A DNA stretch of 64,000 nucleotides from Arthrobacter globiformis (lineage in GTDB: Bacteria; Actinomycetota; Actinomycetes; Actinomycetales; Micrococcaceae), in the NCBI RefSeq assembly GCF_003261175.1, contig NZ_QLNP01000062.1, positions 186,001 to 250,000 of the forward strand, written 5' to 3'. Each line of letters begins with the position of its first letter. The stretch's first letter is position 1. The translations under genes were made by a program, and so were the position numbers. Positions 1 through 64,000 of this stretch are shown here, one piece after another. Under the pieces are notes generated by a model. That model was given only the letters and a program-made list of their open reading frames with translations. It was not told the origin of the DNA and ran no database searches.

Positions 1-2417
1 TCGGGGCGGAAGCCCTTGGTGAAGGTGTCCACGAACAGCACCACGCCGTCGGTGTTGATCTCATTGACGGCGTCGGCAACCAGGCGGGTGCCGACGCCGT
101 GCTTTTTGCCCTTGCCGGAGGGGCGACGGCCCGGCATTTCCACGCCCGTGGCCGCCACCTCGGCCTGCCATTCACCGGCGCCGGCAAACCGGGGCAGCGT
201 GCGCTCGGTGGTGAGGCCGCCCAGTGCGGCGGCCAACTTGCCCAGCGGCGTGGCGAGCACGGCGTTGACCAACGGCGCCACGCGGCCGGTGATCTTCAGC
301 CAGCGCGGCAGCCAGCCCAGGGAGAAATGCGAGAGCGGGCGGATCCGGCCGCGGTAGTAGTGGTCGAAGAACTCGGACTTGTAGCTGGCCATGTCCACGC
401 CGGTTGGGCAGTCACTGGAACAGGCCTTGCAGGAAAGGCAGAGGTCCAGGGCCTCGCGGACCTCCTCGGACTTCCAGCCCTCCTCCACGGTGCGGGCACC
501 GCGGACCATGTCCTGCAGCACGCGCGAGCGTCCCCGGGTGGAGTCCTTCTCGTCCCGGGTGGCGCGGTAGCTGGGGCACATCACGCCGCCGGCGTCCGTG
601 CGGCAGCGGCCAACGCCGATGCAGCCCTGGACGGCATGGACCCACGGGTCAATGCCGCTGCCGGCCGCGTGCGCAGGGTTGTCCGTTTCCGCCGAGGATC
701 CGCCGCCGGAGTGCAGCGGGCGCAGGTCGAAGCTGGTGCGCCACTCGCGCTGCGGCACGCCGTCCAGCGCCAGGTTCGCGTCTATGGGATCCGGGTCCGT
801 GAGCGAGCCCGGGTTCAGGATGCCTGCCGGGTCCCACAGCCGGCGGTAGGCGGCGAACGCCTCCAGCATCCGCGGGGAGTACATCAGCGGCAACAGTTGG
901 GACCGTGCGCGGCCGTCGCCGTGCTCGCCGGAGAGCGAGCCGCCATGCCGGACCACCAGCTTCGCCGCCTCGCCGGAAAACGCGCGGAAGACCGCCCGGC
1001 CTTCCTCGGTGCGCAGGTCGTAGGTGATGCGGATGTGCATGCAACCTGCGCCGAAGTGCCCGTACATGACGCCCTGCAGCCCGAACCGGGTCAGCAGGTC
1101 GCGGAACTCGGCCAGGTAGCCGGCCAGGTTTTCCGGCGCGACGGCGGAGTCCTCCCAGCCGGGCCAGGACTCGCCGCCGGTGGACAGCCGGGATGAGAGC
1201 CCGGCGCCGTCCTCGCGGACGCGCCACAGCGACGCCCGCTCAACGCTGTCCGGGACGGGACGGCCCTCGACGAGCCGGCCGTTTTCCTGCAGCCGTTCCA
1301 GCAGCCTGCCGGCCTCGGCGTGGACTTCGGCGGGGTCGTCGCCGTCGAGGTCCACGTACAGCCATGCCTTGCCGGCCGGCAGGCCCAGCACCGCGCCGTC
1401 GCCGCGGCGGAAGCGCATGGTGTCCACGATGGCCTCGTCGATCCCTTCGACGGCGGCCGGCGAGAATTCCAGGATGGTTTCGATGTCCCGCGCCGCATCC
1501 ACCACGTCCCCATAGCCCAGGCACACCAGCAGGGCGCTCGCCGGCTTGGGCACGAGCTTCATTCGGGCGCCGGTGACAACAACGCAGGTGCCCTCGGATC
1601 CCACCAGGGCGCGGGCCACGTTGAAGCCCTTTTCCGGCAGCAGGTTGGCCAGGTGGTAACCCGAGACCTGCCGCTGGATGCGGCCCAGCTCCACCCGGAA
1701 GGCGGCCAGGTTGTTTTGCGCCAGCTCCTTCAGCTCCGCCGTCAGGGCGGCGGAGCGCTGTCCGGCGAACGTGTCCTCCGGGTCCGTGGCGCGCAGCCCG
1801 CCGGCAGTGGCGGTGAGCCGCGCGCCGTCGGAGGTGACGACGTCGATCTCCGCCACGTGGTCCGAGGTGCGGCCGTAGCGCACAGAGTGGTTCCCGCACG
1901 CGTCGTTGCCGAGAGAACCGCCCACGGTGGCCCGGTTCTTCGACGACGGGTCCGGCGCGAAGGTGAACCGGTTGCCGGTTGCCTTCTCCACTTCGCGGGA
2001 GAGGACCGCGAGCACCACGCCCGGGTCCACGGCCACGGTGCCTGCTGCCTCGTCGATTGCGTGGATCCGGTTCATGTACCGGGAAAAGTCCAGCACCACG
2101 CCGGGTCCGATCGCGTTGCCTGCCATGGACGTGCCGCCGCCGCGGCTCACCAGCGGCGTTCCGGTTTCCCGGCACACAGCGAGCGTTGCCACCACGTCCT
2201 CCGTGGACCGCGGGAACACCACGGCCAGCGGAGGCACCCGGTAGTTGGACGCGTCGAAGGAATACTCGGCCAGCCGCCGCGGCGAACTGTCGGCGCTGAT
2301 CCCGGCCGCGGACAGCCGGTCCAGCACCTGCTGCTGGGCGGCATTGCGGTCCGGGTTCTGTCCAGCGTCCTGTCCGGGCACGGCGGACGAAGCGTCAGGC
2401 AGGGAAGATACAGTCAT
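1..2417 (-). CDS. FAD-binding and Fe-S-binding 2-hydroxyacid dehydrogenase (D-lactate / D-2-hydroxyglutarate type), 3' part outside window
   Basis: Membrane- or cytosol-associated flavoprotein expected to oxidise a D-2-hydroxyacid to the 2-oxoacid. The frame starts at ATG 2415-2417 and is still open at the left edge after about 805 residues. An FAD-binding (PCMH-type) domain lies near residues 60-200, with the glycine-rich run RGGGTSMAGNAIGPG near residue 95. A long FAD-oxidase C-terminal domain follows. Two ferredoxin-like cysteine clusters come next: CIGVGRC...CP near residue 600 and CLSCKACSSDCP near residue 660. Family members usually run to about 950-1000 residues, so a C-terminal CCG-type domain is probably outside the window. 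It starts only 8 nt after the class III aminotransferase stop, so the two are probably one operon under the operator at 3733-3744. The exact substrate cannot be read from sequence. Confidence 0.88.
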   Translation of the reverse strand, partial: MTVSSLPDASSAVPGQDAGQNPDRNAAQQQVLDRLSAAGISADSSPRRLAEYSFDASNYRVPPLAVVFPRSTEDVVATLAVCRETGTPLVSRGGGTSMAGNAIGPGVVLDFSRYMNRIHAIDEAAGTVAVDPGVVLAVLSREVEKATGNRFTFAPDPSSKNRATVGGSLGNDACGNHSVRYGRTSDHVAEIDVVTSDGARLTATAGGLRATDPEDTFAGQRSAALTAELKELAQNNLAAFRVELGRIQRQVSGYHLANLLPEKGFNVARALVGSEGTCVVVTGARMKLVPKPASALLVCLGYGDVVDAARDIETILEFSPAAVEGIDEAIVDTMRFRRGDGAVLGLPAGKAWLYVDLDGDDPAEVHAEAGRLLERLQENGRLVEGRPVPDSVERASLWRVREDGAGLSSRLSTGGESWPGWEDSAVAPENLAGYLAEFRDLLTRFGLQGVMYGHFGAGCMHIRITYDLRTEEGRAVFRAFSGEAAKLVVRHGGSLSGEHGDGRARSQLLPLMYSPRMLEAFAAYRRLWDPAGILNPGSLTDPDPIDANLALDGVPQREWRTSFDLRPLHSGGGSSAETDNPAHAAGSGIDPWVHAVQGCIGVGRCRTDAGGVMCPSYRATRDEKDSTRGRSRVLQDMVRGARTVEEGWKSEEVREALDLCLSCKACSSDCPTGVDMASYKSEFFDHYYRGRIRPLSHFSLGWLPRWLKITGRVAPLVNAVLATPLGKLAAALGGLTTERTLPRFAGAGEWQAEVAATGVEMPGRRPSGKGKKHGVGTRLVADAVNEINTDGVVLFVDTFTKGFRP

Positions 2418-2425
2418 CGCGGAAA

Positions 2426-3703
2426 TCAGGCTCCGGCGGTGGCGGGGACGGCTCCGACGACCGCGCCGACGGCGGCCTCGAAGCGCTCCAGTCCGGTGGC
2501 GATCTCCTCGGGGGTGACAACCAGGGCCGGGATCAGTCGGACCACGTTGCCGGCAGGGCCGCAGGTCAGGGTCAGCAGGCCCTGCTCCGTGGTGGCCTGC
2601 TGCACGGCGGCGGCAGTGGCGGCGTCCGGCTTGCCCTCCTCGGCGGTGAACTCGATGCCCTGCATGAGCCCGCGGCCGCGGACGTCGCCGATCACCGGGA
2701 AGCGCCCCTGGATCTCCTTGAGGCCGGCCTGCAGCTGCTCGCCGCGGATCCGGGAGTTCTCCACGAGACCTTCTTCCTTGACCACTTGCAGGGTGGCCAC
2801 GCCGGCGGCGGCGGACACAGCGTTGCCGCCGTAGGTGCCGCCCTGGGATCCGGGCCACGCCTTGGCCATGGTCTCCGTGGAGGCCGCGATGGCGGAAATC
2901 GGGAAGCCGGAGGCGATGCCCTTGGCAGTGATGATGATGTCCGGGGTGGCGGAGGAGTACTGGTGGCCCCAGAACTTACCGGTGCGGCCCACGCCGGCCT
3001 GGACCTCGTCGAAGATCAGCTGGATGCCGTACTTGTCTGCCCGTTCGCGCAGGCCCTCCATGAACGCCGGCGGGGTGGGCAGGTAGCCGCCGTCGCCCAG
3101 CGCGGGTTCAATCAGGAACGCGGCGGTGTCGTTGGGGGCGGTGCGGGTCTGCAGCAGGTAGTCCAGTTCCTGCAGCGCGAACTCGACGGCCAGGGCCTCG
3201 TCCCAGCCATAGCGGTAGGCGTACGGGAAGGCGGACATGTGGACGCCGGCCATCAGCGGCGCGAAGCCGGCGGAGAACTTGGTGCCGGCCGTCGTCAGGG
3301 AGGCGGCGGCGACGGTGCGGCCGTGGAAGCCGCCCTGGAAGACCACGATGTTGGGGCGGCCGGTGGCCATGCGGGCCAGACGGATGGCCGCTTCAACCGC
3401 CTCGGAGCCGGAGTTGGCGTAGAAGACGGAGTCGAGGCCGGCGGGAAGGACCTCGCCGAGCTTTTCGGTCAGTTCCAGCAGGGGCTTGTGCATCACGGTG
3501 GTGTACTGCGCGTGGATGATCTTGCCCACCTGCTCGCGTGCGGCCGCCACCACCTTCGGGTGGCAGTGGCCGGTGCTGGTCACACCGATGCCGGTGGTGA
3601 AGTCGAGGTAGTCCTTGCCGTCAGTCCCGTGGATCCAACTGCCAAGGGCGTGATCCACGACGACGGGGGTAGCTTGCTTGAGTGCGGGGCTGAGGGAAGT
3701 CAT
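2426..3703 (-). CDS. class III (omega / GABA-type) PLP aminotransferase
   Basis: PLP-dependent aminotransferase of the 4-aminobutyrate/ornithine/diaminobutyrate group, 425 residues. Visible family features are the small-domain motif HCHPKV, the PLP phosphate region ANSGSEAVEAA, the acidic motif LIFDEVQAGVGRTG and the Schiff-base lysine in IITAKGIASGFP near residue 270. I choose ATG 3703 (MTSLSPALKQ) rather than the in-frame starts at 3724 or 3712. On the minus strand a -35 TTGACA inside the operator is followed at 18 nt by CATCAT, seven bases before this ATG, which fits a leaderless mRNA. In the setting of an ectoine-hydrolase-like enzyme it could deaminate diaminobutyrate or a related omega-amino acid; that assignment is inference. 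Confidence 0.9.
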   Translation of the reverse strand: MTSLSPALKQATPVVVDHALGSWIHGTDGKDYLDFTTGIGVTSTGHCHPKVVAAAREQVGKIIHAQYTTVMHKPLLELTEKLGEVLPAGLDSVFYANSGSEAVEAAIRLARMATGRPNIVVFQGGFHGRTVAAASLTTAGTKFSAGFAPLMAGVHMSAFPYAYRYGWDEALAVEFALQELDYLLQTRTAPNDTAAFLIEPALGDGGYLPTPPAFMEGLRERADKYGIQLIFDEVQAGVGRTGKFWGHQYSSATPDIIITAKGIASGFPISAIAASTETMAKAWPGSQGGTYGGNAVSAAAGVATLQVVKEEGLVENSRIRGEQLQAGLKEIQGRFPVIGDVRGRGLMQGIEFTAEEGKPDAATAAAVQQATTEQGLLTLTCGPAGNVVRLIPALVVTPEEIATGLERFEAAVGAVVGAVPATAGA

Positions 3704-3732
3704 GCGTTCCATGATGCAGGTCACATCTGTTT

Positions 3733-3744
3733 ATTGTCAACAAT
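3733..3744. promoter_or_regulatory. operator O1, ATTGTCAACAAT, between divergent aminotransferase and 2-hydroxyacid dehydrogenase
   Basis: A perfect inverted repeat ATTGT-CA-ACAAT. It overlaps a rightward -35 TTGTCA (3734-3739) spaced 18 nt from TACGGT (3758-3763), and a leftward -35 TTGACA (3740-3735). Binding here would block both promoters. It matches the GT-NN-AC core typical of GntR/FCD operators. It is one of seven copies in the cluster. Confidence 0.75.
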
Positions 3745-3769
3745 CCTGCGATCGGGGTACGGTTGTGGC

Positions 3770-4753
3770 GTGAGTAACACTGAGAACAAGCAGCGCGTGG
3801 TGATTCTCGCCGCCGACGGCCTGCCCCGCCCCTACAACCTGGACGCCATCGAAGCCCTGGCTGACGTCACCGTGACGGATGCCGCCAGCCTGCCCGGCGC
3901 GGCTTCCGGCGCGGACATCCTGTTCCTCTGGGATTTTTTCTCCGCCGCACTGAAGGATGCCTGGCCGCACGCGGACTCACTGAAGTGGGTGCATGTCGCG
4001 GCCGCCGGCGTGGACGCGATGATGTTCGACGAACTGCGGCGATCCGACGTCGTGGTCACCAACGCCCACGGCACGTTCGACCGGCCCATCGCCGAGTTCG
4101 CCCTGGCCTCGATCCTCGCCCACGACAAGCAGCTGCACCTGAGCAAGAAACTGCAGCAGGACTCCGTGTGGCAGCACCGCGAGGTCACCCGCACCGAAGG
4201 GTCCCGGGCCCTCGTGGTGGGCACCGGCGGCATCGGCCGCGCCACGGCCCGGCTGCTCCGGGCGGTGGGGTTGGAGGTGCGCGGCGTCGGCCGGACACCG
4301 CGGGAGGACGATCGGGACTTCGGCACGGTCCTGTCCAGCGCCGAACTGGCCGAACACGCCGGATGGGCGGACCACGTGGTGCTGATTGCGCCGCTCACGG
4401 ACCAGACCCGGAACATGGTGGATGCCCGCGTCCTGTCAGCCATGAAGCCCTCGGCCCACCTCGTCAACGTGGGCCGCGGCGCCCTGGTGGATGAGCCGGC
4501 GCTGATCCAGGCGCTCCGCGACGGGCGGATCGCCGCCGCGTCTTTGGACGTGTTCAGCGAGGAGCCCGTCCCGGCGTCCCACCCCTTCTGGGGCATGGAG
4601 AACGTCCACATGTCCGCGCACATGTGCGGCGACGTCGTGGGCTGGCGAGACGCCCTGGCCCGGCAGTTCCAGGACAACCTGGAGCGCTGGACCGCGGGCG
4701 AAAAGCTGTCCAACGTGGTGGACAAGGAACGCGGCTACGTCAGCCGCGCCTGA
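3770..4753 (+). CDS. D-isomer-specific 2-hydroxyacid dehydrogenase (NAD-binding)
   Basis: NAD(P)-dependent 2-hydroxyacid dehydrogenase/2-oxoacid reductase of 327 residues. The Rossmann dinucleotide motif GTGGIGRATARLL lies near residue 148. The catalytic Arg is in LVNVGRGALVDE, the Glu in DVFSEEP and the His in MSAHMCG, so the Arg-Glu-His triad is complete. The start is GTG 3770 (VSNTENKQRV). The candidate -10 TACGGT sits six bases upstream with no room for a Shine-Dalgarno site, so the message is probably leaderless. The frame stays open far upstream, but that stretch only shadows the opposite-strand aminotransferase. It is divergent from the aminotransferase and shares operator O1. The reaction in the pathway is unknown; it may interconvert a 2-oxoacid and a 2-hydroxyacid with the FAD enzyme next door. 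Confidence 0.9.
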   Translation: MSNTENKQRVVILAADGLPRPYNLDAIEALADVTVTDAASLPGAASGADILFLWDFFSAALKDAWPHADSLKWVHVAAAGVDAMMFDELRRSDVVVTNAHGTFDRPIAEFALASILAHDKQLHLSKKLQQDSVWQHREVTRTEGSRALVVGTGGIGRATARLLRAVGLEVRGVGRTPREDDRDFGTVLSSAELAEHAGWADHVVLIAPLTDQTRNMVDARVLSAMKPSAHLVNVGRGALVDEPALIQALRDGRIAAASLDVFSEEPVPASHPFWGMENVHMSAHMCGDVVGWRDALARQFQDNLERWTAGEKLSNVVDKERGYVSRA

Positions 4754-4770
4754 CCTGGGCAGCAGCACCG

Positions 4771-4794
4771 CGCCGCCCCGGAGGCGGGGCGGCG
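4771..4794 (+). terminator. GC-rich hairpin after 2-hydroxyacid dehydrogenase
   Basis: CGCCGCCCC pairs with GGGGCGGCG around a short loop 18 bases after the stop codon. There is no clear T run, so it is a weak terminator candidate. Confidence 0.4.
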
Positions 4795-4879
4795 GCCCGC
4801 CCGTCCGCGGCTCGGCGGATTTGCCGCGCGGCCCGTTTCCGGCGTGGCTCATTTGTGTGATCCGTGCCACATGCACTAA

Positions 4880-4891
4880 ATTGTAGACAAT
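4880..4891. promoter_or_regulatory. operator O2, ATTGTAGACAAT, upstream of M24 hydrolase operon
   Basis: Perfect inverted repeat ATTGT-AG-ACAAT, 27 bp before the TTG start of the M24 hydrolase. It is followed by CTACTAATC, an extension also found beside O6. It is the only regulatory-looking element between 4754 and 4917 and would control the three-gene operon 4918-8585. Confidence 0.75.
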
Positions 4892-4917
4892 CTACTAATC
4901 ATTATCGGAGGTGTTTT

Positions 4918-6099
4918 TTGCTGTTCAGCCAAGAGGAGTACGACGCCCGGCTCGCCGGTGTCCGAGTGCGCATGGCAAAGCAGGGGCTTTCCGCCCTGCT
5001 GGTGACCGACCCGGCCAATATCTACTACCTGACCGGGTACAACGCGTGGTCCTTTTACACCCCGCAGCTGGTCTTCGTCCCAGCTGACGGCCCAATGCTG
5101 CTGTTCACCCGCGCCATGGACGCCGGCGGGGCCTTCCGCACCAGCTGGCTCCCGCAGGACTGCATCGTGGGCTATCCCGAGCAGTATGTCCACCGCCCGC
5201 ACGTGCACCCCTTCGACTGGGTGGCCTTCGCCCTCCGCGAGCGCTACCTCATCGCCCCGGCGGCCAAGGGCTGCGTGGGCCTGGAGATGGACTCGCACTT
5301 TTTCTCCCCCAAGGCATACCGTTCCCTGGTTAACGCCATTCCGGAATGGACGCTGGTGGACAGCTTCGAGCTGGTCAACTGGGTCCGCTCCATCAAGTCC
5401 CCCGCCGAGATCCAGCTGATGCGGGGCGCGGCGCAGGTCTGCATGGCGGCCATGGAGGCCGCCGTCGAAACCATCGACGTCGGCGTCCGCCAGTGTGATG
5501 CCGCGGCGGCCATCAGCCAGGCGCAGATCAAGGGCGCCAACGGCATCGGCGGCGACTACCCGGCCATCGTGCCCATGCTCCCCACCGGCGAGGCCGCGGA
5601 CACCCCGCACTTGACCTGGAGCGAGGACCGCTTCGAGGCCGGCCAGGCCGTGGTGATCGAACTCGCCGGCGCGCACCAGCGGTACCATGTCCCGCTGGCC
5701 CGCACACTGACCCTGGGCAAGAAGCCGGACCGCCTCACCAAACTGGCCGACGCCGTCGCCGACGGCCTTAACGCCGTCCTGACCGAGGTGCAGCCGGGTG
5801 TTCCCGTTCGCGAACTGGCCCGGGCGTGGAACTGGACGCTGGCCAAGTACGGCCTGGAAAAGCCGTCCCGCATCGGCTACTCGATCGGCGTCGGCTACCC
5901 GCCCGACTGGGGCGAGCGCACCATCTCCATCCGCTCCGAGGAGGAATCCGTCCTGGCGGAAAACATGACCTTCCACGTAATCGGGGGCATGTGGATGGAC
6001 AACTACGGCTACGAACTCTCCGAATCCATCCGCGTCACGGCCGACGGCGTGGAAACCTTCACCAGCTACCCCCGAGAACTTCTGCAGAAAGGCGGCTAG
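4918..6099 (+). CDS. M24-family hydrolase resembling ectoine hydrolase (DoeA/EutD-like)
   Basis: Pita-bread-fold (creatinase/prolidase, M24) hydrolase, 393 residues. The start is TTG 4918, preceded by a strong GGAGGTG site. Residues 1-130 form the creatinase N-domain (LLVTDPANIYYLTGYNAWSF), followed by the M24 catalytic fold (GGDYPAIVPMLPTGEAADTPHLTW, IELAGAHQRYHVPLART). These segments closely resemble, from memory, the ectoine hydrolases DoeA/EutD, which open the ectoine ring to N-acetyl-diaminobutyrate. The stop lies 3 nt before the next GTG start, so translation is coupled to the aminotransferase and then to the M20 deacylase. That order (ring opening, transamination, deacylation) suits catabolism of a cyclic or N-acylated amino acid. 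Other amidohydrolytic substrates such as Xaa-Pro or creatine analogues cannot be excluded. Confidence 0.85.
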   Translation: MLFSQEEYDARLAGVRVRMAKQGLSALLVTDPANIYYLTGYNAWSFYTPQLVFVPADGPMLLFTRAMDAGGAFRTSWLPQDCIVGYPEQYVHRPHVHPFDWVAFALRERYLIAPAAKGCVGLEMDSHFFSPKAYRSLVNAIPEWTLVDSFELVNWVRSIKSPAEIQLMRGAAQVCMAAMEAAVETIDVGVRQCDAAAAISQAQIKGANGIGGDYPAIVPMLPTGEAADTPHLTWSEDRFEAGQAVVIELAGAHQRYHVPLARTLTLGKKPDRLTKLADAVADGLNAVLTEVQPGVPVRELARAWNWTLAKYGLEKPSRIGYSIGVGYPPDWGERTISIRSEEESVLAENMTFHVIGGMWMDNYGYELSESIRVTADGVETFTSYPRELLQKGG

Positions 6100-6102
6100 T
6101 CC

Positions 6103-7356
6103 GTGACTGTTGACCACTTTGCCACCCGCTCGCGCGCCACGCTGCCGTTGGCCGACCGCACCGCCGACCTCGTCGGTTCCGTGATCGACTCCAGCACCTC
6201 ACTGCTGGCCTCGCAGACCCATGACGTCGTCCGCTTTGCCATGGGCTCCCCCGCGGACGAGGCCGTGCCGCTGGAGGAATTCCGCGAGATTGCCGGCCAG
6301 GTGCTGGATCACGGCTCCATGACCTACGGCGCCACCGAGGGCGAGCCCGTACTGCTCGAGGCCCTCGTGGAGTACCTCGCCGGGACCTCGGATCCCACGG
6401 ACGTGGAACGCATCACCATCACGTCCGGCGGCATGCAGGGCCTGGATCTGGCCTGCAAGCTCTTCGTCAATCACGGCGACCTGGTGATCGTGGAAAGCCC
6501 CACCTACACCAACGGCAGCGCCACCGCCCTGAGCTACGGCGCCGAACTGCTCGAGGCCCCGACCGACGAAAACGGCCTCATCGTGGAGGCCCTGCCCGAG
6601 CTGGTTGCTGCCGCCGGCCGCACGCCCAAGGCGATCTACACCATCCCCAACTTCCAGAACCCCGCCGGCGTCACAATGTCCCTGCCGCGCCGGCACCAGC
6701 TGCTGGAGCTCGCGCACGAGTGGAACTCGGTCATCATCGACGACGATCCCTACGGGCTGCTCCGCTTCCAGGGCGAGGACCTGCCCTCCCTGCAGGCCCT
6801 GAGCCCGGCCGATCCCCTGCTGTTCTCGGTCCGGACCTTCTCCAAGATCCTGGCCCCGGGCCTGCGCGTGGGCTGGGTGGACACGGATCCGGCGCTGCGC
6901 CAGCTGGTCATCAACGCCAAGCAGGCGATGGACACGTGCACCAACGTTCCCGCGCAGCACATCGTGGCCGAGTTCGTCCGCCGCGGCGGCCTGGACAACC
7001 ACCTCGCCGGGCTGCGCACCGAGTACAAGCGCCGCAAGGACGCCATGCAGGAACACCTTCGCCGCCACCTCGGCGGCCGTGTCACCACCACCGACCCCGA
7101 GGGCGGCTTCTTCCTCTGGCTCACGCTTCAGGGCGAGGACGCCCGGATTTCCACGCGGAAGCTGTTTGAGACGGCCCTCGCCGAAGGCGTTGCCTTCATC
7201 CCCGGCCCCGCCTTGTCCGCCAGCGGAAAGTTCGACGACGCCCTGCGGCTCTGCTTTGCATCCACCACTCCCGAACGGGCCGAGGAAGGCGTCATCCGGC
7301 TGCGCCGGGCGATGGACCGGGAGCTGGCGGTGCTGAAGGGCGGGGAATCCGCTTGA
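6103..7356 (+). CDS. class I/II PLP-dependent aminotransferase (2-aminoadipate transaminase-like)
   Basis: Fold-type I aminotransferase, 417 residues, of the stand-alone group related to the C-terminal domain of MocR regulators. It lacks the winged-helix domain; the N-terminus is short and acidic. Motifs seen are PNFQNPAGVTMS, the Asp/Tyr pair in IIDDDPYGLLRF and the Schiff-base lysine in VRTFSKILAPGLRVGW near residue 246. The start is GTG 6103, three bases after the M24 stop. Its own stop overlaps the TTG start of the M20 gene (TTGA). It probably transfers the amino group of the product released by its operon partners. The amino acid cannot be named from sequence. Confidence 0.88.
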   Translation: MTVDHFATRSRATLPLADRTADLVGSVIDSSTSLLASQTHDVVRFAMGSPADEAVPLEEFREIAGQVLDHGSMTYGATEGEPVLLEALVEYLAGTSDPTDVERITITSGGMQGLDLACKLFVNHGDLVIVESPTYTNGSATALSYGAELLEAPTDENGLIVEALPELVAAAGRTPKAIYTIPNFQNPAGVTMSLPRRHQLLELAHEWNSVIIDDDPYGLLRFQGEDLPSLQALSPADPLLFSVRTFSKILAPGLRVGWVDTDPALRQLVINAKQAMDTCTNVPAQHIVAEFVRRGGLDNHLAGLRTEYKRRKDAMQEHLRRHLGGRVTTTDPEGGFFLWLTLQGEDARISTRKLFETALAEGVAFIPGPALSASGKFDDALRLCFASTTPERAEEGVIRLRRAMDRELAVLKGGESA

Positions 7357-8585
7357 GCACGCCGCTTGATTCGGAGGGAAAGTCAGTGGAGGACAGTGTC
7401 CTCGGCCTGATCAGCGAGGCCGAACTGGTCTCGCTGACCACCGCCCTTGTGGCCGCCGGGGGCGAAAACCCCGGCGGCACCGAGGAGGCCACCGTGGAGG
7501 TCCTAAGAAACTTCTGCCTGGGTGCCGGCCTGGAGGTGTCCACGGACACCGTGGCCCCGGGGCGGCCGAACTTCACGGCCGTCCTGCCGGGCGGCACCTC
7601 CCCCGGCATCCTGTTCCTGGGGCACTCCGACGTCGTTCCTGCCGGGACCGGCTGGGAGCGGCCGCCGTTTGAGCCCTATGTCCGGGACGGCAGGCTCTTT
7701 GGCCGCGGCTCCACGGACATGAAGGGCGGCCTCGCCGCCGTGCTCATCGCACTGAAGGCACTCCGCGACGCCGGCGCCGAGCTGCCTGGCAACGCGGCGC
7801 TCGCCTGCACGGTGGACGAGGAGGACCTGGGCATCGGCATCCGCGCCTACACCGCCGCCGCCCTGGCGGACCCGACCTTCTCCTACTCCGCCTGCGTGGT
7901 GGCCGAACCCACCGACCTCGAGACGGTGATCGGCTGCCGCGGGGACAGCTACATCGAGCTAAAGGTCACCGGCAAGTCGGCCCACTCGGGCCGGCCGGCG
8001 GACGGCCGCAACGCCATCGGCGCCGCGGCGAAGATCCTGGATCTGGTCCGCGAGGACCACACCCGGCTGCAGGCGGACCTCGATCCGCTGCTGGGCGCCG
8101 GCACCTGGAACATCGGCCTCATCAGCGGCGGCACCGGAACGTCCATGGTGGCGGCCGAGTGCACCGTGTCCCTTGACCGGCGACTGATGCCCGACGACGA
8201 CGCCCACCTGATTCTGGACAAGCTCCGCGCCCGGATCAGCGAGGCCGGAATCGACTCCGACGGCATCACCGTGGAGGCCACCGTGACCATGGAGATGCCG
8301 GGGTTCCGTACGCCAGAGTCCCATCCGCTGGTGGCCAACGCCGTGGCCGCCCTGGCCGACGCCGGCGTCACCAGCCCCATCAGCGGCTGGACCGCAGCCT
8401 GCGACGGCGGCTTCGTGGCCCGCGACCTCGACATGCCGGCCATCGTCATGGGGCCGGGCGGGCTCAACGACCAGGCCCACCAGGTCAATGAGTCTGTCAG
8501 CATCGCCGAGATCGTGGCGGCCGCCAAGGCGTATGCCCTCATGTGCCTGCGCCATCCGGCCGGCCTGAGCCCCGGTCCCGCTTAG
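7353..8585 (+). CDS. M20-family deacylase (ArgE/DapE-like)
   Basis: Zinc-dependent amidohydrolase/peptidase of family M20, 410 residues, expected to remove an acyl group from an N-acyl amino acid. Metal and catalytic positions visible: FLGHSDVVPAG (His, Asp), GSTDMKGG (bridging Asp), DEEDLG (catalytic Glu and ligand Glu), VAEPTD and a late His in DQAHQVNES. A dimerisation domain sits in the middle (residues ~190-300). The start is TTG 7353, overlapping the previous stop by four bases. In known ectoine pathways the N-acetyl-diaminobutyrate deacetylase DoeB/EutE belongs to the aspartoacylase/succinylglutamate desuccinylase family, so an M20 enzyme here would be a non-homologous replacement if the substrate is ectoine-like. 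Confidence 0.88.
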   Translation: MSTPLDSEGKSVEDSVLGLISEAELVSLTTALVAAGGENPGGTEEATVEVLRNFCLGAGLEVSTDTVAPGRPNFTAVLPGGTSPGILFLGHSDVVPAGTGWERPPFEPYVRDGRLFGRGSTDMKGGLAAVLIALKALRDAGAELPGNAALACTVDEEDLGIGIRAYTAAALADPTFSYSACVVAEPTDLETVIGCRGDSYIELKVTGKSAHSGRPADGRNAIGAAAKILDLVREDHTRLQADLDPLLGAGTWNIGLISGGTGTSMVAAECTVSLDRRLMPDDDAHLILDKLRARISEAGIDSDGITVEATVTMEMPGFRTPESHPLVANAVAALADAGVTSPISGWTAACDGGFVARDLDMPAIVMGPGGLNDQAHQVNESVSIAEIVAAAKAYALMCLRHPAGLSPGPA

Positions 8586-8603
8586 ACGGTCCCATTAGCA
8601 AGA

Positions 8604-8640
8604 AAGCGGCCAGCTGCACATAACGTGCAGCCGGCCGCTT
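8604..8640. terminator. bidirectional hairpin between M20 gene and GntR regulator
   Basis: AAGCGGCCAGCTGCAC and its near-perfect reverse complement flank a short loop, and the right arm runs into CTTCTTTG. It lies between convergent genes and can serve both strands. Confidence 0.75.
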
Positions 8641-8655
8641 CTTTGGTGTGCGTTT

Positions 8656-9342
8656 CTAGGCCGTCGCGGCTTCCGCCCCGCCATTGTCGGTGAGCCGCTC
8701 CAGGGCGTCCTCCATGTGGCTGATCAGGAGCCGTCCGACGCGTTCCGTGTCGCCGTCCGCCAGCGCCTCGGCGATGGCGTGATGTTCCGCCACCCGGGTG
8801 TGCGGGTCCGGGTACTTCTTCTCCAGCGCCGTCAGGCACATGCGGGTCTCGGTGAGCAACGTGTTGTGCATGCGGGTGAGCCGGGTGCTGTCGGCAGCCG
8901 CCACCAGTGCGGCGTGGTACTCCATGTCCGCCTCGGACATCGCGTCCAGGTCGCCCTTGTCCGCGGCCCTCTTCATGGCCTTCACCACCTGCAGCAGCCG
9001 CACCGCAACTTCCTTGCCGCTCTTCTGCAGGATGAGTTCGGAGGCGGCGCGTTCGACGGCGGTGCGGGCCACATACATGTCCCGCACCTCCTCGTCGGTC
9101 ATGGTGATGACGAACAGCCCGCGGTTCCGGATGCTGATGAGCAGGCCTTCCTGCGTCAGGCGCTGCATGGCCTCGCGGAGCGGTCCGCGGCTCACGCCCA
9201 GTTCCTTTGCCAGTTCGGCCTCGCCCAGCTGCGCTCCGGGCGCAATTTGGCCGAGCCCGATCGCAGTCCGCAATTTGCCGGCAATGATTGATGGCGTGGA
9301 TTCGCGCACCACGGGCTCAAATCTTTGCATCGGGAACCACAT
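8656..9342 (-). CDS. GntR-family regulator with FCD domain, likely local regulator of the cluster
   Basis: DNA-binding repressor or activator, up to 228 residues. An N-terminal winged helix spans about residues 12-78, with the recognition region ELAKELGVSRGPLREAMQRLTQEGLL. An all-helical FCD ligand domain follows (residues ~85-215), with the conserved Asp and His residues in ADMEYHAALVAAAD, EHHAIAEAL and ISHMEDALE. Two in-frame starts (9342 and 9330) both lack a clear Shine-Dalgarno site. Operator O3 (9420-9431) lies upstream, just after a possible -10 TAGGAT, which suggests autoregulation. It is the only regulator inside the cluster carrying the seven ATTGT-NN-ACAAT sites, so I infer it binds them. 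The ligand is probably a pathway intermediate. Confidence 0.9.
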   Translation of the reverse strand: MWFPMQRFEPVVRESTPSIIAGKLRTAIGLGQIAPGAQLGEAELAKELGVSRGPLREAMQRLTQEGLLISIRNRGLFVITMTDEEVRDMYVARTAVERAASELILQKSGKEVAVRLLQVVKAMKRAADKGDLDAMSEADMEYHAALVAAADSTRLTRMHNTLLTETRMCLTALEKKYPDPHTRVAEHHAIAEALADGDTERVGRLLISHMEDALERLTDNGGAEAATA

Positions 9343-9419
9343 TTCGTTCGGGGGTCCGGCTGCTGCCTTCGCGCGCCAGACCCGTACTGGAAGTCCGTCC
9401 CGGAGGGCGGGCCAAAATT

Positions 9420-9431
9420 CTTGTCTACAAT
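9420..9431. promoter_or_regulatory. operator O3, CTTGTCTACAAT, upstream of gntR
   Basis: One mismatch from the cluster consensus, in the outermost base. It overlaps the end of a second palindrome ATCCTACAGGAT (9430-9441). On the minus strand TAGGAT, a -10-like hexamer, lies immediately before it, so binding would block the start of transcription of the regulator gene. Confidence 0.65.
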
Positions 9432-9477
9432 CCTACAGGATTACGCGCAGGTAGTTGAATGGTCAGCAAAGAAGTAA

Positions 9478-9508
9478 CGCCGGGCCGCCCTTTGCGGGCG
9501 GCCCGGCG
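9478..9508 (-). terminator. terminator hairpin after DUF3830 gene
   Basis: CGCCGGGCCGCCC pairs with GGGCGGCCCGGCG around a TTTGC loop, nine bases beyond the stop of the DUF3830 gene at 9517. Confidence 0.7.
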
Positions 9509-9516
9509 TGCGGAGT

Positions 9517-10029
9517 TTACGGCGTGGTGTCCACGGCCCGTGAATATGTCAGGGTCTCATCCCTGGCCCCGCCCATCCAGATGTCCTGGCAGGCCGAGGC
9601 CATTTCGTCCAGCCCTTCCACGATCGTGGCAAAGACATTCCCGGGCACCCAGCCCGTATCTCCGTTGAGCAGCAGGTTGTTGCGGCCGTAAAACACAGCC
9701 AGGTCCACGATGGTCTGCACCGCGTCCGTCTCCGAATCGGCCTCGTACCCATGGGAGGGAGTCTTGAGGTCATTCGAGGTGAAGGTGAAGTAGCAAACGT
9801 CGCCGGGAATCGGTGTGACCGTGGTGTTCTCGGCGCCGGGCTCGGCCACAGCGAAGGCCGGCACCAGGTTGTAGATCTCGTTGCGGGCATACTTGCCGTG
9901 GAAAACCTGACCGCTGAGCGGCAGCGCGTCCCAGACGGCGTTGGCCGTGCGGGGTGCCGCGTCATCGTGCAGGAGTGCCTTGCAGGTCACGCCGCGCTTT
10001 TCAAGGGTGATGTTGATGTATCGGGCCAT
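9517..10029 (-). CDS. DUF3830 family protein (cyclophilin-like fold)
   Basis: A 170-residue cytosolic protein matching what I know of DUF3830: it starts MARYINITLEKRGVTCKALL and carries GQVFHGKYARNEIYNLVPAF and NDLKTPSHGYEADSETDAV. ATG 10029 is preceded by GGAGGAAGAAC, so the longer open frame upstream is not used. It lies 58 nt downstream of the amidase and is probably co-transcribed with it from the promoter at operator O4. Members of this family are commonly found beside amidases, M20 enzymes and Asp/Glu-racemase-like proteins in catabolic clusters. The biochemical role is unknown; a small-molecule binding or isomerising role is only a guess. Confidence 0.82.
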   Translation of the reverse strand: MARYINITLEKRGVTCKALLHDDAAPRTANAVWDALPLSGQVFHGKYARNEIYNLVPAFAVAEPGAENTTVTPIPGDVCYFTFTSNDLKTPSHGYEADSETDAVQTIVDLAVFYGRNNLLLNGDTGWVPGNVFATIVEGLDEMASACQDIWMGGARDETLTYSRAVDTTP

Positions 10030-10087
10030 GTTCTTCCTCCGGTTCGGGGGGGATCGGTTCGGGGTGGGGATTAGTTCGGTGCGGGAA

Positions 10088-11518
10088 TCAGTTCCGCGTG
10101 GGGGTGGACAGCTCCGCGGTGGTGGCGGGCCGGCGGCGGCACCAGTCAGTGGCACCCTGGTAGGCGGCGGCCACGGACAGCACGGCCGCGTCGCCGTGCC
10201 GCGGCCCGATGATCTGAAGCCCGACCGGAAGAGCGTCGCTGGTGAATCCGCACGGCACGCTGATGGCGGGCTGCTGGGTGAGGTTAAAGGGGTAGGTGTA
10301 GGGCGTCCAGGACGTCCAGTCCTGCGAGTCCGAGCCGGCCGGGACATCCCGGCCGGCCTCGAACGCGGGGATGGGCAGGGTGGGCGTCACCAGCAGGTCA
10401 TACTGCTCGTGCAGTAGCCCCATCTCCCGGCCCAGCTTCATGCGGACCGCCGTGGCGTCGAGGAAGTCGCTGGCACTGAAGCCGGCATGCCGTTCCAGCG
10501 CGGCGGCAAGGTGCGGGTCGATCCGTTCGATGGCGCGCGGGCCGTAGCCCTCAACCACCTTGGCTGCGCCACTGAACCACAGCACGTGGTAGGCGTCTAC
10601 CGGGTCCGACCAGCCGAGGTCGATTTCCTCAACATCTGCGCCGAGCTCGCGCAGCAACCCCACGGCGCTGCGGACGGCCGCTTCAACTTCGGGATGGTTG
10701 ATGCCGTAGCCAAGGTCCGGGCTGAAGGCGATACTCCGGCCGCGCAGCCCGTCGCCCAGGGATTCCAGGAAGGAGCGCGTGGGGGCGGGTCCGGCGGACC
10801 AGTCGCGGGCGTCGGGCTGCGACAGAATGTCCATCATCAGCGCGGCGTCCTCCACGCTGCGTGTGATGGGACCGGCGTGGGCCAGCGTACCGAAGGGACT
10901 AGCCGGGTAGAGCGGCACAGTTCCGTACGTGGGCTTGAAGCCGACGGTGCCGGTAAAGCCGGCCGGGATCCGAATGGAACCTCCGCCGTCGGTACCCACG
11001 GACCATGGACCCATGCCTTGGCTCACCGCCGCGGCACTGCCGCCGCTGGAGCCACCGGACGTGCGGGTCGGGTCCCACGGATTCCGCGTGACCCCGCAGC
11101 GCGGGCTGTCGGTCACGCCCTTCCAGCCAAATTCGGGGCTGGTGACCTTGCCGAGCAGGACGGCGCCGTTTTCGCGCAGCCGGGCGATGGCGGGCGCGTC
11201 CTCGTCCCAGTCGCCACCGGGCGAGGTGAGCATTGAGCCGCGGAGCGTGGGCCAGCCCCTGGTCAGCAGCAGGTCCTTGATTGAGGTCGGAACGCCGTCG
11301 GCCAGGCCCCGGGGTTCGTTCCTGCGCCAGCGCGCTTCCGACTCGCTTGCTTCCTGCAGCGCAGCCTCAGGCTCGACGAGGCAGAACGCATTGATGCCGG
11401 CGTCGTGGCGGTCAATCGAGTCCAGCGCTGCGCGCGTCGCCTCCACGGGCGAGGCTTCGCCGGATCGGTAGGCGGCCAGCAGTTCGGTGGCTGTGGCCCA
11501 TTCCAGTGCATCAATCAC
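10088..11518 (-). CDS. amidase (amidase-signature family)
   Basis: Amidase-signature hydrolase, 476 residues, cutting a carboxamide to acid plus ammonia or amine. The Ser-cisSer-Lys triad is visible: Lys in PTSIKDLLLT, the glycine/serine stretch TSGGSSGGSAAAV, and the nucleophile region GTDGGGSIRIPAGFTG. The start is taken as GTG 11518, because GGGAGA lies seven bases upstream; the in-frame TTG at 11524 would overlap that site. A promoter TTGACA-18-TAGCCT runs leftward from operator O4 (11588-11599). It is divergent from the first EutA-like gene and probably co-transcribed with DUF3830. Whether it acts on the same substrate as the M24 and M20 enzymes is not visible. Confidence 0.9.
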   Translation of the reverse strand: MIDALEWATATELLAAYRSGEASPVEATRAALDSIDRHDAGINAFCLVEPEAALQEASESEARWRRNEPRGLADGVPTSIKDLLLTRGWPTLRGSMLTSPGGDWDEDAPAIARLRENGAVLLGKVTSPEFGWKGVTDSPRCGVTRNPWDPTRTSGGSSGGSAAAVSQGMGPWSVGTDGGGSIRIPAGFTGTVGFKPTYGTVPLYPASPFGTLAHAGPITRSVEDAALMMDILSQPDARDWSAGPAPTRSFLESLGDGLRGRSIAFSPDLGYGINHPEVEAAVRSAVGLLRELGADVEEIDLGWSDPVDAYHVLWFSGAAKVVEGYGPRAIERIDPHLAAALERHAGFSASDFLDATAVRMKLGREMGLLHEQYDLLVTPTLPIPAFEAGRDVPAGSDSQDWTSWTPYTYPFNLTQQPAISVPCGFTSDALPVGLQIIGPRHGDAAVLSVAAAYQGATDWCRRRPATTAELSTPTRN

Positions 11519-11587
11519 GCGCAAATCTCCCTTGTTGTTCCTGTGGTGCAGATAACACTGCGGTCAGGCTATGTGCGATGCGTCACT

Positions 11588-11599
11588 ATTGTCAACAAT
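11588..11599. promoter_or_regulatory. operator O4, ATTGTCAACAAT, amidase promoter
   Basis: Identical to O1. Leftward it contains the -35 TTGACA, spaced 18 nt from TAGCCT. O4 and O5 centres are 49 bp apart in the same divergent region. Confidence 0.75.
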
Positions 11600-11636
11600 C
11601 CTACGTCCCTATCTTTTACCGGCCGCTTTTCGTATG

Positions 11637-11648
11637 ATTGTCCACAAT
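11637..11648. promoter_or_regulatory. operator O5, ATTGTCCACAAT, promoter of first EutA-like gene
   Basis: Inverted repeat overlapping a good rightward -10 TATGAT (11633-11638), so binding would occlude the -10 and start site. It lies 38 bp before the ATG of the EutA-like gene. Confidence 0.72.
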
Positions 11649-11685
11649 CCACGGGAATGGCCCGCGGCATTTCAAAGGAGAATTA

Positions 11686-12426
11686 ATGGGAGTCACCGTT
11701 GGCATGCTCTACCCGGGCTTCGGCGCCGAAGACGATTACCCCTACATGGCGGAGCTCCTGGGCGGCGGCGTCAGCCTGCCGCTGGTCCACACCTCCGTGG
11801 GCGTCGACGCTCACGAGGTGCAGGCCCTGCTGGACCTAGGCAAGAGCGAGCGGCTGCTCGAAGGCGCGCAGTCTCTGCGCGCAGCCAAGCCCGACGCCGT
11901 GATGTGGGCCTGTACGTCCGGCAGCTTTGTGTTCGGCTGGGACGGTGCGCACCAGCAGGCCCTTGAGGTCCAGGAGGCGCTGGAGGTTCCCGCGTCGTCC
12001 ACATCGCTTGCGTTCGTGGACGCGGCAAGGGCCCTGGGCCTGGAGCGCGTGGCCGTGGCGGCCACCTATCCCGAGGATGTGTCCCGGCATTTCGTGGCTC
12101 TGCTGGGCCACTGCGGAATTGAGGTGACCCAGCTCGTGAGCCATGACATTCCCACGGCGGCACTCGCCGGCCAGCTTGACCGTGACGGCGTGCTGGATCT
12201 CGCGCGCAGCAACGACAGCCCCGACGCCCAGGCCATCCTGATCCCGGACACCGCCCTGCACAGCGCCCGCTGGATCACCGATCTGGAGGCAGCGCTGGGC
12301 AAACCTGTCCTCACGGCAAACCAGGTCACCGTGTGGCAGGGCTTGCGCCTGGCCGGCGCCCTGCAGCCCTGCGACGCACTCGGGCACCTGTTCCAGGCCA
12401 CTGCCGGCCTTCCCGTCGGCGCCTGA
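11686..12426 (+). CDS. EutA / maleate isomerase / Asp-Glu racemase superfamily protein, second cysteine missing
   Basis: A 246-residue protein of the superfamily that includes maleate cis-trans isomerase, arylmalonate decarboxylase and ectoine-utilisation protein EutA. ATG 11686 follows AAAGGAG, so the longer frame from 11638 is rejected. The first catalytic-cysteine motif is present (WACTSGSFVFGW, near residue 70-80). At the position of the second cysteine it reads LIPDTALHSA, where its paralogue at 12556-13308 has FISCTNLPTYD. Maleate isomerases and racemases need both cysteines, so this copy is unlikely to work by the usual two-cysteine mechanism. The C-terminal GKPVLTANQVTVWQGLRL is conserved. 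Its operator is O5. Confidence 0.83.
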   Translation: MGVTVGMLYPGFGAEDDYPYMAELLGGGVSLPLVHTSVGVDAHEVQALLDLGKSERLLEGAQSLRAAKPDAVMWACTSGSFVFGWDGAHQQALEVQEALEVPASSTSLAFVDAARALGLERVAVAATYPEDVSRHFVALLGHCGIEVTQLVSHDIPTAALAGQLDRDGVLDLARSNDSPDAQAILIPDTALHSARWITDLEAALGKPVLTANQVTVWQGLRLAGALQPCDALGHLFQATAGLPVGA

Positions 12427-12467
12427 CGCCGCACAAGCAGGCCCCGGAGAGCCGGGCGAAAGCCACC

Positions 12468-12516
12468 AAAGGCGTCCCAGGCGGAGCAGCAAATTCCTCC
12501 GCCCGGGACGCCTTTT
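12468..12516. terminator. bidirectional terminator between convergent EutA-like genes
   Basis: AAAGGCGTCCCAGGCGGAG pairs almost fully with CTCCGCCCGGGACGCCTTT across a short loop. It has A and T runs on its two outer sides, as expected for a shared terminator. Confidence 0.8.
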
Positions 12517-12555
12517 GCACACCCGCGGGCCACCCTGCGTCGCCCTGCAGCGGTC

Positions 12556-13308
12556 CTAATCCCCGCCGTCGGACCCCGCCAGCAGCCGCTGGCCCGGACC
12601 CACGGCAGCCTTTCCAAGCCGCGCAAGGGCCGCCCACGCAGTGACCTGGTTGGCGGACAGCACCGGCTTGCCCAGTTCCCGCTCCAACGGGGCAATGATG
12701 TCGTACGTGGGCAGGTTGGTGCAGCTGATAAAGACGACGTCGGCCTCCGGCACATCCGCAGCCCGGATCAGTTCGCTGGTGGTCCGGTACGGCACTTCCC
12801 AGATCCCGCCCCCCAGGCCCAACCCCGCCTGCGACACGACGGCATGCCCCGCCTCTTCGAGGAAGTCACCCAGCCGGAGCGTCAGCTCCGCCACATACGG
12901 GGTGATGACCACCACCCGGGACACCCCGAGATAATTCAGGGCCTCCAGCAACGCCTCCGACGTGCTGACACCCTGCGCCGAGCTGGCGGCCTCCATCACC
13001 TTGGAGATACGGCGGGCGCCAGCCACGCCGTTGACGAAGCTGCCTGAGGTGCACGCGTACGCCATCACCTTGGGGCCAACGGCGCTCAGGTTTCGGGCCG
13101 CCGCCTGCACGTTACGGTCGTCACTGACGTCCTCGGCGAGCTCCAGGCTGACAGGCTCATCCAGGAACGGCGTCCGGGTGAAATAGAGGGACACATCCCC
13201 AGGCATCCAGCGCCAAAGCTCACGGTCCAGTGCCATGTCGAAGGGACACACCACACCGATCCCCGCCTGACGCGCCGGCCCGGCCTCATCCCGCATAAAA
13301 CTTTCCAT
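12556..13308 (-). CDS. EutA / maleate cis-trans isomerase-like protein, both cysteines present
   Basis: A 250-residue member of the Asp/Glu/hydantoin racemase-maleate isomerase superfamily. Both catalytic-cysteine motifs are intact: YACTSGSFVNG near residue 85 and FISCTNLPTYD near residue 195, followed by GKPVLSANQVTAWAAL. ATG 13308 is preceded by AAGGGAAGAG. EutA is encoded with ehuABCD and eutBCDE in rhizobial ectoine operons, which fits the neighbours here, but maleate or another dicarboxylate isomerisation is equally compatible. It is divergent from the RidA gene, with operator O6 between them, and convergent with its one-cysteine paralogue. Confidence 0.85.
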   Translation of the reverse strand: MESFMRDEAGPARQAGIGVVCPFDMALDRELWRWMPGDVSLYFTRTPFLDEPVSLELAEDVSDDRNVQAAARNLSAVGPKVMAYACTSGSFVNGVAGARRISKVMEAASSAQGVSTSEALLEALNYLGVSRVVVITPYVAELTLRLGDFLEEAGHAVVSQAGLGLGGGIWEVPYRTTSELIRAADVPEADVVFISCTNLPTYDIIAPLERELGKPVLSANQVTAWAALARLGKAAVGPGQRLLAGSDGGD

Positions 13309-13329
13309 TCTCTTCCCTTAGATTAGTAG

Positions 13330-13341
13330 ATTGTTGACAAT
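13330..13341. promoter_or_regulatory. operator O6, ATTGTTGACAAT, between EutA-like gene and ridA
   Basis: Inverted repeat containing a rightward -35 TTGACA (13334-13339), spaced 17 nt from TAGTGT (13357-13362). It would control the RidA gene on one side and the EutA-like gene on the other. Confidence 0.75.
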
Positions 13342-13397
13342 AATGAGCGTCTTGCCTAGTGTCCGAAGTGACCACCGCCGTCGAAGGAGTAGCGCAA

Positions 13398-13877
13398 ATG
13401 CAGCCCCAGAACCACCGCCATGACAACCACGAAAGCCCCCTTGCCGCCGTCGAACGCCAGCTTCCGGAACCGCCGGTTCCGGTGGCGAACTATGTGCCGG
13501 TGCGGCAGGTGGGGAACCTGGTATTCACCTCGGGACAGACGCCCCACCGAAACGGCGTGCTGGCCGTCCGCGGCAAGCTTGGTCGCGAGGTCAGCATCGA
13601 GCAGGGCCAGCAGGCCAGCGCCGCGGCCGTGCTGAACTGCCTGTCCGCGCTGCGCCAGCACCTCGGGTCCCTGGACCGGATTCTCTCCGTGGTCAGCCTC
13701 ACCGGCTATGTGGCCTCCGCCGACGGGTTCGTCGACCAGCCGGCCGTGATCAACGGCGCCTCGCTGGTCCTGGAAAAGGCCTTCGGCGACAAGGGGCGCC
13801 ATGCCCGGGCCGCCGTCGGTGTTGCCGAGCTGCCCGGGCACGCGCCCGTTGAGATATCGCTGATTGTGGAAGTCTGA
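13398..13877 (+). CDS. RidA family protein (YjgF/YER057c/UK114)
   Basis: A 159-residue RidA-like protein. Classical RidA hydrolyses reactive enamine/imine intermediates released by PLP enzymes, which fits a cluster holding two PLP aminotransferases. Visible features are NYVPVRQVGNLVFTSGQTP, QASAAAVLNCLSAL and GRHARAAVGVAELPGHAPVEISLI. The catalytic-arginine region matches (R in HARAAVGV), though this is the YjgH/Rid-like subgroup rather than the short archetype. The start is ATG 13398 after GAAGGAG; the in-frame GTG at 13359 lies inside the -10 hexamer and would not be transcribed. Confidence 0.85.
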   Translation: MQPQNHRHDNHESPLAAVERQLPEPPVPVANYVPVRQVGNLVFTSGQTPHRNGVLAVRGKLGREVSIEQGQQASAAAVLNCLSALRQHLGSLDRILSVVSLTGYVASADGFVDQPAVINGASLVLEKAFGDKGRHARAAVGVAELPGHAPVEISLIVEV

Positions 13878-13884
13878 ACCCCTG

Positions 13885-14700
13885 CTAGTGCTGCAGGACG
13901 GCCCGGAGGAAAGTCCGGGTCCGCTCCTGCTGCGGGTCCTTAAAGATTTGCGACGGCGGTCCGCTCTCCACGGCTCCGCCGTTGTCGAACATCACCACCC
14001 GGTCCGAAATCTCCTCGGCGAACCGCATCTCGTGGGTGACCATGAGCATGGTCATGTCCGTGGTGTGGGCCAGGTTCCGGATCACGTTCAGCACTTCGCC
14101 GATCAGCTCCGGGTCCAGGGCCGACGTCGGCTCGTCGAACAGCAGAACCTTGGGCCGCATGGCCAGCGCCCGGGCGATGGCCACCCGCTGCTGCTGGCCG
14201 CCGGACATCTGCGGCGGCGTGTGGTTCATGTGCTTGCCCAGCCCCACGAGGTTAAGCAGCTCCGACGCCCGCTCCCGAGCCTCTGCCTTGCCCATTCCCA
14301 GCACATGGATGGGGGCCTCGATGACGTTCTCCATGGCCGTCATGTGCGGGAACAGGTTGAATTGCTGGAACACCATGCCGATTTTCCGGCGGGTTTCGCG
14401 CAGCTGCTTCGTTTCCCTGGCCTTCTGGCCAGGTGCGACGTCCCACAGCATGTCCCCGTCCACAGTCACCAGTCCCTCGCTGGGGGTTTCCAGCGTCATG
14501 AGGATGCGCAGGATGGTGGTCTTGCCGGACCCGGAGGGACCGATGATCGAAACCTTCTCCCCCGGGGCGACCTCGAAGTTGAGCGACTTCAGGACCTGGT
14601 TGGACCCCCAGTTCTTGCTGACGTTCTGGAACCTGACGATCGGGCCGGGAGCGGACCCGGCGTCGGCGGACAGGGGTTGGGGTTCAGTGCTGGGGCGCAT
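13885..14700 (-). CDS. polar amino-acid ABC importer, ATP-binding protein (EhuA-like)
   Basis: ABC ATPase of the polar amino-acid uptake family, 271 residues. Walker A GPSGSGKTT lies near residue 54, the Q-loop is VFQQFNLFPHM, the signature is MSGGQQQRVAIARA, Walker B is VLLFDEPTSALDPE and the H-loop is LMVTHEM. It is the last gene of a four-gene uptake operon (binding protein, two permeases, ATPase) and overlaps the upstream permease by 17 nt. It is convergent with ridA, seven bases away. The operon is driven from the promoter at operator O7. Confidence 0.93.
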   Translation of the reverse strand: MRPSTEPQPLSADAGSAPGPIVRFQNVSKNWGSNQVLKSLNFEVAPGEKVSIIGPSGSGKTTILRILMTLETPSEGLVTVDGDMLWDVAPGQKARETKQLRETRRKIGMVFQQFNLFPHMTAMENVIEAPIHVLGMGKAEARERASELLNLVGLGKHMNHTPPQMSGGQQQRVAIARALAMRPKVLLFDEPTSALDPELIGEVLNVIRNLAHTTDMTMLMVTHEMRFAEEISDRVVMFDNGGAVESGPPSQIFKDPQQERTRTFLRAVLQH

Positions 14701-15340
14701 AGCGCCGCTCCAATCTGTTAACGAGCCGGGAGGCCGGGTAGCTGATGGCCAGGAAAAGCAGGGCGGCCAGGGTGAGCGGTTCCAGGTAGCGGAAGTTCGA
14801 GCTTCCGATCGCCTGGGCCGTGGCCATCAGTTCCACCACGGTGATGGCCGAGAGCACGGCGGAGTCCTTGAACATCTGGATCAGGTAGTTGCCGAGCATG
14901 GGCACCACGGTGCGCACGGCCTGCGGCAGGATGATCCGCCCCCAGGTGCGCGCACCGGGGAGGCTGAGCGCCGTTGCTGCCTCCCACTGCCCCTTTGGAA
15001 CGCCCTGGATTCCACTGCGGTAGACCTCCGCCATATACGCGCTGTAGTTGACTCCGATCACCACCACGCCCGTGGCAAGGGCGTCGAAGCTGATGCCGTA
15101 GGCGGGGAGCACAAAGAATGCGCAGTAGGCCTGGACCAGCAGCGGCGTCCCGCGGACGAACACCACGAAGAAAGACACCACGGGAGACAGCACCGGAATG
15201 GCGAGCCTCCTGAGCACCGCGAAAACCAGGCCCAGGACAGCCGCGAGCAGAGTGCCCAGCAGCGTGATCTGCACGGTGACCCACAGCCCCTCAAGCAGCA
15301 GCGGGAGAACCGAGATGGCAAAGTCGTTATCCCAGATCAT
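14684..15340 (-). CDS. polar amino-acid ABC importer permease (EhuD-like)
   Basis: Integral membrane permease of the HisM family, 218 residues, with about five hydrophobic segments. The EAA-type loop reads GQWEAATALSLPGARTWGRIILPQAVRTVVP near residues 115-150 and contacts the ATPase. FVRGTPLLVQAY marks the amino-acid permease subfamily. The start ATG overlaps the upstream permease stop (ATGA), so the two permeases are translationally coupled. Confidence 0.92.
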   Translation of the reverse strand: MIWDNDFAISVLPLLLEGLWVTVQITLLGTLLAAVLGLVFAVLRRLAIPVLSPVVSFFVVFVRGTPLLVQAYCAFFVLPAYGISFDALATGVVVIGVNYSAYMAEVYRSGIQGVPKGQWEAATALSLPGARTWGRIILPQAVRTVVPMLGNYLIQMFKDSAVLSAITVVELMATAQAIGSSNFRYLEPLTLAALLFLAISYPASRLVNRLERRYAPQH

Positions 15341-16035
15341 GCGGCACCCACCTTCATAAGACGGCTTTCCTTGCGCTGGGCCGCGAGCGCCTTCCGGTCC
15401 AGGGCGAACCGGCGCTCGAGCCAGCCGGTCAGCAGGGTCAGCAGGCAGGACAGGACGAAGTACATCACCAGGATGGTGAGGAAGATCGCCGTCGTCTGTC
15501 CCGTGGTGCTGCGGATCATCTGGGCGCGGAACGTCAGGTCCGCCACGGTGACCAGGGAGACCAGCGAGGTGTTCTTCAGCAGGTCCACCATGACGTTGCC
15601 GAACGGCGGCAGCATCGCGGGAATGGACTGCGGGATGATGATCCGGCGCAGCCGCAGCGCCGGCTCCATGCCCAGGGCGATGCAGGCTTCAGTCTGGCCT
15701 TTGGCCCGGCTGGCGATGGCGCCGCGGACAACCTCGGCCGCGTACGCGCCCTCATTCAGGCCGAGGGCCAGGACCGCCGCGGTGAGCGGGTGGAGCTGGA
15801 TTCCGAAGAACGGCAGGGCGAAGAACAGCCAAAACATCTGCACCAGCAGCGAGGTGCCGCGAAACACCTCAATGAAGACGCCGGCCGGCCAGCGCAGGAA
15901 ACGGTGGCCGGACAGGCGGGCCAGCCCCGCGGCGAACGCGACGACCAGGCACAGCGCCCCGCTGAGCACGGTCACCAGGATGGTGGTCAGCAGCCCCTGC
16001 CACAGCAGCGGGGCGTATTCGATTACGGCGGACAT
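15337..16035 (-). CDS. polar amino-acid ABC importer permease (EhuC-like)
   Basis: Second permease of the importer, 232 residues. The start is ATG 16035, preceded by AAAGGAG; a longer open frame upstream only overlaps the binding-protein gene in another frame. It has the FRGTSLLVQMFW motif and an EAA loop GQTEACIALGMEPALRLRRIIIPQSIPAMLP. The C-terminal tail is long and basic. It lies 31 nt after the binding-protein stop and overlaps the next permease by four bases. Confidence 0.92.
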   Translation of the reverse strand: MSAVIEYAPLLWQGLLTTILVTVLSGALCLVVAFAAGLARLSGHRFLRWPAGVFIEVFRGTSLLVQMFWLFFALPFFGIQLHPLTAAVLALGLNEGAYAAEVVRGAIASRAKGQTEACIALGMEPALRLRRIIIPQSIPAMLPPFGNVMVDLLKNTSLVSLVTVADLTFRAQMIRSTTGQTTAIFLTILVMYFVLSCLLTLLTGWLERRFALDRKALAAQRKESRLMKVGAA

Positions 16036-16066
16036 CCGCGACTCCTTTTCCGGGCTGTCATCCGGA

Positions 16067-16960
16067 TCACCCCGCGGTCTTGCATAGCTCCTCGGCGGTG
16101 ACGCCTTCCACCACGGTCGCGTCGAAGCCCCACTTGGTGAGGATCGTGGCGAACTCCGGGGTTTTCTTGAAGGCGGCAAGCTCCTTGTTGTAGGCCTCGT
16201 GGAACGCGGCGTCGGCGTTGCGGAACGCGGCGCCGGAGCCGGTGCGCGGGGCGTCGTCCACCGGCTTGCTGATGTCGAAGCTGGCATCGTCCTTCGCCAG
16301 GGCCTGCAGCGACAGGGTGGGCAGCATGAAGGCGTCGGCCCGGTTCGCCTTGAGCGCCTCAAGGCCACTGCGGCCGTCGTTGATCTTCACCTGCTGGGAC
16401 GCCGGGACATTGGCGGACTGGAGCACGCCCTCCTCGAAGCCGCCAGGCAGCACGGCGATCCGCAGGGACTTGTCTGCCAGGACGTTGGCCACGGTGGTGA
16501 TGCCCTTCGGGTTGCCCTTGGGGGTTGCGAAGGACTCCGTGGAAACGATGACCGGCTCCGAATAGAGGACCTGCCCGCAGCGGGACTGCTTCATGAACAG
16601 GCCGGCCGCGATGACGTCCCAGCGGTTGGCGTTGAGGCCGGGAATCATTGATTCATAGGGCGTGACGATTCCCTGCACGTCGTCGATACCCAGGCGTTTA
16701 CAGACGGCGCGCAGCACGTCAGGCTCGCAGCCGGTGACGTTGCCGTCGGCACTGACCTGAGTGTACGGCGGTTCATTGGCGATGCCGACGCGGAGGAATC
16801 CCTGGGACTTCGCTGTCTCCAGGAGGTTGCTCGCGGCGCCCGAGGCGGGTCCGCCGACGGCCACGCTGGAACAGCCCGTGGCCCACCCTGCCACTGTGGC
16901 CCCGAGGACCGCGACACCCGCGCCGCGCAGGACGTTCCGCCGTGAAATGTTGCCGGTCAT
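16067..16960 (-). CDS. extracellular solute-binding lipoprotein of the importer (EhuB-like)
   Basis: Family 3 periplasmic-binding-type protein, 297 residues, tethered outside the membrane. The N-terminus has a twin-arginine-like run SRRNVLRG and a lipobox ending ATGC near residue 30. The mature part begins GFLRVGIANEPPYTQV and continues through SMIPGLNANRWDVIAAGLFMKQSRC and ATPKGNPKG, ending VEGVTAEELCKTAG. These segments resemble the ectoine/hydroxyectoine binding protein EhuB more than glutamine- or histidine-binding proteins. The start is ATG 16960, with GGAG five bases upstream. A leftward promoter TTGACA-17-TAGGTT begins inside operator O7, about 90 bp upstream. Ligand specificity needs binding data. 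Confidence 0.9.
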   Translation of the reverse strand: MTGNISRRNVLRGAGVAVLGATVAGWATGCSSVAVGGPASGAASNLLETAKSQGFLRVGIANEPPYTQVSADGNVTGCEPDVLRAVCKRLGIDDVQGIVTPYESMIPGLNANRWDVIAAGLFMKQSRCGQVLYSEPVIVSTESFATPKGNPKGITTVANVLADKSLRIAVLPGGFEEGVLQSANVPASQQVKINDGRSGLEALKANRADAFMLPTLSLQALAKDDASFDISKPVDDAPRTGSGAAFRNADAAFHEAYNKELAAFKKTPEFATILTKWGFDATVVEGVTAEELCKTAG

Positions 16961-17051
16961 ATGTACTCCATTCACCCGGGCTCGCCGGGGTTAATGAGAT
17001 GTGTCAGGTCGATGTGACCCGTGTTACACAAACCTAGGATTGGGCAGTACG

Positions 17052-17063
17052 ATTGTCAACAAT
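17052..17063. promoter_or_regulatory. operator O7, ATTGTCAACAAT, ABC importer promoter
   Basis: Identical to O1 and O4. Leftward it carries -35 TTGACA, spaced exactly 17 nt from -10 TAGGTT, giving the best promoter in the cluster. It also lies upstream of the small rightward gene at 17158. Confidence 0.78.
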
Positions 17064-17157
17064 AGGAATGTAAAATCCGATTTACCGTCATTTCACTTTT
17101 AGCCGCAAGCGGCCGACGGCAACCGCCCCTGCCCCGTCAACTTCGAGGAAGAAGCAC

Positions 17158-17475
17158 ATGAAGAAGCGCATCCAGCTCCATCACACAGCCGGCACGGCGG
17201 CGGGCGGCTCCGCGGGTTTCGGCGGCTGCCCACCTGCCAGCGATTCCCCCAGCCCCAGGACCGGCGACCATTGCCCGGCCAATGGATGGTGGGCCCCGCT
17301 CACTGACGGAGCAGCCGTTCACTACATCACGGAGGGAAGCATCATGCCTACCGTCGGCGGAAACCCCAGCAGATGGAAGCTCGTTGTCCGCCATCTCCAT
17401 CGGGAGCAGATGCCCAGCTACGAATTTCCGCCGGCCGGATTCGCCCTGGACAGCATCGATCTGGACACCATCTAA
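17158..17475 (+). CDS. small protein with CPxxGWW motif, function unknown
   Basis: A 105-residue frame starting at ATG 17158 after GAGGAAGAAGCAC. The core reads GDHCPANGWWAPL, then YITEGSIMPTVGGNPSRWKLV. Short CPxxGWW...F/I..G..MP modules occur in many bacterial small proteins, but I cannot name a family with certainty. A second in-frame ATG (17344) also has a strong site (GGAGGGAAGC), so a 43-residue product is possible. It is divergent from the importer and shares the O7 region. It has no signal peptide and its function is unknown. Confidence 0.5.
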   Translation: MKKRIQLHHTAGTAAGGSAGFGGCPPASDSPSPRTGDHCPANGWWAPLTDGAAVHYITEGSIMPTVGGNPSRWKLVVRHLHREQMPSYEFPPAGFALDSIDLDTI

Positions 17476-17556
17476 GGCGTGGCCCCGCGGAGCTAACCCC
17501 TCGGCACACGCAGGACAGGCGTAGCATTTCCTCACGGAGATCGATGGGAGCTACCA

Positions 17557-17862
17557 ATGATCGTGGTTCGATTCCTGGTCAGGTGCCAGCCCGGCAAAGC
17601 CGACGAAGTCATGGCTGTGCTTCGGGACGTTGTCCGGCCCAGCCGGGCCCTGGACGGCGTGGTCAGCTTCGACATCGGCCGCGACGTGACCGATCCCGAC
17701 GTCTTCATAGCCACGGAAGTGTTCGAGGACCGGGCTGCCCTCGACCGGCAGGAGTCCCTTCCTGAAGTGGCCAGGGCGCTCGAGATTTTCGAAGGCTCAT
17801 TAGCAGCCGAGCCCGAGGAGACGATCTTTCATGTCTACTCGACGGAGCCCGTGGAAGGCTGA
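17557..17862 (+). CDS. antibiotic biosynthesis monooxygenase (ABM) domain protein
   Basis: A 101-residue single-domain ABM/YgiN-like protein: [49 protein letters not shown]. These ferredoxin-fold dimers act as cofactor-free quinol monooxygenases or as sensors. The start ATG is preceded by GGGAG. Its 3' end overlaps the convergent large membrane-protein gene by 28 nt. Confidence 0.82.
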
Positions 17863-20291
17863 ACGGCGGGCGTCTCCGGGGGCGTCTTCTTCAGCTGGCG
17901 CAACCACTCCTTCAGCGGCGCGGCGTCCGGGGCTATGAGAACCCGCTCCTCAATGGTGTTCCGCAGCCTTTTAACGAAGGACTCGTCAACACTCGTCGTG
18001 TCCGCATATGGAATTTCTTCTGGACGTTCAATGCCGTACTGCAGAAGCGCCCCAATCACTTCCACCCGGAACTTCTGCGCCGACTTTGTCGCTTCCCAGG
18101 ACGGTACTGCCTCGGCTCGGCGGACAAAGGTTGCCAGCCGAGACAGGCGCTTGATCACCAACGGGTTTACTTGGAGGTAGGCGCTGATGTCGCTCTGTCC
18201 CACCTCATGTGCGTACAGGTCGCGTGGTCTTGCTATCCCTGCTTTGCGCAGCTGCTTTTCGTAAGGCTCGAACGCCTCCAGCTTCCAGAAGTCCTGCCGC
18301 GGAGTCACCCCGAGGAATTGCAGGAAATCAGGGTTCTTCCGCAAAACTGCGAGCTCCGGGTCCTTCCTGGCCCAAGCCGTTAGCCCTGGATCCCTAAGTG
18401 CATACCTGAGGCGACCTTTCACCTCCTCCACAGCTGCTTCGCCCCTTCTCCTCGCTATGCTGCACGCCGCGTTGTAGGCGGTTCTGGGTGCAATGGAGGC
18501 GAGCGCTGCAGTGTGCAGGTCACTGTGCTGAACGGCCTTCTCAGGTGAGGTCTCATCGAGGTCCCGGTATGCGAGCGCCGCATCCAGACGCATCGCGTAC
18601 GCCCAGGGACCAGGCACATTAAGACGCCGGGATGGCTCAAGTTTTCGCACCAGATTCCCAGCAATTTCCCGTCCGGGCCGCTGCAACTGCAGAAAGGCGG
18701 AAGAGTCGGGAGGCAGGTTCAGCACCATGCTGAGGAACGTCAGTTCAATGCGATACAGCAGCGGCGTGTAGCCGGCTGCAGATTTTGCTCGGCGGTCGAT
18801 GTCATTCCTGATTTCATTGGCCATTCCTAGCAGCCAGTCCGCGTAGGTCTTGATGGTCTCCTTATCGGTACTTTCCCGGAACAATGCGTGTTGCAGAGCC
18901 ACCTCGGCGAGCATATTTCCCGCGTCATGGTCGACAGCGGCACCCAGCAGTCTCTTTGCCCTTTCGTCTGCCATGGTGGTGTCGGTAGTGGCTACGTAAT
19001 GGAGTCCGAGGCTCCGCCAATCTGTGGCCCCGCATAGACCGTCAAACCCGTGATGCTTCTTTGCCAGCGTCACGAGGATGTACGCTGCCGCCATCTTGTG
19101 CAGCTCCAACTCGGCAGCGCTATTTGTCGTCGTCGGCGTCGTTGCCTTGGCATCCGTGCCGGGCTTTTTACTCTGCCCGTCGGCCAGCTGTAGCTCATTT
19201 CTGTCAATCGTGACCGCGCCAACACTCGCTCCGTTTCGCGCCATGGATACGGTCATCGAGTCTTCATTGGATGAGGACACCACCACCCGCCAAGGCGTGA
19301 CGCCGAATATGGAGACCACGAGCTTCTGAACTGCAGCCAGTACCTTGTTGGTAAAAGAGACGGGCATGGCGTTATCGGCCAGCGCCGTCACGTCCGCCCC
19401 TTCCGGAACTTCCAGTCCCCGGGGAGCATCGGCGCCAAGCTCATGCAGGAGGGCACCGATCTGGGAGACATCGACCTTGCTGGTTTCGCCCTTCGTGTCG
19501 CGCACATCCAGCGTCAGGCGCAGCCGGCTGCTCAAGTAAACGGCCAAGACAACAGAGCCGAGAAAGGCCAACAGCGCACCCGCCGCCATCTGCCCGAAGG
19601 ACTTCCCTTCGATGGCATTTGCATTCCACTCAGGCGCCAGCACGATCAAACAGGAACCGAACAGAATGAACGCCAGCCCGGTAAGTGCCAAAAGGGCCCG
19701 GTCCGCCGGACTTTTCCTCGCCCCGGCTATTTTAGGCAGCAGGACCAGCAGCCTCCCTAGCACCAGGAACCCAGCGACGAGGCCCAGCAACGCGAGTCCA
19801 GCCTTCGAAAGGGGCGATATCCACTCGGCGTTGAATCGGTCCCAGTTGGCGCCGGCCTTCTCGGCCGGGTTCTGCGGTGGGGCCGCTGGCGCGGGCTGCG
19901 CTGCCGCGCGGACGGCCGCAAGCCGCTCCTGCTCGCAGGCCGTCGTCGCAGGCAGAGCGGGGCTCCGCCCCTGGCCGCGGACTTTTTCGATCAGGGCCAA
20001 GGCGTCCGCAGATTTGCCTGCCTTAGTCAGACCAGCGGCTTGGGCACACAAAGGGCCAAGATCTTCTGCGGGTGTAGGCGTGGGCACCGGACTCGGAGTG
20101 GTTTGTGCGCCGACAGTTGCGCCCACTGCCGCGGCCGGCACGGTTCCAGCCACCGTCAGGCAAATCATGACCAAAGCCAGCAGGACACCAGGAACCGGGG
20201 CCCCGGCGTTGAAGGACCGGTGTCGCTCCGATTTAGATATTGAATTTGTCTCGGGTGCCGAAACAGACGCCTTCGAAAGTTCCCTGCCCAT
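17835..20291 (-). CDS. large multi-segment membrane protein of unknown function
   Basis: About 818 residues from ATG 20291; an in-frame GTG at 20321 would add ten, and neither has a good ribosome site. It has a hydrophobic segment near residue 35-55 (signal anchor or cleavable signal), then a Pro/Thr-rich stretch. Three further membrane segments lie near residues 160-265. A long soluble C-terminal part follows. Near residues 700-750 the sequence ([19 protein letters not shown], then [19 protein letters not shown]) recalls the helix-hairpin-helix layout of DUF4332-type domains, which is only a resemblance. A TPR-like helical region may lie before it. I do not recognise a family. Codon use is somewhat less GC-biased than its neighbours. 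Confidence 0.75.
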
Positions 20292-20388
20292 GTATGTCGC
20301 CAGCCTTCGCGGCCTACACACTCATTGCGCGGCTCGCACGGTTATTCTGCGCTCAGCAGGGCCAAAGGGAAAGACGGCAATACAATGT

Positions 20389-20457
20389 AGGGCTTCCACT
20401 GAGTGGTTTCGACAAGCTCAACCAGCGGGCCCCTCTTCTCGACGCGCTCAACCACCG
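20389..20457. repeat. interspersed intergenic repeat, CGACAAGCTCAACCA type
   Basis: Contains GGTTTCGACAAGCTCAACCA and a diverged inverted/tandem partner CGACGCGCTCAACCACCGG. Related stretches occur at 44505-44560 and 45507-45560. All three lie between genes. Confidence 0.6.
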
Positions 20458-20466
20458 GACGCAAAA

Positions 20467-20507
20467 GGCCCCGCGGACCAGGCACGAGTGCCGGGTCCTG
20501 CGGGGCC
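20467..20507 (-). terminator. terminator after TM2-domain gene
   Basis: GGCCCCGCGGACC pairs with GGTCCTGCGGGGCC with an inner GGCAC/GTGCC stem. On the minus strand it is followed by TTTTGCG, 15 bases beyond the stop at 20523. Confidence 0.8.
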
Positions 20508-20522
20508 CTCAGTTGCGGAACG

Positions 20523-21605
20523 CTACTTCGCCGCGATGGTCCAGTCGCCGTCGGAGTTGACCTGGACGAAGCCGGGGGTGAGCTTCACGGTGCCGCTGTA
20601 GTCGCCGATCTTGTTGACGGGCAGCTCGGGAACCTCGCTGCCGAAGCCCTGCACCACGAAGCTGCCTTCACCCTTGTTGGTCACCGCAGCCTTGTCGCTG
20701 AACGCATCCCAGTAGATAACCATGTCGCCGTGACCGCTCACTTTGTCCGTTGAGGTGGGAACGCTGTCGATGTCCTCGATCTTCAGTGTCCACGCGGAGT
20801 TGGCGCTGATAGCCAACTCGGTGGTGGCGGCGGTGCTGGTGTCCACGAGGTGCGACCCTGCGTACGGGCCGACGGCGTTGACCAGGAGCATCTCATGTCC
20901 GTTCGTTTCCAGGACCGTGTTGCCGCTGCAGGCCTTGCACGTGAACGTCACCACAGCGGGGACGCCCTTGAGGTCCACGGTCTTGACGGCGTTGCCGGTG
21001 CCCTTCAGCGTCTGCGCCCCCAGGCGGGGACGGTCTTCGCCTGCAGCTGCTTCCCCGCTGGCCGCCGGATCCGCCGAGGGATCCGAGGCGGGGCTCTCCG
21101 TCGTGACAGGAGCGGCGGTGACGATTGGCGGAGTGGTGGCCTGCCGGACAAGAGCGGCGGCGGCCATCCCGATGAACACGCCAACCACCAGGTTGACCAC
21201 CAAAAAGACAATCGTGACCACAACAGCCAGCTTCTTGAGCTGCGCATACCCTGCCAGCGGCCGGCCGTTCTTGTCCGTCTGCTTCCCGGCCAGCGTAATG
21301 ACCAGGTCCACCAGCGCCCACCAGCCCAGTCCGCCCAGCGTCAGCAGCTTGGCGATGCCCGTGCCGGTCTTGCCGAGATAGAACCGGTCCACGCCCAGTA
21401 CGCCCAGGAGCAGCGAGAAAAGCCAGGTGACCAGGAAGGACTTCTGCGGTTCCGCCCCAGGCTGCCCCGGGAAGGACCCGTACTGCCCCGGATACGCCTG
21501 CCCCGCGTTCTGCCCGTCCAACAACTGCCCGTTCGCATACTGCGGCGCCCCGTAGGTGGTGTAGTCGGAGGGCGGCGGTGGCATGGTTGGGCCGGGGTGG
21601 CTCAT
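20523..21605 (-). CDS. TM2 domain-containing protein
   Basis: A 360-residue membrane protein. Residues 1-55 are Pro/Gln/Tyr-rich and cytoplasmic. The TM2 domain follows (FLVTWLFSLLLGVLGVDRFYLGKTGTGIAKLLTLGGLGWWALVDLV in two helices around the DRFYLG turn). A third hydrophobic helix lies near residues 127-152, then a Ser/Ala/Glu-rich linker and a C-terminal beta-rich domain with a CKAC pair. The function of actinobacterial TM2 proteins is not known. ATG 21605 follows AAAGGAC. A strong terminator follows the stop. Confidence 0.85.
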   Translation of the reverse strand: MSHPGPTMPPPPSDYTTYGAPQYANGQLLDGQNAGQAYPGQYGSFPGQPGAEPQKSFLVTWLFSLLLGVLGVDRFYLGKTGTGIAKLLTLGGLGWWALVDLVITLAGKQTDKNGRPLAGYAQLKKLAVVVTIVFLVVNLVVGVFIGMAAAALVRQATTPPIVTAAPVTTESPASDPSADPAASGEAAAGEDRPRLGAQTLKGTGNAVKTVDLKGVPAVVTFTCKACSGNTVLETNGHEMLLVNAVGPYAGSHLVDTSTAATTELAISANSAWTLKIEDIDSVPTSTDKVSGHGDMVIYWDAFSDKAAVTNKGEGSFVVQGFGSEVPELPVNKIGDYSGTVKLTPGFVQVNSDGDWTIAAK

Positions 21606-22015
21606 TGCGGTCCTTTCAGGGCAGGCGACGGCAGGGGTCGCCGAGGTGGCGGAGTGAGGAAGAAGGGTGGGCAGTGCTGAAGGGGGTGGTGCAGTAGGGT
21701 GGGTCGAGCGGAATCCACCTGGAACAGGAACGCCGCGTGAGCGCGACCTGTGGTGGATAACACGTGGCTGGACGGCGGGCAGGCGGCTCGGATAGCCCGT
21801 TTTGCTTAAGGCTTTATGGCTTGCACATCTGCTGCTGTCCCCCAGGTTGACGCTTCGGCGTCACCGCCCCCTGAAGGGATGATACAGGGCTTCGGGTTGG
21901 CACACGGGGAGGCCGCGGCGCGTCCCGGACGACGCGCCGTGAGAGACGCAAGACGACGGCGCGCGTCGCCCGCCGTCGTCGTACTTCTTGTCTGTTTCGG
22001 GTCGCTAACCAGGCC
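21606..22015. other. 410-bp gap between two leftward genes
   Basis: No convincing coding frame. It should hold the promoter of the TM2 gene at its left end. Two GC-rich perfect hairpins lie near its right end: GGCGCGTC/GACGCGCC (21917-21938) and GACGACGGCG/CGCCGTCGTC (21952-21980). They follow the stop of the gene at 22016 and may terminate it, but lack T runs. Confidence 0.5.
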
Positions 22016-22432
22016 CTACTTTGGCACGGCTCCAATCTGCTGCATCAGGCTCATGGTGTCCGTCGATCCCCAGTGCTCGGCCACCTTGCCGTCCTGCACC
22101 CGGATGATGTCGATGCCCGAGAATTCCACCGAATTGCCGGTGGCCGGCACGCCCGCGAAGTCGCCCTGGTGCGTTCCCGTGAGGACGCTGTGGACTGCTT
22201 CCAGGTTGCCCTCGGCCAGAGCGGGTTCTGCCGTCTTGACCGCCAGATCCGGAAAGGCGGTCCGGATGGCGTTCACATAGAACTTCACGCCCTCCTTCCC
22301 CGGCGGCTGCCCCGGAAAGCCCTCCTCGTGATCGACGACGTCGTCCGCCACCAGCTCGTCGATGAGCGCCAGGTTTCCGCCGGTCAGCACCTCGTTGTAA
22401 AACCGCTTGATCAATCCTTGTCCGCCAGCCAT
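22016..22432 (-). CDS. SnoaL-like / ester cyclase family protein (NTF2-like fold)
   Basis: A 138-residue NTF2-fold protein: LIKRFYNEVLTGGNLALIDELVADDVVDHE, FYVNAIRTAFPDLAVKT, HQGDFAGVPATGNSVEFSGIDIIRVQDGKVAEHWGSTD. This is the usual SnoaL-like polyketide-cyclase/ester-cyclase signature. Many members have no known substrate. The start ATG 22432 has AAAGGAG six bases upstream, so the longer frame from 22501 is not used. Confidence 0.85.
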   Translation of the reverse strand: MAGGQGLIKRFYNEVLTGGNLALIDELVADDVVDHEEGFPGQPPGKEGVKFYVNAIRTAFPDLAVKTAEPALAEGNLEAVHSVLTGTHQGDFAGVPATGNSVEFSGIDIIRVQDGKVAEHWGSTDTMSLMQQIGAVPK

Positions 22433-22615
22433 CTCCGTCTCCTTTGAGCTTGTGGCCGTATTCGGCAGCTTGATCTTCCCACCGGCAGCTCGGCGCAACA
22501 ACGGTTAATTGCTTTCCGGATTCCGGCGCTCATCCGGGCGGTCCTTCCGGGCAGGAATGGTCCAAAATAGGCGTAGGGGACATGCCAGCAAGGTGCACGA
22601 TCGGAGGGGTTTGTC

Positions 22616-22936
22616 ATGGCCGGCTACTTTGAAATCATCGATGCTCCGGACGGCGGCTTCCGCGTCAGGCTTCTGGACGCGACCGGCGGCCTGGTGGCCG
22701 TTTCAGTGAACTACCCCACCAAAGAGGCTGCCGTGGCGGGGATTTCCTGGACCAGGGAAGTCGCCGGGACCGGCCTCATCCGCGACATGAGCCGCGGCGG
22801 GCATGGGGAACTCATCATCCCGAAGTCCAGGGCCGCCCACGCGACCGTGAGAATCCACTCCCATACGCGGTTCCCGGCCGCGGACCATGGGACTGCCGGC
22901 CGAGGGGCTGGGGTCCGAAGGGCCCGCTCGCTCTGA
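22616..22936 (+). CDS. DUF1508 (YegP-like) domain protein
   Basis: A 106-residue protein. The first ~55 residues (FEIIDAPDGGFRVRLLDATG, then KEAAVAGISWTREVA) fit the DUF1508/UPF0339 fold, a small alpha-beta repeat of unknown role. The C-terminal half is Arg/His-rich and looks unstructured. ATG 22616 follows GGAGGGG. Confidence 0.7.
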   Translation: MAGYFEIIDAPDGGFRVRLLDATGGLVAVSVNYPTKEAAVAGISWTREVAGTGLIRDMSRGGHGELIIPKSRAAHATVRIHSHTRFPAADHGTAGRGAGVRRARSL

Positions 22937-23092
22937 GGGATGACGGAAAGACGGGCCGCCCGGCGGTGTGGCGGGCCGGTCCGCTGATGCCGCTGTGCTG
23001 TTGAAGACATGACGCGGGGCGGACCTCGCACTAGGGTGGATTCCACGGCTGAAGACACCCGGCCTTGGAACGCCCTGTACGGAGCTGCCATC

Positions 23093-24895
23093 ATGACCGA
23101 AGCCCTCGCCGCCACAGCCGACACAGCCGGAAGACCCACCGCCGCCGCGGATGCCGCCACACCCGACCCAGCTGGCAACAGCACAGATCCCAACAGCAAT
23201 CCCGACGCCGGCCTCCGCCAACTCGCCGCCGACGCCTACGGGCTCCCCCAACTCCGCGACGGCCAGCTCGCGGGCATGCGCGCCCTCGTCCAGGGCCGCG
23301 ACGTCCTCGCCGTCATGCCCACCGGTTACGGCAAGTCGGCCATCTACCAGGTTGCCGCCCTGTTCATCCACGGCGGGCACCAAGCCAAGCACCCCGACGC
23401 CACCGCGGCCAACAGCGCAAGGCGCGGTCCCGCCGTCGTCGTTTCCCCGTTGATCGCCCTCCAGGAGGACCAGCTGGACGGCCTGCTGGAGGACCTGGGC
23501 GGGGCGTCCGCCGTCGCCATCAACTCCGGCCGGAAGGATTCGGAGGTGCAGGACGCGTGGGAGGCTGCCGAGCGCGGCGAGGCGGCATTCCTCTTCCTGG
23601 CCCCCGAGCAGCTGGCCAAGTCCGAGACCGTGGAGCGGCTGGCCGCCATGAACGTCTCGTTGTTCGTGGTGGACGAGGCCCACTGCGTCTCCTCCTGGGG
23701 GCACGACTTCCGCCCCGACTACCTGCGGCTGGGCGAGGTCCGCGCGCAACTCGGCAACCCGCCCGTCGCCGCGCTCACCGCCACCGCCTCTCCCCCGGTG
23801 CGTGACGAGATCCAGCAGCGCCTGCGCATGAAGGACCCGCTGGTGCTGGTCCACGGGTTCGACCGGCCCAACATCCGGCTCGACGTCGTCCGGCACCTCG
23901 AGGACCGGGACAAGCGGCGCGCCGTCGTCGAGCAGGTGGCCGACCTCAAGGGGCCCGGCCTGCTGTATGCCGCCACACGCAAGGACACTGAAACCTACGC
24001 GGCGGAACTCACCGAACGCGGGCTGCGTGCCGCGGCGTACCACGCCGGCCGGAAGCAGAGCGAGCGTGACCAGGTCCACGAGCAGTTCCTCGACGACCAA
24101 CTCGACGTCGTGGTGGCCACCACCGCATTCGGCATGGGCATCGACAAGCCCAACGTCCGCTTCGTGATCCACGCCGACATCCCCGAGTCCCTCGACGCCT
24201 ACTACCAGGAAATCGGCCGCTCCGGCCGCGACGGGCAGCCCGCCTCCGCCGTCCTGCACTACCGGCCCGAGGACCTGGGCCTGCGCAAGTTCTTCGGCAC
24301 CCACAAGCCGGACGAGGACGCCCTGCTCGGTGTCCTCACCGCCCTGCGCGCCGCCGACGGCCCGGTCACCCAGAAGGCGCTCGCCGAGCAGACCGGCATC
24401 CCGTCGCGGCGCCTGACCGGCCTGCTCAACGAACTGCAGGAGACCCGCTCCGTGAAGGCCCTCAAACGGGGCATCCGGCTGGACACCGACGCCAAGCTGC
24501 CCAAGGTGGTGGAACACGCCGTCGAACTCGCAGAAGCACGCCAGCGCGTGGACCGGTCCCGGATCGAGATGGCGCGCGGCTACGCGGAGACGGACGCCTG
24601 CCGCCGCCAATTCCTGCTGGGCTACTTCGGCGAGGACCTGCCCGAACCCTGCGGCAACTGCGACAACTGCGCCGACGGCTCCGCCTATGAAGAGGATTAC
24701 GACGACGGCGCCGCGGCCGCCGCGGGCGGCGAAGCCTTCCCCCTCCAGGCATCCGTGGTGCACAAGGAGTGGGGCGCGGGCATCGTAATGCGGCACGAGG
24801 AGGACGTGATCACCGTGCTCTTCGAGCAGGAGGGCTACAAGACGCTCTCCCGCCAGGCCGTGACGGAGGGGAAGCTGCTGACGCTGGCGGACTGA
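23093..24895 (+). CDS. recQ: RecQ-family ATP-dependent DNA helicase
   Basis: SF2 3'-5' DNA helicase, 600 residues. The start is ATG 23093 after GGAGCTGCCATC; upstream in-frame starts lack a site. After a ~45-residue Ala/Thr/Pro-rich leader come motif 0/I (RDGQLAGMRAL, MPTGYGKSAIYQ), motif II DEAHC in VVDEAHCVSSWGHDFRPDY, motif III ALTATAS and motif VI QEIGRSGRDGQP. The zinc-binding cysteines follow (CRRQFLLGYFGE...CGNCDNC, near residues 503-525). A short acidic linker leads to a C-terminal ~50-residue beta domain (VVHKEWGAGIVMRHEEDVITVLF) in place of a classical RQC/HRDC pair. It is a shorter RecQ than the E. coli type. Confidence 0.95.
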   Translation: MTEALAATADTAGRPTAAADAATPDPAGNSTDPNSNPDAGLRQLAADAYGLPQLRDGQLAGMRALVQGRDVLAVMPTGYGKSAIYQVAALFIHGGHQAKHPDATAANSARRGPAVVVSPLIALQEDQLDGLLEDLGGASAVAINSGRKDSEVQDAWEAAERGEAAFLFLAPEQLAKSETVERLAAMNVSLFVVDEAHCVSSWGHDFRPDYLRLGEVRAQLGNPPVAALTATASPPVRDEIQQRLRMKDPLVLVHGFDRPNIRLDVVRHLEDRDKRRAVVEQVADLKGPGLLYAATRKDTETYAAELTERGLRAAAYHAGRKQSERDQVHEQFLDDQLDVVVATTAFGMGIDKPNVRFVIHADIPESLDAYYQEIGRSGRDGQPASAVLHYRPEDLGLRKFFGTHKPDEDALLGVLTALRAADGPVTQKALAEQTGIPSRRLTGLLNELQETRSVKALKRGIRLDTDAKLPKVVEHAVELAEARQRVDRSRIEMARGYAETDACRRQFLLGYFGEDLPEPCGNCDNCADGSAYEEDYDDGAAAAAGGEAFPLQASVVHKEWGAGIVMRHEEDVITVLFEQEGYKTLSRQAVTEGKLLTLAD

Positions 24896-24926
24896 CGCCG
24901 TCGTTCTTGGGAGAACCCGCGGACCG

Positions 24927-24956
24927 TTGACATGTGACCAAATGGTCACCTATTCT
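24927..24956 (+). promoter_or_regulatory. promoter with autoregulatory palindrome for ArsR-SRPBCC gene
   Basis: The -35 is TTGACA (24927-24932) and the -10 is TATTCT (24951-24956), with an 18-bp spacer. A perfect palindrome GTGACC-AAAT-GGTCAC (24934-24949) fills the spacer. The GTG start lies six bases after the -10. A repressor on the palindrome would block RNA polymerase directly. Confidence 0.8.
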
Positions 24957-24962
24957 GACGGT

Positions 24963-25718
24963 GTGGACGCCGTGTTCAAGGCCCTCGCCGACCCCATCCG
25001 CAGGGACCTGCTGGACGCGCTCTTCAGCGAGGACGGCCAGACCCTTGGCGCGCTGGAGTCGCGGTTCGAGATCACCCGATTCGGCGTCATGAAGCACCTG
25101 AAGATCCTGGAAGAGGCGGGCCTCGTGGTGACCAGGCGCCGCGGCCGCGAGAAACTGCACTTCCTCAATCCGGTGCCCATCAGGCTCGTCCACGACCGCT
25201 GGGTGAGCAAATACGCAGAACCATGGGCCGCTGCGCTCAGCGACCTCAAATCCCGATTGGAAAGTCCCATGGAAAAGATCTTCGAAATCTACATCAAGAC
25301 CACTCCGGAACGGCTCTGGGAAGCCATCACGGACAGCGACATCCGCAGCAAGTACCAGTTCGGGAACACGCTGAAGTCGGACTGGACGCCGGGCTCCCGT
25401 TTCGAGATGGGCAACCCCAATGCCGGATCGATCCTGGGCGAGGGCGAGAACCTGGAGGTCGATCCCCCGCGCCGGCTGGTGCAGACCATGCGCGCGCTGT
25501 GGGGCGAGGACGTCAAAGCCGAGGGCACCTCCCGCGTCACCTGGGAAATCGAGCCGGTCGGCGATGACTCCTGCCACCTCACGGTCACGCACGACCAACT
25601 CCGCGAAGGCGCCAACGATCAGCTTTACGGCGGCTGGCCAATGATCCTCTCCGGCCTGAAGACCTGGCTCGAAACCGGGGAAAAGCTCACCACGCCAGGC
25701 TCGCTGATGTACGGGTAA
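24963..25718 (+). CDS. ArsR-family regulator fused to SRPBCC (AHSA1-type) domain
   Basis: A two-domain protein of 251 residues. The N-terminal winged helix (residues ~1-85: VFKALADPIRRDLLDALFSE, then ESRFEITRFGVMKHLKILEEAGLV) is joined to a C-terminal SRPBCC/AHSA1 ligand-binding domain (EKIFEIYIKTTPERLWEAITD, GWPMILSGLKTWLETG). No metal-binding cysteine pair is seen in the HTH domain, so it is not a classical metal sensor. The start is GTG 24963: the farther in-frame TTG 24927 is the -35 hexamer itself. The gene appears leaderless and self-regulated through the spacer palindrome. Confidence 0.88.
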   Translation: MDAVFKALADPIRRDLLDALFSEDGQTLGALESRFEITRFGVMKHLKILEEAGLVVTRRRGREKLHFLNPVPIRLVHDRWVSKYAEPWAAALSDLKSRLESPMEKIFEIYIKTTPERLWEAITDSDIRSKYQFGNTLKSDWTPGSRFEMGNPNAGSILGEGENLEVDPPRRLVQTMRALWGEDVKAEGTSRVTWEIEPVGDDSCHLTVTHDQLREGANDQLYGGWPMILSGLKTWLETGEKLTTPGSLMYG

Positions 25719-25804
25719 ACCCAGCGGCGCCTTGCGGGCGGGCTGAGCGGACTGGGTAGGGTTGTCTTGCACGCCCCGCCCGAAACGCTCAGGAAAGAGG
25801 CAGC

Positions 25805-27001
25805 ATGGAAGTTCCTCCTATCGTCTGGACGCTCACGATTGCCGGGATCGTTGCGCTCCTGGTCTTCGACTTCTTCTTCCACGTCCGCAAGGCCCACACC
25901 CCGTCCCTGAAGGAATCCGCCACGTGGTCCGCCATTTACGTGGGCATGGCCCTCGTGTTCGGTCTCGGCGTCTGGCTCTTTGGCGGCTCCAAGATGGGCA
26001 CAGAGTATTTCGCCGGCTACGTGACCGAGAAGGCGCTGTCCGTGGACAACCTCTTCGTCTTCCTGATCATCATGTCCAGCTTCAAGGTTCCGCGCGCCGA
26101 CCAGCAGAAGGTACTCCTGTTCGGCATCGTCTTCTCGCTGATCGCGCGGACCGGCTTCATCTTCCTCGGCGCCGCGCTGATCAACAGCTTTGCCTGGGTG
26201 TTCTACATCTTCGGACTGATCCTGCTAATCACCGCCGGGAACCTGCTCAAGCCTGACAACCACGACGACGACAGCGAAACCCTCGTGGTCCGGCTCGCCA
26301 AGAAGTTCCTGCCCGCGTCCGAACATTTCGACGGCGACAAGCTCTTCACCGAGGTTGACGGCAAGAAGGTCCTCACGCCGATGCTCCTGGTGATGGTGGC
26401 CATCGGCGCCACTGACATCCTCTTCGCGCTGGACTCCATCCCGGCCATCTTCGGCCTGACGCAGAACGTGTTCATCGTCTTCACGGCCACCGCGTTCTCG
26501 CTCATGGGCCTGCGGCAGCTGTTCTTCCTCATCGACGAGCTCCTCGACCGGCTCATCTACCTCTCCTACGGCCTCGCCGCCATCCTCGGCTTCATCGGCG
26601 TGAAGCTGATCCTGCATGCCCTGCACGAGAACAACCTGCCCTTCATTAACGACGGCGAACACGTGAACGTCGTCGAAATCAGCACCGGCCTGTCGCTCAG
26701 CGTGATCCTCGGTGTACTCGCCGTCACGATTATCGGCTCCCTCCTCAGCCCCAAGGGCAAGGCCAAAACCATGGTCTCCGGCGCCAGGCGGCATGCCACC
26801 ACCTACGTTGACCTCAACTACGAGACGGACATCGCCGAGCGCGAGCGGATCTTCGACAAGCTGGTCCACGAGGAGCAGGAACTCAAGAAGCAGCCGGAGA
26901 AGTACAAGCGCCTCATCCGGAACGAGACCGAGTTCATGAACCTGATCCGCCAGGCCCACGCCGAGCACGACCAGGCATTGGAGCGCGCCGGCGAGAAATA
27001 A
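25805..27001 (+). CDS. TerC family integral membrane protein (Alx/TerC type)
   Basis: A 398-residue membrane protein with about eight or nine hydrophobic helices. Conserved TerC features: TEKALSVDNLFVFLIIMSSF and MLLVMVAIGATDILFALDSIPAIFG. The two acidic SVDN and ALDSIPA motifs lie in membrane helices. A ~90-residue charged C-terminal tail (RERIFDKLVHEEQELKKQPE) is an extension beyond the core. Homologues act in manganese export or tellurite resistance. ATG 25805 follows AAAGAGGCAGC. I see no yybP-ykoY-type riboswitch in the 86 bases upstream. Confidence 0.92.
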   Translation: MEVPPIVWTLTIAGIVALLVFDFFFHVRKAHTPSLKESATWSAIYVGMALVFGLGVWLFGGSKMGTEYFAGYVTEKALSVDNLFVFLIIMSSFKVPRADQQKVLLFGIVFSLIARTGFIFLGAALINSFAWVFYIFGLILLITAGNLLKPDNHDDDSETLVVRLAKKFLPASEHFDGDKLFTEVDGKKVLTPMLLVMVAIGATDILFALDSIPAIFGLTQNVFIVFTATAFSLMGLRQLFFLIDELLDRLIYLSYGLAAILGFIGVKLILHALHENNLPFINDGEHVNVVEISTGLSLSVILGVLAVTIIGSLLSPKGKAKTMVSGARRHATTYVDLNYETDIAERERIFDKLVHEEQELKKQPEKYKRLIRNETEFMNLIRQAHAEHDQALERAGEK

Positions 27002-27013
27002 TCCACCACCAAG

Positions 27014-27068
27014 GCGGGGTCACGTACAGCCCAATCCGGATGGTTCATGGGGCTATAAGTGACCCCGC
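27014..27068. repeat. palindromic intergenic repeat, copy A
   Basis: The arms GCGGGGTCACGTACAGCCC and GGGCTATAAGTGACCCCGC face each other across 17 bases. A related copy is at 28442-28500. This copy begins 13 bases after the terC stop. It overlaps the last codons and the stop of the serine hydrolase gene. Confidence 0.8.
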
Positions 27069-27982
27069 GTTGCTGTTCCCGCCAGGAGCCGGAAGCCGTG
27101 GCGGTCCACGGGCGCCGCTGTCGCGGTCAGAAGTACGACGCCGGTCCCCGCCTTCCGGTCCAGCCCCACCCAGGAGCGGAAACCGCCGGTGCCGCCGTTG
27201 TGCCACGTAACTGCGCGGCCCTTCACGTCCAGGGTCATCCAGCCGGCACCGATGCGGGCTGCCGGGCCGGCGAAGTTCGCCACGGGATCCAGCGCGCCCA
27301 GGCCCGGGGCTGACCCATCCAGCATGGCCTGCACCAGCCGGGCCATGTCGCCGACCGAGGCACGGATTCCGCCCGCCGGAGCAACCGCCTCGCCCGTCCA
27401 CGGCTGCATCACCCGGCCAGAGCGGCTCCGGCCGGTGACCGCCGTCGGACGCACCCCAGCGGCAGTGGCTGGCGCGTAAACAGAGCCGAGCCCGAGCGGA
27501 TCGGCGAGCCGCTCGCGGAGCAGGTCCTGGAAGCTCAGGCCTGCACCGGCGGCGACGGCATGGCCTAAAAGCTCGAAGCCGAAGTTGGAGTAGCGCGGGC
27601 GCGGGACGGACTGTCCGGCGGGCAGGCGCGCGGCGCGGGCCTGGTCCATCAGCTCCGCGAGGGTTTCGCCGTAGGGGTTGGTGCCGTGCAGTAGAAGGGC
27701 AAGGGTGCGTCGCAGGGTTCCCGCCTGTCGGGGCAGCCGCGGCAGGCCCGAAGAATGCCGGCTTAGCGAAGCCAGTGTCACGCCGGCCGCGGGGCAGCCG
27801 GCGAGCGGCAGCGGCTCCCCCAGCGTGATGTCGGGGCTGAGCTCGCCCCGGCTTAGGGCGTCGGCATACAGCAGCCCCGTGATCCCCTTGGAGACCGAGC
27901 CGATTTCGAAGTCAGCGGCAAGGGAGGCGCCGCGGCCCGCCACGGCAACCTCCCCTGCGGAAACAGTGGCCGCAGCCACCAC
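27053..27982 (-). CDS. serine hydrolase (class C beta-lactamase / esterase family), start uncertain
   Basis: Beta-lactamase-fold hydrolase, at least 309 residues. The nucleophile motif SVSK lies in FEIGSVSKGITG, the YxN motif is YSN in RYSNFGFELLGH, and the third-box HxG is HNGGTGGF. The first usable start codon is GTG 27982, but family-like sequence continues in frame upstream (GLAQQLQEAFGRSHP) with no ATG, GTG or TTG. The true start may therefore be non-canonical, or the 5' end is degraded. The last residues (TRGHL) and the TAG stop are encoded by palindromic repeat copy A. The physiological substrate is unknown. Confidence 0.75.
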   Translation of the reverse strand: MVAAATVSAGEVAVAGRGASLAADFEIGSVSKGITGLLYADALSRGELSPDITLGEPLPLAGCPAAGVTLASLSRHSSGLPRLPRQAGTLRRTLALLLHGTNPYGETLAELMDQARAARLPAGQSVPRPRYSNFGFELLGHAVAAGAGLSFQDLLRERLADPLGLGSVYAPATAAGVRPTAVTGRSRSGRVMQPWTGEAVAPAGGIRASVGDMARLVQAMLDGSAPGLGALDPVANFAGPAARIGAGWMTLDVKGRAVTWHNGGTGGFRSWVGLDRKAGTGVVLLTATAAPVDRHGFRLLAGTATRGHL

Positions 27983-28071
27983 TGGATGGCTGCGGCCAAA
28001 AGCTTCTTGTAATTGTTGTGCCAGTCCCGGGTCGCCATGGACCTCAGGGACCGGACTGGTGTGCCCCAGTG

Positions 28072-28269
28072 TCAGTGCCTGTGGAGCATGTGGCGGATCT
28101 TGTCTCCGATACCCCCGGCGGTGCGGCCGCGGCCCATGGAAGAGGTCCGTCCCGTGGTGTAGGGCCTGGTGCCCCGCGTGTAGCCCCTCGTGTATCCACC
28201 GGTCGTTCCCTGCGTGGTCCGTCCGGAAATACGTCCTGCGGCATTCCTGATCATGTTGCCCAAGTTCAT
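28072..28269 (-). CDS. small basic Gly/Thr/Arg-rich protein
   Basis: A 65-residue protein with a strong start: AAGGAG six bases before ATG 28269. After MNLGNMIRNAAGRISG comes a repetitive TRGYTRG/TGRTSSMGRGR stretch, then GGIGDKIRHMLHRH. It is highly basic, with no cysteine and no membrane segment. It probably binds nucleic acid or is disordered; no family is recognised. It precedes the serine hydrolase on the same strand. Confidence 0.6.
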   Translation of the reverse strand: MNLGNMIRNAAGRISGRTTQGTTGGYTRGYTRGTRPYTTGRTSSMGRGRTAGGIGDKIRHMLHRH

Positions 28270-28441
28270 GATGAACTCCTTAGGTTGTGCGTCTGTTCAG
28301 GCTGCGACCGGTTTAGGACCGGTCTTTCCCGACTTTACGCGCGTCCCGGAAGCATGGCTACGGCGGAGTAGAAGCCCTCCAAAAGCAACGGGGCCCACGC
28401 CCACAGGGTTCCCTGGCCGAGCTTGCGAGGCTAGGGCGCGG

Positions 28442-28500
28442 GTGGGGAGAGTCACCTACAGCCCATTGCCGCCGGTTTATTGGGCTGTAAGTGACCCCGC
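28442..28500. repeat. palindromic intergenic repeat, copy B
   Basis: The right arm ATTGGGCTGTAAGTGACCCCGC matches copy A at 27014-27068 closely. The left arm (GTCACCTACAGCCCA) is more diverged. It lies 26 bases past the KDPG aldolase stop and may end that operon. Confidence 0.75.
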
Positions 28501-28525
28501 GTTGGTTTCCCCGGTCGACGGAGTA

Positions 28526-29152
28526 TTAGCCGCGGAGCGCGGCTGCCTCCCGTGCCAGTTCCGTGATCTGCTGCCAGTCCCCGCTTTCGACGGCGGCGCG
28601 TGGCGTCAGCCAGCTGCCTCCAACGCAGCTGACGTTGGGCAGCTTGAGGTAGTCCGGCGCAGTGGCCAGGCTGATGCCGCCGGTCGGGCAGAACGTCACC
28701 TGTGGGATGGGCGCCCCGATCGCTGCCAGGTACGATGGGCCGCCGGCAGGGCCGGCCGGGAAGAACTTCATGGTGTCCAGCCCGCGCTCCAGCACTGCCA
28801 TCACCTCGCCCACCGTGGCCACGCCCGGAAGCACCGGCACCTCGAGGGAGAGCATGTGGTCCAGCAGCGACGGCGTCACGCCGGGGCTGACCAGGAACTG
28901 AGCGCCCGCCGCCACAGCAGCGTCCGCCTGTGCGGGTGTGAGGATGGTTCCGGCTCCCACCAGGATGTCCGGCACCTCGTTGGCGATCGCCTTCAGCGAG
29001 GTCAGCGCCGTGTCCGTCCGCAGCGTGAGCTCGATGATCCGGACGCCGCCGTCGGCCAGCGCCCGGGCAACGGGAACCGCATGCTGCGGATCGTCGATGG
29101 TCACTACGGGGATGACCGGGGAGACGTTCAGAACGCTGGTGGCATCAGCCAT
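28526..29152 (-). CDS. eda: 2-dehydro-3-deoxy-phosphogluconate (KDPG/KHG) aldolase
   Basis: Class I aldolase splitting KDPG to pyruvate and glyceraldehyde-3-phosphate, 208 residues, cytosolic. The catalytic Glu is in IIELTLRT, the Schiff-base Lys in TMKFFPAG and the phosphate-binding region is CPTGGIS. It is the last gene of the sugar-acid operon. The start ATG 29152 overlaps the fructuronate reductase stop by eight bases. Confidence 0.93.
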   Translation of the reverse strand: MADATSVLNVSPVIPVVTIDDPQHAVPVARALADGGVRIIELTLRTDTALTSLKAIANEVPDILVGAGTILTPAQADAAVAAGAQFLVSPGVTPSLLDHMLSLEVPVLPGVATVGEVMAVLERGLDTMKFFPAGPAGGPSYLAAIGAPIPQVTFCPTGGISLATAPDYLKLPNVSCVGGSWLTPRAAVESGDWQQITELAREAAALRG

Positions 29153-30605
29153 GGTTGATCTCTTTTCTCAGGCCGTCCAGCCCGTGCGTGTCGATGATGC
29201 TGTACCAGTGGATGAGGAGGCCGGCGAACCCGCCATGCTCCGCGAGTTCGGGGTCGAAGACGCTGCGGCAGCCGAGCAGCGCCGGAACCACATCGGCCGC
29301 GGACCGCGAAACCGGCAGCGCGGCTTGGAGTTCGGCGGCCAGCGGATCGTCCAGCTTCTCCGTCGGCGTGGTGGCCACGTGTCGCATCCACGCAGCGACG
29401 GCGAGCGCCGCCCACCGCGGTTCGCGGCCGGCGTCGAGGTTTCCCCGCACGGTGCTGAGCAGGCGCAGGCCGATCTTCTGCGAACCGTCGCTGCCCACCT
29501 TGGCCGTGGTGTGGCCGAGGGCAGGGTTGGCGAAGCGGGTCAGCACCTGGGCGCAGTATCCGTCCGCGTCGAGCCCCTGCGGAAGGGTGATGGTGGGCAG
29601 GACGTCCTCGGCCATCATGCGCCGCGCAGCGGTGAAGAACGCCTCCTCGGCCACGGCGTCGCTGATGGTTTCCTTGCAGGCGGCCAGGCCGAGGTACGCC
29701 AGCAGCGAGTGGCTCGCATTCAGCAGCCGCAGCTTCGCCGCTTCCCAGGCCGCGACGTCGTTGCTGAACAGCGCTCCGGCCTCCTCCCACCGGGGGCGGC
29801 CCGCGGCGAAGTTGTCCTCGATGACCCACTGCATGAACGGCTCGGCCATCACGGCGGCCTCGTCCCGCAGCCCAAGTTCACGTTCGACGGCGTCCAGGTC
29901 ACCCGCCGTCGTGGCCGGCACCATCCGGTCCACCATGGTGCTGGGGAACGTGACGTTCGTGTCCAGCCAGGCGGTGAGCGGTTCGGCGGCTTCAGCGGCC
30001 GGAAGGGCGGATGCGAAGGCACGGACCAGCTTGCCAGTAAGTTCGCCGTTGCCGGGAAGGTTGTCGCACGAGACCACGGTGAGCGGGCCCGCGCCGGTGC
30101 GGGAACGCTGCTGCAGGCCGCGGGCAAGCTGCCCGATGGCCGTGAGCGGCGCACGCCCACCAAGGTCCGCGCGGATGTCCGCATCCTCCAGATTCAGGGA
30201 TCCGGTCTGCGGGTCGATCCGGTAGCCCTTCTCGGTGATGGTCAGTGTGACCACCAGGGTCTCCGGCGCTGCGATCAGGTCCACCACAGCGGCCGGGTTG
30301 TCCCGCCCCGAGATGGCGTCAACGATGCTGGACACCACCCGGAGCGGTGCCGCGCCTTCGCCCCGTTCGGCCACGGTGAAGAGCCCGTCCTGCGGAGCGA
30401 GCTGCCGGGCCACCGTGTCCGAGCGCTGCGTGACGCCGGTGATCCCCCAGCCGGATTCCCCGGACGCCAGCATGGCGTTCTCGGTGAAGACGGCGGTGTG
30501 GGCGCGGGCGAAGGCGCCCAGGCCCAGGTGCACGATGCCGGGCTTCAGTTTTTCCCGTTGCAGCAGGGGCTGATGGCCGCTGGCAGCGAGCGACGACGTG
30601 CTCAG
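29145..30605 (-). CDS. uxuB: mannitol dehydrogenase family protein, probable fructuronate reductase, apparent CTG start
   Basis: NAD-dependent polyol/uronate dehydrogenase expected to reduce D-fructuronate to D-mannonate. The Rossmann start is GIVHLGLGAFARAH. The family motif KLRLLNASHSLLAYLG and the catalytic-lysine segment GSDGSQKIGLRLL are present. There is no ATG, GTG or TTG in frame between the preceding gene's interior and the middle of the first beta strand. CTG 30603-30605 overlaps the kinase stop (CTGA), as GTGA does at the other two boundaries, and gives 486 residues, the usual length of UxuB. The alternative ATC at 30614 has better spacing from GGAG. It sits between KDG kinase and KDPG aldolase, which supports the uronate assignment over mannitol. 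Confidence 0.86.
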   Translation of the reverse strand: MSTSSLAASGHQPLLQREKLKPGIVHLGLGAFARAHTAVFTENAMLASGESGWGITGVTQRSDTVARQLAPQDGLFTVAERGEGAAPLRVVSSIVDAISGRDNPAAVVDLIAAPETLVVTLTITEKGYRIDPQTGSLNLEDADIRADLGGRAPLTAIGQLARGLQQRSRTGAGPLTVVSCDNLPGNGELTGKLVRAFASALPAAEAAEPLTAWLDTNVTFPSTMVDRMVPATTAGDLDAVERELGLRDEAAVMAEPFMQWVIEDNFAAGRPRWEEAGALFSNDVAAWEAAKLRLLNASHSLLAYLGLAACKETISDAVAEEAFFTAARRMMAEDVLPTITLPQGLDADGYCAQVLTRFANPALGHTTAKVGSDGSQKIGLRLLSTVRGNLDAGREPRWAALAVAAWMRHVATTPTEKLDDPLAAELQAALPVSRSAADVVPALLGCRSVFDPELAEHGGFAGLLIHWYSIIDTHGLDGLRKEINHG

Positions 30606-31615
30606 GCGTGCGATGACAGCTCTCCTTCGGGTGTTTCCGCGGCCCGTGCCCCGAGGCTGTCTGCTCCCAGGGTCTCCGCTCCGAGGGCGTGAGCGCGGGT
30701 CTGCTCGAAGCTCGGAATGAAGCCCGTGCCGCCCCTGCCGCCCACTACCAGCGAGGCCGCGGCTGCGCCGTACCGGGCAGCCTGGGGAAGGCTGTCGCCG
30801 AGCACCAGCCGCGCGGTCAGGGTGCCCACAAAGGCGTCGCCTGCGCCGGTCTGGTCCACCACAGCCGGAGCGGGGACGGCTTCGATCCAGGCCGAATCGG
30901 TGTCGCTCTCCAGCTGAATCCCCTCGGCCCCGCACGTCACTGCGACGTTGGCCGTGCCCAGCCCGCGCAGTTTGGCTGCGGCCTCGGCGGGCGAGGACGT
31001 GCCCAGCAGGGTCGACGTCTCCCCCGGGAAGGACGGCGTCACCAGGAAGGACTTAGGCGCAAGCTCAGTGACGGCCGCCGTCGCATCCTCCACCGAGGTG
31101 AGCCGCGGCCGGTAGTTGGGGTCAAAGACAAAGCGGCGCGACACCTCGGCGGCCCGATAAACGGCGGCGCGGGACGTGGCCGAGATGGCGCAGGCGATGC
31201 CGCCGGCAATGACGGCGCCGGCCCCGGCAAACACGTCCGGGTCGACGTCGTCCGGCCCCAAAGTGGAGCCGACGCTGCCGCTGCGAGCGTAGGAGAACTC
31301 GCGCTGCCCGTCGGGGTCGCAGTGCACCAGGTACACGCCCTGCTGGCCGGGCCGGAACTTCAGCAGGTCCGTGAAAATGCCGAGTTCCGCGATCCTGGCG
31401 GCGACCGCCTGGCCGAGGTCGTCGTCGGGCAGTACTGCCAGCAGCGCGGTGCGTGCCCCGGCCGCAGCGGCAGCGGCCGCGACGTTCAGGGCATCGCCGG
31501 AGATGCCGAGCTGCGCCGGAACGCCATGCCCGAACGGGACGTCGGTGGCCACCTCGAGGAGGATCTCCCCCATGGCGACGACGTCGAACGGCTGTGCTTC
31601 AGTCGGGCTACTCAC
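30602..31615 (-). CDS. kdgK: PfkB-family sugar kinase, probable 2-dehydro-3-deoxygluconate (KDG) kinase
   Basis: Ribokinase-fold kinase, 337 residues, expected to phosphorylate KDG to KDPG. The glycine-rich sugar site is in [16 protein letters not shown], and the ATP/anion-hole motif with catalytic Asp is [13 protein letters not shown] near residue 255. The start GTG 31615 overlaps the mannonate dehydratase stop (GTGA). The role is inferred from its place between mannonate dehydratase and the aldolase. The last ~35 residues are Ala/Gly/Glu-rich and probably disordered. Confidence 0.88.
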
Positions 31616-32823
31616 CAGTCATGCACCGACCCGTCGAGGCGGCGGTTGATGGGCAGGTACTTCGCGTCGAACGGGAACTTGGCGGCCGCCTCCTCGTCGA
31701 AGTCCACGCCGATGCCGGGAGCGTCGCCGGGGTGCATGTAGCCGTCGGTGAAGGTGTACGAGGTCTTGAACACCTCGTTGGCGGGGTCGCGGTGGCCCAT
31801 GTACTCCTGAACGCCGAAGTTGGGGATGCTCATGTCCACGTGCAGCGCGGCGGCGAAGGACACCGGCGACAGGTCTCCCGCGCCGTGGGAGCCGGAACGT
31901 ACGCCGTACAGGTCCGCCAGCGAGAAGATGCGGCGCAGGTGCGTGATGCCGCCGGCGTGCGAGACCGACGTGCGGATGTAGTCGATCAGGCGTTCCGTGA
32001 TCAGCTGCTGGCAGTCCCAGATCGAGTTGAACACCTCACCGACGGCGATGGGGGTGGTGGTGTGCTGGCGGATCAGGCGGAACGCGGACTGGTCCTCCGC
32101 CGGCGTCGGGTCCTCGATCCAGAACGGGCGGAACGGCTCCAGCGAGGCGCCCAGCCGACCGGCCTCGATCGGCGTCAAGCGGTGGTGCACATCGTGCAGG
32201 ACGTGCACACCGTAGCCGAACTGCTCCCGTACGTGAGCCATCATCCTCGGCGCGAAGTCCAGGTACGCCGTCGTCTCCCACAGATCCTCCTGCGGGATGT
32301 TGCCGCTGGCGGGCTCGTAGGTCTTGCCGTCCACCGGCGCGATCCCGTAGGTCTTCTCCAGACCCGGCACGGCGGCCTGCGCCCGGATCGCCTTGTAGCC
32401 GAGGTCCAGGTGGTGCTGGAAGTCGGCGCTGAGGTCCTCCAGCGAGGAGCCGCTGGCGTGGCCGTAGACCATGACGCCTTCGCGGGCGGCGCCGCCGAGC
32501 AGCTCGTACACCGGCATGCCCGCGGCCTTGCCCTTGATGTCCCAGAGTGCGACGTCGATCGCGGCGATCGCGGTCATGGTCACCGGCCCGCGGCGCCAGT
32601 AGGCACCCTTGTAGAAGTACTGCCAGGCGTCCTCGATGCGGCGGGCGTCGCGGCCGATCAGCAGCGGGCAGAGGTGCTCGGACAGGTAGGACGCCACGGC
32701 CAGTTCACGTCCGTTGAGGGTGGCGTCGCCGATGCCGGTAATCCCGTCCTCGGTTTCGATAACGAGCGTGACGTAATTCCGTCCTGGCGACGAAACCACT
32801 ACTCGTGCGTCGGTGATCTTCAC
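31612..32823 (-). CDS. manD: D-mannonate dehydratase, enolase superfamily (ManD/RspA)
   Basis: Enolase-superfamily dehydratase, 403 residues, converting D-mannonate to 2-keto-3-deoxygluconate. It follows ManD closely: [27 protein letters not shown] in the capping domain, [77 protein letters not shown] and [11 protein letters not shown]. The C-terminus GVQEYMGH...[11 protein letters not shown] is also typical. The start is GTG 32823 after AAAAGGACC. Family members differ in efficiency on mannonate and gluconate; the operon favours mannonate. Confidence 0.92.
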
Positions 32824-32858
32824 TGGTGGGGTCCTTTTGTGTTGGGTGTTGCAAGTAG

Positions 32859-32906
32859 CTCGCAGTAGTTGTCGTTTTGAGCCGTCAAAACGACAACTAC
32901 TGCGAG
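32859..32906. repeat. perfect 22-bp palindrome between gulonate dehydrogenase and manD
   Basis: The arms CTCGCAGTAGTTGTCGTTTTGA and its exact complement flank a four-base GCCG loop. It begins right after the dehydrogenase stop and ends 36 bases before the manD start. It is the only non-overlapping junction in the operon. It could attenuate transcription, protect the upstream mRNA, or be a mobile repeat. Confidence 0.92.
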
Positions 32907-33941
32907 TCAGTTGGGTGAGGAGAGGCGGAGCATGACCTTGCTGCTGCCGGCGGCCGGGTCCGCGGAGACCCGCATGGCTTCCGCGGCCTGGTCGATGCCG
33001 AACTTGTGGGTGATGACGGGCGAAACGTCCAGGCCGTCGGACATGGCCTTGAGCGCGTCGGTGATCTCGTCCGCGAACCGGTAGGAACCGATCCAGGTGA
33101 TTTCCCGCGTCACAAGGTCCCCGAGTGCGGCCGGGGCCAGGGCGCCGGGCAGGTTGCCCGCCTGGACTATGGTGCCGCCGCGGGCGGTGGCGCGGAGGAT
33201 ACCGCCCAGTACGGCGGGGATGCCGGTAGCCTCGAAGACGAGCTCCACGTCCTCCGGCAGGGTTGCACCGTCGGAGAGGTTGCGGACCTCGTCCGCGCCC
33301 ATGGCCTTTGCGATCTTCAGCGAGGCGTCGTTGATGTCGGTGGCGATGACGGTCCGTGCGCCGGCGTACTTGGCGGCCGCGATCACCAGGGATCCGATCG
33401 GCCCGGCGCCGTTGACCAGCACGTCCCGGCCGGCGAGCGAACCCGCCCGGCCTACCGCGTGAAGGGCGACGGCGAGCGGTTCAGCAAGTGCCCCGCGGAG
33501 GGTGTCCACGCCGTCGGGAAGCGGACGGATCTGGGACGCGCGGACCAGCTTGCGTTCGCTGAAGCCGCCGTCGGTGTGCGGATCGAAGGCTGCGGATCCG
33601 AAGTACCTGATCTTTGGGTACAGGTTGGTCCGGCCGCTGAGCCGCTCCGGCATGATCCCGTCCCCCACGAGTTCCGCGGGATGGACCGTGACCGGCTGGC
33701 CGACGTCGAGGTGTTCGACGCCATCACCCAGCTGGGCGATCCGGCCGGCCACCTCGTGGCCCAGGACAAGCGGGGCCTTCAGCTGCGCGGTTCCCGAAGC
33801 ACCGTGGCGCCAGTAGGAAAGGTCGGATCCGCAGATCCCGCCCCATTCGACGTCGAGGACAACCTCCCCCGGCCCGGCGACGGGCTCGGGGCGTTCGTCG
33901 ACGCGGAGGTCGTTGGCGCCGTGGACGACTACTGCTTTCAC
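32907..33941 (-). CDS. L-idonate/L-gulonate 5-dehydrogenase-like MDR enzyme lacking structural zinc cysteines
   Basis: Medium-chain dehydrogenase, 344 residues, resembling E. coli L-idonate 5-dehydrogenase and L-gulonate 5-dehydrogenases that make D-fructuronate. Catalytic-zinc residues are present: Cys in [11 protein letters not shown] and His-Glu in VLGHEVAG. The Rossmann motif is [16 protein letters not shown]. Where relatives have a four-cysteine structural-zinc loop, this protein has [22 protein letters not shown], with no cysteine, before the conserved IRYFGSAAF...DGGFSE. The start GTG 33941 overlaps the transporter stop (GTGA). The neighbours mannonate dehydratase and fructuronate reductase favour L-gulonate as substrate. 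Confidence 0.88.
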
Positions 33942-35356
33942 GCTGCGTCTTCCAGTCGGACCATGTCACGGCCGCGGACCTCGGGTCCCACAACGGCGGA
34001 CACCAGGGTAATCAGCGAGTAGCCGATCAGCATGGCGGCCAAAGGCCACCAGTGCCCGGTGACTGCGGTGAGCGTGGCGGCAAGCAGGGGGCCGATGGCG
34101 GTGGCGAGGATGCCGCCGATTTCCTTGGCCAGTGCCAGCTGCGTGAAGCGGGTGCGGGCTCCGAAGAACTCGGCCATGGTGACGCTTTCCATCGAGAACA
34201 GGCTGAGCACGCCGAGGTTCAGGCCGGCGACGATGGCGATGGTGACGAGGGTCGGGTTGCCGCTGGTGACCATCAGCATCATGGGAATCGCGAAGACCGC
34301 GGTGGCGGCGCTCAGGACGATGTACAGCGGCCGGCGGCCGAAACGGTCGCCCAGGATGCCGATCAGCGGGACGGTGGCGAAACCGATGATCGAGCCGATC
34401 ATGATGGCTGTGGTGCCGACGGACTTGTTCATGAGCAGGACCGTGGCGAGGTAGCCGATGAGGAAGGTCTGGATGAGTCCGGAGTTGCCGGCCTGCCCGA
34501 AGCGGAGGCCGAGGGCGATCAGGAAGGACTTGCCCTTGCGCTGGTGCAGCGCAGCTTCGATGGTGCTGGTGGACTGGGTCTTGTGCTTGGGCTGGTCTGC
34601 TTCGTTTGCTGCGGTGCCGGGCTCGGCGACTAGGTCACGCTTGGCGAGTGCGACGCCGTCGACGACGTCCTCACGCTGCTCGAAAACGGGGCTCTCCTTA
34701 AGCGAGCGGCGGATCCAGACGGCGAAGATCATCAGCAGGAAGCTGGCCAGGAACGGCAGGCGCCAGCCCCAGGTCAGCAGCTGGTCCTCGGAAAGTACCG
34801 CCACCAGGATGGCCCAAAGCGCGGACGCAGCGAGGGTGCCGGAGTTGGTGCCGAGGCAGACGAGGGAGGAAATGAGGCCGCGGCGGCGGGCCGGGGCGTA
34901 CTCCGCCAGCATCACGGTGGCGCCGGCGATTTCCGCGCCAGCACCGAAGCCCTGGATCAGGCGCAGGGCCACGAGGAGAATGGGCGCCCAGATGCCCACC
35001 ATGGCGTAAGTGGGCAGGACACCGATGAGCGTGGTGGATGCACCCATCAGCGCGATGGTGATGAAGAGGACCTTCTTGCGGCCGATCCTGTCGCCCATGC
35101 GGCCGAAGTACACGGCACCGACCAGGCGGGCCACGTAGCCCACCCCGTAAGTTGCCATCGCGGCGATGAGGCCGATGACCGGGCTCACGTCGGGAAAAAA
35201 GATCTTGTTGAAGACGATGGCCGCAGCCAGCGAGTAGAGCTGGAAGTCCATGAATTCCATGGCCGTTCCGAGCCAGCCGGAGACCGCAACCTTCGCAAGG
35301 TCGCGAGTGGTCCTTGTTTCGGTCTTGGCGGTGGGCGGTGCGATGCTCTCGGTCAT
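33938..35356 (-). CDS. MFS transporter, metabolite:H+ symporter type
   Basis: Twelve-helix major facilitator protein, 472 residues, probably importing the sugar acid used by the operon. The signature loop FGRMGDRIGRKKVLF lies between helices 2 and 3, with RLIQGFGAGAEIAGATVMLAEYAP after helix 4. A long charged central loop spans residues ~215-280. The second-half signature GDRFGRRPLY is seen. The start is ATG 35356 after AAAGGAG; a longer open frame (35464) is upstream of the promoter-like region. It is the first gene of the operon, divergent from the GntR regulator. Confidence 0.92.
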   Translation of the reverse strand: MTESIAPPTAKTETRTTRDLAKVAVSGWLGTAMEFMDFQLYSLAAAIVFNKIFFPDVSPVIGLIAAMATYGVGYVARLVGAVYFGRMGDRIGRKKVLFITIALMGASTTLIGVLPTYAMVGIWAPILLVALRLIQGFGAGAEIAGATVMLAEYAPARRRGLISSLVCLGTNSGTLAASALWAILVAVLSEDQLLTWGWRLPFLASFLLMIFAVWIRRSLKESPVFEQREDVVDGVALAKRDLVAEPGTAANEADQPKHKTQSTSTIEAALHQRKGKSFLIALGLRFGQAGNSGLIQTFLIGYLATVLLMNKSVGTTAIMIGSIIGFATVPLIGILGDRFGRRPLYIVLSAATAVFAIPMMLMVTSGNPTLVTIAIVAGLNLGVLSLFSMESVTMAEFFGARTRFTQLALAKEIGGILATAIGPLLAATLTAVTGHWWPLAAMLIGYSLITLVSAVVGPEVRGRDMVRLEDAA

Positions 35357-35483
35357 CTGTTGCTCCTTTGCAGGCGATGAAGAAGGGGTGGAGAGATATG
35401 CCTGTGAATTGTGGCCGGTTCGGCGGGCAGGAAAGCTGTCCTTTGGCCGCTTGCTAACTACCATACAAGCACTACCATTCTAG

Positions 35484-35495
35484 TTTGTCAACGAT
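35484..35495. promoter_or_regulatory. candidate GntR operator, TTTGTCAACGAT
   Basis: Matches the FCD-type T-N-GT-NN-AC-N-A pattern (TTGTCAACGA). On the minus strand it contains TTGACA, spaced 17 nt from TTGTAT, a plausible promoter for the sugar-acid operon. On the plus strand it lies 4-15 bases before TACACT, the likely -10 of the regulator gene. Confidence 0.6.
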
Positions 35496-35510
35496 GGCTA
35501 CACTGGATGC

Positions 35511-36242
35511 ATGGCAACCGGCAAACCCGAAAAAGGGCAGTCCCCGCGGCTTTCCGTGCGGGACCAGACACTGGATACGCTCCGGCGTCGCATCATCTCC
35601 CTGCAGCTCCCTCCCGGCGAGCCGTTGTCCGAAAACGAGCTCGCCCAGGAACTGGGTGTCAGCCGGACACCCGTACGCGAAAGCCTCATCCTGCTGCGGG
35701 AAGAGGGGCTGGTTCAGGTCTTCCCGCAGATCGGTTCGTTCGTCTCGCTGGTGGACCTGGGCCGCGTAGCGGAGGCCCAGTTCGTCCGCGAAGCCATTGA
35801 ATGCGCCTCCCTGAAGGAAGCGGTGGTGGACGCCTCCGGGCTCGCCGGACTGCGGGAGATTCTGGCCGCACAGCGAACCGCAGAGGCGGCCGGTGACATC
35901 GAGGAGTTCTTCCGGCTCGACGAGGACTTCCACCGCGAGCTCCTTCGCCTGGCGGGGCACGAGTCGGCCTGGACTGCTGTCAACTCGGCCAAGGCCCACC
36001 TGGACCGTGCCCGCCGGCTCAGCCTGATCGACACGCGGCCCGTGTCCACGCTGATCGAACAGCACACCGCAGTGGTGGACGCGCTCGAGGCCAACAACCG
36101 CACCGAAGCGGACAGCTCACTGCGCGTGCACCTGCGGGGCGTCTTCGAGGACGTCAAGCGCATCCAGGCGTCATCACCCGAACTCTTCTCCGACGGCACA
36201 GCCTCCCGCCCCGTAAGGCGTAGCATCGCCCGGCTTTCCTAA
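35511..36242 (+). CDS. GntR-family regulator with FCD domain, sugar-acid operon
   Basis: A 243-residue FCD-type GntR protein. The winged helix (residues ~18-82) includes SENELAQELGVSRTPVRESLILLREEGLV. The helical FCD domain shows the metal/ligand positions FFRLDEDFHRELLRLAGH, LIEQHTAVVDALEA and LRVHLRGVFEDV. The ATG is preceded six bases upstream by TACACT (-10), so the mRNA is probably leaderless. It is divergent from the L-gulonate/mannonate operon and probably represses it until a pathway intermediate binds. Confidence 0.9.
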   Translation: MATGKPEKGQSPRLSVRDQTLDTLRRRIISLQLPPGEPLSENELAQELGVSRTPVRESLILLREEGLVQVFPQIGSFVSLVDLGRVAEAQFVREAIECASLKEAVVDASGLAGLREILAAQRTAEAAGDIEEFFRLDEDFHRELLRLAGHESAWTAVNSAKAHLDRARRLSLIDTRPVSTLIEQHTAVVDALEANNRTEADSSLRVHLRGVFEDVKRIQASSPELFSDGTASRPVRRSIARLS

Positions 36243-36258
36243 TTCCGGGCGGGCGGCG

Positions 36259-36804
36259 CTACCCCTGCTTGACCAGCGCGGCCTCGAGGTTGATCTTCAC
36301 CTTGTCGCTGACCAGGAGTCCGCCGGCTTCCAGGGCTGCGTTCCAGGTCAGGCCGAACTCCTTGCGGCTGATCTCGGTCTCGGCGGAGAAGCCTGCACGC
36401 GTGGCGCCGAACGGGTCGACGGCGACGCCGGTGAACTCGACCTCGAGCTCGACCGGCTTGGTGATGCCCTTGATGGTGAGGTCCCCGGTCAGGGTGTAGT
36501 CCTCGCCGTCGCCCTCAATGTGAGTCCCTTTGAAGGTCATCTCTGGGAAACGCCCGACGTCGAAGAAGTCCTCCCCCTTCACGTGCGCGTCGCGGTTGGC
36601 GTCACCGGAATCGAAGCTGGCCGTGCGCACGGTGGCATGCACCGAGGAATCGGCCAGGGACTCGTGCACATGGGCCTCGGCGGTTGCTTCCCGGAACCGC
36701 CCGCGGACCTTGCTGATCCCGGCGTGCCGTACGCTGAAGCCGATCTCGCTGTGGGACATGTCGAGTGTCCAAATACCGGGGGTCAGGCCTGCGGGAAGAG
36801 TCAT
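36259..36804 (-). CDS. YceI family lipid-binding protein
   Basis: A 181-residue lipocalin-like YceI protein: GIWTLDMSHSEIGFSVRHAGISKVRGRF, FDSGDANRDAHVKGEDFFDV, FPEMTFKGTHIE, DLTIKGITKPVELEVEF, ETEISRKEFGLTWN. YceI proteins bind isoprenoid or other lipids. There is no signal peptide, so it is cytosolic, unlike the E. coli periplasmic form. ATG 36804 follows AAAGGAGATGCG. Confidence 0.93.
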   Translation of the reverse strand: MTLPAGLTPGIWTLDMSHSEIGFSVRHAGISKVRGRFREATAEAHVHESLADSSVHATVRTASFDSGDANRDAHVKGEDFFDVGRFPEMTFKGTHIEGDGEDYTLTGDLTIKGITKPVELEVEFTGVAVDPFGATRAGFSAETEISRKEFGLTWNAALEAGGLLVSDKVKINLEAALVKQG

Positions 36805-36965
36805 GACGCATCTCCTTTGAAGGAAAAACCTGCTGGTCAGTGCGGTTTCAACACTGGTTTAGCCGGGCTACGAAGTCAAGGACGAGTAGCTTCGCTGGAG
36901 GCCACGCGGGCAGCCAAACGGCCCCCAGCGTAAATCCCGCACATTCCTAGCCAATTTTCAGGAAA

Positions 36966-37073
36966 CTTCTCTAGCCTAGGAGCAGGCCCACCGCGTATCC
37001 CCCATCCGAGGTGGTCCTGCCGCTAGGAGAAGCCCCGCAACGCCATCAGGCAGTGCGGGGCTCTCTGCGTTTC
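36966..37073 (+). ncRNA. candidate structured RNA with terminator
   Basis: The outer stem CTTCTCTAGC (36966-36975) pairs with GCTAGGAGAAG (37022-37032, one bulge). The inner stem GCAGGCCCACC (36982-36992) pairs with GGTGGTCCTGC (37010-37020, one mismatch). The 17-base apical loop contains CCCCC. Immediately after it, AGCCCCGCA (37031-37039) pairs with TGCGGGGCT (37054-37062), followed by CTCTGCGTTT. The two parts share two bases. It may be a small RNA or a leader of the HNH gene starting at 37167. The rest of the gap 36805-37166 holds no gene. Confidence 0.5.
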
Positions 37074-37166
37074 AGGACGTCCTCCGCGTGGCACCGCCAG
37101 CTCGGCCCGGCCGGCCAGTACGATCGATCGTTGAATCGACAACCAGCGCCACGGGAGTACACCGCC

Positions 37167-37904
37167 TTGCACCACGCACCGCCCCGCAGAAGGAACTGGT
37201 TTGCAGCCGGCGCCCTTGCCGCCGTCATCCTTGCCACCACCGCCTGCGGCGGGGCGATCAGCGCAACGCGGCAGCCGTCGTCGGACGCTGTCCCCCGCGT
37301 ATCAGCCGGCAACGCGCCCGGCTACGCCGTCAAAGCAGCCGACCTCCTCGCCACTCTGCCGGTCAAGGGACGCGCACCGAAAACGGGCTACGACCGGGAG
37401 GAGTTCGGCCCGGCCTGGTCGGACACGGACCACAACGGCTGCGACACCCGCAACGACATCCTCGCCCGGGACCTCAAATCCACAGCGTTCAAGCCCGGAA
37501 CCAAGAACTGCATCGTGCTGACGGGCACCCTCGCCGATCCCTACACGGCCACCACCATCGCCTTCACGCGCGGGAACAAAACCAGCAGCGCGGTCCAGAT
37601 CGACCACGTCGTTGCCCTCAGTGACGCGTGGCAGAAGGGCGCCCAGCGCCTCAGCAAGGCACAGCGGACCGCCTTCGCCAACGATCCCCTCAACCTGCTG
37701 GCCGCGTCCGGCCCCGCCAACCAGCAAAAGTCCGACGGCGACGCCGCCACCTGGCTGCCGAGCAGCAAGGCCTACCGCTGCCCTTACGTCGCCCGGCAGA
37801 TTTCGGTCAAGGCGAAGTACAAGCTGTGGGTGACCCAGGCCGAGCGCACCGCGATGGCCTCGGTCCTGGCCCAATGCGGTGGCACCGTGGCCGGCGGCAA
37901 GTAA
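37167..37904 (+). CDS. HNH endonuclease-family lipoprotein (DUF1524/GmrSD-like)
   Basis: Secreted lipoprotein, 245 residues. The N-terminus is a lipoprotein signal (RRRNWFAAGALAAVILATTAC, cysteine near residue 29). The C-terminal HNH module of DUF1524 type reads QIDHVVALSDAWQKGAQ, then NDPLNLLAASGPANQQKSD and CPYVARQISVKAKYKLWV; the DH and N residues are the expected metal/catalytic positions. A Cys pair (NGCDTRN...KNCIVLTG) may form a disulphide. The start is TTG 37167 with GGGAG upstream; an in-frame GTG at 37011 lies inside the RNA structure. Such exported nucleases probably degrade environmental DNA. Confidence 0.83.
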   Translation: MHHAPPRRRNWFAAGALAAVILATTACGGAISATRQPSSDAVPRVSAGNAPGYAVKAADLLATLPVKGRAPKTGYDREEFGPAWSDTDHNGCDTRNDILARDLKSTAFKPGTKNCIVLTGTLADPYTATTIAFTRGNKTSSAVQIDHVVALSDAWQKGAQRLSKAQRTAFANDPLNLLAASGPANQQKSDGDAATWLPSSKAYRCPYVARQISVKAKYKLWVTQAERTAMASVLAQCGGTVAGGK

Positions 37905-37971
37905 CCGGCGGCACCGAGCCGGCGGCACCGAGCCGGCCGCCCGTAGCCGGGAGCCCGTCCAAACGGCCGGC

Positions 37972-38268
37972 TCAGCCCTCCTCCGGCACCTCGCGCGCGA
38001 ACGGGTAGTCGTCCTCGTCGCTGCCGGGCGTGCCCGTGGCCTGCTCAATGGCGTCGGCCTCGGCCGCTTGTTCCGCTGAGAGATCGGGGGCGGCGGCCGG
38101 TCCGTTGGACCTAAGCGGGGTCCGCTGCTCCAGGGCATCCGCCTCGGGAACGCCCTCGGGCAACGGCCGCTGTTCCTCGTCCCCGGACTCCCCGCCCGCC
38201 GGCTGGCGCTGCTCAAAGGCGTCAACGTCCGGCACTTCGAGCGGTGTTTCGTCCTGCTGGCTGTTCAT
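37972..38268 (-). CDS. small acidic protein with repeated EADALEQ motif
   Basis: A 98-residue, strongly acidic protein. A motif recurs three times: [24 protein letters not shown] and AAEADAIEQATG. Short actinobacterial proteins with ADALEQ repeats are common, but their role is unknown. ATG 38268 is preceded by AGGAGGAGATCC. It is convergent with the HNH lipoprotein. The 67-bp gap between them contains GGCGGCACCGAGCC in tandem. Confidence 0.7.
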   Translation of the reverse strand: MNSQQDETPLEVPDVDAFEQRQPAGGESGDEEQRPLPEGVPEADALEQRTPLRSNGPAAAPDLSAEQAAEADAIEQATGTPGSDEDDYPFAREVPEEG

Positions 38269-38399
38269 GGATCTCCTCCTGTGGCTGGGCCCGTCCTTCC
38301 ACGAGTCTGGCCCTACTCGCCGACGACGGCAATGGGGACCGCGTGCGGCCCATCCTCTGAGGCCGGGCCGCCCGCGTGTCCCCCGCCGCCACACCTACG

Positions 38400-39611
38400 T
38401 CAGCTGAGGTATCCGTTCGGGTTCAGCACGTACTTGGTGGCGGCGCCGGCGTCGAATTCGGCGTAACCCTTCGGTGCTTCGTCCAGCGGAATCGGCTTGG
38501 CGTTGACGTTCTTGGCAATGCTGACGCGGTCGTTGAGGATGGCCATCATCAGCTGCCGGTTGTACTTCATCACCGGACACTGGCCGGTGACGAAGCTCAG
38601 CGACTTCGCCCAGCCCGTGCCAAGGCTCAGGCTCAGGGAACCCTTCTTGGCAGACTCGTCGATGCCGCCCGGGTCCCCCGTCACATACAGCCCGGGAATA
38701 CCCAGCGCGCCGCCGGCCGCCGTGATGTCCATCAGCGAATTCAGCACCGTGGCCGGCGCCTCCTGGGCGCCCTGGCCGTGGCCCTTCGCCTCGAAGCCAA
38801 CAGCGTCTACGCCGCAGTCCACCTCAGGAACACCGAGGATCTGTTCGATCTGCTCCGCGGGCCCGCCCTTGGTGAGGTCCACTGTTTCACAGCCGAAGCT
38901 GCGGGCTTGCGCCAGCCGGTCGCTGTTCATGTCGCCCACAATTACGACGGCGGCACCCAGCAGGTGCGCGCTCGTCGCCGCTGCCAGTCCAACGGGACCG
39001 GCCCCCGCCACGTATACCGTAGAGCCGACGCCGACCCCCGCCGATACGGCACCGTGGTAGCCAGTGGGGAAGATGTCCGAGAGCATGGCCAGGTCCAGGA
39101 TCTTCTCCATGGCCTTGTCCTTGTCCGGGAACTTGAGCAGGTTCCAGTCCGCGTACGGCACGAGCACATAGTTGGCCTGGCCGCCCACCCAGCCGCCCAT
39201 GTCCACGTAGCCGTAGGCGCTGCCCGGCCTGTCCGGATTCACGTTGAGGCAGATGCCGGTCTTGCGCTCCTTGCAGTTCCGGCAACGGCCACACGAGATA
39301 TTGAAAGGCACGGAGCACAGGTCGCCCACCTTGATGAATTCGACGCCGGGTCCCACTTCCACCACTTCACCGGTGATTTCGTGGCCCAGCACCAGGTCGG
39401 GCGGCGCCGTGGTCCGGCCCCTGACCATGTGCTGGTCCGAGCCGCAGATGTTGGTGGCCACCGTCTTGAGAATTGCACCGTGGGGCACCTGCCGCCCCAC
39501 GTTGGCCGGGTTTACGCCCGGCCCGTCCTTAAGTTCAAAAGTGGGGTAATCGATATCGATGACCTCCACCTTGCCGGGTCCCTTGTAGGCAACGGCTTTG
39601 TTCCCTTCCAT
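38400..39611 (-). CDS. fdhA: glutathione-independent formaldehyde dehydrogenase (zinc MDR family)
   Basis: Zinc-dependent NAD-linked dehydrogenase, 403 residues, oxidising formaldehyde to formate without added thiol. Catalytic zinc residues: Cys in TNICGSDQHMVRGR and His-Glu in VLGHEITGEV. The structural-zinc cysteines are CGRCRNCKERKTGIC. The inserted loop VNPDRPGSAYGYVDMGGWVGGQANYVLVPY and DMNSDRLAQARSFGCE are characteristic of the Pseudomonas putida-type enzyme. ATG 39611 follows AGGAGGAAAGAG. A small hairpin sits in its leader at 39633-39652. Confidence 0.93.
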   Translation of the reverse strand: MEGNKAVAYKGPGKVEVIDIDYPTFELKDGPGVNPANVGRQVPHGAILKTVATNICGSDQHMVRGRTTAPPDLVLGHEITGEVVEVGPGVEFIKVGDLCSVPFNISCGRCRNCKERKTGICLNVNPDRPGSAYGYVDMGGWVGGQANYVLVPYADWNLLKFPDKDKAMEKILDLAMLSDIFPTGYHGAVSAGVGVGSTVYVAGAGPVGLAAATSAHLLGAAVVIVGDMNSDRLAQARSFGCETVDLTKGGPAEQIEQILGVPEVDCGVDAVGFEAKGHGQGAQEAPATVLNSLMDITAAGGALGIPGLYVTGDPGGIDESAKKGSLSLSLGTGWAKSLSFVTGQCPVMKYNRQLMMAILNDRVSIAKNVNAKPIPLDEAPKGYAEFDAGAATKYVLNPNGYLS

Positions 39612-39632
39612 CTCTTTCCTCCTGGCGTCACT

Positions 39633-39652
39633 GACCCTTCCCCTGAAGGGTC
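39633..39652 (-). promoter_or_regulatory. hairpin in fdhA leader
   Basis: A perfect 8-bp stem GACCCTTC/GAAGGGTC with a four-base loop, 21 bases before the ATG and just upstream of the ribosome site. The rest of 39612-39933 holds no gene; promoters for fdhA and the DUF1540 gene must lie there. Confidence 0.45.
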
Positions 39653-39933
39653 GGCGGTGAATTCATGAGTGTGTGATGCGCCCTCCTGGGCATTCCCTTG
39701 AAAGACCTGACGGCGCCGTCGGGCCTTAAAGGTGGAGGGTCCTGACAGTCTAGAACGGTGTCCGCGAGGGGTCCATGGGGCTGGGCGGGAAATTGAGAGC
39801 AGACACTCAGGAGTTGGGTTTAGCAATTACGTCAATTACGCAACACAATTGGGTCTTTTTGATTGGACCCATCCGGCCTACGTTGGGAAAAGCGAGTCGC
39901 CCAGCCCGGGCGTCCGGAATCTTGGAGGAATCC

Positions 39934-40236
39934 ATGAGCACGCACGTAGCCGATTGCAGCGTCACCAACTGCTCCTTCAACGACCATTCTGAATGCAACG
40001 CCGAGGCCATCACGGTTGGCGGCACCACGGACCACGCCTCGTGCGCCACCTTCATCGACACCGGCATTCACGGCGGCCTGCCGAAGGTCCTCGCCGGTGT
40101 CGGGGCGTGCCAGCGGGCGGAATGCGTCCACAACGACCACCTCATGTGCAAGGCACCGGAAGTCCACGTCGGCCCGGGCCCCGACAACGCCGACTGCCTC
40201 ACCTACTCCCACAATGGACGGCAGGCCGCCCACTAA
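39934..40236 (+). CDS. DUF1540 domain protein (Cys-rich, two repeats)
   Basis: A 100-residue protein made of two DUF1540 modules: VADCSVTNCSFNDHSECNAEAITVG...HASCATF and VGACQRAECVHNDHLMCKAPEVHVG...ADCLTY. Each has four cysteines and a histidine, consistent with a small metal-binding knuckle. The start is ATG 39934 after TTGGAGGAATCC. DUF1540 proteins are often stress-induced, with unknown function. Confidence 0.88.
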   Translation: MSTHVADCSVTNCSFNDHSECNAEAITVGGTTDHASCATFIDTGIHGGLPKVLAGVGACQRAECVHNDHLMCKAPEVHVGPGPDNADCLTYSHNGRQAAH

Positions 40237-40306
40237 TCTGCACATTCTCTGACCTGCGCAAGCACGTGGGGTCCCCCCGTTGGCGCTGCTCCTCGCTCAG
40301 CAAAGC

Positions 40307-40363
40307 TCCCGGTGCGGTTTGATTGTCATAGCCTCTTGCTAGATTCAAATCAGTGCACCGGGA
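40307..40363 (+). promoter_or_regulatory. long hairpin upstream of nuclease/helicase gene
   Basis: TCCCGGTGC pairs with GCACCGGGA. After a three-base bulge, GGTTTGA pairs with TCAAATC. It closes a 22-base loop and ends 36 bases before the ATG at 40400. It could be a terminator for the DUF1540 gene or a leader element. Confidence 0.45.
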
Positions 40364-40399
40364 ACCGTCCCGGGGCGAGGCTGCCAATGGGGAGGCCCC

Positions 40400-43300
40400 A
40401 TGTTCCTGCTTCACCCGACCATGCCGGGAGCGCCAGCTGATCTGGTGTTCTCAGCCAGCGACCTCGTGGCCGCCAGCGAGTGCGAGTACCGCACGCTGCG
40501 GATCCTGGACGAGAAGCTGGGCCGCTCACCCAAGGCCGATTTCCCCGCCGACGAGATGCAGGCGCGTGCCGGCAAACTCGGCGACGTCCACGAGCACAAG
40601 GTACTCGCCTCCCTCATCGATGACCATGGCCCCTGGGATCCGGTGCACGGCACCGGCGTCTACTGCGTGGAGCGCGGAACCACGGACCGGGCGGACCTGG
40701 CGGACAAAGCCCGGGAAACCGCCACCGCCCTCCGCACCGGCGCCGACGTAGTCTTCCAGGCCACCTTTTTCGACGGCGAGTTCCTCGGCTACGCGGACTT
40801 CCTGGTTCGGGAGAAAGATGACTCGTATGGTTCTGACCTGGCTGGTTCTGACGTGCCTGGTTCCGGCGTGCCTGATGGGGACCGCGGTGCCCCGCGGTAC
40901 GCGGTCTGGGACACCAAGCTGGCGCGGCACGCCAAGGTGGGGGCCCTGCTGCAGCTCGCTGCGTATGGCGACCAGCTGATCAGCCTCGGACTCGAACCCG
41001 CCCCGCGCGTCACCCTGGTTCTGGGCAACCTTGAGCGCAGCACTCACTCGTTGCCCGATCTGCTGCCCGTGTACCGCGAGCGCCGGGCGCGGTTCCGTGA
41101 GCTCACCGCCGCGCACCGTAACGCGGAGGCTCGCGTGGCGTGGCAGCAGCCCGGGGTCAGCTACTGCGGCAGGTGCGACTACTGCGCCGAGCAGGTGGCC
41201 CAGCACCGGGACCTGCTGATGGTGGCAGGCATGACCTCCGTCCAGCGGAAGAAGCTCGTTGCGGATGGCGTCACCACCATCGACGCCCTCGCCGAACTGC
41301 CCCTGCACCTTGCCACAGGGTCGCGGCGGCGGCTGCGCGACCAGGCCAGGATGCAGACCGGCCGCGAGGTTGAGGACGGTTCGCGCACCTTCGTGAAGGA
41401 GGGCCGGCCGCACACCGTCACGTACAAGGTGCTGGCAGACAATGCACTGGCCGGGATTCCTGCCCCGAGTGAGGGAGACATCTTCTTCGACTTCGAGGGC
41501 GACCCCCTCTGGCAGGATCCCGCGGGCCAATGGGGCCTGGAGTACCTCTTCGGCGTGATCGAGGCTCCGTTGCCCTCCGATCCGCCGGGCCAGGAACCGG
41601 TGTTCCGGCCGTTCTGGGCCCACTCGCGGGCGGATGAACGGCAGGCGTTCCTGGACTTCCTCGCCTACGTGGAGGAACGCCGGGCCCGGTATCCGGACAT
41701 GCACGTCTACCACTACGCGCCCTACGAAAAAACGGCCCTGCGCAACCTCTCACTGAACCACGTCGCCGGCGAGGACGTGGTGGATTCGTGGCTTCGCGAC
41801 GGGCTGCTCGTGGACCTCTACGCCACGGTCCGGCACTCACTCCGCATCTCCGAGGCCTCGTACTCCATCAAGAAGCTCGAGCCCCTGTACATGGGAGACA
41901 ACCTGCGCTCCGGGGACGTCAAGGACGCCGGCGCCTCGGTGGTGGCATACGCCGCATACTGCGAGGCGCGCGACGCCGGACCCGAGACGCAGGCGGAAGC
42001 GGCGGCCATCCTGGCCTCCATTTCCGATTACAACCAGTACGACTGCCTTTCCACGCTGCGCCTCCGCGACTGGCTGCTGCAGTTGCGTGGCGGCGGGGCA
42101 CCCGCTGCGCTGCCGGAGATCATTGCCCAGCCAGAGATCGGTGCTCCTGCGGAAGCCGGCGCCCTGGAAGCTTCCGGTTCCCAAACGCCGTCGGATGCAG
42201 TCCCGGACGCTGAACCTTCACCGGAGGAAGCAAGCCTGCGTGCCTTTCTGGATGCCATTCCGGAGCACCGCGAGCTGACGCCGGACGAGCAGGCCGTGGC
42301 CATGGTCGCGGCGGCCACTGGCTACCACCGGCGGGAGCGCAAGCAGTTCTGGTGGGAGCATTTCGACCGCCTCGAATCCGAGGTCGACAGGTGGCGGGAC
42401 CAGCGCAACGTATTCATTGTCGAAGCAGCTGAGGTCGTCTCGGACTGGGCGCCGCCCACTGCCCGCGCCCGGACGGAGTCCCGCACCCTGCGGCTCACCG
42501 GAATCATGAGCGAGGGGTCGGAGTTCAAGCCGGGTTCCACCTGGTTCAGGATGTTCGAGGACCCCCTGCCCGACGGCCTCGGGGACGTCGACGGCGGGCG
42601 GACCCCGCGGCGAGCGGCAGCGAGTCAGCATGCAGGTGCAGGCGCTGCAGAAGCACGCCACGAAGCCAGCATGCCGCCCTCGCGGGACGGCATCTTCGGA
42701 ACGCTCGTGGAAGCCGTCGAGGACCATCCCGATCAGCCTGGCCGGACCGTCATCACCATCACGGAGAAGTCCACGGGAAAGGTGCCGCCGTACTTCCAGC
42801 TGCCCATGGCGCTGACAGACGACCGCCCCATACCCACCGCCAGCATCGAAGCTGCGCTCGCGGAACTCGCGCAGCTTGTCGGCTCCTCACTGCCGGACCT
42901 TCCCAAGCATCCCGGCGTGGACATCCTGCGCCGCACAGCACCCAGGCTGGCCGGCATCCCGAATCTGCCTGCCGTTGGCAACGACGCAGAGGGCAACTCC
43001 GACTACGCGACTGCGATTACCCGGGCGCTCGAACACCTCGACCGGTCCTACGTGGCTGTGCAGGGTCCTCCGGGGACGGGCAAGACGTTCGTCGGTTCCC
43101 ACGTCATCGCCCGACTGGTGCAGGCCGGCTGGAAGGTCGGCGTGGTCGCCCAGTCGCACGCCGTCGTCGAGAACATGCTCTGCACGGCGATCGAGAAGGC
43201 CGGGGTGGATCCGGCCGTGGTGGCCAAGAAGCTGTCCCAACCGCACGACGTCCCGTGGACCTGCGTATCCGACGAGGGCATCGTGAGGCTTTTGGACGCC

Positions 43301-44191
43301 GACGGCGGTTGCCTGGTTGGCGGAACTGCCTGGACCATGACGGGTAAATGCGTGCCGGCACGATCCCTGGATCTGCTGGTCATCGACGAGGCCGGCCAGT
43401 ATTCGCTGGCCAACACCCTGGCCGTGGCCCGGTCCGCGAAGCGGCTCCTACTGCTCGGCGACCCGCAGCAGCTTCCCCAGGTCACCCAGGGGTGGCATCC
43501 TGAGCCGGTCGATGAGTCGGCGTTGGGTTGGCTGTCAGCCGGGCACGCCACCATGCCTGCCGAGCGGGGCTACTTCCTCGCCGATTCCTGGCGGATGCAT
43601 CCCGAACTCTGCCGCAGGGTGTCACTGCTCAGCTACGACGGCAGGTTGGAATCCGCGCCGGCGGCATCCCTGCGCCATCTCGACGGGGTACCACCGGGCG
43701 TGGAAACCGTTCTGGTGCGGCATTCCGGCAACACCACAGGCTCTGCGGAAGAGGCGGCAGCGATCGTTGGGCTGGCGCGCGAGCATATCGGGCTCAAGTG
43801 GACGCCGGGCAAGGACGAGCCGATCCGGAGGCTGGAAGCCAGGGACATCCTGGTGGTGGCTGCGTACAACGCCCAGGTGCAGGCCGTCCGGCACGCCCTG
43901 GACCATGAGGGCCTGTCCGAGGTGCGGGTCGGCACGGTGGACAAGTTCCAGGGCCAGGAGGCTCCCGTGGTGCTCGTGTCCATGGCGTGTTCGGCCATTG
44001 CCGAGGCACCGCGCGGCGCCGAATTCCTGCTCAACCGCAACCGGATCAACGTGGCTGTGTCCCGTGGTCAATGGCGGGCGGTGGTGGTCCGCTCCCCTGA
44101 GCTCACGAACTACATGCCGTCACGGCCGTTCGCGCTCGAGGAGCTCGGGGCCTTCCTGGGCCTCAGCCCGGGGATTCAGCTGACAACCTGA
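40400..44191 (+). CDS. TM0106-family RecB-like nuclease fused to SF1B DNA helicase
   Basis: A 1263-residue fusion. The N-terminal third is a RecB-like nuclease module: [10 protein letters not shown]-type core ([20 protein letters not shown]) and a cysteine cluster YCGRCDYC near residue 256. An RNase H-like segment follows ([12 protein letters not shown]...GLEYLFGV, residues ~365-385, with [13 protein letters not shown]). The C-terminal third is a Dna2/Upf1-like helicase: Walker [13 protein letters not shown] near residue 885, Walker [12 protein letters not shown], motif [15 protein letters not shown], motif [16 protein letters not shown] and motif [14 protein letters not shown]. The architecture suggests processing of DNA ends or flaps. 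ATG 40400 follows GGAGGCCCC. Confidence 0.92.
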
Positions 44192-44478
44192 AAGCTCCCG
44201 AATCCGCCTTCAGCCGGGGAGACCTTCTCGTCGACGTGCGCCACCCTCCCCGGTGCGTGGGATGATCCGAGCCAGCGCCTGAATTCGACGATGTCCGGCT
44301 GCGGGCCCTCCGCGACTACGGCGACTGAACCGTCGTCGTCGTTCCTGACCGAACCGGTCAGCCCCAGCTCATCGGCCTTGCGGGCGGTCCAGTACCGGAA
44401 GCCGACGCCCTGGACCATGCCTGTGACGCGTGCGGTGAGGCGGACGCTATCCGGGTCGGCTGCGTTCGAGTCAGTCAT
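44176..44478 (-). CDS. acyP: acylphosphatase
   Basis: A 100-residue acylphosphatase hydrolysing carboxyl-phosphate bonds. The phosphate-binding loop is [11 protein letters not shown] with the catalytic Arg, and the catalytic Asn is in [17 protein letters not shown]. The C-terminus is slightly longer than usual and overlaps the 3' end of the helicase gene by 16 nt (convergent). Confidence 0.95.
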
Positions 44479-44504
44479 GGAACCAATGTAGCGCCGGCGG
44501 CCTT

Positions 44505-44560
44505 CGTCTCGACAGGCTCTACCAGAAGGGGCTCAACCAAATGGGGCTCGATCAGCGGTG
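44505..44560. repeat. interspersed intergenic repeat, CGACAGGCTCTACCA type
   Basis: Contains GTCTCGACAGGCTCTACCAG followed by two diverged units (GGGGCTCAACCAAAT, GGGGCTCGATCAGC). It is related to 20389-20457 and 45507-45560. Confidence 0.55.
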
Positions 44561-45388
44561 CTATCCCGCCGGGCGGAGCGAGGTGATCATGCCGCGGATG
44601 TTCTTGTATTCGGGCGTTTCCATGTACGCCTCAGGCGTGTCCACGTTGGGCGGATTTCCCGGGGTGGTGTCGAACGGGTTGTAGACCCCGCCGAACATCG
44701 CCCCACTGGGTGGCCAGGTGAAGAAGTGGGCTATCGGGCAGGCCGTGGACCCGGCCGGTTCCGGCGCCGAGGTGATGCCGTAGGCCAAGATGGTCATCTT
44801 GGCGGGGTCGGTGGCGGTGTCGTCCTGCCGCGACTCGAACGTGAACCTTGGTGTGCTGCCGGACTGCTTCAGTGCCGGTAAAGCTTCCGAGTCGTACATG
44901 CCGTACGGCTGCTTCTTAGTGCATTCCGCGCCCACCACCATGTTGGTGCGCAGCGTGGCCATCGACTTGCCTGCAGGGTTCCGGACCTCCACGAACACGC
45001 CGCCGCCCTGCGGCGTCTGTCCGGCAGGGTCCTTGATGGTCCACACGGACGGAAGGTCGAAGGCCAACTTGCCGTCCGACGTCGTAAACGTCTTCCAGCC
45101 CTCAGGCAGCGTTGCGGACGGCGTGGCAGTGGCAGATGCTGGGCTGTCGGTGGCCGTCGCAGTCCCACTTCCCGTTGCGGAGGCCGCATCCGACGAAGAG
45201 ACTGACGTCGCTGGTGCTGCAGTGCCCCCTCCGCCGGGCGACGCCGGCGCCCCGCAGGCGGTGAGTGCGACGACGGCGGCCAAGACTGCAGCCCCGGACA
45301 AGGTCCCTGAACAGCGCGAGGTCCCTTGATAGCGCAATGTCCCCGAATAGCGCAAAGCTCCTCCTTGAGTTGCGAACGTGCTCCCCAT
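44561..45388 (-). CDS. putative secreted lipoprotein of unknown function
   Basis: About 275 residues from ATG 45388; the start is uncertain, because no good ribosome site is seen and TTG codons at the hydrophobic segment are alternatives. A short tandem repeat (RYSGTLRYQGTSRCSGTLSG) precedes the lipoprotein signal AAVLAAVVALTAC. A Ser/Thr/Ala linker of ~45 residues follows. The mature domain begins LPEGWKTFTTSDGKLAFDLPSVWTI, like other actinobacterial PsbP-like or LpqN-like surface lipoproteins, a loose resemblance only. It contains two spaced cysteines (GAECTKKQ, GSTACPIAH). Confidence 0.72.
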   Translation of the reverse strand: MGSTFATQGGALRYSGTLRYQGTSRCSGTLSGAAVLAAVVALTACGAPASPGGGGTAAPATSVSSSDAASATGSGTATATDSPASATATPSATLPEGWKTFTTSDGKLAFDLPSVWTIKDPAGQTPQGGGVFVEVRNPAGKSMATLRTNMVVGAECTKKQPYGMYDSEALPALKQSGSTPRFTFESRQDDTATDPAKMTILAYGITSAPEPAGSTACPIAHFFTWPPSGAMFGGVYNPFDTTPGNPPNVDTPEAYMETPEYKNIRGMITSLRPAG

Positions 45389-45506
45389 TCTGGGCTTTTG
45401 CCCATCGGGTGGGAAAGGCGTTGGAGGGCACTGCGTCCAAAGTGTTGCGATCAATAACGAACCGGGTCCGAAGGCCCTGCGGACGAAGCGGCTCCTCTTG
45501 GTCCCG

Positions 45507-45560
45507 ACGGGCTCGACCGGCGGCATGTGTCCCGACAAGCTCGACCGGCGGACCGGGAAC
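45507..45560. repeat. interspersed intergenic repeat, third copy
   Basis: ACGGGCTCGACCGGCGG and CCGACAAGCTCGACCGGCGG in tandem, related to 20389-20457 and 44505-44560. Confidence 0.55.
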
Positions 45561-45562
45561 GA

Positions 45563-45600
45563 CGAAGCCCCGCTGCAGCATGTGCTGCAGCGGGGCTTCG
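45563..45600. terminator. near-perfect 18-bp palindrome, terminator of 45612 gene
   Basis: CGAAGCCCCGCTGCAGCA faces its complement TGCTGCAGCGGGGCTTCG with two bases between. It lies 11 bases past the stop of the leftward gene at 45612. Confidence 0.75.
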
Positions 45601-45611
45601 GCCGGACGGGA

Positions 45612-46475
45612 TTAGTTGACGGTGATGTCCCGCGTCCGGTGGTTGTAGCGGATGGTGACCTGGCCGCCGGAGTGGTGCAGTTCATGGTTGGCACCATCGA
45701 ATGCGCCGAACGCGCCGTAGTTCTCATCCCAGGAGCGGTTGAGGGCGATCTTGAAGTTGTAGTAGCCGGCCGGGATTTCAGCCGAGAGCTTCCACAACTG
45801 GTCCAGCTCGTCCAGCTTCATCTGCGCTTCGTCGTACTGCGGCGCCCAGTTCTCCGGGGCTCCCAGCAGGGTGTTGAAGTCACCGGCCACGGCCACGGCG
45901 GCGGGCTGGTCGATGGTTTCCGCGGAGTCTTCAACGGCGGGAGCCTGCGCTTCGGCGTCGGCCTCTGCCTTCTTGCGCACAGCCTTGGCTACGGGAGCTA
46001 CTGCGTCCTCGATCAGCTTGGCAGCCTTGTCGACGACCTTCGCCGTTTTGGACGGAGCCTTCTCGGTCTCTGCCGTGGCTGCCTTCGTGGCTGCCGGCTT
46101 GGCAGGTGCGGCCACCGGAAGGGGCGTGTCGGCAGGGACCGGTGTACCGGCGTCGAGCGCCGCCGAGAAGCTGGCCGCGTCCGGGAAGGCGACCGTTGCG
46201 CGCTGCCCGTCCTCGGTGATGGTCCAGCCGGAGCGTCCCTTGACGAGCCAGCCGGCCTTGACCAGCTTGGCCGTGGCAGTGGTCAGTGACTTGTGGCCGC
46301 GGGGAATGCCGCCGCTGAGAAGCTCAGCTTCGTAGGCGTTCAGCGGAACCCGTACGAGCGCTTCAGCCAGCACGACGCCGGCGTTCTGCGAGGCACCGGA
46401 CAACACCCCCTCTGCCAGAACGTCCAGCACGGCCTTGAGGCGGATGTTGGTGTTTTCGGCGGCAGTCTTGCGCAT
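45612..46475 (-). CDS. winged-helix / pullulanase-X25 starch-binding fusion protein
   Basis: A 287-residue protein with three parts. Residues 1-110 look like a winged-helix module (NAYEAELLSGGIPRGHKSLTTATAKLVKAGWLVKGRSGWTITEDG). Residues ~115-195 are a Lys/Ala/Pro-rich linker. Residues ~200-287 match the X25 module of bacterial pullulanases (VAVAGDFNTLLGAPENWAPQ, IPAGYYNFKIALNRSWDENYG). There is no signal peptide, so it should act inside the cell, perhaps on glycogen or as a maltodextrin-sensing DNA-binding protein; that role is inference. ATG 46475 follows AAGGGGAACC. A strong terminator follows. Confidence 0.78.
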   Translation of the reverse strand: MRKTAAENTNIRLKAVLDVLAEGVLSGASQNAGVVLAEALVRVPLNAYEAELLSGGIPRGHKSLTTATAKLVKAGWLVKGRSGWTITEDGQRATVAFPDAASFSAALDAGTPVPADTPLPVAAPAKPAATKAATAETEKAPSKTAKVVDKAAKLIEDAVAPVAKAVRKKAEADAEAQAPAVEDSAETIDQPAAVAVAGDFNTLLGAPENWAPQYDEAQMKLDELDQLWKLSAEIPAGYYNFKIALNRSWDENYGAFGAFDGANHELHHSGGQVTIRYNHRTRDITVN

Positions 46476-46737
46476 GGTTCCCCTTACAGAGCGATTGTTC
46501 CCCCAGTAGTTTGCCAAGAGCTGGGCGATTATGGCGACTTTGCTCGGTAAACATTGTGTGTCGTGACCGACTATGACGGGGATTACACTCGAAATGAGCC
46601 CAAAATCTCGCTTTTTCCGGCTAACAGGGACTGCTTCCCTTCCCAGGCCACTTCCCTAACCCACGTCCCGGGTCATTTCACGGCGTCGGTAATAGAAAGT
46701 AGGCTTACCATGTAGACCGAGGCACCAAACGGAAGGG

Positions 46738-47037
46738 ATGAGTTCAGTGAGTGAACACAGCAGCAAGGCAGACGGCTTTATCGTTCCGGACCCTTCAAAG
46801 CTCCGCGAGGACGTTCCCGGCGACGCAGGAGATGACGCTAACGTCATCCGCTTCAGCGAAGAGCAAGCGCTCATCGAGGAGCAGTCGCACGGCATCCGTC
46901 CGGAGCGCTACAGCGTCCCGTCCGGCGGCCCCACCATGGAGGAAGCCCGCGGCAGCATGGACCTCTCCGACGACACCGGCGACTCTGCTTCCGCCGACAG
47001 CAGCGACGACGGACTGCACAGCGGCCAGGAACAGTGA
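46738..47037 (+). CDS. small acidic hypothetical protein
   Basis: A 99-residue acidic protein, Ser/Asp-rich at the C-terminus: DGFIVPDPSKLREDVPGD, then HGIRPERYSVPSGGPTMEEARGSMDLSDD. Two starts are possible: ATG 46738, with GGAAGGG directly adjacent, or GTG 46747, with better spacing. It has no membrane segment or cysteine. No family is recognised. The gap 46476-46737 before it holds no other gene. Confidence 0.6.
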   Translation: MSSVSEHSSKADGFIVPDPSKLREDVPGDAGDDANVIRFSEEQALIEEQSHGIRPERYSVPSGGPTMEEARGSMDLSDDTGDSASADSSDDGLHSGQEQ

Positions 47038-47188
47038 CTGCCGCCATGAGCCGCCAGCGGTAACAACGCGCCAGGGCTAACGCACCAGCAACAGCGTTCC
47101 AGCAATGCGGAAGGGCGGCTGCTAACGGCGGCCGCCCTTCCGCGCGGGTGAAAGTTACTGCCGCAGCTCTTACCGCACTGGCCGCCTA

Positions 47189-47488
47189 CTACTGAACATA
47201 GCCTTCAACCTCATTGACGGGACGGGCATCCACCTCGTTTGGGTCCTCGCCCGCCTTCGCCTTTGCCCGGCGCTGGCGCAGCAAATCCCAGCACTGGTCC
47301 AGAGCCTCTTCCACCTGGCGCAGCCGAGCCCGACGCTCATCCCGCTCGGCCGCACCCCCGTCGGAAGCATCCTCTCCGGAGCCACCCCCGCCGGAGCCAC
47401 TGGCGGGGCCCGACGCCGCAGGATCGCGGAGCTGATGCTCTTCGTCAACCAGCGCCTGGATGCGCTGCAGAATATCCTGGTTGTCCAT
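47189..47488 (-). CDS. DUF2630 family protein
   Basis: A 99-residue helical protein matching DUF2630: MDNQDILQRIQALVDEEHQLRD at the start, ARLRQVEEALDQCWDLLRQRRAKAKAGEDPNEV, and the terminal PVNEVEGYVQ. A Gly/Ser/Asp-rich insertion of about 30 residues splits the two helices, longer than usual. The start is ATG 47488 with GGAG eight bases before. The function is unknown; it is often found with stress genes. Confidence 0.87.
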   Translation of the reverse strand: MDNQDILQRIQALVDEEHQLRDPAASGPASGSGGGGSGEDASDGGAAERDERRARLRQVEEALDQCWDLLRQRRAKAKAGEDPNEVDARPVNEVEGYVQ

Positions 47489-47713
47489 CGCCTTCACTCC
47501 TTCATTGCCACGTACCGGATCTACTTCTGGGGACGCCGCCGGCGACCGTTCGCCAGGGCTGGGACTGCCAGCCTATTCAGGCGATGCAGTACGCGGAAGG
47601 GGTGGCCGTCCTTCACCGCCCCCCGCCCTGAGCAGCCGGAGCTGAGCGGCCCGCCTCGAAGGGCTCGCCTACTGCCACTGGCGGCACCGTCACAGTCTCG
47701 TTAGGGTGGACGG

Positions 47714-47725
47714 TAAGCATGCTTA
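47714..47725. promoter_or_regulatory. 12-bp palindrome TAAGCATGCTTA upstream of SDR gene
   Basis: Perfect inverted repeat, 75 bases before the SDR start, in a stretch with no other gene (47489-47799). It is a plausible operator or part of a stress promoter. Confidence 0.5.
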
Positions 47726-47799
47726 GCATTCCCGCGATGCCAGCACCGCCCGGACCTTGATGTTCCTGTCCGCGTTCAACACCACAACGGAGGAGAACC

Positions 47800-48693
47800 A
47801 TGACCGACCAATACACCTTCAAGAACCCTGTCACCGCTTACGAGCACATCGCGCCGCCCAAGCAGCACCAGCCCGAGCCCGGCCTGGACGCCAAGCTCGA
47901 ACCCAAGGCCGACCTGGGCGAGGACACCTACCGCGGCACCGGTCGCCTCGACGGCAGGAAGGCAATCGTCACGGGTGCGGACTCCGGCATCGGCGCAGCG
48001 ACGGCGATCGCCTTCGCCCGGGAAGGGGCCGACGTCGTGCTCTCTTACCTTCCCGAGGAGGAGGAAGACGCCGCCAAAATCGCGAACCTGATCGAAAAGG
48101 CCGGCCGCAAGGCCGTGAAAGTCCCCGGCGACCTCAAGGACCCCGCTACCTGCCAGAAGCTGGTGGACACCGCGCTGCAGGAACTGGGCGGACTGGACCT
48201 CCTGGTGAACAACGCCGGCAAGCAGGTGGCGCAGGAGGACATCGCCGAGATTAGCGACGAGCAGTTCGACCACACACAGAAGACCAACGTGTACGCCATG
48301 TTCTGGCTCACCAGGGCCGCGGTGCCGCACCTTCCGGCTGGCTCGACCATCATCAACACGACGTCGATCCAGGCCTACAACCCGTCTCCGACCCTCCTTG
48401 ACTACGCCACCACGAAGGCGAGCATCAACAACTTCACCAAGGGACTGGCGCAGCAGCTGGCGCCGAAGGGAATCCGGGTGAACGCCGTGGCTCCCGGGCC
48501 GATCTGGACACCCCTGCAGGTCAGCAGCGGCCAGCCCAAGGAAGCCCTGCCCGAGTTCGGCAAGGACACTCCCCTGGGCCGCGCCGGACAGCCCGCCGAG
48601 CTCGCCCCCGCCTACGTGTTTCTGGCCTCGGCGGAGTCGAGCTTCGTGGTCGGCGAGACCCTGAATGTCAACGGCGGCAGCCCGACGCCGTAG
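47800..48693 (+). CDS. SDR-family oxidoreductase (general-stress YhdF/YghA-like)
   Basis: Short-chain dehydrogenase with an N-terminal extension, 297 residues, of the group that includes Bacillus general stress protein 39. The cofactor motif is VTGADSGIGAATAIAFA near residue 52, followed by LVNNAGKQ, the catalytic Ser in NTTSIQAY and the Tyr-Lys in LDYATTKASINNF. The 45-residue leader (NPVTAYEHIAPPKQHQPEPGLD) is typical of this subgroup. ATG 47800 follows GGAGGAGAACC. The substrate is unknown. Confidence 0.93.
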   Translation: MTDQYTFKNPVTAYEHIAPPKQHQPEPGLDAKLEPKADLGEDTYRGTGRLDGRKAIVTGADSGIGAATAIAFAREGADVVLSYLPEEEEDAAKIANLIEKAGRKAVKVPGDLKDPATCQKLVDTALQELGGLDLLVNNAGKQVAQEDIAEISDEQFDHTQKTNVYAMFWLTRAAVPHLPAGSTIINTTSIQAYNPSPTLLDYATTKASINNFTKGLAQQLAPKGIRVNAVAPGPIWTPLQVSSGQPKEALPEFGKDTPLGRAGQPAELAPAYVFLASAESSFVVGETLNVNGGSPTP

Positions 48694-48932
48694 CTGTTGT
48701 TCCCGCGGCCGCCGCGAGTCTGGACAGCCGCGCATGACCGCGCATTTGTGCACCGCTTTCGGAAGCAACACCGCCGCCGGTCACCGGGAAACCCCGTCAG
48801 CATGCGGGAGACCCGGGGCCGGCGGCATTTCCGCGCCACGAAAGGGGAGCAAAAATGCCGCAGGTCGACTTATAGTGGCGACTGTATCGCACCTCCCTGA
48901 GCCACTCCCGCAACATACCTGAGGAGAGCCCC

Positions 48933-49907
<975 letters not shown>

Positions 49908-50139
49908 ATTCCGGCCAGCACTGGGCCACGGCCCCAGGGCAGCCGCTGGCCCTGGGACATAAACGACGCGCAGCTTCTCCGGGGTGACGAAGGACCCCGT
50001 CGCGCCCTTCTTGATTCCCTATGGAAGGTGCCTGCCAGCACCCAGCCCGCTCAGGGCTACAGCGATGCAACGTCTGCTGGCGCGCCAGCGCAGAGGGGGC
50101 GGACAATGGGTGCACCTGCAGAAACTGTTTGGAGCCGAC

Positions 50140-50961
50140 ATGCGCCGTCGGAAGGGCTGGCTAAAACACCACAGGCTTCTGGCATTCTTTGTCCTGGCCT
50201 ACACAATTTCCTGGGCCTCGTGGCCTGTCTACGCGGCCGGGCTGATGCCACGCATGAGGTTCCTCTCGGTGGGTCCGCTTGCCGCGGCAGTCATCGTCAT
50301 CGCGCTGGCCGAGGGACGCCCGGGCTTCCGTGCGTGGGGCCGACGGCTGGTCCGGTGGCGCGTCGGGTGGGTCTGGTACGCTGTCGCGATTCTGCTCCCC
50401 GTGGTTTTCGTCCTGGTCGCGGGCTTCATCACCATGGCGCTCGGCGCCCCAGCTCCGGGTTTCGCACAACTAACGTGGACGGGCCTGCTCACCGTGTTCG
50501 CCGTCCGGCTGGTGAATCCGCTGGACGGGGCACTCGGCGAGGAACCAGGCTTCCGCGGCTACGCCCTTCCCCTGCTCCAGGCATCCCGTCCACCGCTGCT
50601 GTCAGCGGCGATCCTCGGCGTGCTCGTGACGCTGTGGCACCTGCCGCTGGTCCTCTTCATGGGGTTGAGCCCCATCGGCCTGCCGACGACTTTCGCCATC
50701 ACCTTCCTCTACGTGTGGCTTTTCAACCGCACCGGCGGCAGCGTCCTCCTGACACTTCTGTTCCACAACAGCCAGGGCACCTTCACCATGGGTTCCCTCG
50801 GCTTCACCGCCGCCGACGGCGGCCGCGCGGAGCTGATCTACTTCCTCGTCGTCGTGCTCGCGGTACTGGCCACCGTGGTGCTGGACCGCCAGGCCTGGCG
50901 CACGGCACCCCGCTCGGCCACCGCCGTCGGGCGTTTCCCGCTCGGAATGCGTCCCATGTGA
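50140..50961 (+). CDS. CPBP-family intramembrane metalloprotease-like protein
   Basis: A 273-residue membrane protein with about eight hydrophobic helices. The CPBP/Abi motif EExxxR is seen in GALGEEPGFRGYALPLL near residue 140, followed by LWHLPLVLFMG and LFHNSQGTF, giving the two His positions. The start ATG 50140 has GGAG five bases upstream; longer in-frame options lack a site. Homologues act in prenyl-protein processing or bacteriocin immunity; here there is no context for either. Confidence 0.85.
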   Translation: MRRRKGWLKHHRLLAFFVLAYTISWASWPVYAAGLMPRMRFLSVGPLAAAVIVIALAEGRPGFRAWGRRLVRWRVGWVWYAVAILLPVVFVLVAGFITMALGAPAPGFAQLTWTGLLTVFAVRLVNPLDGALGEEPGFRGYALPLLQASRPPLLSAAILGVLVTLWHLPLVLFMGLSPIGLPTTFAITFLYVWLFNRTGGSVLLTLLFHNSQGTFTMGSLGFTAADGGRAELIYFLVVVLAVLATVVLDRQAWRTAPRSATAVGRFPLGMRPM

Positions 50962-51045
50962 ACGACGGCGGGTGGCCGGCACCGGGCGAACGCGCCGGTG
51001 CTTCGAATTAGGACCCGCCATTCCCCATCCACATCAGGAGGAAAA

Positions 51046-51705
51046 ATGTCCTCACCGCTAGCCAGGGCCGCGGGACCCATCGCCCTCGTATCCGGCCTCG
51101 TCTTCGCCGCAGTTGACGTGGCCCGCCTGCTCGCTGCCGACCGGAGCCTCGACCGGATCGAGATGATGCGGCAGACGCCGTTCCAGATCACGAACGCCCT
51201 GTACTGGGTGGTGTTCATCGGGCTCACCCTCGCGCTGGTGTCGGTCTATTTCAGGTACGCCGAGCCGGCCGGCGGACTCGGCGCCGTCGGCTTCTGCTTT
51301 GCGCTGGCGGGCACCCTGGACATGGCCGGCAACATGTGGTTTGACGGCTTCGCCGGCCCCTGGATTACCGACGTCGCCCCGGGCGCGATCCTCGCCGGAG
51401 GGTCCGGAATGCTGGCCGTCGGCGGACTGTCCAGCTACATACTCTTCGCCCTGGGCTGGATGGTGTTCGGCATCGCCGGCTGGCGCTCAGGCATGTTCCC
51501 CGCGTGGATCGGCATTGCGTTCGTGGTCGCCGGTTTCCTTGGCTACAACGCCGGACTGCCGCCCTACGGAATCCCCATCGGGCTGGTCATGGCGGCGCTG
51601 GGCTGGTGGATCATCCGGGCGCGCACCCCGGCAGTGGCTGCCAGTGGTTCAACGACAGGCGGCCGAGCCGACTCCGAACAGTCGAGTGCCCCGCCCGAGC
51701 CGTAA
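51046..51705 (+). CDS. multi-pass membrane protein, function unknown
   Basis: A 219-residue protein with about six or seven hydrophobic segments (AGPIALVSGLVFAAVDVARLL, NALYWVVFIGLTLALVSVYF, SYILFALGWMVFGIAGW, WIGIAFVVAGFLGY and others) and a polar C-terminal tail. The start is ATG 51046 with AGGAGGAAAA. No family is recognised. Confidence 0.75.
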   Translation: MSSPLARAAGPIALVSGLVFAAVDVARLLAADRSLDRIEMMRQTPFQITNALYWVVFIGLTLALVSVYFRYAEPAGGLGAVGFCFALAGTLDMAGNMWFDGFAGPWITDVAPGAILAGGSGMLAVGGLSSYILFALGWMVFGIAGWRSGMFPAWIGIAFVVAGFLGYNAGLPPYGIPIGLVMAALGWWIIRARTPAVAASGSTTGGRADSEQSSAPPEP

Positions 51706-51717
51706 CCCGCCCGGACC

Positions 51718-52773
51718 TTAGCCCGACAGCTCGGCCAGCAGCTCGTGCTTCCGCTCCTCGCTGGCGAAGGACGACCTGATCGAGTTCGCGGCAAGCCTGA
51801 CCCGGTCAAATTCGGACAGCCCCAGCACCGACTCGAGCTGGGCGAAGTTGCTGTCCACATAACCGCCGAAGTACGCCGGGTCGTCCGAGTTCACGCTGAC
51901 GTTGAGCCCGGCAGCCAGCATTGCCGGCAGCGGGTGGGCGGCCAGCATGTCCACGGCGCGCAGCCGGACGTTCGACAGCGGGCAGACCGTCAGCGGCACC
52001 CGGTCATTGACCAGCCGCTCCACGAGGTCCGGGTCCTCCATGCACCGGATCCCGTGGTCGATCCGCTCCACGCCCAGGACGTCCAGCGCTTCCACGATGT
52101 ACGACGGCGGGCCCTCCTCCCCCGCGTGCGCAATCTTCCGCAGGCCTGCTTCGCCGGCCCTGGCAAACAGCCGCGTGAATTTCGACGGCGGGTTGCCCAC
52201 CTCTGCGGAATCCAGGCCGATGCCGGCGATCGGCGCGTTCATCGCCAACAGCCCCTCCAAAACTTCGAGCGCCGAGTCCTCGGACAGGTCCCGCAGGAAG
52301 GCGGCGATCAGCAGCGTCGAGATGCCGAACTCCTCCTCAGACGTGGCAAGGACCGAGGCCACGCCGTTCACGCACGTCTCCAGGGGGACGCCGCGCGAGA
52401 CGTGTGCCTGCGGATCCATCATGATTTCCGCGTGCCGCACCCCGGCCGCCGCAGCCCGCTCCAGGTAGGCCCGTGTCATGTCCGCGAAGTCCTGCTCGGT
52501 CCGCAGCACGGCCATGTTGGCGTAGTACAGGTCGAGGAACGACTGCAGGTCCGTGAACTCATACCGGCTGCGCAGCTCATCCAGGTCCGCGTACGGCAGT
52601 TCGATTCCGTTCCGCTCAGCGAGCGCAAAGATCAGTTCCGGCTCCAGCGTCCCTTCGATGTGCAGGTGGAGCTCCGCCAAAGGCATCGGCGCCGGGGGCG
52701 CCACCAGCTCCTCTTCATCTGAAAGTGCAGTGGGATCGACAGGTTCAGCGGCGGCGTCGTAAGTGTTCACCAC
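51718..52773 (-). CDS. adenosine-deaminase-family enzyme, adenine-deaminase-like
   Basis: Zinc amidohydrolase of 351 residues. HxH is in LAELHLHIEGTLEPELIF; the third His and catalytic Glu are in KIAHAGEEGPPSYI, a His in IDHGIRCMED, and the zinc Asp in VNSDDPAYFGGYV. Segments such as IEGTLEPELIFALAERNGI and LDSAEVGNPPSKF match the ADA-type adenine deaminases (Aah1/Pseudomonas type) better than classical adenosine deaminase. The start is GTG 52773 or GTG 52770; a -10 TATTCT ends four bases before the first, so it may be leaderless. It is divergent from the UvrA paralogue. Confidence 0.87.
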   Translation of the reverse strand: MVNTYDAAAEPVDPTALSDEEELVAPPAPMPLAELHLHIEGTLEPELIFALAERNGIELPYADLDELRSRYEFTDLQSFLDLYYANMAVLRTEQDFADMTRAYLERAAAAGVRHAEIMMDPQAHVSRGVPLETCVNGVASVLATSEEEFGISTLLIAAFLRDLSEDSALEVLEGLLAMNAPIAGIGLDSAEVGNPPSKFTRLFARAGEAGLRKIAHAGEEGPPSYIVEALDVLGVERIDHGIRCMEDPDLVERLVNDRVPLTVCPLSNVRLRAVDMLAAHPLPAMLAAGLNVSVNSDDPAYFGGYVDSNFAQLESVLGLSEFDRVRLAANSIRSSFASEERKHELLAELSG

Positions 52774-52817
52774 GACAGAATAGTCCCCGGACGGGCGATG
52801 CCCGTAGAGTCGAACAG

Positions 52818-55454
52818 ATGCGGACTGAAGAGTATGCTGACCCCTTGGCCGATCTGGACTGGAGCACGGAAGCCGGCACCGGCGCCCACCATTCTGCTGA
52901 CGGCTTTGTCCGGGTGCGGGGCGCCCGCGAGAACAACCTTCGCAATGTGGACGTGGCCGTCCCGCGCGACGCGATCGTCGCCTTCACCGGCGTCTCGGGG
53001 TCGGGCAAGTCCTCCCTGGCATTCGGCACGATCTACGCCGAAGCCCAGCGCCGGTACTTCGAGTCCGTGGCGCCGTACGCCCGCCGCCTCATCCAGCAGG
53101 GCCACAATCCCAAGGTGGAGATGATCACGGGCCTGCCTCCCGCCGTCGCGCTTCAACAGCGCCGCGGCACCCCCAGCAGCCGTTCCACGGTGGGGACGGT
53201 GACCACGTTGTCCAACTCGCTCCGCATGCTGTTCTCGCGTGCCGGCAGTTACCCGGCCGGGGCCAGCCCGCTGGACTCGGACGCCTTCTCGCCCAACACG
53301 GCCGCCGGAGCATGCCCGGAGTGCCACGGCCTCGGCGTGGCGCACACCGTCACCGAAGCCTCCCTGGTCCCGGACCCGTCGCTGAGCATCCGGGAGGGTG
53401 CGATCGCCGCGTGGCCGACGGCGTGGCAGGGCAAGAACCTGCGCGACATCCTCACCCACCTGGGCCACGACGTCGACATCCCCTGGCGGGAGCTGCCCAG
53501 GAAGGACCGCGACTGGATCCTTTTCACCGACGAGCAGCCGGTCGTGGAAATCACGCCGCAGCGCGACCGGGTGGCCAAGCCGTACAAGGGCAAGTTCTGG
53601 AGCGCCAAGAGCCACGTGCTGCACACGCTGGCCGACTCCAAGAGCAACACAATGCGCGAACGGGTGCTCCGCTTCATGGAAACCGGCCCGTGCCAGCGGT
53701 GCAGCGGCAGCGGACTCACGCCGGAGGCCCTGGCGGTCACGTTCGCCGGCAGGACCATCGCCGAACTCAACGCGGTGCCGATGGCCGAACTGGCGGACCT
53801 CATCCGCCCGACGACCGAGCTGAACGAGGCCAGCACTGCGTCCCGCAAGCTGTCCTCCGGCGAAGGCAACGAGGTGGCCGTCGCCATCACGCGAGACCTC
53901 CTCCGGCGGATCACTGTCCTGCTGGATCTGGGGCTTGGCTACCTTGCGCTGGGCCGCTCGACGCCCACCCTCTCCCCGGGCGAAATGCAGCGCCTCCGGA
54001 TCGCCACGCAGCTCCGTTCGGGTCTGTTCGGCGTGGTCTATGTGCTGGACGAGCCCTCAGCCGGGCTGCACCCCGCGGACGCCGAGCCCCTCCTGGCGGT
54101 GCTGGAGCAGCTGAAGTCGTCGGGCAACTCCGTGTTCGTGGTGGAGCACAACATGGACATTGTGCGCCGCGCCGACTGGCTCGTGGACGTGGGGCCGAGG
54201 GCAGGAGAAGGCGGCGGCGAAGTCCTGTACAGCGGGCCGGTGGCCGGCCTCGCTGCCGTCGAGGCTTCCGTTACGCGCCCGTTCCTCGTGCCGGACGGTT
54301 CTAGGGGCGGTGCTGACGACGGCGGTGCTGACGACGGCGGCATCACCGGCGGCGGTGACCGTACCGGCCGCCGTCGGGAACCCGGTGCTTGGCTGGAACT
54401 TAAGGACATCTCCCGCCACAACCTTCGCGGCCTCGACGCGGCCTTCCCGTTGCAGGTCCTGACGGCGGTCACCGGAGTGTCCGGCTCGGGCAAGTCGACG
54501 CTGGTCAGCCATGTCCTGGCCGAAGTGGTCGGATCCGAACTGCACGGTGATTCGGGCTCCGGCGGCAAGGATTCCGGGGAAACCACCGAAGACCAGCCCG
54601 TGGACGGCGACCCCGGCACTCCGCTCAGCGTAGGTACTGTGACCGGCCTGCACCACGTGGACCGGCTGGTGACGGTGGACCAGAAACCGATCGGCCGAAC
54701 GCCCCGGTCCAACCTGGCCACCTACACCGGGCTCTTCGACGCGGTGCGTAAGGAGTTCGCCGCCACGGACGAAGCCCGGGCGCGCGGCTACGGGGCCGGA
54801 CGGTTCTCCTTCAACGTGGCGGGCGGGCGCTGCGAGACCTGCCAGGGCGAGGGATTCGTCGCCGTCGAACTGCTCTTCCTGCCCGGCAGCTACGGCCCCT
54901 GCCCGGAATGCGATGGCTCGCGCTACAGCCCTGAAACCCTGGAAATCACCTACCGCGACAAGACGGTGGCCGACGTCTTGGGCATGACCGTGGACGCCGC
55001 CGCGGACTTCCTGCAGGACGTTCCAGCGGCTGCCCGCAGCCTGCAGACGCTCCGCGAAGTTGGACTGGGCTACCTGCGGCTCGGACAGCCCGCCACCGAA
55101 CTGTCCGGCGGAGAGGCCCAGCGCATCAAACTCGCGACCGAACTGCAGCGGGCACGCCGCGGCCACACGCTGTACCTGCTGGATGAGCCCACCACCGGGC
55201 TGCATCCGGCGGACGTCCGGCTCCTCATGGCCCAGCTGCAGCGCCTTGTGGACGCGGGAAACACGGTGGTCGTGGTGGAGCACGAAATGGACGTGGTGGC
55301 GGAAGCGGACTGGGTGATCGATCTCGGGCCGGCCGGCGGGGACGCCGGCGGAGAGATCGTTGCTTCGGGAACGCCCGCCGCCGTCGCCGCTTCACCGGAC
55401 AGCCGGACGGCGCCGTATCTGGCTTCCGCCGTGGATTCCGCGTCCGCAAGGTAA
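52818..55454 (+). CDS. UvrA-like ABC ATPase (UvrA paralogue)
   Basis: An 878-residue tandem ABC protein of the excinuclease UvrA family. First NBD: Walker A GVSGSGKSS near residue 60, zinc module CPECHGLG...CQRCSGSG, signature LSPGEMQRLRIA, Walker B YVLDEPSAGLHP. Second NBD: GVSGSGKST, zinc module CETCQGEG...CPECDGS, signature LSGGEAQRIKLA, Walker B YLLDEPTTGLHP. It is shorter than canonical UvrA (~950) and the region between Walker A and the first zinc module is small, so the UvrB-binding part is probably reduced. The first signature has Pro-Gly-Glu-Met for Gly-Gly-Glu-Ala. Such paralogues serve in DNA-lesion or drug tolerance. TAGAGT seven bases before the ATG suggests a leaderless mRNA. 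Confidence 0.9.
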   Translation: MRTEEYADPLADLDWSTEAGTGAHHSADGFVRVRGARENNLRNVDVAVPRDAIVAFTGVSGSGKSSLAFGTIYAEAQRRYFESVAPYARRLIQQGHNPKVEMITGLPPAVALQQRRGTPSSRSTVGTVTTLSNSLRMLFSRAGSYPAGASPLDSDAFSPNTAAGACPECHGLGVAHTVTEASLVPDPSLSIREGAIAAWPTAWQGKNLRDILTHLGHDVDIPWRELPRKDRDWILFTDEQPVVEITPQRDRVAKPYKGKFWSAKSHVLHTLADSKSNTMRERVLRFMETGPCQRCSGSGLTPEALAVTFAGRTIAELNAVPMAELADLIRPTTELNEASTASRKLSSGEGNEVAVAITRDLLRRITVLLDLGLGYLALGRSTPTLSPGEMQRLRIATQLRSGLFGVVYVLDEPSAGLHPADAEPLLAVLEQLKSSGNSVFVVEHNMDIVRRADWLVDVGPRAGEGGGEVLYSGPVAGLAAVEASVTRPFLVPDGSRGGADDGGADDGGITGGGDRTGRRREPGAWLELKDISRHNLRGLDAAFPLQVLTAVTGVSGSGKSTLVSHVLAEVVGSELHGDSGSGGKDSGETTEDQPVDGDPGTPLSVGTVTGLHHVDRLVTVDQKPIGRTPRSNLATYTGLFDAVRKEFAATDEARARGYGAGRFSFNVAGGRCETCQGEGFVAVELLFLPGSYGPCPECDGSRYSPETLEITYRDKTVADVLGMTVDAAADFLQDVPAAARSLQTLREVGLGYLRLGQPATELSGGEAQRIKLATELQRARRGHTLYLLDEPTTGLHPADVRLLMAQLQRLVDAGNTVVVVEHEMDVVAEADWVIDLGPAGGDAGGEIVASGTPAAVAASPDSRTAPYLASAVDSASAR

Positions 55455-55533
55455 CAGCCCCCCTGCGTCCACGTCACCGGTTGTGATGGGCCTGGGTCCT
55501 CCCACTGCCGGGGTTGGAGTGCCCTTAAACTGC

Positions 55534-55754
55534 TTGACTGTCAATAAAGATCTCGATTTGATAACGGCGCGCGGCACCTTTAGGGTGGGACACATGCCCG
55601 CGCGACGCGGGCCCATGAATGCCCGGTGCCGCCACCACCAGTTACTGCCCGGCCGGCGGATACCGAAATGACCTCTAGTTCGTCAGGGGCGGGCAGTAGC
55701 GCGACAACGTCCGGGGACGGACCGAGCGCGGGTGGCCTCAGGAGCATCCCAATA
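55534..55754 (+). promoter_or_regulatory. promoter and long leader of the Rpf-LysM gene
   Basis: A -35 TTGACT (55534-55539) is spaced 17 nt from TTTGAT (55557-55562). This gives a leader of about 186 bases before ATG 55755. I looked for the c-di-AMP (ydaO) riboswitch that often precedes such genes and did not find its conserved segments. No gene lies in 55455-55754. Confidence 0.55.
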
Positions 55755-56444
55755 ATGAAAAAGTCGACATTTAGTACTGCCGCGCGCCGTGGAGTCACCC
55801 TGGCCGCCGTTTCCGCCGCAACTCTGGCGCTGTCCGCCACGGCCGCCAACGCGGCCACGCCTACCGCCAGCGCCTCCACCTGGGACGCCCTCGCCCAATG
55901 TGAGAGTGGCGGCAACTGGTCCACCAACACCGGCAACGGCTTCTCCGGCGGCCTGCAGTTCACGCCGCAGACCTGGGCTGCCTTCGGCGGAACCGGCTCC
56001 CCGCAGGGCGCCTCCCGCGCGCAGCAGATCGCCGTGGCGGAAAAAGTCCAGGCTAGCCAGGGCTGGGGCGCATGGCCCGCCTGCTCCGCCAAACTGGGAC
56101 TGAACGGCGGCGGTGGCGCTCCTGCACCGCAGATCCTGCCCCAGAGCGCGCCGGTCCAGGCCGCACCCGTCCAGGCTCCGGTTCAGACCGCTCCGGTCCA
56201 GACGGCTCCCGTGGCACAGGCCCCGGTGGCTCAGGTAGCCCAGGCACCGGTCGAGGCCCGCCACGCTGCCGCGGTCGCCGTGAGCGGCCAGACCTACACG
56301 GTCCAGGAAGGCGACACCCTGAGCAAGATCGCCCAGAAGCTCGGCATCCAGGGCGGCTGGCAGCACCTCGCTGACGCCAACGCCGACACCATCAGCGACC
56401 CGGACCTGGTGTTTGTGGGCCAGGTCCTCCAGCTGCCTGCCTAA
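55755..56444 (+). CDS. resuscitation-promoting-factor-like transglycosylase with LysM domain
   Basis: Secreted cell-wall enzyme, 229 residues. The signal peptide ([20 protein letters not shown]...ALSATAANA) is cleaved near residue 35. The Rpf domain (residues ~40-115) carries the catalytic Glu in [20 protein letters not shown] and [15 protein letters not shown] Pro/Val/Gln/Ala repeat linker follows ([21 protein letters not shown]). The C-terminal LysM (residues ~178-228: [18 protein letters not shown]) binds peptidoglycan. It probably cuts glycan strands during growth or resuscitation. ATG 55755 has AGGAG about ten bases upstream. Confidence 0.93.
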
Positions 56445-56489
56445 TCTGGCTGGTCAGGCCGCTTAGCGGCACTGCATTGCAGCTCGACG

Positions 56490-56526
56490 CCGGGCGGCCC
56501 CTTTCGGGGCCGCCCGGTTTCCTTTT
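56490..56526 (+). terminator. first of three tandem hairpins after Rpf gene
   Basis: CCGGGCGGCCCC pairs perfectly with GGGGCCGCCCGG around TTTC, followed by TTTCCTTTT. A classical intrinsic terminator. Confidence 0.9.
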
Positions 56527-56544
56527 GCGCAGCTCAAACCACGA

Positions 56545-56580
56545 CGGGCGTCCCCGAGTGGGGACGCCCGGTTTCGTTTT
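56545..56580 (+). terminator. second tandem hairpin
   Basis: CGGGCGTCCCC pairs with GGGGACGCCCG around GAGT, followed by GTTTCGTTTT. A second intrinsic terminator in the same direction. Confidence 0.88.
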
Positions 56581-56597
56581 GTACGGCTCTACCAACG

Positions 56598-56642
56598 ACG
56601 ACGCCGGGCGCCCCCCCCTAAATGGGGGACGCCCGGCGTCGT
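56598..56642. terminator. third tandem hairpin, probably for the convergent gene
   Basis: ACGACGCCGGGCG-CCCCC pairs with GGGGG-A-CGCCCGGCGTCGT. It lies 46 bases past the stop of the leftward gene at 56688 and may serve both strands. Confidence 0.8.
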
Positions 56643-56687
56643 GATTAATTGCCTATGACTTGACGGCTGGAAGCGTCAGTATTCGGC

Positions 56688-57314
56688 CTATGCCGCGGCG
56701 GGGAGTTCCCGGACGATGCGCACCTTCCAGGCGGCGTCGTCGCTGGTGTCGAGGAGTGCGACAGTACCCGAGGCGAGGTGCAGCGCTACCCGCTTGGCGT
56801 GCAGCAGCTCAAGGTAGAGGTGCTCGTTGACGCGGGCAGGGCTGTCGACGACGAACTTCACGGCGTCGCGCACCTTGCGGTAGTTGTCGCTGCGTTCGCG
56901 GTGCAGGTGCAGCTCGAGTTCATGGCGCTGCTTGACGCGCGGCTCGTGCTTATTCAGCCAGTTGACGGCGGCGTGAACGCCGATCACCAGAGCCAGCGAG
57001 ACGGCGTAGATCCACCAGCCGGTGGACATCAGGAAGAGTGGCAGGTTGGCGACGGCCACCACTGCGATGAAAACACGCAGGGCGACCAGGCGGCGCAGGG
57101 TCAGCGCAACGGAAGCAAGCGCAGTGCGGAAACGGTGCTGATCCTTGCGCGCATCTGCCGGATCAAGCGTAAACTCGTCCAGAACGAGGATCCCGTTCGC
57201 GTCGGCTCCGAGCATCTGGCCGTACTTCGGAACGAACAGCTGAGGCTCCTGTGACGCGTGTGAATTCGCTTCCGCGGGGGCGGAGGACAGGGGCGCGGGG
57301 GACGTAAGAGTCAT
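56688..57314 (-). CDS. hypothetical membrane-anchored protein
   Basis: A 208-residue protein. The soluble N-terminus (QLFVPKYGQMLGADANGILVLDEFTLDP) is followed by two close hydrophobic helices near residues 78-118 (ALRVFIAVVAVANLPLFLMSTGWWIYAVSLALVIGVHAAV). A basic, helical C-terminal domain follows (HEPRVKQRHELELHLHRERSDNYRKVRDAVKFVVD). No family is recognised. ATG 57314 is the first Met. Confidence 0.72.
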   Translation of the reverse strand: MTLTSPAPLSSAPAEANSHASQEPQLFVPKYGQMLGADANGILVLDEFTLDPADARKDQHRFRTALASVALTLRRLVALRVFIAVVAVANLPLFLMSTGWWIYAVSLALVIGVHAAVNWLNKHEPRVKQRHELELHLHRERSDNYRKVRDAVKFVVDSPARVNEHLYLELLHAKRVALHLASGTVALLDTSDDAAWKVRIVRELPAAA

Positions 57315-57480
57315 GAGTTGGCTTCCAGACGCTGGTGAGGTTTCGGATATCTTAGTGGATTAATCAACCTTCCGTATGCATAGGTCCACAATGTGAACAC
57401 CCGGCAGTCCATTTTGGCGGCTGACTGTGCTGCCTGGCACTTCAATTGGCACATGGCTCCAAGGACGGCAGACTGAAGGG

Positions 57481-58464
57481 ATGCAAACCTTCCTTCCCTA
57501 TCCCGATTTCCAGCAAAGCGCGGCCGCGCTGGACACGCCCCGGCTGGGCAAACAGCGCGTAGAAGCGCTGCAGACACTCCGCGCGCTGGTCATCCCGGAA
57601 TACGGATGGCAGTCACACCCCGCCATCCGGATGTGGATGGGGCACGTTCCCGCACTAACCATGTATGGCCTGGCCATGGTTGACGAGTGGACCAAGCGCG
57701 GTTTCGCCGACAACACCCGGGACAACATCCGCGAATTCGCCCCCCAGGCTGCGCACCCTGACTACGCAGCCAAGATCCTGCTTCCGCCGTGGCTTGGCGA
57801 CCCCGAGTTGCACCTGAGCCACCGGTCCAACCTGATCCGCAAGGACCCGCGGTTCTACGAAGAGGTCTTCCCCGGCACCGAGCACGGCTTGGAGTACGTC
57901 TGGCCGGAACCCCGGCACGAGTTCCTGCCGGAGGATCCGGAGGGTGACGTTCTCTGGATCCTTCGCGAGCATGTCGGCCACGGCGACCCCGAGCGGTTGG
58001 ACAAGGTTGGGCTTCCTGCCGTGGGGCGGGCGGCTTCCGCCGCTGGCGCCGCTTCGGCCGCCGGCGACGATTCCGGTACTTCCGGCGACGGTTCGGATGC
58101 TGTCTCGGGCGCTGCCGGGGAATCCGGCGACGACTACCAGTTCGTCTACAAGGAGGAAACGTCGCGTCGGCCAGCCAAGGTGGCCAAGAAGGCTCCGACC
58201 AAGCCCCTGGTCAAGAAGCCGTCCCGCAAGCGGCAGCGCCAGGAGGCGGCCTTCTCAACGCTTCCCGGAAAATCGCCTGTGGCCGTGCCGTTCGACGGCG
58301 GCAGCAGGTTCGCCGTCGGAATGGTCGTAGGCCGTCCAATCACGCTCGACGACGGGCGCTTCGGCCGCAACTTCCAGCTCACCGACATTATCGACCGGTC
58401 AGAGTTCGACTACCCGGCGCTGCTGCAGGACCCGCGCGTCTTCTTCCCCGTTCCGGCGTTGTGA
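57481..58464 (+). CDS. MSMEG_6728-family protein with C-terminal extension
   Basis: A 327-residue protein. Residues 1-~165 match the actinobacterial MSMEG_6728 family, which is often annotated as pyrimidine-dimer DNA glycosylase-like: MQTFLPYPDFQQSAAALDTPRLGKQRVEALQTLRAL, HPAIRMWMGHVPALTMYGLAM, HLSHRSNLIRKDPRFYEEVFPG. An Ala/Gly/Ser/Asp linker and a Lys-rich segment follow. A ~60-residue tail ends in FAVGMVVGRPITLDDGRFGRNFQLTDIIDRSEFDYPALL. The repair role of the family is not proven. The GTG start of the next gene overlaps its stop. Confidence 0.85.
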   Translation: MQTFLPYPDFQQSAAALDTPRLGKQRVEALQTLRALVIPEYGWQSHPAIRMWMGHVPALTMYGLAMVDEWTKRGFADNTRDNIREFAPQAAHPDYAAKILLPPWLGDPELHLSHRSNLIRKDPRFYEEVFPGTEHGLEYVWPEPRHEFLPEDPEGDVLWILREHVGHGDPERLDKVGLPAVGRAASAAGAASAAGDDSGTSGDGSDAVSGAAGESGDDYQFVYKEETSRRPAKVAKKAPTKPLVKKPSRKRQRQEAAFSTLPGKSPVAVPFDGGSRFAVGMVVGRPITLDDGRFGRNFQLTDIIDRSEFDYPALLQDPRVFFPVPAL

Positions 58465-59333
58465 GTGCGGCTATGACTATCCTTCTCGCCGGCTGCGGCG
58501 ACCTCGGCACCGAGGCGGGCCTGCGGTTCGCCGCAGCCGGGCACCGGGTGGTGGGCTGGCGCCGCTCACCGGACAAACTGCCGGCTGAGATTGAGGGCGT
58601 CGCGGCGAACCTAAGCACAGCTGAACTGCCGCCTGTCCCGGCGGATACCACCGCCGTCGTAATTGCTGTGGCAGCGAACGCGCCCACGGAAGAGGCATAC
58701 CGAAACGCCTACGTGAACGGCGTGGCGCATGTCCTCGACGCTCTTGAGCGCGACGGCGTGGCGCCCGAACGGGTCCTCTTCGTCTCGTCCACAGCCGTGC
58801 ATGGCGACGCCGGAGGCGGCTGGATCGATGAAAACACGGCGCCGGCACCTGGGGGATTCTCTGGCCGCATCGTGCGAGAGGCCGAGGAGCTCCTGCTAAA
58901 GCGGCTCGATGGAACCGCGACCTCACCTATCGTGCTCAGGCTCGGCGGCATCTACGGTCCGGGCCGCACCAGGCTCATAGACCAGGTCCGAACCGGCGCC
59001 GCCGTCATTCCGGACCAGCCGCGCTACACGAACCGCATCCACCGGGACGACGCGGCGGGTGCCATCGTGCATTTGCTCAGCACGCCTGACGCGCCGTCGC
59101 CGGTCTATCTCGGCGTGGACGACGACCCGGCCGAATTGGGCGACGTCCTGCGTTTTCTGGCGTCCGAGTTGGGGTTGGGCGTCCCGCCCACGGGAGACGT
59201 GGGCGATGCGCGCGGCGGCAACAAGCGGTGCAGCAACGCGCAGCTTCGGAAAACAGGGTTTGCGTTCACGTACCCGACTTTCCGTGAGGGCTACCGCGAC
59301 ATTCTGGCCGGGGTGGGCGTGCGCCACCCCTGA
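58461..59333 (+). CDS. NAD(P)-dependent epimerase/dehydratase-like SDR (YeeZ-like)
   Basis: A 290-residue extended/atypical SDR. The dinucleotide motif is ILLAGCGDLGTEAGLRF. Then come VSSTAVHGDAGGGWIDENTAP (Ser/His in the active-site region), RLGGIYGPGRTRLIDQVR and RIHRDDAAGAIVHLL. The classical YxxxK is replaced (FSGRIVREAE), as in YeeZ-like atypical members, so catalysis is uncertain. The start is GTG 58461 overlapping the previous stop, or ATG 58473. It is probably co-transcribed with the MSMEG_6728-type gene. Confidence 0.87.
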   Translation: MSAAMTILLAGCGDLGTEAGLRFAAAGHRVVGWRRSPDKLPAEIEGVAANLSTAELPPVPADTTAVVIAVAANAPTEEAYRNAYVNGVAHVLDALERDGVAPERVLFVSSTAVHGDAGGGWIDENTAPAPGGFSGRIVREAEELLLKRLDGTATSPIVLRLGGIYGPGRTRLIDQVRTGAAVIPDQPRYTNRIHRDDAAGAIVHLLSTPDAPSPVYLGVDDDPAELGDVLRFLASELGLGVPPTGDVGDARGGNKRCSNAQLRKTGFAFTYPTFREGYRDILAGVGVRHP

Positions 59334-59469
59334 TTCAATTGCACCGCCTGGGGAGATGTGGCCGATACGGGCGGGGGTCCAAAACTTTTCTCAAAAAACT
59401 TTTCACTAATCGGCCGCAGTGACCCGGATCACCCCTAAAAATGTCAGACCCCGTTGAGATAGTTTTCCT

Positions 59470-61641
59470 ATGGAAGCCACTGGGGAAGATCGAGCGGATA
59501 CCGCAGTCGGGACTGACGTCTCCGGCTTGAGGGCCGCTGCTCTGCTGCGCGGCCGCGGTCTTCGCAGCGTACCCTCCGCCGGCTCCCGTTCTGACACACC
59601 CATAAAGGACATGTCCGACGGCGGTGCTGCCGCCGGCTCTTCGGGGGACTCCGGTTCTGTCCCCCCGCCTCCCGGAACGCCAAGGTCGGCATCAGCAGCC
59701 GTGGCACCCCAAGAACCGGCGTCCCCACCGCTGGCAACGTCCGATCTGAACGCGGCGCTGGCGCTGCTGGATTCCGCCACCAGTTCCGCGCCGGAGGAGC
59801 TGGCGGCGGCCAACTTCCTTGAGGCGGCCGATTTCGCCGAACTGACCGAGAAGCTCGCCCGCCGCGTCGAACACCTCCAGGTGCGCGCCGCCGGCGCGGT
59901 GGACCGGACTCGGACCGAGGCGATCAACGCCGCCGGGTCTACCAGCCACGCGCCGGGCTGGACCACGGGCTGGGGCACCGAACCCGAACCCGCTGCAGCT
60001 ACCGCTGGCCTGTCCATTGCGACAACTACCGGCGGCGACAGTGACGTCGGCAAGGAAGCCGCCACACCGGCGGTCCCCGCCCGTGCAGTGGCCTGGTCCC
60101 CGGCCGATGACGGGGCCCGGAACACCTCCGAGTTCCTCCGCACCCGGCTCCGGATCAGCACCCCCGAAGCCCGCCGCCGCCTCGCCCTCGCCAACGCAAC
60201 CCTCCCCCGCACCGGACTCGCCGGCCGCCCCATGCCACCGGAACGCGAAGAAACCGCCGCCGCCCTCACCGCCGGCATCATCTCCTCCCGCGCCGGAACC
60301 ACCATCACCACCGCCCTGGACAAAGTCCGCCACATCCCCGACCCCGGCCTGATCGCCGAAATGGAACACAACCTCACCCTGACAGCGATCGAAAACGACC
60401 ACGACTTCCTCACCCGCATCGCCCACCGCTGGATCGACGCCCTCGACCAGGACGGCACCGAACCCTCCGAAGAAAACCTCCGGCACCGCCAAGGCGTCTT
60501 CCTCCGCCACAAGCACGGCGGCCTCCACCACCTCGAAATCCGCGCCACCAGCGACCAATACGAAGTCCTCACCACCGTCATGAACACCGCCACGAACCCC
60601 CGCACCACCACACCGGACACCACCAACTGCGGGAGTGAGAGCAGCGATGAAGGCACCAGCGGCGGTGACAGTGACAGTGACAGTGACAGTGACAGTGACA
60701 ACGCTGCCAACAGTGACAGCGCCGCTGTCGACCTCGACGCCGTGTTCAACGCCGCCGCCCCGGAACCGGACCTGGACCGCCGCACCCTCGCCCAGCAACG
60801 CCTCGACGGCCTCGTCGGCGCGTCCAAGGCAGCCCTCGCCGCCGGCACCCTGCCCACCACCGGAGGACTCCGCCCGCAAGTCATGGTCACCATCAACCAC
60901 CGGGACCTCCTCAACAGCATCGAAACCGCAGCCGCCCAAGGCCCCCGCTACAACAAAAACGGCCCAGGCCCCCGGCCAACAGACAGCCCCCGGCCAACAC
61001 CCGCCTCTTGGCAGGCCACCATCAACCCGCCAACCGGCCCGGGCATCTGGCAAACCAACGCACCCCAGCCCAAGCCGGGCACCGGCACGGACCCCCGGCA
61101 CACCAGCGAACCCGACACCCTGACGGGCAACCGGCCAGTCACCACGTTCCCCGGCATCAACTGGTCCGGCACTGGCATCTTCGCCAAACCCCTCTTTGGG
61201 GTACCTGCAGACAGGCCCACCGGCAGCGGAACCTTCACCTACACCGGCCCCGTCACCGCCTCCACCATCCGCAAAATCGCCTGCGACGCCGACATCATCC
61301 CCGTCCTCCTCGGCTCCGAAGGACGCATCCTCGACATCGGCCGCACCACGCGCATCTTTCCGCCCCACATCCGCAAAGCCCTCAACGCCCGAGACCGAGG
61401 CTGCGCCTTCCCCAACTGCACCATCCCCGCATCCTGGTGCGAAGCCCACCACATCACCTACTGGTCCCGCGGCGGACCCACCAGCACCGACAACGGCGTC
61501 CTCCTCTGCACTCACCACCATCATTTGATCCACAAAGAACAGTGGAAAATCCGCGTCCAAAACGGAATCCCGTGGTTCATCCCGCCACCCCACATCGACC
61601 CCCGCCAACAACCCCGACAGAACCGCCACCACAAAACGTGA
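59470..61641 (+). CDS. DUF222 / HNH endonuclease signature protein
   Basis: A 723-residue protein of the large actinobacterial DUF222-HNH family. The DUF222 region spans residues ~95-420 (FRTRLRISTPEARRRLALANA-type segment, RQGVFLRHKHGGLHHLEI). A Asp-Ser repeat near residues 398-412 is encoded by six tandem GTGACA units. A Pro/Gly/Thr-rich insertion lies near residues 495-560. The HNH motif at the C-terminus reads RDRGCAFPNCTIPASWCEAHHITYWSRGG, then LLCTHHHHLIH. These proteins are multicopy and variable in actinobacteria, of unknown role, and are often suspected of being mobile. Confidence 0.92.
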   Translation: MEATGEDRADTAVGTDVSGLRAAALLRGRGLRSVPSAGSRSDTPIKDMSDGGAAAGSSGDSGSVPPPPGTPRSASAAVAPQEPASPPLATSDLNAALALLDSATSSAPEELAAANFLEAADFAELTEKLARRVEHLQVRAAGAVDRTRTEAINAAGSTSHAPGWTTGWGTEPEPAAATAGLSIATTTGGDSDVGKEAATPAVPARAVAWSPADDGARNTSEFLRTRLRISTPEARRRLALANATLPRTGLAGRPMPPEREETAAALTAGIISSRAGTTITTALDKVRHIPDPGLIAEMEHNLTLTAIENDHDFLTRIAHRWIDALDQDGTEPSEENLRHRQGVFLRHKHGGLHHLEIRATSDQYEVLTTVMNTATNPRTTTPDTTNCGSESSDEGTSGGDSDSDSDSDSDNAANSDSAAVDLDAVFNAAAPEPDLDRRTLAQQRLDGLVGASKAALAAGTLPTTGGLRPQVMVTINHRDLLNSIETAAAQGPRYNKNGPGPRPTDSPRPTPASWQATINPPTGPGIWQTNAPQPKPGTGTDPRHTSEPDTLTGNRPVTTFPGINWSGTGIFAKPLFGVPADRPTGSGTFTYTGPVTASTIRKIACDADIIPVLLGSEGRILDIGRTTRIFPPHIRKALNARDRGCAFPNCTIPASWCEAHHITYWSRGGPTSTDNGVLLCTHHHHLIHKEQWKIRVQNGIPWFIPPPHIDPRQQPRQNRHHKT
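60665..60700 (+). repeat. GTGACA hexanucleotide repeat (6 units) inside DUF222 gene
   Basis: Six exact GTGACA units in frame encode alternating Asp-Ser. They lie in the linker between the DUF222 body and the HNH part. Slippage by whole units would keep the frame. Confidence 0.85.
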
Positions 61642-61816
61642 GGTGGCGGCAGGCTCGGAGGGCAGGCAGGACCCCTCAGCGGGGGCGCCGGCGTGCCCAC
61701 CAAGCCTGCGGTGATCCGTCGGTACTGGGTTGGTTCACTAACTTCGGACCCAAAACCAGAAGCGCCCAGCCCCAAAATCGGGACCAGGCGCTTCCGGTGA
61801 AACGAACCTACAGCGG

Positions 61817-62137
61817 TTACGCGTCCTGCCAGCCGCTGTCTTCCGTGAAGGTGGCTACAAGAGTTCCCACGCCGGCCTGCAGCGAATTCGAGGGGTCCTC
61901 GTACAGGGACGCCTCCGTCGCGCGACTGTGGGTGATGAACTGCTCGGCTTCGAGCTTCGCCTCAGGCACGGTGGCGCCGATGATTCCGGTGCGCGCGGGA
62001 AGCTCAGGGGTGTGGACTACCTCGGCATTGGTCTCCGACAGCGGGATAGTGGTCCCCGGTCGAATCTCGTCATGCGGAAACTCGAATTCGGCGTCGTCGG
62101 GGGCAGCGGGAATCGTGTACTCCAGGAAGTAGTTCAT
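61817..62137 (-). CDS. hypothetical protein
   Basis: A 106-residue protein starting MNYFLEYTIPAAPDDAEFEFPHDEIRPGTTIPL and ending GTLVATFTEDSGWQDA. It is acidic, with no membrane segment or cysteine, and no family is recognised. ATG 62137 is preceded by AAGGCTGGGG. It lies between the DUF222 gene (convergent) and the gamma-glutamyltransferase gene. Confidence 0.6.
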   Translation of the reverse strand: MNYFLEYTIPAAPDDAEFEFPHDEIRPGTTIPLSETNAEVVHTPELPARTGIIGATVPEAKLEAEQFITHSRATEASLYEDPSNSLQAGVGTLVATFTEDSGWQDA

Positions 62138-62245
62138 GACCCCAGCCTTGCAGATAATCGCCACGCCAGAAACCCCGCCCCGCCGCCGGTGGACACGATA
62201 TTCACCGCCCCTTTCATGAGAACGCTAGCCAAAGAACGCCCGTCC

Positions 62246-64000
62246 CTACCGCCCCGCCGCGTATCCCTGCGCACCCCGAGGGTTAGCGGCGGCCTGCAGC
62301 ACGCCGGTCGCGGGGTCACGAACGACGGCGGACAGCCGTCCCAGCGTCCAGTCGCCTGCCCTGGTGATCCGGTGTCCCCGCCGTTCGAGCCCGGCGATGA
62401 CGTCAGCTCCCAACCGATCCTCCACTACGGCTCCGCCCGGCTCCCAGGTGCGCGGCCAGAAGGACCCCGGCATCGACGTCGTGTGGAAAGCTGGCGCGTC
62501 GATGGCCTGTTGCGGCGAGTATCCGCCGACGATGGTCCGCAGCAGGTACAGCAGCTGCCACTGGTCCTGCTGGTCTCCGCCGGGCGAGCCGAGCGCGGAA
62601 ACAGCAACCCCGTCGCGCAGCACCAGCGTCGGCGTCAGCGTGGTCCGCGGCCGCTTGCCCGGCGTCAGGGTCGATGGCGTTCCGGGCTCAAGCCACGTCA
62701 TCTGCAGCCGCGTGCCCAGGCAAAACCCGAGTTCAGGGATCGCCGGCGACGACTGCAGCCAACCGCCCGACGGCGTGGCCGACACCATATTGCCCCAGCG
62801 GTCCACCACGTCGATGTGGCACGTGTCGCCGCGGGTCTCCCCGTTGGCCGCCACGCCCGGTTCGGCCAGCGTCGGTTCGCCAACACCTGCAACGGCCGGG
62901 ACGTACTCCGTCCGGAGCGTTGGGACGTACGGTTCACGCCCAGGGACGGAACCCGGACGGAACTCGTGCGACGCATTTTCCGCGATCAGCTCCCGCCGCG
63001 ACGCCGCATACTCCTCCGACAGCAGGTAATCGAGCGGGACATCAGCGTCACCGTAGTAGGCCTCGCGGTCCGCCAGCGCGAGCTTCTGCGCCTCCAGGAT
63101 GGTGTGCGCTCCCAGCTCGGTGGACGGGTCAAGGCGGTCGTCATCGAAGCCGGCCAGGACCGTGAGCGTCTGCAGCAGGGCCGGCCCCTGTCCCCACGCG
63201 CCGGTCTTGGCGATGGTGTGGCCGCGGAACTCGAGCGTTGCCGCGTCCTCGTACGACGCGCGGAAGCCGGCCATGTCGGCCATCGTCATGACGCCGCGGT
63301 GGTCGGCCCCGGACGAGTGTCGGTGCGGTTTGCGTACGCTTTCGGCCACGGCACGGGCCACGAAGCCCTCGCTCCACTCCCTGCGGGCGGCATCGATGCG
63401 GTCCTCCCGCGTGTGCGCCGGCGCTGCGGCGAATGCCTCGCCGAGTCCGGCGCCGGCCTGCACCAGTTTCTGGAGGGTGCGGGCAAGCGCCGGATTCCGG
63501 ACCAGCTCGCCCTCCTCCGGGATGCGCCCCTCCGGCATCCACAGGTCCGCAGACGTGGGCCAGTGCTCCCGGAACAGCCCCGCGACTGTCGTAATCGTGC
63601 TGCAGACGCGTGCCAGCACCGGGTGGCCGTCGCGTGCATATCGGATGGCGAAATCCAGGACTTCCGCCAGTTCCCACGTTCCGTGGTCCCTCAGCAGCAA
63701 GAGCCAGGCGTCGACGGCGCCGGGGACCGCAGCGGCCAGCGCACCGGAGCCGGGCACCAGTTCCAGGCCTTCCGAATGGAAGTGTTGGACCGTCGCGCCC
63801 GCCGGAGCCGGGCCCTGCCCCATCAGGACCACGGGCTTTTCGGGCTCCTCCGCGGTGCTGAAGACGCCGGTCATGTCGCCGCCGGGCCCGTTGAGGTGCG
63901 GTTCCACTACATGCAGCACGAACGCCGCAGCGGTGGCAGCGTCGAACGCGTTGCCGCCCCGCTCCAGCACTGCCTGCGCAGTGCCGGTGGCGAGCCAGTG
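62246..64000 (-). CDS. gamma-glutamyltransferase family protein, N-terminus outside window
   Basis: Ntn-hydrolase of the gamma-glutamyltranspeptidase family. The frame remains open at the right edge with family sequence (HWLATGTAQAVLERGGNAFDAATAA), so the start is outside and only ~585 residues are seen. The self-cleavage/nucleophile Thr is in GDTCHIDVVDRWGNMVSATPSGGW. Substrate-binding features include the NGPGGDMTG oxyanion region and SPGGDQQDQW. The set (an Asp replacing part of the GGT lid, DTCHIDVVD) is like YwrD/putative GGTs rather than classical GGT. It would hydrolyse or transfer gamma-glutamyl or acyl groups. Confidence 0.9.
   Translation of the reverse strand, partial: HWLATGTAQAVLERGGNAFDAATAAAFVLHVVEPHLNGPGGDMTGVFSTAEEPEKPVVLMGQGPAPAGATVQHFHSEGLELVPGSGALAAAVPGAVDAWLLLLRDHGTWELAEVLDFAIRYARDGHPVLARVCSTITTVAGLFREHWPTSADLWMPEGRIPEEGELVRNPALARTLQKLVQAGAGLGEAFAAAPAHTREDRIDAARREWSEGFVARAVAESVRKPHRHSSGADHRGVMTMADMAGFRASYEDAATLEFRGHTIAKTGAWGQGPALLQTLTVLAGFDDDRLDPSTELGAHTILEAQKLALADREAYYGDADVPLDYLLSEEYAASRRELIAENASHEFRPGSVPGREPYVPTLRTEYVPAVAGVGEPTLAEPGVAANGETRGDTCHIDVVDRWGNMVSATPSGGWLQSSPAIPELGFCLGTRLQMTWLEPGTPSTLTPGKRPRTTLTPTLVLRDGVAVSALGSPGGDQQDQWQLLYLLRTIVGGYSPQQAIDAPAFHTTSMPGSFWPRTWEPGGAVVEDRLGADVIAGLERRGHRITRAGDWTLGRLSAVVRDPATGVLQAAANPRGAQGYAAGR

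Follow-up and report, generated by a model that had tools for sequence, protein, structure and literature searches.

Several regulators of the FCD/FadR subfamily, namely MdcY, PrpR, HypR, HpxS and the UxuR-type proteins, are known to have GT-N2-AC sites, according to the sections of PMC4494728 used here. The excerpts used of PMC8739950 and PMC5320631 describe EnuR/EutR as controlling EhuABCD-type transport and the EutD enzyme, with a predicted operator that has an ATTGT...ACAAT half-site and overlaps the promoter; EnuR is a MocR protein, and its operator arms lie six bases apart. In excerpt, a 2018 review restricted ectoine consumption to Proteobacteria (PMC5924519), and a 2026 paper called ectoine use outside Proteobacteria tentative (PMC13188858); the putative Gram-positive clusters of that paper were found with EutD and EutB queries, and a figure legend names eutB, eutC and eutA.

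The window analyzed here (the whole stretch of 64,000 nucleotides) contains a 17-kb cluster that shares features with each of these systems. As in the MdcY/PrpR/HypR/HpxS/UxuR group, judging from the same sections of PMC4494728, its regulator has an FCD domain, and its palindrome has TKGT/ACMA arms with two bases between GT and AC; unlike in that group, the regulator would govern an Amd/DUF3830/aminotransferase cluster, and no malonate decarboxylase, propionate or similar target genes were among the matches listed for the cluster proteins. Ehu-type transport, an enzyme related to EutD and promoter-overlapping ATTGT/ACAAT arms recall EnuR/EutR, whereas the regulator is an FCD protein and its arms are separated by two bases. 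Origin in Actinomycetota, a EutD homolog and Ehu transport (MFS or Ehu transport in the published examples) are shared with the putative Gram-positive ectoine clusters; EutB and EutC, in contrast, were absent among the matches listed here, and overlap with the actinomycete clusters of PMC13188858, as far as its excerpt goes, is possible. Motif searches of the open-access literature returned no description of this regulon among the matches listed. The genes and operator sites are as follows.

3..2420, minus strand: D-2-hydroxyacid dehydrogenase-like protein of the FAD/Fe-S type (YdiJ-like), truncated at the window edge, probably in one transcript with 2426-3724
2426..3724, minus strand: class III aminotransferase (AT3)
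3733..3744: operator ATTGTCAACAAT, between the divergent aminotransferase (minus) and D-2-hydroxyacid dehydrogenase (plus)
3770..4753, plus strand: D-2-hydroxyacid dehydrogenase (DHacid)
4880..4891: operator ATTGTAGACAAT, ahead of the M24-AT1-M20 genes
4918..6099, plus strand: M24 hydrolase, a relative of ectoine hydrolase DoeA/EutD that scores under the family cut-off
6103..7356, plus strand: class I aminotransferase (AT1) whose MocR-like domain lacks an HTH
7353..8585, plus strand: M20 ArgE/DapE family deacylase
8656..9342, minus strand: GntR family regulator, FCD subfamily, putative repressor (domain matches, ortholog comparison)
9420..9431: operator CTTGTCTACAAT, ahead of the gntR gene, one mismatch
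9517..10029, minus strand: DUF3830 protein, matching the solved structure 3kop, which is listed as uncharacterized
10088..11524, minus strand: amidase (PF01425)
11588..11599: operator ATTGTCAACAAT, amidase side of the divergent amidase/AmdA region
11637..11648: operator ATTGTCCACAAT, AmdA side, starting immediately after a TATGAT -10-like box
11686..12426, plus strand: AmdA, Asp/Glu racemase superfamily, EutA/arylmalonate decarboxylase-like, Cys and Asp
12556..13308, minus strand: AmdB, same superfamily as AmdA, Cys and Cys
13330..13341: operator ATTGTTGACAAT, between the divergent AmdB (minus) and RidA (plus)
13398..13877, plus strand: RidA/YjgF-type protein, start uncertain, may be GTG at 13368
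13885..14700, minus strand: EhuA-type ABC ATPase, above the equivalog cut-off
14684..15340, minus strand: EhuD-type permease, above the equivalog cut-off
15337..16092, minus strand: EhuC-type permease, above the equivalog cut-off
16067..16960, minus strand: EhuB-type solute-binding protein, above the equivalog cut-off
17052..17063: operator, ahead of the ehuBCDA-type genes (minus)

A pattern search of the window revealed exact ATTGT-NN-ACAAT at 3733, 4880, 11588, 11637, 13330 and 17052, and the site at 9420 differs by a single outer mismatch, so that all seven sites listed by an earlier, sequence-only reading of this DNA were recovered. That reading had called three of them identical, which holds on one strand (3733, 11588 and 17052), but the number rises to four once strand is ignored, 13330 being the reverse complement of the other three. 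Its statement that every promoter region carries a site agrees with the nine transcription units deduced from strand and spacing, all of which are covered by the seven sites, with 3733 and 13330 each lying between divergent units. The arms are presumably the same as those of the MdcY operator.

The genome of origin (4,880,416 bases in 88 contigs) contained six copies of the exact pattern, all inside the cluster, and a backwards control pattern occurred once in the same 4.88 Mb; the abundance of unrelated matches that the earlier reading had named as refuting its proposal was absent. With one mismatch allowed, 31 places were found genome-wide vs 13 for the control. The 24 such places outside the cluster comprised 19 within predicted ORFs and five between ORFs, and the 19 were set aside as targets because they lie inside these script-predicted ORFs.

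Taken with the comparisons below, the palindrome very probably serves as operator for the GntR/FCD protein of gene 8656-9342, whose dimer would bind and repress until an inducer releases it and the whole cluster is turned on. This protein consists of an N-terminal GntR winged HTH (PF00392, 59.7 bits; cut-off 27) and a C-terminal FCD domain (PF07729, 85 bits; cut-off 24.3), which places it in the FadR/FCD subfamily of the GntR family. D135, H139, H183 and H205, which we take to be the Asp/His metal ligands of the FCD domain, are invariant across 20 orthologs. Identity with the phosphonate regulator PhnR was rejected (TIGR03338, 120.8 bits vs a cut-off of 271.5). The palindrome matches the GntR-FadR/FCD consensus NyGTNxACNy with A/T-rich arms, as given in the sections used of PMC4494728, in agreement with the earlier view that a GT-NN-AC core suits a GntR/FCD regulator. 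HTH positions 28, 40 and 59 are occupied in the orthologs by Ala38 (never Arg), Pro50 and Asn69; under the correlations in those sections, where the preference of Asn for A/T is not significant, these residues agree with T, not G, in the TKGT box.

In 80 named loci that surround regulator orthologs in actinobacteria, 166 sites were found; 73 of the loci have a perfect site, seven lack it, and four lack even a relaxed site. Among 27 further ortholog loci, at least four of which duplicate one of the 80 in sequence, 24 had a perfect site. Both spacing and letters were specific, since ATTGT arms at other spacers (0-1, 3-8) were found in no or one locus each, vs 73 of 80 at spacer 2, and 19 permuted half-sites together yielded one site in the 80 loci. 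Most sites (155/166) lie no more than 250 bp ahead of, or 40 bp past, the start estimated for a regulon gene, 11 lie near no regulon gene, and nine are inside the body of a matched gene. The site-to-gene count, which left out gene copies starting ≤200 bases from a locus end and, as did the neighbour-gene counts, matches below 38% identity, showed a site at the start of DHacid (51/54), AT3 (34/37), EhuB (6/6) and RidA (5/6). Directly preceding perfect sites were found for gntR itself in only 12 of the 80 loci, and for M24 in 10/28, amidase in 9/53, FADox in 3/22, AT1 in 0/27 and M20 in 0/26; many genes of this kind may sit inside operons.

Genomes with an ortholog of the regulator (n = 26) contained a mean of 3.92 sites and a minimum of two, and those without it (n = 123) a mean of 0.89 and up to five, in a comparison that ignores kinship. 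Regulon genes follow the sites distant from the gntR locus in nine of 14 stretches examined, and do not in five, suggesting that in split clusters the site frequently stays with regulon genes elsewhere in the genome. This tracking of orthologs and regulon genes supports the proposal, already made from the sequence alone, of the 8656-9342 protein as likely binder in a compact regulon. The sites in genomes without the ortholog would also suit a main binder of the FCD class other than the cluster's own GntR, as would the second GntR/FCD gene in the window (35511-36242) and one locus (L156) in which the same palindrome surrounds a different FCD-type regulator; the motif alone therefore does not name the binding protein. 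We regard such another binder as very improbable, because site number tracks the presence of the 8656-9342 ortholog, the sites accompany the gene neighbours of that ortholog across actinobacteria, and the own genome holds no perfect site outside the cluster.

What is new in this analysis is a -35 box embedded in the operator. Comparison of 208 sites, counted after exclusion of identical 132-base contexts, revealed the centre TG/CA in two thirds (140), which creates a perfect TTGACA within the palindrome, and 62 of these 140 TG-strand sites have a -10-like TAnnnT at a spacer of 17 or 18; every other spacer length between 8 and 29 gave 0-4. The operator could on this account be nothing but a conserved -35 region; this is extremely unlikely, since the remaining third of centres (CG, AG, AA, GC or CC) destroys TTGACA and keeps perfect ATTGT/ACAAT arms, and permuted AT-rich palindromes are nearly absent. 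In the window the centre completes TTGACA at four of the seven sites (3733, 11588, 13330 and 17052), and the likely -35 boxes of RidA (13330; TTGACA, 17 bp, TAGTGT) and of the ehuBCDA-type genes (17052; TTGACA, 17 bp, TAGGTT) lie inside the operator. With the -35 box in this position and a -10-like box 17 or 18 bp away, binding of the protein should keep RNA polymerase out, which makes repression the expected mode of action. Some FCD proteins both activate and repress, and at 4880 no clear -35/-10 overlap was readable in the sequence, as might be expected if the GntR/FCD protein activated instead; activation is nevertheless improbable, given the four window sites at which a dimer on the -35 should exclude polymerase and the preferred -10 spacing in the larger set.

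The repression mechanism that we propose builds on what is directly observed in the DNA, that is, the sites with their uniqueness, conservation and placement, the promoter overlap and the co-occurrence with the regulator. A dimer of the 8656-9342 protein would bind each site and repress, and binding of an intermediate of the pathway, most likely a carboxylate in the FCD metal site, would make the protein let go of the DNA. Release would induce uptake, hydrolases, aminotransferases, dehydrogenases and the racemase-like pair together, and the regulator's own site (9420) would provide autoregulation.

For the nutrient of this genome's cluster, an ectoine-like solute is our best guess, held with less than even confidence. 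Separate from the operator is the question of whether the cluster degrades ectoine or 5-hydroxyectoine through a Gram-positive version of the established pathway, which we consider possible but not favoured. EhuA, B, C and D exceed the equivalog cut-offs (TIGR03005, TIGR02995, TIGR03004 and TIGR03003); EhuB scores 217.8 bits against the ectoine-binding protein 2q88, whose aligned E, Y, F and R it retains, with F24 replaced by Y; we take all of these to be ectoine pocket residues. The M24 protein matches DoeA 6twk (349.7 bits), and relatives of the cluster contain an SSADH-like dehydrogenase in 47/107 loci and a ProP-like symporter in 41/107, both labels coming from one representative each. However, the M24 protein falls below the EutD cut-off (TIGR02993, 414.9 vs 613 bits), AmdA and AmdB fall below that of EutA (TIGR02990, 95.1 and 99.5 vs 318 bits), and EutB, EutC and EutE were absent among the matches listed for the cluster proteins (E ≤ 0.001; for some, the best 25), an M20 deacylase being present instead. 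Among 20 genomes picked for having no M24 gene near the regulator, 18 lacked M24 anywhere (E ≤ 1e-40) and most retain the core genes and the operator; ectoine ring opening is therefore not the core chemistry. The EnuR architecture, a GntR HTH joined to an aminotransferase domain as in MocR proteins, was likewise not found, the 6103-7356 protein having aminotransferase domains only and the regulator being of the FCD type. With EhuABCD the only one of the diagnostic features in agreement, filing the locus as a known ectoine/hydroxyectoine (ehu/eut) cluster was rejected.

A wider reading, tentative and rather doubtful as a whole, is that of an undescribed catabolic route common to many Actinomycetota under one FCD repressor, made of a constant core, an add-on module and the -35-containing operator. 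The core would comprise the racemase-superfamily pair (Cys/Cys and Cys/Asp), D-2-hydroxyacid dehydrogenase, amidase, DUF3830 and class III aminotransferase, with a chemistry not known for these families; the add-on of Micrococcaceae and some others (M24, AT1, M20 and sometimes Ehu) would feed an ectoine-like compound into it. The -35 box would have come to lie within the operator, promoter and operator thereby having letters in common and travelling as one when genes are shuffled. Independently of this reading, the shared operator joins sixteen loosely annotated genes, DUF3830 (3kop) included, into a single co-regulated set that has counterparts across many genera, and the pathway becomes testable, as the substrate that releases the repressor from the 12-mer would name it; if the nutrient is ectoine-like, this would bear on whether Gram-positive bacteria eat ectoines. 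'DUF3830' was named in no paper of the open-access literature searched, and the domain was present in two of 14 control genomes.

The runner-up AT-rich palindrome, AGATT-N6-AATCT, was found in 11 of the 80 named loci. At two mismatches, the whole window contained 10 matches to the operator vs 5.1 expected, and such weak matches therefore mean little; 35484, which the sequence-only reading had presented as the sole weaker relative in the window, is one of them, but so are 8211 and 22557. As it lies 15 bp ahead of the second GntR/FCD gene, 35484 was not taken as the eighth operator of the cluster and may be that regulator's own site.

The sequence-only reading had described seven copies of the palindrome ATTGT-NN-ACAAT, at 3733, 4880, 9420 (with one mismatch), 11588, 11637, 13330 and 17052, and a check of the window sequence found all of them exactly as described. 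The whole genome (4,880,416 bases in 88 contigs) contained six perfect copies of the 12-mer, all inside the cluster, compared with one copy of a control pattern; the genome-wide scan revealed no crowd of unrelated perfect matches. When one mismatch was allowed, 31 places were found versus 13 for the control, and 24 of these places were outside the cluster, 19 in predicted ORFs and 5 between ORFs. Because the perfect sites are confined to the cluster and the near-matches outside are mostly located within ORFs, the regulon in this genome is mainly the one cluster. From strand and spacing we infer nine transcription units, each preceded by a site, in agreement with the earlier proposal of a site at every promoter region; sites 3733 and 13330 lie between divergent units and are able to serve both sides.

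Cluster genes from left to right, with promoter elements read by eye in the window and, across 80 actinobacterial loci, the number of genes with a perfect site near the start
FADox, 3-2420, truncated by the window edge; FAD/Fe-S D-2-hydroxyacid dehydrogenase-like; 3/22
AT3, class III aminotransferase; CATCAT at 18, weaker; 34/37
DHacid, D-2-hydroxyacid dehydrogenase; TTGTCA-18-TACGGT; 51/54
M24, EutD/DoeA-like hydrolase; 10/28
AT1, class I aminotransferase; 0/27
M20, deacylase; 0/26
GntR/FCD regulator, 8656-9342, minus strand; 12/80
DUF3830; 23/48
Amidase; TTGACA-18-TAGCCT; 9/53
AmdA; TATGAT immediately before the operator; 30/59
AmdB; 27/54
RidA; TTGACA-17-TAGTGT; 5/6
EhuA, EhuD and EhuC; together 0/32
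EhuB; TTGACA-17-TAGGTT; 6/6
Also counted: ProP-like, 10/27; ALDH, 15/46

The DUF3830 protein (9517-10029) matches the solved structure 3kop (E 2e-104), which is listed as uncharacterized, and membership of the regulon is the first functional hint that our analysis has for it. A small ORF of the ABM family (antibiotic biosynthesis monooxygenase; 17557-17862) lies just past the last operator.

Of 149 genomes sampled within the family, 26 had an ortholog of the regulator (E <= 1e-40). Perfect ATTGT-N2-ACAAT occurred in 24 of the 27 stretches around all of these orthologs outside the genome of the window, the three without it being L045, L048 and L056. A wider actinobacterial set comprised the best 80 of at least 567 regulator relatives, of which at least four loci duplicate one of the 27 stretches; its genera include Arthrobacter, Cryobacterium, Kocuria, Nesterenkonia, Ornithinimicrobium, Mycolicibacterium, Gordonia, Williamsia, Nocardia, Actinomadura, Nonomuraea, Nocardiopsis, Streptomyces, Kribbella, Glycomyces and others. 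In a census of all palindromes of 5-base half-sites with spacers of 0-8, when the ranking was limited to half-sites containing no more than one G or C, ATTGT-N2 came first with 166 sites in 73 of the 80 loci, the runner-up reaching 11 loci; the 19 other arrangements of the half-site letters yielded one site in total, and a relaxed pattern was found at least once in 76 loci. Most of the 166 sites (155) fell in the span from 250 bp before to 40 bp past the start of a cluster gene, and 94 of the 155 did so for two genes; 11 lay outside every such span, and 9 of the 166 were in the interior of a matched gene. A second palindrome, AGATT-N6-AATCT, was present in 11 of the 80 loci (L062-L141) and 5 of the 27 family-sample loci.

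Of the 208 different perfect sites collected across 107 loci and the window, 140 had a CA/TG centre. On the TG strand the operator reads ATTG-TTGACA-AT, a perfect -35 box within the operator, and 62 of these 140 sites had TAnnnT at a spacer of 17 (43) or 18 (19), whereas every other spacer in the range 8-29 gave between 0 and 4. The CA strand, on which TTGTCA could serve as -35, gave counts of 10 and 9 at the corresponding distances, where the next-highest count was 7, and CG-centre sites (35 sites, 70 strands) exhibited no spacer peak (0 and 1). The two-base centre of the proposed motif is thus often not free, since it completes the promoter. A dimer bound at the operator-embedded -35 would exclude the sigma factor; because of this overlap, the 8656-9342 protein should act as a repressor, as judged from site architecture. 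By eye, the RidA -10 box, within 13357-13370, suggests that transcription starts close to GTG 13368, and the RidA message may be leaderless, as may that of DHacid (GTG 3770).

Genomes with the ortholog carried a mean of 3.92 perfect sites (2 to 8; 26 genomes) versus 0.89 (0 to 5) in the 123 without (p = 4.6e-14 in a Mann-Whitney test that makes no correction for kinship). Among 14 distant-site stretches, selected among the matches listed for relatives with a split cluster, 9 had the site ahead of missing cluster genes, as in G009 (L142), where a second block with a site lies ~84 kb off, and G004 (L148), where the site precedes a lone AT3 gene. The remaining five were by other ABC transporter genes (2) or by no such genes (3, all in genome G123); in stretch L153 the distant site falls within an ORF. 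PMC4494728 associates Arg at HTH position 28 with G/C at K of TKGT, Pro at position 40 with avoidance of G/C there, and Asn at position 59 with a non-significant leaning to A/T. By ungapped matching to its table, the 20 regulator sequences compared have Ala, Met or Thr at position 28, Pro at 40 in 20/20 and Asn at 59 in 19/20, and the operator arm TTGT has T at K; by these correlations the helix residues fit the site. With this predicted operator, the regulator joins the FCD proteins with GT-N2-AC sites treated in that paper as a new member, and its regulon is unusually easy to read.

This protein does not have the palindrome to itself. Genome G001, without the ortholog, has three perfect sites (L156:4856-10013) around a different GntR/FCD gene (FCD 92 bits, GntR 56.2 bits) neighbouring PrpF, PIG-L, RraA-like and glyoxalase-superfamily genes, probably a second regulon with the same operator. 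The predicted operator of the MocR-type ectoine regulator EnuR, as given in PMC8739950, also shares the half-sites, but with six bases between them rather than two. In the window, TTTGTCAACGAT at 35484 lies 15 bp ahead of a second GntR/FCD gene that is transcribed divergently from a gene for an MFS transporter (33938-36242), perhaps a separate small regulon. Strong local skew was found at 60001-62000 (GC skew -0.259, AT skew 0.293).

As for the pathway, the EhuABCD transporter scored above ectoine equivalog cut-offs, EhuB aligned with the ectoine-binding protein 2q88, and the alignment of the M24 protein with DoeA spans residues 3-390 of 393. ProP-type proteins carry ectoine, and relatives have a ProP-like symporter in 41 of 107 loci and an SSADH-like dehydrogenase, reminiscent of the Ssd reaction in ectoine breakdown, in 47 (both names from one representative each, below equivalog cut-offs). 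Evidence against an ectoine pathway is that the M24 protein was far below the EutD cut-off, AmdA and AmdB were both far below that of EutA, and EutB, EutC and EutE gave no match among the matches listed for cluster proteins. In 20 genomes picked for having no M24 gene near the regulator, 18 had no M24 relative at E <= 1e-40, and most of these still had the operator together with several of the core genes; L094 kept only AT3. The most constant part across loci comprised GntR, AmdA, AmdB, DHacid, amidase, DUF3830 and AT3. AmdA and AmdB (11686-13308) are a recurring pair of the racemase superfamily; AmdB has two cysteines in 53/53 sequences, and AmdA has Cys in 49/50 with Asp replacing the second Cys in 49/50, which suggests a racemase or isomerase beside an altered partner.
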